Assembly: GCA_001418405.1 (NCBI GenBank)
Contig: LIQL01000090.1
Coordinates: 1-32,438 of the forward strand
DNA: 32,438 nucleotides
Reading direction: 5' to 3'
From: Streptomyces diastatochromogenes
GTDB lineage: Bacteria; Actinomycetota; Actinomycetes; Streptomycetales; Streptomycetaceae
The notes under the pieces: model-generated
Told to the model about the DNA's origin: nothing
What the model saw: the letters and a program-made list of their open reading frames with translations, nothing else
Databases searched by the model: none
Translations under genes and position numbers: made by a program
Part shown: piece after piece, positions 1 through 32,438 of the stretch
Layout of the letters: the number at the start of each line of letters is the position of its first letter
Numbering within the stretch: the first letter of the stretch is position 1

Positions 1-163
1 GCGCGGTGGTGGTCGGGGTGGCCGGAGCGGGGGTGGATTCCTCGCGGGCCTCCGGGATCGTTGCCGACTCGGGCTGGTCGGCATTGTTCCGGGCCGCGCC
101 GGATCCGTCACGGGTCGCCTTGGAACGACCGAAAGCGTTGCGCAGCAGACTCCGAATGCCCAT
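1..163 (-). CDS. N-terminal fragment of a hypothetical protein (truncated by window edge)
   Basis: Reading leftward from an ATG at 161-163 gives 54 residues beginning MGIRSLLRNAFGR, followed by a low-complexity stretch rich in Ala, Glu, Pro and Thr that runs off the window. A GAGAGG ribosome binding site lies about 7 nt before the ATG. The short amphipathic basic start followed by an acidic/proline-rich linker reminds me of Streptomyces proteins annotated as VWA-domain proteins, but no domain is visible in this fragment, so I name no function. The start is well supported; the identity is not. Confidence 0.55.
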   Translation of the reverse strand, partial: MGIRSLLRNAFGRSKATRDGSGAARNNADQPESATIPEAREESTPAPATPTTTA

Positions 164-914
164 CGGCTGACCTCTCTTGCGTGTGGTGGGTGCGGCGAAT
201 GTCCGTGAAGCGCGGACATGTCCCTGACCAGGACGGATACGTAAGGGTAGCGGTCTGCACCGACTTGATCGCGGGAACCCGCGGCTCGGTTGCTGGGCCA
301 TACGGGGGTGTTGGGCGGGGCGAGGGTTTCGGTCGGCGCGGCGTCGGGCCGGAAAGCGCATGTCGGGCCACGCGAATAGGGCGCGCGCTCTTCGAGGGAA
401 AGCCCGATTGATCGTTTTCAAAGGGGCGTTCCTGTCGCTCGTATGGCGGCTCTTGACCGCATTCATGGTGCAGAAGTTACGTATGAGATGCCCCATGTGA
501 CGGATAGCGAAATTGTCGACGAACTCGTCACGGGGGTTCCGGGCGGAGCGGTCGATGCCTCAACTGCTCCGATGCAAGGGCAAGTTCAGGTGGGGGTGAT
601 GGAGGGCCGCCGGATATCGGTGTTGTCAGTCCCGAAGAGGGTGTTTTGTCGCCAGCTGTTCACCCGTGCTTCGTTTCACGTGAAACATGAGCGTGGTGCG
701 GTCAGTTGTCACAGATCTTGCGGCCCCGCTTGCGCACATCACGTGGGGGAAACGAACAGGCAAGAGCTCGGTAAGAAGTAAGTCGCGCAGGTATCCGATT
801 CGCGGATGCGTCCGTCTTCTCCGGTGACCATTGTCCTGAGCCGCCCGTTGTGCCTCGGGGGGCGGCCGGTGAGAAGGCAAGAACCCTTTCGAGGGTGACG
901 GGAGATGTGGGCGC
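164..914. other. 750-bp non-coding region with one parS-like site
   Basis: No reading frame here has convincing codon bias. Roughly positions 380-790 are visibly less G+C-rich than the rest of the window. The region should hold the promoter of the leftward gene starting at 163 and that of the esterase starting at 915. Near the left end is a perfect 10-bp palindrome GGACATGTCC (214-223) and a related GGACAT nearby at 199-204 on the same (leftward) strand, possibly a regulator site. A parS-like palindrome is at 673-686. I see no clear RNA gene or terminator. Confidence 0.5.
673..686. repeat. parS-like palindrome GTTTCACGTGAAAC
   Basis: Perfect 14-bp match to the Streptomyces ParB-binding consensus. 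The palindrome does not extend beyond 14 bp on either side. It lies in non-coding DNA about 230 bp upstream of the esterase start. It is the leftmost of nine copies in the window. The match is seen directly; ParB binding is inferred. Confidence 0.8.
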
Positions 915-2195
915 ATGGGGCTGACCAGTCAGTCGCTCGAAATCACAGTGATCGTCCTGGCGGTGGTCTGTGTTGCCGCGACGGTGTGGCTCTGGCCCCG
1001 ACTGTCGCGGAACGGGTGGCGTCACGTGTTGGGGAGGCTGGGGGCCATCGTGGTCACCCAGGTGTCGATCGTGGCTGCGCTCGCCCTCGCCGTGAACACG
1101 AACTTCGAGTTCTACGGCAACTGGGACGAGCTGCTGGGCAACAACGATCAGGCACCGGCCTCGGTGAGCCAGGGGGACGGGCAGTACGCCACGGTCGGCA
1201 ACATCAAGGGCGGACTGATCCAGCCCGCCGGCCCCCAGGGGCTCGACCGGGTGACCGGACTGCCGAAGGGCCCGGCCGACAAGGTGGGCAAGGTCGAGTC
1301 GGTGCGGATCATCGGCCGCCGCACCCGGGCCATCAACCCGGGCTTCGTCTATCTGCCGCCGCAGTACTTCCAGCAGCAGTTCCACCGACAGCGGTTCCCC
1401 GTCATGGTCGTCATCAGCGGCTACCCCGGCGGGATCATGAACCTCGCGCAGCACCTGCAGATCCCGCAGAACGCCGGTCGGCTGATCGCGCAGGGCAAGA
1501 TGCAGCCGACCGTGATCGTGATGGTGCGGCCGACCATCGCGCCGCCGCGCGACACCGAGTGCGTGGATGTGCCGGGCGGCCCGCAGGCCGAGACGTTCTT
1601 CACCAAGGACCTGCCGGACGCCATGAAGTCGGCCTACCGGGTGGGCCACGACCCCAGTGCCTGGGGGGCTTTCGGATACTCGTCCGGTGGCACCTGCTCG
1701 CTCCAGCTGGCGATGCGCAACCCGCAGGCGTACACCTCCGCGGTCTCGCTCTCCGGTGACTACGCGATCAAGGACGACCTGACCACCGGCAGCCTCTTCG
1801 GCCCCGGTCCGACCGGTGCCCAGCGCCAGCACGAACACGATCTGCTGTGGCGGTTGCAGCACCTGCCCGCGCCGCAGGTCTCCGCGCTGGTGGCCAGCAG
1901 CCGCCAGGGCGAGTCGGACTACGGCGACACCATGAAGTTCATCCACGCGGTGAAGGCGCCGATGCGGGTCGACTCGATCATCCTGCCCCGCGGCAGCCAC
2001 CAGTTCGGGACCTGGCGCAGGGAGGTCGTGCCGGCCCTGGAGTGGCAGAGCCAGCAGCTGACGTTCCCGCAGGACACCGAGCCGAACGCGCCGCAGAAGC
2101 CGGCACCGGGCGGGGAGAAGGGCGCGGCCAAGGGACAGGCGCCGGCCGACGACCGGTCCCACAAGCGGGTGGAGGCGGAGCGCCCGCAGGGCTGA
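915..2195 (+). CDS. Membrane-anchored alpha/beta-hydrolase (esterase family)
   Basis: 426 aa. Two hydrophobic segments near the N-terminus (about residues 8-28 and 38-62) should anchor the protein in the membrane, with a hydrolase domain after them that probably faces outward. The nucleophile elbow is GYSSG with Ser256 (DNA 1680-1682), and a late His362 in GSHQFGTW fits the catalytic His of an esterase-D/mycolyltransferase-like fold. The C-terminus is a charged, Pro/Ala-rich tail. The ATG at 915 is chosen because a GGGAG sequence lies about 10 nt upstream; an overlapping ATG at 905 opens a shadow frame. It is followed by a strong hairpin terminator and appears monocistronic. The substrate is unknown. 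Confidence 0.85.
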   Translation: MGLTSQSLEITVIVLAVVCVAATVWLWPRLSRNGWRHVLGRLGAIVVTQVSIVAALALAVNTNFEFYGNWDELLGNNDQAPASVSQGDGQYATVGNIKGGLIQPAGPQGLDRVTGLPKGPADKVGKVESVRIIGRRTRAINPGFVYLPPQYFQQQFHRQRFPVMVVISGYPGGIMNLAQHLQIPQNAGRLIAQGKMQPTVIVMVRPTIAPPRDTECVDVPGGPQAETFFTKDLPDAMKSAYRVGHDPSAWGAFGYSSGGTCSLQLAMRNPQAYTSAVSLSGDYAIKDDLTTGSLFGPGPTGAQRQHEHDLLWRLQHLPAPQVSALVASSRQGESDYGDTMKFIHAVKAPMRVDSIILPRGSHQFGTWRREVVPALEWQSQQLTFPQDTEPNAPQKPAPGGEKGAAKGQAPADDRSHKRVEAERPQG

Positions 2196-2225
2196 CGCGA
2201 CCGCCGGCAGGGCGGTGACGTGCGC

Positions 2226-2260
2226 GAAGGGGGCGCCGGACAGGGTCCGGTGCCCCCTTC
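2226..2260 (+). terminator. Stem-loop terminator after the esterase
   Basis: Two 16-nt arms (2226-2241 and 2245-2260) pair with one G-T wobble around a 3-nt AGG loop. The hairpin begins 30 bp after the esterase stop. There is no long U-tract, as is usual in Streptomyces. It may also serve the convergent deacetylase gene. Confidence 0.8.
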
Positions 2261-2369
2261 GTCATGCGGTCGCTCCCCCGGGTGAGGGCGCCGCTCCCCT
2301 CTCCGACCGCAGCGTCCGGGACGCGGGCCCCGCCCCAACGGGACCTCGGCCCGTCCCGACGGGCCCGGT

Positions 2370-3167
2370 TCACGGCCGGTAGACCATCCCCGGTTCCGGC
2401 TTCGCCGGGGAGAGCAGCTGCGACACGGTGACGACCGTGTAGCCGCGCTTCTTGAGCTCCTTGAGGATGCCGGGGACGGCCGGCACGGTGCCTTTGTAGA
2501 TGTCGTGCAGCAGGATGATGCCGTCGCGCTTGGTCTGGTCGAGCACCCGCTTGGTGATCAGGTCCGAGTCGGTGGTCTGGTAGTCCTTCGCGGTCACGCT
2601 CCACAGGACCTGTGCCAGGCCGAGCTCCTTGCTGATCTTGGAGACCTCTTCGTCGGTCCGGCCCTGCGGCGGGCGCATCAGCGTGGGCGTCTTGCCGGTG
2701 ATCTTGCGGACGTCCTCCTGGACCCGGGACAGTTCGCGTTTGGCCTCGTCCGGCTTGATCTCCGTGAGGATCTTGTGGGACCAGGTGTGGTTGGCCAGCT
2801 CGTGGCCCTCGGCGTCGATCCGCTTCACCTCGGCGGGGCGCTCGGCGATGTGGTTCTTGCCGAGCATGAAGAACGTGGCGTGGGCCTTGTTCTCCTTGAG
2901 GATGTCCAGCAGCCGGTTGGTGTTCTCGCTCGGGCCCGCGTCGAAGGTCAGCGCCACGCACTTGGCCTTGCCGCAGTCGACGGCACCGTCACCGGCTCCG
3001 GCCTTCGCGTCCTGGGCCTTGGCGTCGCTCGGCGCGGCGTCGGCTCGGGCGTCGGCCGGTGTGGTGACGTCGTACGAGGCGCAGCCGCTGAGGGTCAGGG
3101 CCAGGGAGGCGGCCGTCAGCAGCCCGAGTACGGACGAGCGGCGGGTCGCGGATATCTGCTTCGGCAT
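2370..3167 (-). CDS. Lipoprotein polysaccharide deacetylase (NodB domain, CE4)
   Basis: 265 aa. The signal peptide ends in a lipobox LSGC with Cys29, so an exported lipoprotein is expected, followed by an Ala/Asp-rich linker. The NodB domain runs from about residue 70. Motif 1 reads TFDAGP (Asp76, Ala77), where most family members have TFDDGP. The metal-binding His pair is present in NHTWSH (His127, His131). RPPQG fits motif 3 and LLHD fits the last motif. The likely role is N- or O-deacetylation of cell-wall glycans. The start at 3165-3167 is preceded by AGGAAAG; longer versions of the frame lack the signal peptide at their start. The Asp-to-Ala change at the second motif-1 position may alter metal binding. 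Confidence 0.88.
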   Translation of the reverse strand: MPKQISATRRSSVLGLLTAASLALTLSGCASYDVTTPADARADAAPSDAKAQDAKAGAGDGAVDCGKAKCVALTFDAGPSENTNRLLDILKENKAHATFFMLGKNHIAERPAEVKRIDAEGHELANHTWSHKILTEIKPDEAKRELSRVQEDVRKITGKTPTLMRPPQGRTDEEVSKISKELGLAQVLWSVTAKDYQTTDSDLITKRVLDQTKRDGIILLHDIYKGTVPAVPGILKELKKRGYTVVTVSQLLSPAKPEPGMVYRP

Positions 3168-3355
3168 TGCGGTGTCTTTCCTGGAGTCGTTCGCCGGTGA
3201 GCCGGCGGCTGTGGAGTTCTCGGCCGTCTTCCTCGGATCCCTGCGCCCACGGGCGGTGCCCGGAGCGTCCGCGTCCCGGTCTCCGGGCATGGCGAAGCGG
3301 ACGCGAACGGGCCGTGGCCCGGCGCGCCGATCGCCTTCCGAACGGACTCCCAGGA

Positions 3356-3387
3356 CTATACACATGGGGTACACACCGTGTGTATAG
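3356..3387. promoter_or_regulatory. Inverted repeat, candidate operator in a divergent promoter region
   Basis: CTATACACATGG (3356-3367) and CCGTGTGTATAG (3376-3387) form 12-bp arms with one mismatch and an 8-bp spacer. They lie in the 303-bp gap between the divergent deacetylase and transporter genes, 83 bp before the first permease start. It is unusually A/T-rich for this DNA. It could bind a dimeric repressor of either gene. I do not recognise the regulator. Confidence 0.55.
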
Positions 3388-3470
3388 AGGGGGTGGGGTG
3401 GGGCGCTGGCAGCAGCCCGATCGGACGCACCCCGCGCGACACCCCACCGCACCCGCGGTGAACTGCTGCT

Positions 3471-4202
3471 GTGACCGCCCCGCCGGACGACTGCCTGGCC
3501 CGCAACGACTGGATCTGCGGCGACTACCTGAGCACCCGCCGCCAGATCCTGCTCGACGCGGTCGGCCAGCACGTGCAGTTGACCGTGGTCTCGGTGGGCC
3601 TCGGGCTGGTGATCGCCGTCCCGCTGGCGCTGCTGGCCCGCCGTCGACGGTGGACGGTCGGGCCGGTCCTCGGCATCACCACCGTGCTCTACACGATCCC
3701 GTCGTTGGCGATGTTCTCGCTGCTGCTGCCGGTCTACGGCCTCTCCGCCACCCTCGTCGTGGTCGGCCTGGCGCTCTACTCCCTCACCCTGCTGGTCCGG
3801 AACATCCTCGCGGGCCTCGACGGCGTGCCGGCCGGTGCCACGGAGGCCGCCCGGGGCATGGGGTACGGGCCGATGCGGCAGTTGCTGACGGTGGAACTGC
3901 CGTTGGCGGTGCCCGCCGCGATGGCCGGTCTGCGCATCGCCACGGTCTCCGCGGTCGCCCTGACCACCGTCGGCGCGATCGTCGGCTACGGCGGGTTGGG
4001 CAACCTCATCTACGCGGGCATGAACTCCTACTTCAAGGCGCAGGTGCTGACCGCGTCCGTGCTCTGCGTGCTCATCGCGGTCGCCTTCGACCTGCTGCTG
4101 CTCGGCCTGGAACGCCTGCTCACGCCGTGGCGGCGGGCCGGCCGCAGCCCGCGACCGGCCCGCGGGCGACGGCCGCTCACCGCCTCCGGACGGCGGGCGT
4201 GA
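3471..4202 (+). CDS. Osmoprotectant-type ABC transporter permease 1
   Basis: 243 aa polytopic membrane protein of the OpuCB/ProW type. The EAA loop that docks on the ATPase is visible as GATEAARGMGYGPMRQ, followed by the VELPLAVPAAMAGLR segment typical of quaternary-amine importers. About five to six hydrophobic helices are apparent. The GTG start at 3471 has only a poor ribosome binding site, so a leaderless or weakly translated message is possible. Its end overlaps the next permease by 4 bp (GTGA), indicating translational coupling. Likely substrates are glycine betaine, choline or related solutes, judged from family only. Confidence 0.88.
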   Translation: MTAPPDDCLARNDWICGDYLSTRRQILLDAVGQHVQLTVVSVGLGLVIAVPLALLARRRRWTVGPVLGITTVLYTIPSLAMFSLLLPVYGLSATLVVVGLALYSLTLLVRNILAGLDGVPAGATEAARGMGYGPMRQLLTVELPLAVPAAMAGLRIATVSAVALTTVGAIVGYGGLGNLIYAGMNSYFKAQVLTASVLCVLIAVAFDLLLLGLERLLTPWRRAGRSPRPARGRRPLTASGRRA

Positions 4203-4873
4203 GCACCCCCGCCGCCGTCTGGTCCTGGCTGACCACCGCTGCCAACTGGTCGGGCGAGAACGGCATCGGGCACCGGCTCGCCCAGCACGCCGTGCTCACC
4301 TTCGCCTGCCTCGTCCTCAGTGCCCTCATCGCCCTGCCGATCGCGCTGACGCTGGGCCATCTGGGCCGCGGTGGCGCCCTCGCGGTCAACCTCGCCAACG
4401 TCGGCCGTGCGGTGCCGACCTTCGCGGTCCTCGTCCTGCTCCTGCTGACCCCGCTCGGGCGGCACGGGCAGTGGCCGACGGTCATCGCGCTGGTGCTGTT
4501 CGCCGTGCCGCCGCTGCTGACCAATGCCTACGTCGGGATGCGCGAGGTGGACCAGGACGTGGTCCGGGCCGCCCGGGGCATGGGGATGACCGGGATGCAG
4601 CTGGTGTGGCGGGTGGAGGCGCCGCTCGCCCTGCCGCTGGTGTTGACCGGGGTGCGGATCGCCGCCGTGCAGCTCGTCGCCACCGCCACGCTGGCCGCCC
4701 TGGTGGGCGGCGGCGGGCTCGGCCGCATCATCACCGCCGGCTTCAATCTGGCCAGTACCCCGCAGGTGGTGGCCGGCGCGGTGGTGGTCGCGGTGTTCGC
4801 GTTGTTGATGGAGGCCGTGTTCGAGCTGGTCCAGCGGTTCGCCCCGGCGAGGGCGCGCGGGCGGCCCCGGTGA
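4199..4873 (+). CDS. Osmoprotectant-type ABC transporter permease 2
   Basis: 224 aa, GTG start inside the GTGA overlap with the preceding permease. It has the same fold as permease 1, with an EAA loop DVVRAARGMGMTGMQLVW and the VEAPLALPLVLTGVR segment. Two different permeases next to a binding protein are the usual layout of OpuC/OsmU importers. It overlaps the start of the binding-protein gene by another 4 bp (GTGA). The three genes are therefore one coupled operon. Confidence 0.88.
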   Translation: MSTPAAVWSWLTTAANWSGENGIGHRLAQHAVLTFACLVLSALIALPIALTLGHLGRGGALAVNLANVGRAVPTFAVLVLLLLTPLGRHGQWPTVIALVLFAVPPLLTNAYVGMREVDQDVVRAARGMGMTGMQLVWRVEAPLALPLVLTGVRIAAVQLVATATLAALVGGGGLGRIITAGFNLASTPQVVAGAVVVAVFALLMEAVFELVQRFAPARARGRPR

Positions 4874-5859
4874 GGGCGTGGCGTGCGGGCTCTGCCCTGC
4901 TCCGCCCGGTCCGGGGCGTGCTCGGCGCGTCGAGCGCCCTGGCCGTCCTGTGCGGGCTGGTCTCCTGCGCCGGTGGGCCGTCGCTGGAACACCGGGGTGC
5001 GGTCACCGCCCCGCCCGGCGACAGCCGCGATCTCGCCATCGGCTCGGCCGGTTTCACCGAGAGCGAGTTGCTGGCCCAGATGTACGCGGCGCTGCTCGGC
5101 CACGCGGGCTACCGCACCCAGGTCCTCACCGTCGGCAACCGCGAGCTGTACGAACCCGCGCTGGAGGCCGGCCAGATCGACGTCGTCCCGGAGTACGCCG
5201 CCACCTTCGCGGACTGGCTCAACGCCAAGAAGCACGGCCCCGAGGCCGCCCCCGTCGCCTCCCCCGACCTGGACCGCACCATGGCCGCCCTGCGCCGCCT
5301 CGCCGCCCCGCGTGGTCTGACCGTCCTCCCGCCGGGCCGGGCCGTCGACCAGAACGCCTTCGCGGTGCGTGCCGCCTACGCCGCCGAGCACCACCTGCGC
5401 ACCCTCAGCGACCTGGGCCGCGCCAAGCTGCCGGTACGGCTGGCGGCGGGTGACGAGTGCGTCCAACGGCCGTTCTGCGCACCGGGCCTGCGGAAGACGT
5501 ACGGCATCGACATCACCGCCGTGGATCCCAAGGGCGTTGGCACCACGCCCGCGAAACAGGCGGTGCAGAACGGCCAGGACCAGATGGTGCTGACGACCAG
5601 CACGGACGCCACCCTCGACCAGTTCGGTCTCGTCGTCCTCGCCGACGACCGAAAACTCCAGAACGCCGACTACGTCGTCCCCGTCGTCAACCGCGCCCGG
5701 GCCGGCAGCGCCCGCCCGGCCGCCGCTCTGAACCGCCTCAATCACGTGCTGACCACCGAAGACCTGGCCCACCTCAACGAGCAGGTCGACAGCTGGCGTC
5801 GGCTTCCCGCCGACGTGGCGCACAACTACCTGGTGTCGAAAGGTCTGTTGCAGGACTGA
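4870..5859 (+). CDS. Osmoprotectant-type ABC transporter substrate-binding lipoprotein (OpuCC/OsmF family)
   Basis: 329 aa. An N-terminal hydrophobic segment ends in the lipobox LVSC (Cys33), so the mature protein should be tethered to the outer face of the membrane. The start of the domain, IGSAGFTESELLAQMY, matches the family signature of quaternary-amine binding proteins, and VVPEYAATFADWL is the conserved region that follows. The start is the GTG of the GTGA overlap with permease 2. The gene ends 14 bp before a large inverted repeat that separates it from the convergent ATPase gene. Confidence 0.88.
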   Translation: MRAWRAGSALLRPVRGVLGASSALAVLCGLVSCAGGPSLEHRGAVTAPPGDSRDLAIGSAGFTESELLAQMYAALLGHAGYRTQVLTVGNRELYEPALEAGQIDVVPEYAATFADWLNAKKHGPEAAPVASPDLDRTMAALRRLAAPRGLTVLPPGRAVDQNAFAVRAAYAAEHHLRTLSDLGRAKLPVRLAAGDECVQRPFCAPGLRKTYGIDITAVDPKGVGTTPAKQAVQNGQDQMVLTTSTDATLDQFGLVVLADDRKLQNADYVVPVVNRARAGSARPAAALNRLNHVLTTEDLAHLNEQVDSWRRLPADVAHNYLVSKGLLQD

Positions 5860-5873
5860 CCGGGACGGGAGAG

Positions 5874-5930
5874 GTTTCACGTGAAACACCCACCAGGAGC
5901 GACGGCCAGGGTGGGTGTTTCACGTGAAAC
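5874..5930. terminator. Perfect 21-bp inverted repeat with a parS-like site in each arm
   Basis: The arms at 5874-5894 and 5910-5930 are perfect reverse complements separated by 15 nt. Each arm contains a complete GTTTCACGTGAAAC (5874-5887 and 5917-5930) joined to a C/G-rich block ACACCCACC or its complement. The element lies between the stop codons of two convergent genes (5859 and 5950). A very stable hairpin would form in either transcript, so a bidirectional terminator is likely. The paired parS-like sites add a possible ParB-binding role. Confidence 0.8.
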
Positions 5931-5949
5931 ACCACGCCCCGGCCGCCCC

Positions 5950-7107
5950 TCATTCCGTCGGGACCGAGTCCACCTCCGGCCGTCCCCGCGACACCTCACG
6001 GTCCTCCGGGGTGATGGTGCGGCGCAGCGCCTCGTGCAGGGTGGTCGGGGTCAGGACGCCCAAGAAGCGCCTACCGTCCAGGACCGCGATCCAACCCGCG
6101 TCGTGCTTCAGCATTTCGCTGAACGCCGCCTTGAGGGTTCCGGACGCCGGGATCCACGCCTCCATCCGCCGCGCATGGTCCGCCACGGTTCCCCCGGCGC
6201 CCGCCAGACGCTCGGTGCCCACCCAGCCGTGCAGCGCCCCGTCGGCGTCCAGCACCACCGCCCAGCGCGCTCCTTCGGCCCGCAGCCGGGCCACTGCCTC
6301 CGCGGCCGGCTCGGCGAGCCGGGCGAACGGCGGACGCTCCAGGTCGGCGCGATCGATGGCGGTCACCGAGAGTTGTTTCAACGCCCGGTCGGCGCCCACG
6401 AATTCGGCGACGTAGGGCGTGGCGGGTGCGCCCAGCACCCGCGCCGGGGTGTCGAACTGCTCGATCCGCCCGTCGCCGTAGACGGCGATCCGGTCGCCGA
6501 GCCGGATGGCCTCCTCGATGTCGTGGGTGACCAACAGCACCGTCTTGTGCATGGTGGCCTGGAGCCGCAGGAACTCCTTCTGGAGGCGGTCCCGGACGAC
6601 CGGGTCGACGGCGCCGAACGGCTCGTCCATCAGCAGCACCGGCGGATCGGCCGCCAGGGCGCGGGCCACCCCGACCCGCTGCCGCTGACCACCGGAGAGC
6701 TGATCGGGGTAGCGCGTGCCGTAGACGCCCGGATCCAGCCCGACCAGGTCGAGGAGTTCGGCGGCCCGCTCCCGCGCCTTGGCCCGCTTCCAGCCGCTCA
6801 GAACGGGCACGGTCGCGGTGTTGTCGAGGACGGTGCGGTGCGGGAAGAGCCCGGTCTGCTGGATGACGTAGCCGATCCCGCGGCGCAGCCGGACCGGGTC
6901 GACACCGGACACGTCCGCGTCGTCGACGAAGATCCGTCCACTTGTGGGGTCGATCAGCCGGTTCACCATCATCATCGTCGTCGTCTTGCCGCACCCGGAC
7001 GGTCCGACCAAGGTGACCAGCTCACCCTCGTCGACGTCGAACGAGAGGTCGTCGACAGCGGTGGTCCCGTCGGGATAGCGCTTGGTGACCGACTCGAACC
7101 GGATCAT
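5950..7107 (-). CDS. Osmoprotectant-type ABC transporter ATP-binding protein with CBS domains
   Basis: 385 aa. The ATPase domain carries Walker A GPSGCGKTT, signature LSGGQRQRV, Walker B VLLMDEPF and the switch His in VTHDIEEA. The region after about residue 245 resembles the tandem CBS domains that sense ionic strength or nucleotides in OpuA/OpuC ATPases; the last CBS-like segment includes WIAVLDGRRFLGVLTPTTL. It most likely energises the two permeases encoded at 3471-4873. Unlike the common arrangement, it is not co-transcribed with them but converges on them. The ATG at 7105-7107 begins with MIRFESVTKRYPDG, the usual family start. Confidence 0.88.
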   Translation of the reverse strand: MIRFESVTKRYPDGTTAVDDLSFDVDEGELVTLVGPSGCGKTTTMMMVNRLIDPTSGRIFVDDADVSGVDPVRLRRGIGYVIQQTGLFPHRTVLDNTATVPVLSGWKRAKARERAAELLDLVGLDPGVYGTRYPDQLSGGQRQRVGVARALAADPPVLLMDEPFGAVDPVVRDRLQKEFLRLQATMHKTVLLVTHDIEEAIRLGDRIAVYGDGRIEQFDTPARVLGAPATPYVAEFVGADRALKQLSVTAIDRADLERPPFARLAEPAAEAVARLRAEGARWAVVLDADGALHGWVGTERLAGAGGTVADHARRMEAWIPASGTLKAAFSEMLKHDAGWIAVLDGRRFLGVLTPTTLHEALRRTITPEDREVSRGRPEVDSVPTE

Positions 7108-7295
7108 TGCGCCATTGAATCCCGCTGCCCCGGACCGGTCCCGTCATGCGGGCAATCGAGTGGGGAAACGGAACGGGGACGGGGGCCGTACGAGTTGCTT
7201 CCGGGGCACCGCCTCCCGTCCTGCCGCGCCCGGCCCGGCCGGCGTGCTTACGATCCACTCCGGCCGCTCCTCGGAAGGGTGGAAGGGAACGCCAC

Positions 7296-8237
7296 ATGAG
7301 AGCCGTAGCAGTCAACGCCTTCGGTGCGGACCCGCAGCTCATGGAGCTGCCGCAGCCTGAGCCGGGGCCCGGTGAGGTTCTGGTGCGGCTGGCCGCCGCC
7401 GGGCTCAACCCCGTCGACTGGAAGCTCGCCGACGGCATGTTCGGGGAGGCCGTCCACGCGAAGTTCCCGCTGGTGCTGGGGGCGGACGGGGCCGGTGAGG
7501 TGGTCGCGGTCGGGAGTGGTGTGCGGCGCTTCACCGTCGGGGATCCGGTGTTCGGCCAGTTCCAGCGGCCGGATCGGGGCGGCGGTTCGTACGCCGAATT
7601 CGCCGTGGCCGACGAGGGCGCCATCGCCCTGGCCGCCCGCAGCGTCACCTACGCCACCTCCGCCGCCGTTCCGACGGCCGGGATGACCGCCTACAACCTG
7701 GTCGAGGAGACCCGGATCGGCGAGGGCCGGCAGGTGCTGATCGTGGGCGCCACCGGCGGGGTCGGCACCTTCGTGACCCAGATCGCGGCCGGTCGCGGCG
7801 CGGAGGTGATCGCCACCGCCCGTCCGACCAAGGCGGAGTTGATGCGCACGCTGGGGGCCGCGGAGACCGTCGACCACACGGCGGGGCCGATCGCCGACCA
7901 GGTCCTGGCGAGCCGTCCGGACGGGGTGGACGTGCTGATCGACATGACCAGCGACGCGGCGGGGTTCGTCGAGCTGACCCGGACCGTGCGGGACGGCGGT
8001 GTGGCGGTCTCGCTGATCGGCTCCGCCGACGCCGACGTCCTCACCGAGCACAATCTGCGCGGCTTCAACTTCGTCAACCGCCCCTCCCCGCAGCTCCTGG
8101 AGATCCTCGCCGGCCACCTCGACGCCGGCCGCCTGACGGTCCTGGTGGGGCTCGAAGTCCCCTTGGAGGAGGCCCCCGAAGCGCTGGCCGCCAGCCGCAC
8201 CGGGCGGGCGCAGGGCAAGACGGTCCTGGCGATCTGA
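7296..8237 (+). CDS. NAD(P)H-dependent quinone oxidoreductase / zinc-independent MDR family
   Basis: 313 aa. The GroES-like domain begins MRAVAVNAFG and includes GLNPVDWKLADG. The Rossmann nucleotide-binding loop is VGATGGVGTF at about residue 150. No Cys/His cluster for structural zinc is visible, which fits the quinone oxidoreductase branch of the medium-chain dehydrogenase family. The ATG at 7296 has GGAAGGGA upstream with good spacing; a longer in-frame extension from 7146 lacks family sequence. Substrate unknown. It is transcribed divergently from the ABC ATPase gene, with 188 bp between the starts. Confidence 0.85.
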   Translation: MRAVAVNAFGADPQLMELPQPEPGPGEVLVRLAAAGLNPVDWKLADGMFGEAVHAKFPLVLGADGAGEVVAVGSGVRRFTVGDPVFGQFQRPDRGGGSYAEFAVADEGAIALAARSVTYATSAAVPTAGMTAYNLVEETRIGEGRQVLIVGATGGVGTFVTQIAAGRGAEVIATARPTKAELMRTLGAAETVDHTAGPIADQVLASRPDGVDVLIDMTSDAAGFVELTRTVRDGGVAVSLIGSADADVLTEHNLRGFNFVNRPSPQLLEILAGHLDAGRLTVLVGLEVPLEEAPEALAASRTGRAQGKTVLAI

Positions 8238-8267
8238 GGGCGCCCGCCCCCGGTCCCGAGCGGGCCG

Positions 8268-9341
8268 TCACCGGCGTGGACGGTCCTCGGCGGGCCCGCG
8301 CCGGCCACCACGTCGCACGTTCCGCACGCCGGGGCACGCCGTCCACCAGGGCAACGCGTCGGCCTGACGGGTCGACGGCACGGCGCGACGGAGGCGGACC
8401 GTCAGCGGGCCCGCGACGGCCAGGGCGATGGTGACCGCCGCCGCGCCGACCGCGGTCCAGGCGCCGGAACGCAGCGAGGCGGTCAGAGCATCGGTGTAGG
8501 CGTCGGCGGCGGGGCGCGGGACGGTGGCCGGCAACGCGTCCAGGAGACGGGCCCGGAGCAGTGCCAGTGCCGTGGTCAGGAGCGCGCAGGCGACCGCGCA
8601 GCCGGCCGCCGTGCAGATCAGCGCCCGGCGGCGGCGTCGGGTCAGCAGCAGACCGGTCAGCAGGCAGAGCCCGGCGGCCGGCGGCAGGAACAGCGCACCG
8701 GTGCGCGCGGCCTGGAAGCCGGTCCGCAGGCGCGGCACGTCGGGGGACTTCAGCAGCACGATCGAGGCGCCGGTGGGCGGCACCCGGCGGACGATGTCGA
8801 TGCCCAGCCCGTTGCCGGACAGCTGGTGCCGGACGCGCTCGATGACCGGCGAGAGGTCGAGGGTGACGGGGGCGTCGCCGGAGGCGGTCAGCGTGCCGTC
8901 CAGGGTGCGGTGGGCGGTGCGGTGCACGCCGGTCCACATCGCGGGGAAGGTGCGGCCGGTGACGACCTGGCGCACCTGTTTGTCGACGAACTCGCGGATG
9001 CCGCGGGTGAACTTCCGCCGCAGTGCCGGTCGTTCGGTGCGGGGCACCACCTTGAGCAGGCCGTCCAGCCGCACGTGCGGCATCACGCCGTCGGTGACGT
9101 CCCGGACGATGGCGTCCTGGACGGCGGGGTTCCCGGCGAGCGGGGCGACCGCGGCCACGTAGCGCTCGGTGTCGGTGAGTTCGGCGCGGGCCCAGAGGGC
9201 TGCCAGGCTCAGTGGCAGCAACAGGGTTCCGACCAGCAGCAGCGCGGCGCCGACCAACGAGCGGGCCCGCTGCGGCGGCCTTGGAGGGCAGCGCGCCGCC
9301 GTCACCCGTCCGTCGGCGCGTGCGGGTGCACTCGCGGACAT
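8268..9341 (-). CDS. Integral membrane protein of unknown function
   Basis: 357 aa. One hydrophobic segment lies near the N-terminus (about residues 29-51), followed by a polar domain of about 150 residues, then hydrophobic segments at about 212-232, 238-260 and 292-315. The topology suggests an exported or extracytoplasmic loop between helix 1 and helix 2. The loop contains many Arg/Thr/Val residues and no catalytic motif that I recognise. The C-terminus is strongly basic. AGGAAGGA precedes the ATG at 9339-9341. The gene converges with the oxidoreductase (30 bp between stops) and lies downstream of the CDF exporter on the same strand with a 191-bp gap. Confidence 0.75.
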   Translation of the reverse strand: MSASAPARADGRVTAARCPPRPPQRARSLVGAALLLVGTLLLPLSLAALWARAELTDTERYVAAVAPLAGNPAVQDAIVRDVTDGVMPHVRLDGLLKVVPRTERPALRRKFTRGIREFVDKQVRQVVTGRTFPAMWTGVHRTAHRTLDGTLTASGDAPVTLDLSPVIERVRHQLSGNGLGIDIVRRVPPTGASIVLLKSPDVPRLRTGFQAARTGALFLPPAAGLCLLTGLLLTRRRRRALICTAAGCAVACALLTTALALLRARLLDALPATVPRPAADAYTDALTASLRSGAWTAVGAAAVTIALAVAGPLTVRLRRAVPSTRQADALPWWTACPGVRNVRRGGRRGPAEDRPRR

Positions 9342-9532
9342 GCGTCCCGGTCCTTCCTGCGACGGCGATGGCTGCCATCTCCAGGCAAGTCCGTACGCCG
9401 GTCGGTCGCGAGCGGGACGGGTGCCAATGGGTGACCGCGCGGGCGAGCGGGCGCACGGGTGACCCGGCGCCGGGGTGGGCCCGCGCGCTGCTCAGCCGGG
9501 TGCCCGCTGCTTCGACGCGCGGCGGCGGCCGG

Positions 9533-10549
9533 TCAGTGCCGGTGCGGTCCCGGGCGGTGGACGGGGCCGTGGGAGTCGTCGCAGTGGCTGCCGGAGGGGT
9601 GCTCGGGGGAGGGCCGCGGGCCCAGGGTCAGCAGCTCGTCCTCGTCCTGTTCGCCGAGGTGGTCGACCTGGAGCGTGGCGTGGGTGATGCCGTACTCGGT
9701 GCGCAGCAGCTCCTGGAGGCTGCGGCGGACCTTGTGGCAGTCGCCCGCCGGGGCGACCAGGATGTGCGCAGAGAGCGCGGGCTGCCCCGAGGTGATCTGC
9801 CAGATGTGCAGGTCGTGCACCTCGACGACCTGGTCGGCGGCGACCAGGTGATCGCCCAGCGCGTCCGGGTCGATGCCGGCCGGCGCCGCCTCCATGAAGA
9901 TCCGGCCGGACTCCCGCACCAGGCCCGTGCCGGCCTTCAGCATCAGCGCGACGACGACGAGCGAGGCGATCGCGTCGGCCTGCTGGAAGCCGGTGGTCAG
10001 CACGACGAGACCGGAGATCGCGGTGGCGATGAAGCCGAACAGGTCGGTGAGGATGTGCTGGTAGGCGCCCTCGACGTTCAAGCTGGAGCGGTTGGCCTTC
10101 GACAGGAACCAGGTGCAGATCAGGTTCACCACCACACCGGACAGCGCGGTGATGACCACCAGCCCGCCGGTGACCTCGGGCGGCGAGATCAGCCGCTGGA
10201 CCGCCTCGTAGGCCAGCCAGAGGGAGAGCACGAGCAGGGTGATGCCGTTGGCCTGCGCGGAGAGGATCTCGGCGCGCTTGAGGCCGTAGGTGTACCCGCC
10301 CCGTGCGGGCTTCGCGGCCAACCGCATCGCGACCAGCGCCAGCACGATCGACACCGCGTCGGTGAGCATGTGGGCGGCGTCCGAGATCAGCGCGAGCGAC
10401 TGCGCCAGGAAACCGATGACGACCTCGATCGCCATGTAGGCGGTGAGCAGGATCAGCGCGGCCCGCAGCCAGCGCCGATCGGCGTCCGGGGACACGGCAT
10501 GGGTGTGGCCGTGTGCATGGCTGTGCCCGCCGTGGGCGTGCTCGGACAT
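9533..10549 (-). CDS. Cation diffusion facilitator (CDF) metal exporter
   Basis: 338 aa. His-rich N-terminus MSEHAHGGHSHAHGHTHA, then about six helices and a cytoplasmic C-terminal domain, ending in a second His-rich tail. The metal site is of the HD-HD type: His60/Asp64 in DAAHMLTD of helix 2 and an HILTD motif in helix 5. This pattern is typical of zinc-preferring CDF proteins (ZitB/ZnT-like), although Co2+ or Cd2+ export is also possible. The ATG at 10547-10549 is chosen because GGAG lies 7 nt upstream; a longer frame to 10630 lacks such a site. The neighbouring cobalamin genes make cobalt handling worth considering, but the residues favour zinc. Confidence 0.88.
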   Translation of the reverse strand: MSEHAHGGHSHAHGHTHAVSPDADRRWLRAALILLTAYMAIEVVIGFLAQSLALISDAAHMLTDAVSIVLALVAMRLAAKPARGGYTYGLKRAEILSAQANGITLLVLSLWLAYEAVQRLISPPEVTGGLVVITALSGVVVNLICTWFLSKANRSSLNVEGAYQHILTDLFGFIATAISGLVVLTTGFQQADAIASLVVVALMLKAGTGLVRESGRIFMEAAPAGIDPDALGDHLVAADQVVEVHDLHIWQITSGQPALSAHILVAPAGDCHKVRRSLQELLRTEYGITHATLQVDHLGEQDEDELLTLGPRPSPEHPSGSHCDDSHGPVHRPGPHRH

Positions 10550-10633
10550 GGGCGCGCTCCTTCTCCTGGCTTCACCTTGCTCCTCGCAGCGAAGCAAACC
10601 GCACTTCGACAAAAGATCCAAAGGCTGCACCGG

Positions 10634-10654
10634 TGACCGTTGTCATTACCGTCA
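10634..10654. promoter_or_regulatory. Imperfect palindrome upstream of the CDF exporter, candidate metal-regulator site
   Basis: Half-sites TGACCGT (10634-10640) and ACCGTCA (10648-10654) are inverted around a central TGTCATT, with one mismatch between the arms. The element is 85 bp upstream of the exporter start codon. Its layout and central CATT/AATG resemble Fur-family (Zur-like) boxes only loosely. Zur is known to activate a zinc-exporter gene in S. coelicolor, so this is a plausible but unproven site. Confidence 0.3.
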
Positions 10655-10747
10655 AACGGGCTATCGTTCCTGGTCAGAGCGGTGCGGCGGAGAGGCGTGA
10701 GCGGACGGACACGGTCCGGTGCGGTGCGCTCCGCGCGGTGGTCATCC

Positions 10748-10767
10748 CTCGTTTCACGTGAAACGAG
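10748..10767. repeat. parS-like palindrome extended to 20 bp
   Basis: GTTTCACGTGAAAC (10751-10764) is flanked by CTC and GAG, giving a perfect 20-bp palindrome. It lies 28 bp after the stop of the leftward tsaD gene and about 200 bp upstream of the leftward CDF exporter. It could therefore act as a terminator-like hairpin for tsaD as well as a ParB site. Confidence 0.78.
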
Positions 10768-10794
10768 CTGCCGGGTGCCGGGTGCCGGCGGCCG

Positions 10795-11868
10795 TCAGGC
10801 GGCCCGTGCGCGGCCCGCGGCGACGGGGTGCAGCGCCGCATACTCCAGAGGTGCCGACGGATCGATGGACACGTCGAGCGGCGCCGGTGCGGTGCCGGCC
10901 CGGACGAGCAGGTCGCCGACGGCCGCGATCATCGCGCCGTTGTCCGTGCACAGCCCCAGCGGCGGGACCCGCAGGGCGATGCCGGCGGCGGCACAGCGCT
11001 CCTCGGCCAGCGCGCGCACCCGGGAGTTGGCCGCCACGCCGCCGACCACCACCAGCGTGCCGACGCCGTGCTCGGTGCAGGCGGCGACCGCCTTGCGGGT
11101 CAGCACGTCGGCGACGGCCTCTTGCAGCGCGGCCGCGCCGTCGGCGACCGGCAGCGGACGGCCCGCGGCGCGGTGCGTCTCCGCCCAGCGCGCCGCCGCC
11201 GTCTTCAACCCCGAGAAGGAGAACGCGAACCGCTTCTCGGCCGGGCCCGTGGTGAGCGGGCGGGGAAAGTGGACAGCGCGCGGATCCCCCTCGCGCGCTG
11301 TCCGGTCGATGGCCGGACCGCCCGGGTAGGGCAGTCCGAAGACCCGCGCGACCTTGTCGAAGCACTCGCCGGCGGCGTCGTCCACCGTGTCGCCGAGGTG
11401 CACGATCGGGTCGCGGGCCAGGTCCCGTACGAGCAGCAGCGACGTGTGCCCGCCGGAGACGATCAACACCACGCAGGGGTCGGGCAGCGGACCGTGCGCG
11501 AGGGTGTCGGCGGCGACGTGACCGGCGAGGTGGTGGACGCCGTAGAGCGGGACGCCCAGCGCGTACGCCAGCCCTTTGGCCCCGGCCAGTCCCACCTGGA
11601 GCGCGCCGGAGAGTCCCGGTCCGGTGGTGACCGCCACCGCCCCGATGTCGGATGCCCGTAGGCCCGCGTCGGCCAGTGCGCTGCGCACCACGGGCGTCAG
11701 CGCGTGCAGGTGTGCCCGGGCGGCGATCTCCGGCACCACTCCGCCGAACCGCGCGTGCTCCGCCATGCTCGACGCGACGGTGTGCCCGAGCAGGCGCCCG
11801 TCCCGGACCAGGCCGGCGCCCGTCTCGTCGCAGGACGATTCGATGCCCAGCACCACCGGCGAGCCCAT
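10795..11868 (-). CDS. tsaD: TsaD-family tRNA threonylcarbamoyladenosine synthase subunit
   Basis: 357 aa, close to the usual family length. The start [13 protein letters not shown] is the family hallmark, followed by [24 protein letters not shown], the metal-binding HHLAGH (His113 and His117), [21 protein letters not shown] and CTDNGAMIA. The family transfers the threonylcarbamoyl group to A37 of ANN-decoding tRNAs together with TsaB (and TsaE in bacteria). The ATG at 11866-11868 has GAAGGAG upstream. No tsaB, tsaE or rimI is adjacent, so this is a stand-alone gene. It may be a second, diverged paralogue; the sequence alone cannot show whether another copy exists. Confidence 0.9.
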
Positions 11869-11905
11869 GGGCCGCACTCCTTCCGCGTCGCGTTCCGTGC
11901 CCTGG

Positions 11906-11940
11906 ACAGTATTAGCAAGTAATTGCAAACAATGTGCAAG
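11906..11940 (-). promoter_or_regulatory. A/T-rich promoter region with three TTGC direct repeats upstream of tsaD
   Basis: On the minus strand three TTGC words occur at 11 and 10 bp spacing (complement of GCAA at 11936, 11925 and 11915), immediately followed by TAATACTGT, which contains a TANNNT-like -10 element about 40 bp before the tsaD start. The helical-repeat spacing suggests a cooperative regulator binding one face of the DNA. TTGCA direct repeats occur in some Streptomyces LacI-type operators, but I cannot assign the regulator. Confidence 0.5.
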
Positions 11941-12091
11941 AAGGGTGGGGGTGGGCGCACCGGAGCGTGCCGGGAGACGTGCGCCCTCCCCGGGAGCCGG
12001 AGCCGCCGGGCCGGTCAGTAAAGTTCGGCACCCGTCCCCCGATCGCCCCGCGACCTCCGTTCGGTCCCTTCGCGCCCCGAGGTGCCCCGCA

Positions 12092-13393
12092 GTGACTCCC
12101 CCGCTCCCGCTCTCCGTCGTAGGCATCGGGGCCGATGGCTGGGAGGGACTGTCGCCGGCCGCACAGCGGGAGCTGGTCGCGGCCGAGGTGCTGATCGGCG
12201 GGGCGCGCCAGCTGGCGCTGCTGCCCGCGGAGTGCGCCGGGGAGCAGGAGCCGTGGCCCTCGCCGCTGCGTCCCGCCGTGCCCGGGCTGCTCGCCGCGCA
12301 CGCCGGACGCCGCGTCTGCGTGCTGGCCAGCGGGGACCCGATGTTCTACGGCATCGGCCGGACCCTGACCGAGGTGATGGCGCAGGACGCGGCGGTGCGG
12401 CGGCCGCTGCGCGTGGTGCCGCATCCGTCGTCCGTGGCGTACGCCTGCGCGCGACTGGGCTGGGCGGTGGAGGACACCGAGGTCGTCACGCTGGTCGGTC
12501 GGCCGGCGGCGAACCTCGTGCGGGCGCTGCACGACGGACGGCGGGTCCTGGTGCTGTCCGCCGGGCCGGCGACGCCCGGTGAGGTCGCGGAGCTGCTGCG
12601 GGAACGGGGCTTCGGCCCGACCCGGATGCGGGTGCTCGAACAACTCGGCGGCGCCCGCGAGCGGGTGGTCGGCGGCCGGGCGGAGCGCTGGGACGCGCCC
12701 GCCGGCGATCCGCTCAACGTGATCGCCCTGGACTGCGTGCGGGCGCCGGACGCGCTCCGGCTGCCGGTCGTGCCCGGCCTCCCCGACGACGCCTACGAGC
12801 ACGACGGCCAGTTGACCAAGCGTCATGTCCGGGCCGCCACCCTGGCCGCGCTGGCCCCCGCGCCCGGCGAGCTGCTCTGGGACATCGGCGGGGGGTCCGG
12901 CTCCATCGCCGTCGAATGGCTGCGCGCACACCGCAGTTGTCGGGCGGTCAGCGTCGAACGGGACGTCGCGCGGGCGGCACGGATCGACCGCAACGCAGGG
13001 GCGCTCGGCGTCCCGGCGCTGCGCGTGGTGCAGGGGGCCGCGCCCGCCGCACTGACCGGACTGCCGACGCCGGACGCGGTGTTCATCGGCGGCGGACTGA
13101 CCGCCCCCGGCCTGGTGGACGCCTGCTGGGAGGCGCTGCCCCCGGGCGGACGGATCGTCGCGAACACCGTGACGCTGGAGTCCGAGGCGCTGCTCACGCA
13201 GTGGTACCGGCGGCACGGTGGCGAACTGGTGCGGCTCGCGGTCGCCCACGCGGTGCCGGTCGGCGGCTTCACGGGCTGGCGGCAGGCGATGCCGGTCACT
13301 CAGTGGTCGGCGGTCAAGCCCGGCTCGTCGGACGCGCCGGACCCCGGCCCGCAGGAGGCCGCCGCGCCGCCCCGCTCCCAGGACCCCTCGTAA
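12092..13393 (+). CDS. cobL: CobL: precorrin-6Y C5,15-methyltransferase (decarboxylating)
   Basis: 433 aa two-domain protein. Residues about 1-210 are the CbiE-like tetrapyrrole methylase, starting [11 protein letters not shown] and containing [12 protein letters not shown]. Residues about 235-410 are the CbiT-like methyltransferase with the SAM-binding motif [14 protein letters not shown] (Asp264). Together they methylate C5 and C15 of the corrin precursor and decarboxylate the C12 acetate. The GTG at 12092 is selected because GAGGTG sits 8 nt upstream and the CbiE domain begins immediately after. cobM follows 22 bp later, so the two are probably co-transcribed. Confidence 0.93.
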
Positions 13394-13415
13394 CCTCCCC
13401 AGGAGACCGACAGCC

Positions 13416-14183
13416 ATGACCGTCTACTTCATCGGTGCGGGCCCCGGCGCCGCCGACCTGATCACCCTGCGCGGCGCCCGCACCCTCGCCTCCTGCGGGG
13501 TCTGCCTCTACGCGGGAAGCCTGGTGCCGCGCGAACTGCTCGCCGAGTGCCCGCCGGGGGCCCGGCTGATCGACACCGCGCACCTGGACCTGGACGCGAT
13601 CACTGCGGAGCTGGTCCGCGCCCACGAGGAGGGCCAGGACGTGGCCCGGCTGCACTCCGGCGACCCGTCGGTGTTCAGCGCGGTGGCCGAGCAGATGCGG
13701 CGCCTGGACGCGGCGGGGGTGCCGTACGAGGTCGTGCCCGGAGTGCCCGCGTTCGCCGCGGCGGCCGCCGCGCTCAAGCGCGAACTGACCGTGCCCACCG
13801 TCGGCCAGACCGTCATCCTCACCCGCGTCGCTCAGCGCGCCACCCCCATGCCCGACGGCGAGGACCTGGCCACCTTGGGGCGCAGCGGTGCGCTGCTGGT
13901 GCTGCACCTCGCCGCGATGTACGTGGACCGGGTCGTCGACGAACTCCTGCCGCACTACGGCGCCGACTGCCCGGCGGCCGTTGTGGCGATGGCCTCGCGG
14001 CCCGACGAACTCGTCCTGCGCGGCACGCTCGGCGACATCGCCGACCAGGTGAAGGAGGCGGGCGTGGTCCGGACCGCCGTGATCATGGTCGGCCGCACGC
14101 TGGGCGCCGAGCAGTTCCGCGACAGCCACCTCTACTCGTCGGAGCGCGAGCGGCCGCACGCGCCCTGCGACGGCAGTGCCTGA
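13416..14183 (+). CDS. cobM: CobM: precorrin-4 C11-methyltransferase
   Basis: 255 aa, a normal length for this class III tetrapyrrole methylase. The N-terminus VYFIGAGPGAADLITLRG contains the glycine-rich loop; LHSGDPSVFSAVAEQ and PGVPAFAAAAAAL are the conserved SAM-site segments. It uses S-adenosylmethionine to methylate C11 of precorrin-4. AGGAGA precedes the ATG at 13416. It lies directly downstream of cobL. Confidence 0.93.
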   Translation: MTVYFIGAGPGAADLITLRGARTLASCGVCLYAGSLVPRELLAECPPGARLIDTAHLDLDAITAELVRAHEEGQDVARLHSGDPSVFSAVAEQMRRLDAAGVPYEVVPGVPAFAAAAAALKRELTVPTVGQTVILTRVAQRATPMPDGEDLATLGRSGALLVLHLAAMYVDRVVDELLPHYGADCPAAVVAMASRPDELVLRGTLGDIADQVKEAGVVRTAVIMVGRTLGAEQFRDSHLYSSERERPHAPCDGSA

Positions 14184-14325
14184 GGCGACGTCAAACACGC
14201 TGTGCGGCAGACCTGTACGGCTGAATTGTATGACCGCATCGGGGTGAATGTCTGTTTTTCTGTTCGCGGAGGTCGGTAAGGAAGCTGCGAAACCCAGGGG
14301 GGTTGACGCAAAGGAGCACGCCAGG

Positions 14326-14667
14326 ATGCGTACCAGAATGGCCGCCACCGCGGTCGTCGCCGCGACCGTGCTGACCCTCACCGGCAGCACCGTCGCCACC
14401 GCCAGCGGCAAGGACACCCCGCGCCGGTCGAAGGACAGTCCCGTCAAGATGGCCGCCTGTGCGCTGGGCAGCGCGCTGGGCGCGCTGACCGGTGGGGACG
14501 ACAGCTGCATGCGGGAGCGGATGGACCGCGCACGCGAGATGGCGGCGCGCAAGGCCCTTGGCGAGCGGCGTCGGTCCGAAACGGGCCGCGAGGACGAGAT
14601 GGGCCGTTACGACGGCATGAGCCGTGAGGAAGGGCTCAGCCGCGGGGAGACACTGCCGCGGATGTGA
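14326..14667 (+). CDS. Small secreted protein of unknown function
   Basis: 113 aa. A clear signal peptide (MRTRMAATAVVAATVLTLTG) is followed by a probable cleavage near ATASG. The mature part is short, charged and rich in Arg, Glu, Gly and Met, with two Cys residues (in MAACALG and DDSCMRE) that could form a disulfide. The final 40 residues are repetitive, with GRYDGMSREEGLSRGE. AAGGAG 9 nt upstream supports the ATG at 14326. I do not recognise a family. It sits between cobM and cbiD but shows no cobalamin-related motif. Confidence 0.7.
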   Translation: MRTRMAATAVVAATVLTLTGSTVATASGKDTPRRSKDSPVKMAACALGSALGALTGGDDSCMRERMDRAREMAARKALGERRRSETGREDEMGRYDGMSREEGLSRGETLPRM

Positions 14668-14717
14668 CGAGGGGCTGCACGGCGGGGCGTCGGATCCCGG
14701 CCATCGGGCCGGGGCGA

Positions 14718-14731
14718 GTTTCACGTGAAAC
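14718..14731. repeat. parS-like palindrome GTTTCACGTGAAAC
   Basis: Perfect 14-mer in the 81-bp gap between the convergent small secreted protein gene (stop 14667) and cbiD (stop 14749). The palindrome does not extend past 14 bp. Its position again suggests a gene-end hairpin overlapping a ParB-type site. Confidence 0.8.
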
Positions 14732-14748
14732 ATCCGGCGCCAGTCGCG

Positions 14749-15912
14749 CTAGCCTCCCGGCCCCCGTGACTCCGCCCGGCCCACCACCAGCCCCGCTCGA
14801 TCGATGCAGATGACGTCGACGGCGACCGGCGCACCCCGCAGTACGGCCAGTGACGCGTCCCGTGCCGTGGCCGCCACCAGGTCGCCGAGGGGAACGCCGG
14901 CCGCCGCGCACAACTGGAGCGCGGCGAGGCCGGTGTTGGCCCCGGCCACCGCCTCGGCCAGCGCCTCGTCGGCGCCGCCCTGCCGCGCCAGTTCGGCGAG
15001 GAAGCCCTTGTCCACCTGGGACCGTGCCGAGTGCAGGTCCAGATGACCCGCCGCCAGTTTCGACAGCTTGGCGAAGCCGCCGCAGATCGTCAGTCGGTCG
15101 ACGGGATGGCGGCGGACGTACTTGAGCACCGCCCCCGCGAAGTCCCCCATGTCCAACAGCGCGTCCTCCGGCAGGTGGTGCAGGGCGACCGCGACCTTCT
15201 CCGACGTCGAGCCGGTGCACCCGGCGACGTGCCGTCGGCCCGCGGCGCGGGCCACGTCCACTCCGCGCCGGATCGAGTCGATCCACGCCGAGCAGGAGTA
15301 CGGCACGACGATCCCGGTCGTCCCCAGGATCGACAGGCCGCCCAGAATGCCGAGGCGCGGATTCCAGGTGCTGCGGGCGATCTCCTCCCCGTGGTCGACG
15401 GAGATCTCCACCTCGACGTCCGCGGTGGCACCGCTGCCGGCGTGCTGCTGTGCGACGCGCGCCAGGTGCTCCCGGATCATCTGCCGCGGCACGGGATTGA
15501 TGGCGGGTTCCCCGACGTCCAGCGGCAGTCCGGGGCGGGTGACCGTCCCCACGCCCGGACCGGCCGCGAAGACCACGCCGCTGCCGGCCGGCAGCGCCCG
15601 CACCGTGGCCCGCACCAACGCGCCGTGCGTCACGTCGGGATCGTCCCCGGCGTCCTTGACCACCCCGGCCATGGCGGTGGCCGGCCCCGCCCCGGCGCGG
15701 GTCAATTCCTCCACCGCGAGCGCGAAGGACGGCGTCTGCCCCTTCGGCAGCGTGATCGTCACCGGGTCCGGGAACTCCCCGCGCAACAGCGCCGTGTACG
15801 CGGCCGTGCTGGCGGCCGTGGCGCACGCCCCCGTCGTCCAGCCGTGCCGCAGCCCGGTGTGCGCGAGCTGCGCGCTCCGCCCTCCCGTACCCTTCGGTTG
15901 CGTTTCACCCAC
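14749..15912 (-). CDS. cbiD: CbiD: (cobalt-)precorrin-5B C1-methyltransferase
   Basis: 387 aa, full length for CbiD. The N-terminal signature HGWTTGACATAA is conserved, as are GAGPATAMAGVVKDAGDDPD, NPVPRQMI, GTTGIVVPYSCSAW and ICGGFAKLSKLAAGH. CbiD belongs to the anaerobic pathway of C1 methylation and ring contraction, yet this locus also has CobG, the oxygen-type ring-contraction enzyme. The only suitable start is a GTG at 15910-15912, with no clear ribosome binding site; only 17 bp separate it from the divergent cobK ATG. Confidence 0.9.
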   Translation of the reverse strand: MGETQPKGTGGRSAQLAHTGLRHGWTTGACATAASTAAYTALLRGEFPDPVTITLPKGQTPSFALAVEELTRAGAGPATAMAGVVKDAGDDPDVTHGALVRATVRALPAGSGVVFAAGPGVGTVTRPGLPLDVGEPAINPVPRQMIREHLARVAQQHAGSGATADVEVEISVDHGEEIARSTWNPRLGILGGLSILGTTGIVVPYSCSAWIDSIRRGVDVARAAGRRHVAGCTGSTSEKVAVALHHLPEDALLDMGDFAGAVLKYVRRHPVDRLTICGGFAKLSKLAAGHLDLHSARSQVDKGFLAELARQGGADEALAEAVAGANTGLAALQLCAAAGVPLGDLVAATARDASLAVLRGAPVAVDVICIDRAGLVVGRAESRGPGG

Positions 15913-15929
15913 GGAGGAACCCGCCGCTC

Positions 15930-16700
15930 ATGCCGACCTCACCCGTCCACGAACCCGTCCGCCAGGTGCTGATCCTCGGCGGCACCACGGAGGCCCGCCG
16001 CCTCGCCGCGGCCTTGGCGACGGAGCCGGGGGTGCGGGTGACGACCTCGCTGGCCGGCCGGGTGGCAGCCCCCCGGCTGCCCGCCGGCGACGTGCGCATC
16101 GGTGGGTTCGGCGGCCCGGAGGGCCTCGCCCGCTGGTTGCGCGAGCACGCGGTGGACGCGCTCATCGACGCCACCCATCCTTTCGCCGACACGATCAGTT
16201 TCAACGCGGCCCAGGCCGCCGCCACCGCCCATGTTCCCCTGCTGGCCCTTCGCCGCCCCGGTTGGGACGCGCAGCCCGGGGATGTCTGGCACCCGGTCCG
16301 CTCCCTCACCGAGGCCGCCGCCGTCCTGCCCACCCTCGGCGACCGGGTCTTCCTCACCACCGGCCGGATGGGTCTCGCCCACTTCGCCCACCTCACGGAC
16401 CTGTGGTTCCTGGTCCGCTCGGTGGATGCCCCCGAGCCCCCGCACCCGCCCCGGATGACGACCGTCCTGGACCGCGGCCCGTTCACCCTCGAAGGCGAAC
16501 GGGAACTGCTCCGCCGGCACCGCATCGACGTGCTGGTGACGAAGGACAGCGGCGCCGCGGCGACCGCCCCGAAGCTGGCGGCCGCACGGGAGGCCGGGGT
16601 GCCGGTGGTGGTCGTCCAGCGACCGCCGGTCCCGGAGGGCGTGCCGGTGGCCGCCGAGCCGGGCGCGGCGGCGGACTGGGTGCGCACGCTCTTCGGCTGA
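15930..16700 (+). CDS. cobK: CobK/CbiJ: precorrin-6A reductase
   Basis: 256 aa, the normal size for this NAD(P)H-dependent reductase. The motifs LILGGTTEARRLA, DATHPFADTIS and VTKDSGAAATAPKL are diagnostic. It reduces precorrin-6A to precorrin-6B before CobL acts. GGAGG at 15913-15917 lies 12 nt before the ATG and abuts the start codon of the divergent cbiD. The gene ends 14 bp before the convergent cobIJ stop. Confidence 0.92.
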   Translation: MPTSPVHEPVRQVLILGGTTEARRLAAALATEPGVRVTTSLAGRVAAPRLPAGDVRIGGFGGPEGLARWLREHAVDALIDATHPFADTISFNAAQAAATAHVPLLALRRPGWDAQPGDVWHPVRSLTEAAAVLPTLGDRVFLTTGRMGLAHFAHLTDLWFLVRSVDAPEPPHPPRMTTVLDRGPFTLEGERELLRRHRIDVLVTKDSGAAATAPKLAAAREAGVPVVVVQRPPVPEGVPVAAEPGAAADWVRTLFG

Positions 16701-16714
16701 CGCCGCGCGGGCGG

Positions 16715-18280
16715 TCAGCGCTCGGGGTACCTGCGCGGCGTCCAGACCACCTCCGAGTCGTCCCCGCGCCGGACCCGCCGGGTCTGGGACGAGCCGACGA
16801 GCAGGATGGTGCGCATGTCGACCTGGGCGGGGTCGAGGTCGGTGAGCCGCACGGTGCGGAGCGATTCCTCGGGGCCGCCTATGTCGCGGGCGAGGATGAC
16901 CGGGGTGTCCGGCGCGCGGTGCTCCAGCAGGACGTCCCGGGCCTTCGCCACCTGCCAGGTGCGGCTGCGGGAACCGGGGTTGTAGAGCGCCAGCGCCAGG
17001 TCGGCGGAGGCCGCCGCGCGCAGCCGTTCGGCGATCACCTCCCAGGGCTTGAGGCGATCGGAGAGCGAGAGCACCGCGTAGTCGTGGCCCAAGGGGGCGC
17101 CGGCGCGGGCGGCGGCGGCGTTGGCGGCCGTGACGCCCGGCAGCACGCGCACCGGAACGGAGCGGTAGGGCTCCTCCGACGCCACTTCCAGGACCGCCGT
17201 GGCCATGGCGAAGATGCCGGGGTCGCCGCCGGAGACCACGGCCACCCGGCGGCCGCGGCGGGCCAGGTCCAGGGCGAATTCGGCGCGTTCGGACTCGACC
17301 TTGTTGTCCGAGGGGTGCCGGCGCTGGCCGGGGCGCACCGGGACGCGGTCCAGGTACGTGGTGTAGCCGACGAGGTCGTCGGCGGCGGCGAGGGCGCCGC
17401 GGGACTCCGGGGTGAGCCAGCGCGGGCCGGCCGGGCCGGTGCCGACCACGACCACCTCACCGCGGTCCGCGGCCACCGGATCCGGCTCCTCCGCGGCGGT
17501 GGCGATGCGGCTGGGCACCACCGCGACTGAGAAGTACGGCACGGAGTCGGCATCGATGTCGGAGAACGCGCCGGTGCGCTCCCCGGCCATGGTGGCGCGC
17601 TCGACGTAGCGGGCCTCGGTGAGCCGGCCGGAGCGCTCCAGCGCACGACGGACACCGGGGAAGGTGCGCCCGAGCTTCATCACGACGGCGGAGTCGGTGG
17701 CGCTCAGACGCGCCGTCAGCTCCTCCTCGGGCAGGGTGCCGGGCAGGACGGTCAGCACCTCGTCGGCCTCGGTGAGCGGGGTGCCCAGCCGGGCCGCGGC
17801 GGCACTGATGGAGGTGACGCCGGGGATGACCTCGGTCGGGTAGCGGTGGGCCAGCCGCTTGTGCATGTGCTGGTAGGAGCCGTAGAAGAACGGGTCGCCC
17901 TCGGAGATCACCGCGACGGTGCGGCCGGCGTCCAGGTGGGCCGCGAGGCGCGCCGCCGCCGCTTCGTAGAACTCGTCCAGGGCTCCGCGGTAGCCGCCGG
18001 GATGGTCGGTCGACTCGGTGGTGACCGGATAGACCAGGGCTTCCTCGATGTGGTCCGGGCGGATGTGCTGCGCTGCGATGGAGCGCGCGATCGACCGGCC
18101 GTGCCGGGCGCTGTGGTAGGCCACCACGTCGGCCAGGGCGATGACCTCCACCGCACGCACGGTCATCAGGGACGGGTCGCCGGGGCCGAGGCCGACGCCG
18201 TAGAGGTGGCCGGTGGACCGCTCCGGGGACTGCGCGGCCGCCGGGGCCGTCGTGCCGCTGCTCGCCTGCTGCTCGCTCAC
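16715..18280 (-). CDS. cobIJ: CobIJ fusion: precorrin-2 C20- and precorrin-3B C17-methyltransferase
   Basis: 521 aa fusion of two tetrapyrrole methylases, as commonly found in actinobacteria. The CobI half (about residues 25-255) begins LYGVGLGPGDPSLMT and has ISEGDPFFYGSY. The CobJ half (about 272-521) begins VVVVGTGPAGPRWLTPES and has VVSGGDPGIFAMA and LYNPGSRSR. The GTG start at 18278-18280 has GAGGAAGAG upstream and lies 2 bp after the cobH stop. A much longer frame continues upstream but only as a shadow of cobH and cobG. The CobJ loop has Ala in GPAG where Gly is usual. Confidence 0.92.
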   Translation of the reverse strand: MSEQQASSGTTAPAAAQSPERSTGHLYGVGLGPGDPSLMTVRAVEVIALADVVAYHSARHGRSIARSIAAQHIRPDHIEEALVYPVTTESTDHPGGYRGALDEFYEAAAARLAAHLDAGRTVAVISEGDPFFYGSYQHMHKRLAHRYPTEVIPGVTSISAAAARLGTPLTEADEVLTVLPGTLPEEELTARLSATDSAVVMKLGRTFPGVRRALERSGRLTEARYVERATMAGERTGAFSDIDADSVPYFSVAVVPSRIATAAEEPDPVAADRGEVVVVGTGPAGPRWLTPESRGALAAADDLVGYTTYLDRVPVRPGQRRHPSDNKVESERAEFALDLARRGRRVAVVSGGDPGIFAMATAVLEVASEEPYRSVPVRVLPGVTAANAAAARAGAPLGHDYAVLSLSDRLKPWEVIAERLRAAASADLALALYNPGSRSRTWQVAKARDVLLEHRAPDTPVILARDIGGPEESLRTVRLTDLDPAQVDMRTILLVGSSQTRRVRRGDDSEVVWTPRRYPER

Positions 18281-18282
18281 GC

Positions 18283-18915
18283 CTACTCTTCCTCGCTCGC
18301 CAGGGCGTTGATCGCGGCCGCGGCCATGGCACTGCCGCCGCGCCGCCCGCGCACCACGATGTGATCCAGCTTCGACGGATGGTCGATCAGCGCGTCCTTG
18401 GATTCGGCCGCGCCTATGAAGCCGACCGGGATGCCGAGGACGGCGGCGGGGCGGGGCGCCCCCTCCTCGATCATTTCGAGGAACCGGAAGAGCGCGGTGG
18501 GCGCGTTGCCGAAGGCGACCACTGCGCCCTCCATCCGGTCCCGCCACAGTTCGAGGGCGGCAGCGCTGCGTGTGGTGCCCATCCGCGCGGCGAGCTCCGG
18601 GACCGACGGGTCGCCGAGGGTGCACAGCACCTCGTTGTCCGCCGGCAGCCGCTTGCGGGTCACCCCGCTGGCGACCATCGTGGCGTCGCACAGGATCGGC
18701 GCACCGGCCCGCAGCGCGGCGCGCGCACTGGCCACGACGCCCGGGGTGAAGGCCAGATCGCGGACGAGATCGACCATGCCGCAGGCGTGGATCATCCGGA
18801 CCGCGACCCGGCTGACGTCGGCGGGCAGTGCGGAGAGATCCGCCTCGGCGCGGATGGTGGCGAAGGACTGGCGGTAGATGGCCGCCCCGTCCTTTTCGTA
18901 GTCGAACGCGGTCAC
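18283..18915 (-). CDS. cobH: CobH: precorrin-8X methylmutase
   Basis: 210 aa, standard length. It moves the C11 methyl group to C12 to give hydrogenobyrinate. Conserved segments include [11 protein letters not shown] with the catalytic His region, [25 protein letters not shown], and [16 protein letters not shown]. The GTG start at 18913-18915 overlaps the cobG stop by 4 bp (GTGA), so cobG, cobH and cobIJ form a translationally coupled operon. Confidence 0.93.
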
Positions 18916-20420
18916 TGGGGCCTCGGGGTGGTGGGTTGAGGGGTGGAGGGGAGCGGGGCAGCCGGAGGGGCGGCGGATGCGCTCGGCGTTTCACGTGAAA
19001 CGACGCCCGGCCGGGGCGTTTCACGTGAAACGGTGCCCGGCCCGGCTGTTTCACGTGAAACCGGCGGTCGGGCAAGGGACTTGGGAGGCATCGCGGTGGT
19101 CCGATAGCCGTCGGGCGTCGCCAGCACGTCGACCCACGCACCGTGCGGATGGCCGCACCGCCGCTCGCAGCCCGACCAGTGCACGGGCAGCCCGACGGGC
19201 GCACCCGAACCGTCCGCCGGAACCGTTTCGCCCCCGGCGAGCACGCCCGCCGCATCGCTCCGCACGTCGGTCAGGGACTTGGCGCAGCCCGGCAGGCCGG
19301 TGCAGGCGGTGACCCGGCGCCAGGGGGATGCCGGGTCGGTGATCAGGCCGGCGGCGGCGAACTCGCGCAGCCGCCGGTGCGCCGGTGCGGCGGCCAGGCC
19401 GGGGACGATGACACCGCGCCAGGGCGTGAGGCGCAGTTCGCCGTCGCCGTCCGCGGCGGCGGTCGCGGTCAGCAGCCGCCACTGGGCCGCGGTCAGCCGG
19501 CCGAGCGGTGCCAGGACCGCCAGCGCGCGGCGACCGTCGGGCCCGTCGACCGGGCCGGGGGCGGTGGCATCGGCGTAGTGCGCGGCCGACCCTGGGACGG
19601 GGGCGGCCGGATGTTCCACGTGCTCCGCGGCGATGCCCGCGGCCCGCAGCGCACGCTGCACCTCCTGGGCGGTCAGCGGTCCTGCGGTGGGGAGCTCACG
19701 GACGCGCCAGGCGCCGCTGCCGCGCTCCGCGGCGGCGGCCAGGAAGACCTCGGCGGCCATCAGGGCCGCCCGCGGGGCGTCGTCCGCCGCGATCCGCAGT
19801 GCCGCCCGGTCGTCGCCGACCCGGAGCAGCGCTCCCCACCCGGACGCGGCGCCCGGCGCGTACCCGGCGGCCGGTGGGTCCTGTCGACCGGATTCTGCGA
19901 GCAAGGTCACATCGCCGCCCAGGCCGGCCACGTCGCCCCGACCGTCGTCGACGACGAACAGGAAGCGGCCCGAAAGTCCTGTCGCGGCATCGCTCGCACA
20001 CAGCAGCGCGTCCAGGCTCCGGGCCCACAACCGCACGTCGGAGGGGGTGTGCCGGTCCAGTCCGGCCAGCGGCGAGGCCAGTACGTTGCGGATCCGCTCA
20101 TGGCGTACGGACGGCAGCAGCCCGGCGTCGGCGAGGAGGTCGGCGAGGTGCCGGCCGCCGTCGTCGGGCAGGCCACGCAGTTCGACGTTGCCGCGGGAGG
20201 TGAGCGAGAGGTGCCCGTCGCCGAGGCGTTCCGCGGCGTCCGCCAGGGCGGTGGCCTGGCGGACCGTCAAGTCCCCTGCGGGGAGCCGCACTCGGGCCAG
20301 GTTCCCGTCGGCGGCGGAGTGCAGCCGCAGCGCTCCCGGGCAGGCGTCGCCGCGGTCCCGAACGGGTGGTTCGGCCCGGTCGGGGCGTGGTGCGGGGGAG
20401 GGCGGCATGGCGGCGAGCAT
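18912..20420 (-). CDS. cobG: CobG: precorrin-3B synthase (siroheme/Fe-S family) with a repeat tail
   Basis: About 502 aa of the nitrite/sulfite-reductase-like family; it converts precorrin-3A to precorrin-3B using oxygen. [10 protein letters not shown] and the Cys motifs [10 protein letters not shown] and [12 protein letters not shown] fit a 4Fe-4S/siroheme-type centre. The domain ends near residue 450. The last 50 or so residues are a low-complexity tail with three VSRET repeats encoded by three parS-like sites, then Ala/Pro/Thr-rich sequence. Two starts are possible, at 20420 and 20408; neither has a strong ribosome binding site. This is the first gene of the cobG-cobH-cobIJ operon and diverges from cobN. 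Confidence 0.88.
18988..19061. repeat. Triple parS-like array with 30-bp period inside cobG
   Basis: Three perfect GTTTCACGTGAAAC copies at 18988-19001, 19018-19031 and 19048-19061. The two 16-bp spacers agree at 11 of 16 positions and share GCCCGGCC, so the unit probably arose by tandem duplication. The array is in frame with cobG, each copy coding VSRET in a 10-residue repeat. It lies outside the recognisable catalytic domain. Confidence 0.88.
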
Positions 20421-20508
20421 ACCTACGTCGGTTTCGCCCGGAACCGTGGCGAGGGGGGCGTGGAGGGCGGCTCCGAAAGGCCCGCTCCCGCGGTGCGGCC
20501 GCAGCCCT

Positions 20509-20514
20509 TACTAT
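20509..20514 (+). promoter_or_regulatory. Candidate -10 element for the cobN leader
   Basis: TACTAT fits TANNNT and lies just before the riboswitch aptamer, so transcription would start at about 20520 with the aptamer at the 5' end. No good -35 hexamer is visible in the G/C-rich DNA upstream. Confidence 0.4.
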
Positions 20515-20517
20515 GCA

Positions 20518-20650
20518 GGTCGGCGGGTCGGCTGACCCGCCGGACGCCAGCGACGGCGCCAAGGGAGGAAGCCCGGTGAGAATCCGGCGCGGTCCCGCCA
20601 CTGTGAACCCGGCCACCGCCGGGTGAGCCAGGAACTCCCGCCGTCCATAC
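20518..20650 (+). promoter_or_regulatory. Cobalamin riboswitch
   Basis: The conserved core is easily recognised: GCCAGCGACGG, then GGAAGCCCGGTGAGAATCC and the B12-box segment CGGTCCCGCCACTGTGA (20590-20606), a CCCGGC/GCCGGG helix, and GAGCCAGGAACTC (20625-20637). An upstream hairpin with 8-bp arms GGCGGGTC/GACCCGCC (20522-20541) is a peripheral helix. The cobN ribosome binding site GAGGAAGG follows about 25 nt after the aptamer, so control by masking of that site on adenosylcobalamin binding is likely. No strong intrinsic terminator is obvious. Confidence 0.93.
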
Positions 20651-20690
20651 GACCACCCGGGGCGTGGACACCCCGAGGAAGGGCTGCGCC

Positions 20691-23600
20691 GTGATCCTGC
20701 TGCTGTCGACGTCCGACACCGATCTGCTCAGCGCCCGGGCGGCCACGGGTCCCGTGCCGTACCGGCTCGCCAACCCCGCCCGCCTCGACGTCGCCGAACT
20801 CCCCGGACTCCTCGAGGGCACCGACCTCGTCGTCGTCCGGCTGCTCGGCGGCATCCGCGCCTGGCAGGACGGCCTGGACGTGCTGCTGGCCGCGGGCCAG
20901 CACCGCCCGGTCGTCGTGCTCACCGGCGAACAGGCCCCCGACGCCCAGCTCATGGAGGCGTCCACGGTCCCGGTCGGCATCGCGGCCGAGGCGCACGCCT
21001 ACCTCGCGCACGGCGGTCCGGCCAACCTCTCCCAGCTGGCCTGCTTCCTCAGCGACACCGTTCTGCTCAGCGGCCACGGCTTCGAGCCGCCCGCGGCCGC
21101 CCCGTCCTGGGGCCCGCTGGAGCGTCCGGCGTCGGAGGCGACCGGCCCGACCGTGGGGGTGCTCTACTACCGCGCCCATCACATGAGCGGCAACACCCGC
21201 TTCATCCACGACCTGTGCGACCAGGTCGAGCGGGCCGGCGGTCGCCCGCTGCCGCTGTACGTCGCCTCGCTGCGGGCCCCCGAGCCGGAGCTGATCGAGG
21301 AGCTGCGCGCCGCCGACGTCATCGTCACCACCGTGCTGGCCGCGGGCGGCACCAAGCCCGCCGAAGCCTCCGCGGGCGGCGACGACGAGTCCTGGGACGC
21401 CGGCGCGCTGACCGCCCTGGACGTGCCGATCCTGCAGGCGCTCTGCCTGACCGGCGCGCGCGCCGCCTGGGAGGAGAACGACGAGGGCCTCTCCCCGCTC
21501 GATGCCGCCTCGCAGATCGCCGTGCCGGAGTTCGACGGGCGCCTGATCACCGTGCCGTTCTCGTTCAAGGAGATCGACGAGGACGGGCTGCCGGTGTACG
21601 TCGCCGACGCCGAGCGGGCCGCCCGGGTCGCCGGGATCGCCGTCCGGCACGCCCGGCTGCGCCACATCCCGGCCGCCGAGAAGCGGCTGGCGCTGGTGCT
21701 GTCGGCGTACCCCACCAAGCACTCCCGGATCGGCAACGCGGTCGGTCTGGACACCCCGGCGAGCGCCGTCGCGCTGCTGCGCCGCCTGAAGGCCGAGGGC
21801 TACGACTTCGGTACCGAGCCGGTACCCGGCCTGGCGTCCGGCGACGGCGACGAGCTGATCTACGCCCTCATCGAGGCCGGCGGCCACGACCAGGAGTGGC
21901 TGACCGAGGAGCAGTTGGCCCGCAATCCGGTCCGCATCCCGGCCGCCGAATACCGCCGCTGGTACGGCACGCTGCCGCAGGAGCTGCGGGAGTCCGTGGA
22001 GGAGCACTGGGGCCCGCCGCCGGGCGAGATGTTCCTCGACCGCAGCCGCAACCCCGAGGGCGACATCGTGCTGGCCGCGCTGCGCCGCGGGAACCTGCTG
22101 ATACTGATCCAGCCGCCGCGCGGCTTCGGCGAGAACCCGATCGCGATCTACCACGACCCCGATCTGCCGCCCTCGCACCACTACTTGGCGGCCTACCGCT
22201 GGATCGCCACCCCCACCGCCGACGGCGGGTTCGGCGCCGACGCCATGGTCCACCTCGGCAAGCACGGCAACCTGGAGTGGCTGCCCGGCAAGAACGCCGG
22301 CCTCTCCGCCGCCTGCGGTCCGGACGCGGCGCTCGGCGACCTGCCGCTCGTCTACCCGTTCCTGGTCAACGACCCGGGCGAGGGCACCCAGGCCAAGCGC
22401 CGGGTGCACGCCACGCTCGTCGACCACCTCGTGCCGCCGATGGCCCGCGCGGACTCCTACGGTGACATCGCCCGGCTTGAGCAACTGCTCGACGAGTACG
22501 CCGCGATCTCCTCGATGGACCCGGCCAAGCTGCCCGCGATCCGCGCGCAGATCTGGACTCTGATCCAGGCCGCCAAGCTCGACCACGACCTGGGCCTGGA
22601 GGCACGTCCGGACGACGACGGCTTCGACGACTTCCTGCTGCACGTCGACGGCTGGCTCTGCGAGGTGAAGGACGCGCAGATCCGCGACGGCCTGCACGTC
22701 CTGGGCGCCGCCCCGGTCGGCGAGGCCCGGGTCAACCTCGTGCTGGCGATCCTGCGCGCCCGGCAGATCTGGGGTGGCACCTCCGCGCTGCCCGGGCTGC
22801 GCGAGGCGCTGGGCCTGGACGAGTCGGCCGCGACCCGCACCGCCGCCGACGAAGCCGAGGCGGTCGCCCGCGGACTGGTCCAGGCCATGGAGGACGCGGA
22901 GTGGGACCCGGCCGCGGTGGCCCGGGTCGCCGAGGGGCACCCGACCGCGGTCGCGGACGTCCTCGACTTCGCCGCCCGGCAGGTCGTCCCGCGGCTGGCC
23001 GGCACCACGGCCGAGGTCGACCACGCGGTGCACGCCCTGAACGGCGGGTTCGTCCCGGCCGGCCCGTCCGGCTCGCCGCTGCGCGGCCTGGTCAACGTCC
23101 TGCCGACCGGCCGCAACTTCTACTCCGTGGACCCCAAGGCCGTCCCGTCGCGGCTGGCCTGGGAGACCGGGCAGGCGCTCGCCGACTCGCTGCTGACCCG
23201 CTACCGCGAGGACAACGGTGACTGGCCGGAGTCGGTCGGCCTGTCCCTGTGGGGCACCAGCGCGATGCGCACCTCCGGCGACGACGTGGCGGAGGCGCTC
23301 GCGCTGCTGGGTGTCCGCCCCGTCTGGGACGACGCCTCGCGCCGGGTGACCGGTCTGGAGGCCGTCGAACCCGACGAGCTGGGCCGCCCCCGGATCGACG
23401 TCACCCTGCGCATCAGCGGTTTCTTCCGGGACGCGTTCCCGCACGTCATCGGCCTGCTCGACGACGCGGTGCGGCTCGCCGCCGGCCTCGAGGAGCCCGC
23501 CGACCGCAACTTCGTCCGGGCCCACGCCCAGGCGGACCTCGCCGCACACGGCGACGAACGCCGGGCCACCACCCGGATCTTCGGCTCCCGTCCCGGCACG

Positions 23601-24293
23601 TACGGCGCGGGCCTGCTCCAGCTCATCGACTCCCGCGACTGGCGCACCGACGCCGACCTCGCCGAGGTCTACACCGTCTGGGGCGGCTACGCCTACGGGC
23701 GCGGGCTGGAGGGCCGTCCCGCCCGGGAGGAGATGGAGACGGCGTACAAGCGCATCGCGGTGGCCGCCAAGAACACCGACACCCGCGAGCACGACATCGC
23801 CGACTCCGACGACTACTTCCAGTACCACGGCGGAATGGTCGCCACCGTCAAGGCGCTCAAGGGCAAGGCGCCCGAGGCGTACATCGGCGACTCGACCCGC
23901 CCCGAGACGGTCCGCACCAGGACGCTGGTGGAGGAGACCTCCCGGGTCTTCCGGGCCCGGGTCGTCAACCCCCGCTGGATCGAGGCGATGCGCCGCCACG
24001 GCTACAAGGGCGCCTTCGAACTCGCCGCCACCGTGGACTACTTGTTCGGCTACGACGCCACGACCGGGGTCGTCGCCGACTGGATGTACGACAAGCTCGC
24101 CCAGACCTACGTCCTGGACCCGGAGAACCGCGCGTTCCTCCAGGAGGCGAACCCCTGGGCGCTGCACGGAATCGCCGAGCGCCTCCTGGAGGCCGAGTCC
24201 CGCGGCATGTGGGAGAAGCCGGACGCGGAGACGCTGGCGGCGCTGCGCGAGGCGTTCCTGGAGACCGAGGGCGAGCTGGAGGGCGAGGACTGA
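20691..24293 (+). CDS. cobN: CobN: cobaltochelatase large subunit
   Basis: 1200 aa, typical for CobN. It inserts Co2+ into hydrogenobyrinate a,c-diamide with ATP-hydrolysing partner subunits (CobS/CobT or ChlI/D-like), which are not in this window. Family segments include YYRAHHMSGNTRFIHDL, SAYPTKHSRIGNAVGLD, MVHLGKHGNLEWLPGK, GGFVPAGPSGSP and LPTGRNFYSVDPKA-like sequence. The GTG at 20691 (ILLLSTSDTDLLSAR) is preceded by GAGGAAGG at 8-nt spacing. An in-frame GTG at 20664 is less likely because it lies before this ribosome binding site. A cobalamin riboswitch precedes the gene. It ends at a hairpin carrying a parS-like site. Confidence 0.95.
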   Translation: MILLLSTSDTDLLSARAATGPVPYRLANPARLDVAELPGLLEGTDLVVVRLLGGIRAWQDGLDVLLAAGQHRPVVVLTGEQAPDAQLMEASTVPVGIAAEAHAYLAHGGPANLSQLACFLSDTVLLSGHGFEPPAAAPSWGPLERPASEATGPTVGVLYYRAHHMSGNTRFIHDLCDQVERAGGRPLPLYVASLRAPEPELIEELRAADVIVTTVLAAGGTKPAEASAGGDDESWDAGALTALDVPILQALCLTGARAAWEENDEGLSPLDAASQIAVPEFDGRLITVPFSFKEIDEDGLPVYVADAERAARVAGIAVRHARLRHIPAAEKRLALVLSAYPTKHSRIGNAVGLDTPASAVALLRRLKAEGYDFGTEPVPGLASGDGDELIYALIEAGGHDQEWLTEEQLARNPVRIPAAEYRRWYGTLPQELRESVEEHWGPPPGEMFLDRSRNPEGDIVLAALRRGNLLILIQPPRGFGENPIAIYHDPDLPPSHHYLAAYRWIATPTADGGFGADAMVHLGKHGNLEWLPGKNAGLSAACGPDAALGDLPLVYPFLVNDPGEGTQAKRRVHATLVDHLVPPMARADSYGDIARLEQLLDEYAAISSMDPAKLPAIRAQIWTLIQAAKLDHDLGLEARPDDDGFDDFLLHVDGWLCEVKDAQIRDGLHVLGAAPVGEARVNLVLAILRARQIWGGTSALPGLREALGLDESAATRTAADEAEAVARGLVQAMEDAEWDPAAVARVAEGHPTAVADVLDFAARQVVPRLAGTTAEVDHAVHALNGGFVPAGPSGSPLRGLVNVLPTGRNFYSVDPKAVPSRLAWETGQALADSLLTRYREDNGDWPESVGLSLWGTSAMRTSGDDVAEALALLGVRPVWDDASRRVTGLEAVEPDELGRPRIDVTLRISGFFRDAFPHVIGLLDDAVRLAAGLEEPADRNFVRAHAQADLAAHGDERRATTRIFGSRPGTYGAGLLQLIDSRDWRTDADLAEVYTVWGGYAYGRGLEGRPAREEMETAYKRIAVAAKNTDTREHDIADSDDYFQYHGGMVATVKALKGKAPEAYIGDSTRPETVRTRTLVEETSRVFRARVVNPRWIEAMRRHGYKGAFELAATVDYLFGYDATTGVVADWMYDKLAQTYVLDPENRAFLQEANPWALHGIAERLLEAESRGMWEKPDAETLAALREAFLETEGELEGED

Positions 24294-24313
24294 CGGCTCG
24301 GGGGCGTGACGGA

Positions 24314-24343
24314 GGGGCGGTGTTTCACGTGAAACACCGCCCC
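24314..24343. terminator. Perfect 30-bp palindrome centred on a parS-like site
   Basis: GTTTCACGTGAAAC (24322-24335) is extended on both sides by GGGGCGGT and ACCGCCCC, giving 15 matched pairs without a mismatch. It lies between the convergent stops of cobN (24293) and the MFS gene (24375). The RNA from either strand can fold into a stable hairpin, so a bidirectional terminator is likely, combined with a possible ParB site. Confidence 0.8.
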
Positions 24344-24374
24344 GGCCTCCCTCCGCTCCGCGGAGGCCCTCCCC

Positions 24375-25646
24375 TCAACCCACCGGCCACGCAGGCCGCT
24401 TGGCGAAGTGCAGCCACGCGACCAGGGCCACCAGGACCGCGGTCGCCCCGCCCAGCACCATCACCACCGCGGGGGACGTGCGGTCCACCACCATCCCGCC
24501 GGCCAGCGCGCCGAGCGACAGCGTCGCCTGGAACGACGCGGTGAACAGCACCGAGGCCGCCTCGGGCGCCCCGGGCGCCGCCTTGGCGAACCAGGTCTGC
24601 GAGGCGACCGGCACCGCGCCGTACGCGACGCCCCAGACCACCAGCAGGGCCAGCGCACCGACCGGTTCCCGACCGAGGACCGGTAGCAGCAGCGTGGCCA
24701 GGGCCAGGAGCGCGGCCGCGGTCCCGAAGACGGTGCGCGGACGCCGGGCCACCACGGCACCGCCGGCGAAGTTCCCCACGACCCCGGCGACGCCGTAGAC
24801 CAGCAGGAACAGCGTCACCGTCGCGGCGGTGGCCAGATGCGTGGTCCGTTCCAGGAACGGCGTCACGTAGGTGTACGCGCCGAAGTGCGCCAGCACGACC
24901 AGGAACGTCATCAGCAGCGCGAACCGGGTGTGCCCCCCGCGCAGCGTGGCGCGCAGCAACGCGGGGCTGGTGGCCCGCACCGCCGGCAGCGGCGGCAGCA
25001 CCAGGGCGGTCAACACCCACACCCCCACCGCCAGTCCGCCGACCGCGGCGCAGGCGGTCCGCCAGCCGGCCAGATCGCCGAGGAAGGTTCCGGCGGGCAC
25101 CCCGATCACCGAGCCCAGCGGCACCGCGGAGAAGATCACGGCGGTGGCCCGGCCCGCCGACGCCGCCGGTACCAGTCGCTCGGCGAGCCCGACCCCGATC
25201 GACCAGAACCCGCCGATGACCACGCCGACCAGGACCCGGGACAGCAGCACCAGCCAGTAGACCGGAGCGGCCGCGGCCGTGAAGTTCGCCAGGGCCAGCA
25301 GGGCGACGAGGCCACAGAGCATCAGCCGCCGGTCGAACCGGGCGGTCGCCACCGTCACCGTCGGCGCCGCGCAGGCGGCGAGGAACCCGGGAAGCGTCAT
25401 CATCAGCCCCGCGGTGCCGTCGGAGACGCCGAAGTCCGCCCCGATCCGGGTCAGCAGGCCGATCGGCAGGATCTCGGTGGTGACGATGGTGAAGATGCCG
25501 AGGGTCACCGCCAGCACGGCGAGCCGGCCCTTGAGCGGCGCCCGACCGGCCGGCGCCGGGGGTGCCGGGCTCCCGGAGTCCGGTGCGGCCGTGGTCCGGT
25601 GCGGGCGTCGGGCGGGGGCGGTGCGGGAGCTGCCGGTGGTCGTCAT
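24375..25646 (-). CDS. MFS transporter, DHA1-type (AraJ/YdhP-like) efflux protein
   Basis: 423 aa with about 12 hydrophobic segments after a polar, Pro-rich N-terminal stretch of about 40 residues. Helix 1 is followed by TEILPIGLLTRIGADFGVSDG, typical of the AraJ/drug-efflux branch. LLSRVLVGVVIGGFWSIG is the motif-C-like region and RFDRRLM lies in the 2-3 loop. It probably exports a small molecule by proton antiport; the substrate cannot be told. AGGACGG upstream supports the ATG at 25644-25646. It is not an evident part of cobalamin metabolism. Confidence 0.85.
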   Translation of the reverse strand: MTTTGSSRTAPARRPHRTTAAPDSGSPAPPAPAGRAPLKGRLAVLAVTLGIFTIVTTEILPIGLLTRIGADFGVSDGTAGLMMTLPGFLAACAAPTVTVATARFDRRLMLCGLVALLALANFTAAAAPVYWLVLLSRVLVGVVIGGFWSIGVGLAERLVPAASAGRATAVIFSAVPLGSVIGVPAGTFLGDLAGWRTACAAVGGLAVGVWVLTALVLPPLPAVRATSPALLRATLRGGHTRFALLMTFLVVLAHFGAYTYVTPFLERTTHLATAATVTLFLLVYGVAGVVGNFAGGAVVARRPRTVFGTAAALLALATLLLPVLGREPVGALALLVVWGVAYGAVPVASQTWFAKAAPGAPEAASVLFTASFQATLSLGALAGGMVVDRTSPAVVMVLGGATAVLVALVAWLHFAKRPAWPVG

Positions 25647-25765
25647 GGTGTCCGTCCTGAGAGGCGACCGGTTGCGGTGCTGTCAGTCCAGCAGCCGCCG
25701 GCCCGACGGTCCGGCGTCTTTCCGACGTGGTGGTTGCGCCGCCGTGGACGCCGGCCGGTGGGCCT

Positions 25766-26503
25766 TCAGCCCTTGGCCGTCCCGGCGTGGATCTCCCCGT
25801 TGCCGGTGGTCAGATCGAGCCGGTAGCGGCCCGCCGGGTCGTTGCGCACCGCGATCCGCTTCGCGCCGTTGGAGGTCTGCGCGGACACCCGGAACGGGGC
25901 GTCCGGCACGGTCACCGACACCGCGCCGTTGGAGGTCTTCGCCCGGACGTCCTGCGGCTTCGTCGCGGTGAGCGTGACCTCGCCGTTGGAGGTCTCGGCC
26001 TTGATGCCGGTGCCCGCCAGGCCCTTTCCGGTGATCGCGCCGTCGGTGGTGCGGACGTCCACCGCGCCGGACACCCCGTCCAGGTCGATCGCGCCGTTGC
26101 TGGTGGTCACCCGCACCGCGGCCACCTTGGACAGGTTGAGCGCGCCGGTGGAGGTCCCGCCGGTCACCGGCACCGTGCCGGGCAGGTCGACCGTGTACGT
26201 CACCGAGCAGTGCTCGCCGCAGCCGCCGAGCACCAGGGTGCCGCCCTCGACCCGGTACGTCGGCCCCTGCGGCCGGTCGCCCCGGTAGGTGACCTTGCGG
26301 TGCACGCTGGCCGTGCTCCCGCCCGTGCCGCCGCGCACCGTCACGCCGCCGTCGGAGGTGTCCACCCGCACCGCCGTGATCTTCTGCGCCACCGTGGCGT
26401 CGTCGGAGAAGGTCTCGCCGACCACGAGGCCGCACGCGCCGAGCGCCAGTGCCCCGGCCGCGGCGAGTGCCGCGGCCCCGGTGAAGCGGACGTGCCTGCG
26501 CAT
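25766..26503 (-). CDS. DUF4097-like repeat lipoprotein
   Basis: 245 aa. Signal peptide ends in the lipobox LGAC (Cys24), so surface anchoring is expected. The rest is a series of short beta-strand repeats with the recurring motif TSNGA(I/V) or T(T/S)DGA, e.g. VRVTTSNGAIDL, VRTTDGAITG, KAETSNGEVTL and RAKTSNGAVSV. This is the look of a DUF4097/DUF2807 beta-helix. The DNA shows matching repeats (GCCGTTGGAGGTC, about 57-60 bp apart). A G-rich GGGGGGA ribosome binding site precedes the ATG. Function unknown; such proteins are often linked to envelope stress or anti-sigma systems. Confidence 0.8.
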   Translation of the reverse strand: MRRHVRFTGAAALAAAGALALGACGLVVGETFSDDATVAQKITAVRVDTSDGGVTVRGGTGGSTASVHRKVTYRGDRPQGPTYRVEGGTLVLGGCGEHCSVTYTVDLPGTVPVTGGTSTGALNLSKVAAVRVTTSNGAIDLDGVSGAVDVRTTDGAITGKGLAGTGIKAETSNGEVTLTATKPQDVRAKTSNGAVSVTVPDAPFRVSAQTSNGAKRIAVRNDPAGRYRLDLTTGNGEIHAGTAKG

Positions 26504-26753
26504 GAAATCCCCCCGGAATCCGGTCCGTTCACGGCTCCGGGTCGGCCCGTCGCCTCTGTGGTCCGGGCCCGCGCCACGGCCTGCCGGCCGCCGGCACCGG
26601 GCCCACTGCCACCGACCCTAGGCACTTCCCGCCCGTTGGACCATGGGGCTGTCCCCCGGGCCACGGCGGGGGCAGACCTCCGGGTGCGACCGCCGGGCGC
26701 CGGTGCGACGCTGGGTGTGGGGGCTGTTCCGCTGCGGCATGAGGAGGCTTCCG

Positions 26754-27044
26754 GTGACCGGCACGGGCAAGGGTACGAACACGAAGGCGTGGCACGCGGA
26801 GATCGACATCGTCGAATCCGGCAGTGAGGTCCGGGCCGAGGCCCGGCTGCGCGGCAAGGACGGCGGGCAGCTCATCGGCGAGGGATCCGCCCGGTGCAAC
26901 CCGGCGGACGAGAACGTCCCGTCCATCGGGGACGAGTTGGCGACGGCGCGGGCGCTGTCCGACCTGAGCCACCAGTTGCTCAGCCGCGCCGCGCACGACA
27001 TCGAGGTGCACACCGCCCGCCCCGTCGAGCGACTGCACGCCTGA
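26754..27044 (+). CDS. DUF1876 domain protein
   Basis: 96 aa. The sequence KAWHAEIDIVESGSEVRAEA, GEGSARCNP and VPSIGDELATARALSDLSHQLL is typical of DUF1876, a small family common in Streptomyces and often compared with double-stranded-RNA-binding-like folds. The GTG start at 26754 has GAGGAGG at 6-nt spacing; an in-frame ATG at 26739 lies upstream of that site. The function of the family is not established. It is divergent from the DUF4097-like gene across a 250-bp gap in which I see no clear operator. Confidence 0.85.
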   Translation: MTGTGKGTNTKAWHAEIDIVESGSEVRAEARLRGKDGGQLIGEGSARCNPADENVPSIGDELATARALSDLSHQLLSRAAHDIEVHTARPVERLHA

Positions 27045-27065
27045 CGGGTCCCGTGCGCCCGGCCC

Positions 27066-27091
27066 CGGGCGGACCGGTCGCGGTCCGCCCG
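27066..27091. terminator. Stem-loop between convergent DUF1876 and LCP genes
   Basis: Ten-base-pair perfect stem (27066-27075 with 27082-27091) and a 6-nt loop GGTCGC, in the 117-bp gap between convergent stops. It is likely to terminate both transcripts. Confidence 0.7.
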
Positions 27092-27161
27092 CGCACCCGT
27101 GCGCGAAGCCGTTCCCGCGGCGGCCGGTCCCCCGGGTGCCGGGCGTCGGTCGTCCCCGTCG

Positions 27162-28667
27162 TCAGCTGTCCTTCGCGGAGAAGTTCGCGCCGACGGTGAG
27201 CGTCACCGCCCCCGGTGCCGCCTGCGCCGACTCCGCGATGGTGGTGCCGGGCAGCCGCGAGGCGAGCACCTGGGCCTGGGTCTTCATGCCGGGCGGGTAG
27301 CTGATGGTGGACTTGTCGGTGCGCTCGCCGTTGTCGGTGAAGACGACGGTGAAGCCGAGCTGGCGCAGCTTCTGGGCGGCGTCCCCGGCGAGGCCCGTGG
27401 TGGCCGTGCCGTTGAGCACCCGTACCCGGACCGAGCGCGCCGTCACCGGGTTCTTCTCGGCCTCGGCGAACTTCTTCTTCCCGGCGGCGCCGACCTCCCG
27501 GTCGTGGGCGAGGTCCGCGAACAACTCGCCGGCCTGCGGGTACTGCCAGATGACGTTGGCCTTGTCGGTGGGGACGTCCGCCTCGCGCGGATAGGTGGGG
27601 ACGGTGAGGAAGGTGAGGCGGTCGGTGGGGATGTCCTTGACTGTGGCGGCGAGGTCGTACAGCGGCTTGATCCCGGCCAGGTCCTTGTCGGTGGTGAGGG
27701 ACTTGGTGGCGGAGTCCAGGAAGCCGTAGAGGTCGGTCGGGCTGGTCAGCTTGGACTGCGCCTTGGCCGCGATCGCCTTCATGAACTCCTGCTGGCGGCC
27801 GATCCGGCCGAGGTCGGAGCCGTCGCCGACGCTGTAGCGGGTGCGGACGTAGCCGAGCGCCTTCTCGTCGGTGACGTTCTGGCAGCCGGCCTCCATGTCG
27901 AGGTGGGCCTTCTTGTCGTGGATGGCCTGCTTGGGGCAGACCTCGATGCCGCCCAGCGCGTTGACCATGCCCTTGAAGCCCTGGAAGTCGACCGAGACGA
28001 AGTGGTCGATGCGCAGGCCGGTGTTCTTCTCGACGGTCTTGATGCTGCACGCCGCGGCCTTTTTGACGTCGCCGCTGAGCCCGCCGAGGGTGTACGCCTC
28101 GTTGATCTTGAAGTGGTGCGGGGAGGACTGCGAACCGCCGCCCTTGTCGCACGCCGGGATCTCCACCCAGGAGTCGCGCGGGAAGGACACCGCGGTGGCC
28201 CACTTATGGTCGGCGGAGATGTGCAGCACCATCAGGGTGTCCGACTGCATGGTGGTCAGCCCGCTGCCGTACTTCCCGCCGGTGCCCGCCCGGCTGTCGG
28301 AGCCGACGACCAGGATGTTCTTGGAGCCGGGGCTGAGGTTGACCGGCCGGTCGCCGCCCAGCTCGCTGTTCACGTCCGCGCCGTGGATGTTGCCGTCCAG
28401 GTGCTGGTACACCCACACGCCGACCCCGGCCGTGCCGAGCAGGAGCACCCCGAGCACCCCGCCGGTCCACGCCACGATCCGGCCGCGCCGGGTCATCTTG
28501 GTCTTCCCGCCCTTGCGGGAGCCGCCGCCGGCCCGTCGTCCGGAGCCGGTCCGCCGCCGTTCGGCGCGGCCGCCGCCCGCGCCGTGGTCGCCGTCGTCCG
28601 CCGCCGAACCCCGGCCGCTCCCGTTGCCCCGCCGGGCCCCCTGCCTGTGCGTCGTCCTGTCATGCAC
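27162..28667 (-). CDS. LytR-CpsA-Psr (LCP) family cell-wall glycopolymer ligase
   Basis: 501 aa. A long basic Gly/Arg-rich cytoplasmic N-terminus (about 60 residues) leads to one membrane helix (about 64-87). The extracytoplasmic LCP domain follows, with the conserved NILVVGSDSRAG, QSDTLMVLHI, SFPRDSWVEIP and RTRYSVGDGSDLGRIGRQQ motifs that bind polyprenyl pyrophosphate. The C-terminal 100 residues (VRVRVLNGTATTGLAGDAA) form a LytR_C domain. It should attach glycopolymers such as teichoic-acid-like chains to peptidoglycan. The GTG at 28665-28667 has AGAAGGG at about 9 nt. Confidence 0.92.
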   Translation of the reverse strand: MHDRTTHRQGARRGNGSGRGSAADDGDHGAGGGRAERRRTGSGRRAGGGSRKGGKTKMTRRGRIVAWTGGVLGVLLLGTAGVGVWVYQHLDGNIHGADVNSELGGDRPVNLSPGSKNILVVGSDSRAGTGGKYGSGLTTMQSDTLMVLHISADHKWATAVSFPRDSWVEIPACDKGGGSQSSPHHFKINEAYTLGGLSGDVKKAAACSIKTVEKNTGLRIDHFVSVDFQGFKGMVNALGGIEVCPKQAIHDKKAHLDMEAGCQNVTDEKALGYVRTRYSVGDGSDLGRIGRQQEFMKAIAAKAQSKLTSPTDLYGFLDSATKSLTTDKDLAGIKPLYDLAATVKDIPTDRLTFLTVPTYPREADVPTDKANVIWQYPQAGELFADLAHDREVGAAGKKKFAEAEKNPVTARSVRVRVLNGTATTGLAGDAAQKLRQLGFTVVFTDNGERTDKSTISYPPGMKTQAQVLASRLPGTTIAESAQAAPGAVTLTVGANFSAKDS

Positions 28668-28802
28668 GCCGATGGCCCTTCTGGTCCTTCTGGAGCTGGT
28701 CTTGCCGAGTGCGCAGGTGTGCGGACGCGGGGGTGGGCGCGCCGTCGGTGACGGGTGGCGGTGCCGGCCGGGGGCCTCGGGGCGGTGGCCCGAACCGGTG
28801 CG

Positions 28803-29051
28803 TCAGATGCCCTCGGTGGGCAGCAACCGCACGGATTCCGGGTCGTAGCGGAGCCATTGGGGACGGTTGCCGTGCGGCACGGTGCGCAGCAGGCACCACG
28901 TCTCGCCCGCCCCGTCCGTCCACCAGGCGCTGATCCGGCCCAATTCCCAGGCGCCGTCGGGGTATTGGACCTCGACCGGTTGATAGACCCATCGCACTTC
29001 CGCCTCTGGAGGCGGGCTGTCCCAGGTCAGGGGTCCGCACCTCGTCGCCAT
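28803..29051 (-). CDS. Small acidic orphan protein
   Basis: 82 aa, rich in Trp (7 residues), Pro and acidic residues, with EAEVRWVYQPVEVQYPDGAWELGRISAWW; likely cytosolic, as no signal or membrane segment is seen. The strand-rich, Trp-rich pattern resembles a small SH3-like barrel, but I do not recognise a family. GGAGGGGGAG lies directly before the ATG at 29049-29051. A CTACA-N4-TGTAG site is 52 bp upstream of the start, so it may be under BlaI-type control. It lies 135 bp upstream of the LCP gene on the same strand. Confidence 0.72.
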   Translation of the reverse strand: MATRCGPLTWDSPPPEAEVRWVYQPVEVQYPDGAWELGRISAWWTDGAGETWCLLRTVPHGNRPQWLRYDPESVRLLPTEGI

Positions 29052-29102
29052 CTCCCCCTCCGGCAGCGCCCGTTGCGCATGTCAGCCGCAACCCTACCGG
29101 CA

Positions 29103-29124
29103 ACTTCTACAACGCTGTAGAAGT
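29103..29124. promoter_or_regulatory. BlaI-type operator upstream of the 82-aa orphan
   Basis: Perfect 9-bp arms ACTTCTACA (29103-29111) and TGTAGAAGT (29116-29124) with a 4-bp spacer. CTACA/TGTAG half-sites are typical of BlaI/MecI operators, though MecI sites have a shorter spacer. This is the strongest of three such dyads in the window. It also lies 74 bp after the M56 gene, so it is between that gene and the orphan on the same strand. Confidence 0.7.
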
Positions 29125-29197
29125 CGGTTGGTGTGCTCCGGGTCACAAAGGGGTGTCCGTCGCGTGGCGTGCTGGAGAGTCCGGCATCAGTGTGCAC

Positions 29198-30163
29198 TCA
29201 CCACGGCGTTGCTGCCTTCAGAACGAGGAACAGAGCTACCGACGCGTTCAGCGCGGACAGTGCGGACGCCGCCGTGCCGGCCGCGGCGACCAGCGCGGCC
29301 AGCCCCGCCGGGGTCAGCGCCGGCGGCCAGGTGCGGGCCGAGGGCACCGGGCCGAGCAGCGCCGCCACCCGCCGCGGCACCGGCCCGGGTTCGGGCGCGG
29401 CGAACTGCACCGCCACCGGGTACGGCGCGGGCCGCGAGATCAGCGCGGCCTTCCCCACCGCGCGGGCGGTCAGCCGCCGGTCGCCGACCGCCCGGGCCGC
29501 CTCCTCGTCCGCCCAGCGCTCGGCGCTGAACGCGACCGCTGAACGCAGCGGCAGCAGCAGCGGGTTGACGCACCCGGCCAGTCGGACGGCGAGCAGGTAG
29601 CGGTGGTGGCGGCAGTTCAGGTGCGCCCGCTCGTGGGCGAAGAGGGCGCACCGCTCGTCCTCGTCCAAACTCCGCAGCATGCCCCGGGACACCGCGATCC
29701 GGCCGGCCCGGGCCGGCCGCCCCGGTCGTGCGGGGGTGCCGGGCACGGCGTAGGCGTACGGATCGTCGTCCGGCAGCACCGCGGGATCGGTGCCGACCGG
29801 CAGGACGTCGAGCGCGCGGTGGGCCCGGAGCCGGATGCGGAGGTCCCGGCGCAGGGCGGCGCCGCACACGGTGAGGGCGGCGGCCAACGCGAAGATCGCC
29901 GCGATGCCGGCCACCTCGGCGAACGGCACCGCGGCCCGCACCTCCGGGTCCGACCAGCCGTCCGGCAGCGGGTTGCCGGGCAGTTGGGCGGTCCCGACGA
30001 CCACCAGGAGGCCCAGGCAGAGCGTGCTGCACACCCCGAGGACCACGGCCAGCAGGGTCAGCAGCCGCGTGGTCACCCGCGGGTGCAGGTGCTGCTCCGC
30101 GAGCCGGGCGATCGGCAGCGCGGTCAGCGGCAGGACGAGCGGCAGGAAGACGAAGACGCCCAC
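29198..30163 (-). CDS. M56-family membrane metallopeptidase (BlaR1-like, no sensor domain)
   Basis: 321 aa with hydrophobic segments at the N-terminus (two), near residue 85-105, and at the C-terminus. The zinc-protease motif HERAH (His177, Glu178, His181) is in LFAHERAHLNCRHH, with a downstream SAERWADEEAARAVG acidic segment that supplies the third ligand. In BlaR1 and MecR1 such a protease cleaves the BlaI-type repressor; here the extracellular penicillin-binding sensor domain is absent, so the trigger is unknown. The GTG start at 30161-30163 lies 3 bp after the blaI stop, so the two are co-transcribed. Confidence 0.88.
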   Translation of the reverse strand: MGVFVFLPLVLPLTALPIARLAEQHLHPRVTTRLLTLLAVVLGVCSTLCLGLLVVVGTAQLPGNPLPDGWSDPEVRAAVPFAEVAGIAAIFALAAALTVCGAALRRDLRIRLRAHRALDVLPVGTDPAVLPDDDPYAYAVPGTPARPGRPARAGRIAVSRGMLRSLDEDERCALFAHERAHLNCRHHRYLLAVRLAGCVNPLLLPLRSAVAFSAERWADEEAARAVGDRRLTARAVGKAALISRPAPYPVAVQFAAPEPGPVPRRVAALLGPVPSARTWPPALTPAGLAALVAAAGTAASALSALNASVALFLVLKAATPW

Positions 30164-30166
30164 CGG

Positions 30167-30640
30167 TCACCCTCCACGGGCTTCGTCCGAGCGGCCCGCG
30201 CGGCCCGGCCCCGGGGCGGGACCGGGAGCCCGGCCGTCGTCCTCGGCGCGGGCCAGGAGGCTGCGCAGCACCTCCTCGTCGTGCGCCGAGAGCGCCGAGA
30301 CGAAGCTGGTCAGCACGGCGTCCCGGTCCGGTTCGCCGTCCAGGACGCGGCGCATCCGCAGCGCGGCGAGTCCGGCCTCGTCGGCCGCGGGGGTCCACAG
30401 GTAGGCCCGGCCGGACCGTTCGCGGGTGACCGCCCCCTTGGCGTGCAGCCGGGACAGGATCGTCATCACGGTCGTGTAGGCGAGGTCGTCGCCGAGCCGC
30501 TCCTGGACCCAGGCGGCGGTGGCCGGTCCGGGCGCGTGGTGCAGCGCGGCCAGCACCTGCGCCTCCAACTGGCCCTGTCCGCGCCGGGCCCGGTCCCGTC
30601 CGTTGCCGCCGAGGGCCTTGCCGAAGGGTGTTCCGCCCAT
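30167..30640 (-). CDS. BlaI/MecI-family transcriptional repressor
   Basis: 157 aa. The N-terminal winged helix includes LEAQVLAALHHAPGPATAAWVQERLG and the recognition region YTTVMTILSRLHAKGAVTRERSGRAYLWTPA, characteristic of the family. The C-terminal part would dimerise and carry the protease-sensitive bond. The ATG at 30638-30640 has GGGAGG at 8 nt; a longer frame to 30730 lacks such a site. It is followed directly by the M56 protease gene. The operator dyad at 30772-30785 should give autoregulation and also control terD. Confidence 0.9.
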   Translation of the reverse strand: MGGTPFGKALGGNGRDRARRGQGQLEAQVLAALHHAPGPATAAWVQERLGDDLAYTTVMTILSRLHAKGAVTRERSGRAYLWTPAADEAGLAALRMRRVLDGEPDRDAVLTSFVSALSAHDEEVLRSLLARAEDDGRAPGPAPGPGRAGRSDEARGG

Positions 30641-30771
30641 GTCGTCGCCTCCCGTCGCGCCGGGCGTCCCGCGGGCTGGGACGCCGGGGCATTTTACGGC
30701 GGCCGAGGCCCCGCCATCCGGCCCGTCCAAGGGTTCGCACCCGCGGGCGTCGCTCCCGGCCGCGCTTACTT

Positions 30772-30785
30772 CTACACTCCTGTAG
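30772..30785. promoter_or_regulatory. BlaI-type operator in the blaI/terD divergent promoter region
   Basis: CTACA (30772-30776) and TGTAG (30781-30785) with a 4-bp CTCC spacer, in an A/T-richer patch. It lies 132 bp upstream of blaI and 77 bp upstream of terD, placed to control both directions. Confidence 0.7.
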
Positions 30786-30861
30786 TTTTTCCGCCAGGTC
30801 CTAGTTCACAACCGGGAACCGGTCACGGCAACCGGCACCGGCCACCACCTGGAGGGAAGCC

Positions 30862-31437
30862 ATGGGAGTCTCGCTCGCCAAGGGCGGCAACGTCTCGCTG
30901 TCGAAGGAAGCACCCGGCCTGACCGCGGTCTCGGTCGGTCTCGGCTGGGACGTGCGGACGACCACCGGCGCCGACTACGACCTCGACGCCAGCGCGCTGC
31001 TCTGCACCGACGCCGGGAAGGTCGTCTCCGACCGGCACTTCGTCTTCTACAACAACCTCACCAGCCCGGACGGCTCGGTGCAGCACACCGGCGACAACCT
31101 CACCGGTGCCGGCGACGGCGACGACGAGACCCTCAACGTCGCGCTGGACGGCGTGCCGGCCGAGGTCACGAAGATCGTCTTCCCGGTCTCGATCCACGAC
31201 GCCGAGGGCCGCGGCCAGAACTTCGGCCAGGTGCGCAACGCCTACATCCGCGTCGTCAACCAGCAGGGCGGCGCCGAACTGGCCCGCTACGACCTGACCG
31301 AGGACGCCTCGACCGAGACCGCGATGGTCTTCGGCGAGCTCTACCGGCACGGCGCGGAGTGGAAGTTCCGCGCGGTGGGCCAGGGTTACGCGTCCGGGCT
31401 GGCGGGGATCGCGGCGGACTTCGGCGTCAACGTCTGA
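30862..31437 (+). CDS. terD: TerD-family stress protein
   Basis: 191 aa, full length. [20 protein letters not shown], the calcium-site loop [32 protein letters not shown] and [11 protein letters not shown], then [15 protein letters not shown] and [20 protein letters not shown] are family signatures. TerD proteins bind Ca2+ and act in tellurite and general stress resistance; in Streptomyces they affect development. CTGGAGGGAAGCC gives a good ribosome binding site for the ATG at 30862. It is divergent from blaI and convergent with terB. Confidence 0.95.
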
Positions 31438-31484
31438 GCCGGGCGCACCGGCCCCACGGCGCGGACGAGGTCCGTCGCACGGCA

Positions 31485-31515
31485 CGGGAGCGGGGCGCCC
31501 CGGCCCCCGCTCCCG
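31485..31515. terminator. Stem-loop between convergent terD and terB
   Basis: Perfect 11-bp arms (31485-31495 and 31505-31515) with a 9-nt loop, in the 84-bp gap between the two convergent stop codons. It likely serves as a bidirectional terminator. Confidence 0.75.
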
Positions 31516-31521
31516 GCGTGG

Positions 31522-31977
31522 TCAGACGTCGAACTCGGCCGGGGGGATCCCCAGCGCGAAGCACACCTCGCGCACGACCGCGCGCTCGGTCGGGTCGAAG
31601 TCGCCGTCGGCACCGCCGATGACGATGCCGATCTGGACCACCGCCCGCGCCTCCACCGGCTTCTTCTTCACCTTCCCTATCTCCTGCATCAGCGCGACCT
31701 TGCCGAAGTCGAAGTCGGCGGCGAGCTTGTCCAGGCAGCCCTCGAAGCGCAGCCGCAGGTCCTCGGCGGGGAAGTTCTGCAGCGCCTCGTTGGTGGCGAT
31801 CAGCTGCGCCACCCGTCGGCGCTCCGACGGGTCGACGACCCCGTCCGCGGCGGCCACCAGGGCGCACATCGCCATGCTGGCGTCGCGGAAGGCGCCGCTC
31901 TTGAGGTCGTTCTTCTTGGCGACGAGCTGGCTCTGCATCGTCTGCGCGGACTCTCGGATCCGGTCCCAGAGCGCCAT
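31522..31977 (-). CDS. terB: TerB-family tellurite/stress protein
   Basis: 151 aa. The sequence FRDASMAMCALVAAADGVVDPSERRRVAQLI and GIVIGGADGDFDPTERAVVREVCFALGI shows the two acidic DG-DFDP helices of the TerB fold. TerB is thought to act at the membrane face in complex with TerC and TerD-like proteins. The ATG at 31975-31977 has GAGGAG at 7 nt; a longer frame upstream has no such site. A CTACA-N4-TGTAG dyad lies about 92 bp upstream. Confidence 0.92.
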   Translation of the reverse strand: MALWDRIRESAQTMQSQLVAKKNDLKSGAFRDASMAMCALVAAADGVVDPSERRRVAQLIATNEALQNFPAEDLRLRFEGCLDKLAADFDFGKVALMQEIGKVKKKPVEARAVVQIGIVIGGADGDFDPTERAVVREVCFALGIPPAEFDV

Positions 31978-32068
31978 GTGAATCTCCTCGGCTGGTCGTG
32001 ACGCGAGCATGCGGAGGGCGGGCCCTGGGCATGCTTCACGCATGCGTTTGGTCATGCGTAAGTAAAAT

Positions 32069-32082
32069 CTACAGCCCTGTAG
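32069..32082. promoter_or_regulatory. BlaI-type operator upstream of terB
   Basis: CTACA (32069-32073) and TGTAG (32078-32082) around a 4-bp GCCC spacer, in the 264-bp gap between terB and the divergent gene at the right edge. An A/T-rich segment next to it on the terB strand (TTTTACTTACG) may be the promoter. Several CATGC words (e.g. 32029, 32040, 32053) lie between the dyad and terB. Confidence 0.65.
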
Positions 32083-32241
32083 AAGGTGTGCGGATGCCAC
32101 CCCCGGTCGTCATGGCCATTTTTGGTGCGATATGCCCCCACTGTGCGGAGTACGGTGGAGAAACCAGTGCAAAGCGAAGAGTTTCCAACGATGTCCGGGA
32201 TGCTCGCGTCGTGAGCGCCCGGGACCCTGCGGGTGAGCGCC

Positions 32242-32438
32242 ATGCAGACCTTCTTGTCCGTGCTCGTGCTGCTGGCCCTGATCGCGTTGGGCGTGCTGTT
32301 CCTGATCCGGGTCAACGCCCAGACGGTCGGTCGGCCCACCCCGCACCGGTACGCGCACCTGAAGGAATCGTTCCAGCAGCGGCTGCACAAGCACCCGCAC
32401 GGCGCCGGCCCCGGGGCGCACCCGACGGGCCCGCCGCC
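32242..32438 (+). CDS. N-terminal part of a small membrane-anchored protein (truncated by window edge)
   Basis: 66 residues visible. The first 23 residues (MQTFLSVLVLLALIALGVLF) form a membrane helix, followed by a basic His/Arg/Pro-rich tail. No family is recognised. The start is uncertain: ATG 32242 has only a weak GGTGAG before it, and an in-frame GTG at 32233 adds three residues. It is divergent from terB and shares its regulatory region. Confidence 0.5.
   Translation, partial: MQTFLSVLVLLALIALGVLFLIRVNAQTVGRPTPHRYAHLKESFQQRLHKHPHGAGPGAHPTGPP

Follow-up and report, generated by a model that had tools for sequence, protein, structure and literature searches.

Bacterial centromeres usually consist of a handful of sites, and Bacillus subtilis, which belongs to a different lineage, has far fewer parS sites than the 50 or so considered below. 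The clade described here bears on why Streptomyces keeps many parS sites, leaning to one arm of the chromosome. In S. venezuelae ParB is reported to be bound at 16-17 sites (PMC12511625), and in the 20 closed streptomycete chromosomes scanned with a matrix by Algora-Gallardo et al. (2021) the mean is given as 22.8 sites, with a maximum of 65 in S. albidoflavus J1074, so that high parS numbers have already been published for Streptomyces (PMC8743542). The same source places 79.86% of sites to the right of oriC and describes this right bias as kept across the family. The sites that we describe are of the same kind as those of that set; the clade-wide growth and the coding arrays set out below do not appear in the sections of that paper examined.

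Here we describe a 32,438-nt stretch of a Streptomyces genome (the window) in which nine perfect copies of the palindrome GTTTCACGTGAAAC span 24 kb. Their positions, listed below with those of the genes discussed, proved exactly as first annotated, and the right-hand quarter of the window indeed holds none of the nine. In 100 dinucleotide shuffles of the window the mean was 0.05 matches, with a maximum of one, even with up to two mismatches allowed, which bears out the initial statement that such a 14-mer is not expected by chance and excludes chance for these nine sites. No further copies with one or two mismatches were found in the window.

673..686, unstranded: parS site 1, a perfect 14-mer upstream of an esterase-like gene, with an orthologous site in G199, G335, G289 and G215
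5874..5887, unstranded: parS site 2a, where opuAC-like and ABC-ATPase-like genes converge
5917..5930, unstranded: parS site 2b, 43 nt from 2a
10751..10764, unstranded: parS site 3, a perfect 14-mer
14718..14731, unstranded: parS site 4, just past the 3' end of a CbiD-like gene
18283..18915, minus strand: CbiC-like gene (precorrin-8X methylmutase) that overlaps the cobG-like gene at the latter's 3' end
18912..20420, minus strand: cobG-like gene with NIR_SIR ferredoxin-like half domains, its C-terminal tail holding array 5a-5c
18988..19001, unstranded: parS site 5a, within the cobG-like frame, the minus strand reading VSRET
19018..19031, unstranded: parS site 5b, 30 nt (10 codons) from 5a, reading VSRET
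19048..19061, unstranded: parS site 5c, 30 nt from 5b, reading VSRET
20664..24293, plus strand: CobN/Mg-chelatase-like gene, the anchor for comparing 80 named loci
24322..24335, unstranded: parS site 6, where cobN-like and MFS genes converge

Site 6 forms the core of a longer perfect palindrome, GGTGTTTCACGTGAAACACC, with flanks GGGGCGGT and ACCGCCCC. The window clusters are 4.0-5.3 kb apart, and only 3 of 715 choices are as regular, a regularity noticed post hoc. A strict spacing matched to ParB spreading is suggestive within the window, but the whole fields are irregular, with coefficients of variation of 0.92 (G199) and 1.01 (G335), and the idea was rejected. A tRNA-Gly called by ARAGORN at 5096-5170 was also set aside, as it lies within the opuAC-like frame on the opposite strand and Rfam gave nothing there at E<=1.

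The first-pass annotation had remarked that the window itself carries no replication or partition gene, and Pfam scans of a part of its frames likewise gave no dnaA, parA or parB. Counting the 14-mer genome-wide, the check then proposed, gave tens of clustered copies and not hundreds of scattered ones, with 55 perfect copies on 13 contigs (58 if one mismatch is allowed), grouped in clusters of up to four; the backward control pattern was absent from this genome, and among 392 genomes a single one had it, at a single place. Eighteen of the 55 copies are on contig C56, alongside parA, parB and dnaA, where ParA-type AAA_31 and ParB_N/HTH_ParB domains are found, and the helix-turn-helix region of ParB is strongly conserved across 30 genomes. 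A decayed copy is present at C56:38662, and the cores look invariant partly because the search was for perfect copies. Outward T adjoins the core in about 1% of 110 half-sites. As the gene caller was crude, shortening parB and placing one in-gene site outside, the figure of 49 of 55 copies outside genes is approximate.

Contigs C578, C56, C503 and C90 and the window are collinear with contig C23 of G199, where the window starts about 0.5-0.7 kb past the end of C90. Since our own contigs are unjoined, the distance to oriC is given by homology; by synteny the window sites lie 106.5-132.4 kb (G199) or 108.3-130.8 kb (G335) from dnaA, on the dnaN side, and the window is thus likely to be some 105-135 kb from the replication origin. 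In single-contig relatives all 40 copies (G161) and all 35 copies (G114) are within 280 kb of oriC. We consider it very likely that the nine palindromes act as ParB-loading parS sites in a left-arm (dnaN-side) wing of an enlarged centromere, at a predicted 106-132 kb from dnaA. They are very likely to be ordinary chromosomal parS sites in kind, with an unusual number, place and context. As in S. coelicolor and S. venezuelae, the field has the S. coelicolor consensus core, cognate genes next to dnaA and clustering around oriC; it differs in its copy number, in the size of its clusters, in the position of about half of its sites on the dnaN side, and in the array within the cobG-like gene.

The balance between the arms is where this clade departs from the published pattern. 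Our own sites divide into 24 on the right arm and 27 on the left, with four unplaced, and the right/left tallies are 30/32 in G199, 25/31 in G335 (these two omitting seven and six sites, respectively, beyond the fetched stretches), 18/22 in G161, 20/15 in G114 and 17/13 in G318. Of the listed sites, the parB side thus holds 45-57% in the five measured members of the clade, whereas four of the five genomes outside it reach 71-86%; the fifth, G110, also has a weak bias, at 57%. Neither our own genome nor any of these five members has about 80% of its sites on the parB side, and in this clade the right-arm bias published in PMC8743542 is weakened or gone. The genome count, the synteny of the window, the single-contig relatives and these tallies together support the initial suggestion of a dense parS field near oriC.

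Comparison with relatives indicates how the field arose. Only 7 of 392 congeneric genomes have at least 40 copies, and all seven fall within one parB clade, which spans about 30 to 69 sites; one species group has apparently built its centromere up to 50-69 copies. Each of the six window loci carries parS in all five innermost genomes, whereas in collinear near relatives one locus or none does, and the window sites were therefore probably gained in place, a preference for gain over loss based on parsimony with few outgroups. The clusters recur at corresponding places in two relatives: the 30 clusters on our nine mapped contigs have 28 matches in G199, 27 of them with at least one parS, and 29 in G335, all with parS, while the outer flanks of matched clusters show 57-94% identity per position. 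Copy number per locus varies between relatives.

That the dense field is instead ancestral, and was thinned by loss in the relatives, is a minority possibility. It would accommodate the 5.9-kb pair (sites 2a and 2b), the one window locus of six that G161 and G218 share and at which both likewise have two copies, and the single copies near cobN in three named genomes further out. Against this, G114 is collinear with the window and has no parS in the equivalent region, no parS lies within 10 kb of cobN at 73 of the 80 named loci, within the flanks examined, and in 385 of the 392 genomes the copy number stays below 40. Slightly less probable again is that the cob region was rearranged next to oriC in this clade and acquired its sites as a consequence. 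In G013, G271 and G117 the cob genes are indeed more than 2 Mb from parB and without parS, but among the ten named Streptomyces chromosomes with safe contig identity, six have cobN no more than 250 kb from parB, and none of these six loci has a parS within 10 kb, so proximity by itself does not suffice. As G161, G218 and G114 are all collinear with the window, with some insertions, the rearranged chromosome first proposed is not needed; the novelty is the gain of sites and not the place of the genes, and we dropped the movement of the cob genes as a cause of that gain.

Two further explanations would account for the copies without selection for parS. One is that the palindrome serves a transcription factor or a Noc-like ParB paralogue, in a role apart from segregation; it is shaped like an operator bound by a dimer, and ParB is reported to repress genes adjoining intergenic parS in P. 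aeruginosa (PMC7022226). We consider this very improbable. No second ParB-family protein was found, with one TIGR00180 match genome-wide (E<=0.001, 18 candidates scored), and 18 of the 55 copies share the contig of parAB and dnaA. The enrichment at divergent promoters expected of an operator is absent; by crude gene calls, 27 intergenic stretches are occupied, of which one is divergent where 8.8 would be expected (none of 5000 draws gave as few) and 13 are convergent where 4.8 would be expected. Avoidance of divergent promoter regions argues against operator-like use, and the second use that the first-pass annotation had entertained finds no support, the more so as hundreds of even copies are lacking. 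It is slightly less probable still that a dispersed repeat or mobile element happens to carry the 14-mer, the copies reflecting its own copying rather than selection for parS. Separate loci do share the arrangement GGGGCGGT-parS-ACCGCCCC, ACCG stands outward of 12 of 110 half-sites, and past the core the sequence is more palindromic than in each of 2000 shuffles. However, ACCGCC stands on both flanks at only 2 of the 55 sites, and no shared repeat unit well beyond the 14-mer was found, the flanks differing from locus to locus and from genome to genome. These flanks do not support a common cassette that travels with the sites, though the GGGGCGGT/ACCGCCCC form does recur.

According to the parS reading, ParB with CTP would load at each site and then slide outward. 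With spreading of 2.5-3 kb each way, the S. venezuelae value, the spacing of the clusters would let ParB coat the 24 kb almost without a gap, and this coat would recruit SMC and ParA as at other parS sites. In one clade the field would have expanded as new sites arose in place, the left arm receiving more of them than the right, and as clusters gained and lost copies locally. A bolder form of this reading, to whose three parts taken jointly we give an even chance, is that parS accretion on the left arm of one Streptomyces lineage has proceeded until the right-arm rule vanishes, that ParB-coated domains merge into continuous tracts, and that selection for the palindrome invades coding DNA, leaving rare-codon VSRET repeats in the tails and linkers of various proteins, cobG-like, ParB and anti-sigma-like ones among them.

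Such a clade, its extra sites lying more on the other arm and its copies changing locus by locus between close species, would allow the effects of parS number and arm balance on SMC loading, arm alignment and oriC anchoring to be asked directly. The field would resemble that of B. subtilis, where several parS sites serve as SMC loading sites over a wide region; there the scatter is argued to work against the avoidance of collisions (PMC8357415), and a field of about 50 sites on both sides thus offers a natural test.

The window holds one case of sites in coding DNA. The first placement of the sites was incomplete in this respect: the copies at 18988-19061 are not intergenic but sit within the cobG-like reading frame, so that three of the nine window copies occupy coding sequence in the tail of a gene predicted to serve vitamin B12 synthesis. 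None of the literature matches listed, judged by title and start of abstract, dealt with parS arising within coding sequence, and no paper on VSRET was found, in a search that covered subscription papers thinly. The VSRET codons GTT, TCA, CGT and GAA make up 0.8, 1.3, 4.7 and 15.2% of their sets, and this rarity points to selection at the DNA level. Selection would thus act on the DNA even within genes, the coding tails having acquired VSRET repeats as a result, and protein sequence, as the in-frame arrays suggest, can be shaped by a signal for segregation. Third-position GC in parS-bearing cobG tails is only 0.75, a weak coding signature, and some of the tail repeats are decayed parS copies. 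At the end of the tail, the TGA stop of the cobG-like gene overlaps the GTG that opens the CbiC-like frame.

By kind, the parS sites of the window appear from sequence to be ordinary parS; by form, they would represent a left-arm, clade-specific and partly coding enlargement of the predicted centromere. The nine perfect copies located by the first-pass annotation lie exactly where it placed them, and no further copy with up to two mismatches is present in the window, where 0.05 would be expected by chance at that tolerance (shuffles). The genome-wide count that it had proposed gives 55 perfect copies in the source genome (G000; 9.117 Mb, 937 contigs), with 18 on contig C56, 13 on C90, nine in the window (C889), six on C578 and one on each of nine other contigs. 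As the search was for perfect copies, the perfection of these cores is partly a matter of choice; allowing one mismatch adds just three sites to the 55.

One-mismatch parS sites, search of the 13 parS contigs
C56:38662
C503:2239
C479:2463

Contig C56 carries dnaA and parB (one match), about 5 kb apart with a ParA-type gene between them. Aligned to the congeneric genomes G199 and G335, the contigs take the order C578 (reversed), C56, C503 (reversed), an intervening stretch, C90 and finally the window, its start about 0.5-0.7 kb beyond the end of C90. On this alignment the window parS would lie 106.5-132.4 kb (G199) or 108.3-130.8 kb (G335) from dnaA, on the dnaN side, opposite parB. Taking the parB side as 'right', following the orientation in PMC8743542, the window is predicted to lie on the left arm, a placement made by homology and not by assembly.

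The 14-mer is present in all 392 genus genomes searched, with a minimum of 5 copies, and only seven have at least 40: G199 (69), G289 (68), G335 (62), the source genome (55), G215 (50), G218 (47) and G161 (40). In a parB tree of 30 genomes, selected with a leaning to high counts and few-contig assemblies, all seven fall into one clade (support 100/100) together with G390 (30), G114 (35) and G318 (30); nested in it is an inner group (99/95) made up of the source genome, G199, G289, G335 and G215. The six genomes with at least 47 copies require one change on this tree, a value as low being reached in 0 of 500 shuffles, on a weakly supported branch (73/46). High number alone is not new, because a matrix scan of 20 closed genomes (PMC8743542) found a mean of 22.8 sites and a range of 11-65.

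To tally the balance between the arms, oriC was set at 8.5 kb from where parB starts. The parB-side share is 18/22 in G013, 11/14 in G271, 12/14 in G117 and 25/35 in G324, and, for the five clade members covered besides the source genome, 17/30 in G318, 20/35 in G114, 18/40 in G161, 30 of the 62 sites listed for G199 (69 in total) and 25 of the 56 listed for G335 (62 in total). The source genome has 24 sites on the right, 27 on the left and four on unplaced contigs. A share near 57% also occurs outside the ten-member clade, in G110 (20/35, with one further site on another contig). Among the measured genomes the parB side ranges from 11 to 30 sites and the dnaN side from 2 to 32; both arms' site numbers grow, the left more than the right. 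The right bias, stated in PMC8743542 to be kept across the family, fails for the clade members measured here.

A second use of the motif had been suggested as one possibility; use as an operator would be expected to place sites between divergent genes. A crude codon-usage gene caller puts 49 of the 55 sites outside genes, with at least one, in parB, miscounted. The 27 occupied stretches among 181 intergenic stretches of at least 30 nt comprise 13 tandem, 13 convergent and a single divergent one, whereas 8.8 divergent and 4.8 convergent ones would be expected from length-weighted draws, of which 0 of 5000 were as extreme for either class. This shortage and excess fit a structural site that avoids promoters and do not fit an operator. 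The helix-turn-helix region of ParB is strongly conserved over the 30 genomes. The window clusters are spaced at 5.2, 4.9, 4.0, 4.3 and 5.3 kb, so that, by analogy with S. venezuelae, where ParB is reported to reach as far as 2.5-3 kb to either side of parS (PMC12511625), adjacent ParB domains would nearly touch. This regularity, noticed afterwards, is matched by 3 of 715 choices of intergenic loci, and regular spacing was not seen over whole parS fields. SMC collisions arising from many sites are treated in PMC8357415.

All six window loci (position 673 and 5.9, 10.75, 14.7, 19.0 and 24.3 kb) carry parS in G199, G335, G289 and G215. Insertions aside, G161 and G218 are collinear with the window; of its sites they share just the 5.9-kb pair, and G161 has an extra parS near 28.7 kb. 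The collinear G114 has none at the six loci, nor have G110, G271, G117 and G013 in the parts matching about 12-24 kb of the window. Among 80 named Streptomyces cobN loci, 73 lack parS within 10 kb of cobN over the sequence compared; the others have 8 (MspMP-M5), 10 (NRRL F-4489), 4 (S. rhizoryzae), 2 (S. chattanoogensis) and, in three cases, 1. A move of the cob genes to oriC in this clade was considered as an explanation. For 50 of the 80 loci the position of parB in the genome was determined, and distance was judged in ten with secure contig identity. In six, cobN lies less than 250 kb from parB (L138 140, L198 144, L157 152, L188 194, L141 218 and L149 241 kb), and in four farther away (L197 620 kb, L170 2.2 Mb, L177 2.9 Mb, L173 4.8 Mb); in all ten, parS is absent from the 10 kb next to cobN. 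Nearness to oriC is therefore common and not sufficient, and the move is an unlikely cause of the gain. Depending on the Streptomyces species, the cob genes lie anywhere between about 140 kb and several Mb from parB (L126, L124 and L125 versus L138, L157 and L198); the cob genes of G110 lie on the parB side, about 205-217 kb from parB.

Part of the enlargement lies in coding frames, where the 14-mer can be read as VSRET. The triple array at 18988-19061 falls within a cobG-like frame with no stop from the NIR_SIR domains to 18912; the frame ends in GTGA in 11 of 11 genomes compared, and in the window the GTG starts a CbiC-like frame. Seven genomes (the five of the inner group, MspMP-M5 and NRRL F-4489) have one to three perfect parS in the cobG tail, every one in the VSRET frame, spaced at 30, 60 or 84 nt, and the last ten residues are nearly identical; the tails of G161, G218, G114 and S. 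nigrescens lack parS. VSRET occurs in the last 120 residues of 3 of 75 complete cobG-like frames from the 80 named loci (MspMP-M5, F-4489, S. rhizoryzae). Its codons in the tail are rare ones. The tails are presumably translated; their third-position GC is only 0.75, a weak sign of coding. In-frame parS also occur within parB itself (24 of 30 genomes) and as an array in the linker of an anti-sigma-like frame near parB (L021:18182-19273, equal to C56:38182-39273; zinc-finger match slightly under the Pfam cut-off), with three copies and one decayed in the source genome, five in G199, three in G335 and one in G013. S. chattanoogensis has a single parS, readable as VSRET, in each of two frames, a cobG-like internal linker and a minus-strand protein start ahead of an apparent membrane helix (L130:606-619 and 10928-10941). 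In S. roseolilacinus and Streptomyces sp. MUM 203J a VSRET parS lies close to the beginning of a frame that adjoins cobN and was judged methylase-like by eye (L143:7940, L203:7929), apparently a separate gain.

Copy number also changes within loci. Of the source genome's 30 clusters on nine mapped contigs, 28 are matched in G199, 18 of them with equal copy number; for G335 the corresponding figures are 29 and 22. The sole cluster without parS in G199, C90:18521, is matched there across just 110 of 1014 bases. Spacers vary between genomes, the outer flanks show per-position identities of 57-94%, and a decayed fourth copy stands at C56:38662.

parS copies per cluster in the source genome, G199 and G335
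C56:38563: 3, 5, 3
C90:12681: 4, 2, 1
C56:40752: 1, 3, 3
Window, 19.0 kb: 3, 2, 2

Other features of the window are a cobalamin riboswitch (20507-20656, plus strand; RF00174, 41.9 bits) directly upstream of the cobN-like gene, and an ARAGORN tRNA-Gly call (5096-5170, minus strand) antisense to an opuAC-like gene, which has no Rfam match at E up to 1 and looks spurious. At the 55 sites of the source genome, the base adjoining the core is T in about 1% of the 110 half-sites, palindromy past 14 bp exceeds the shuffle level, and GGGGCGGT/ACCGCCCC flanks reappear at different loci.
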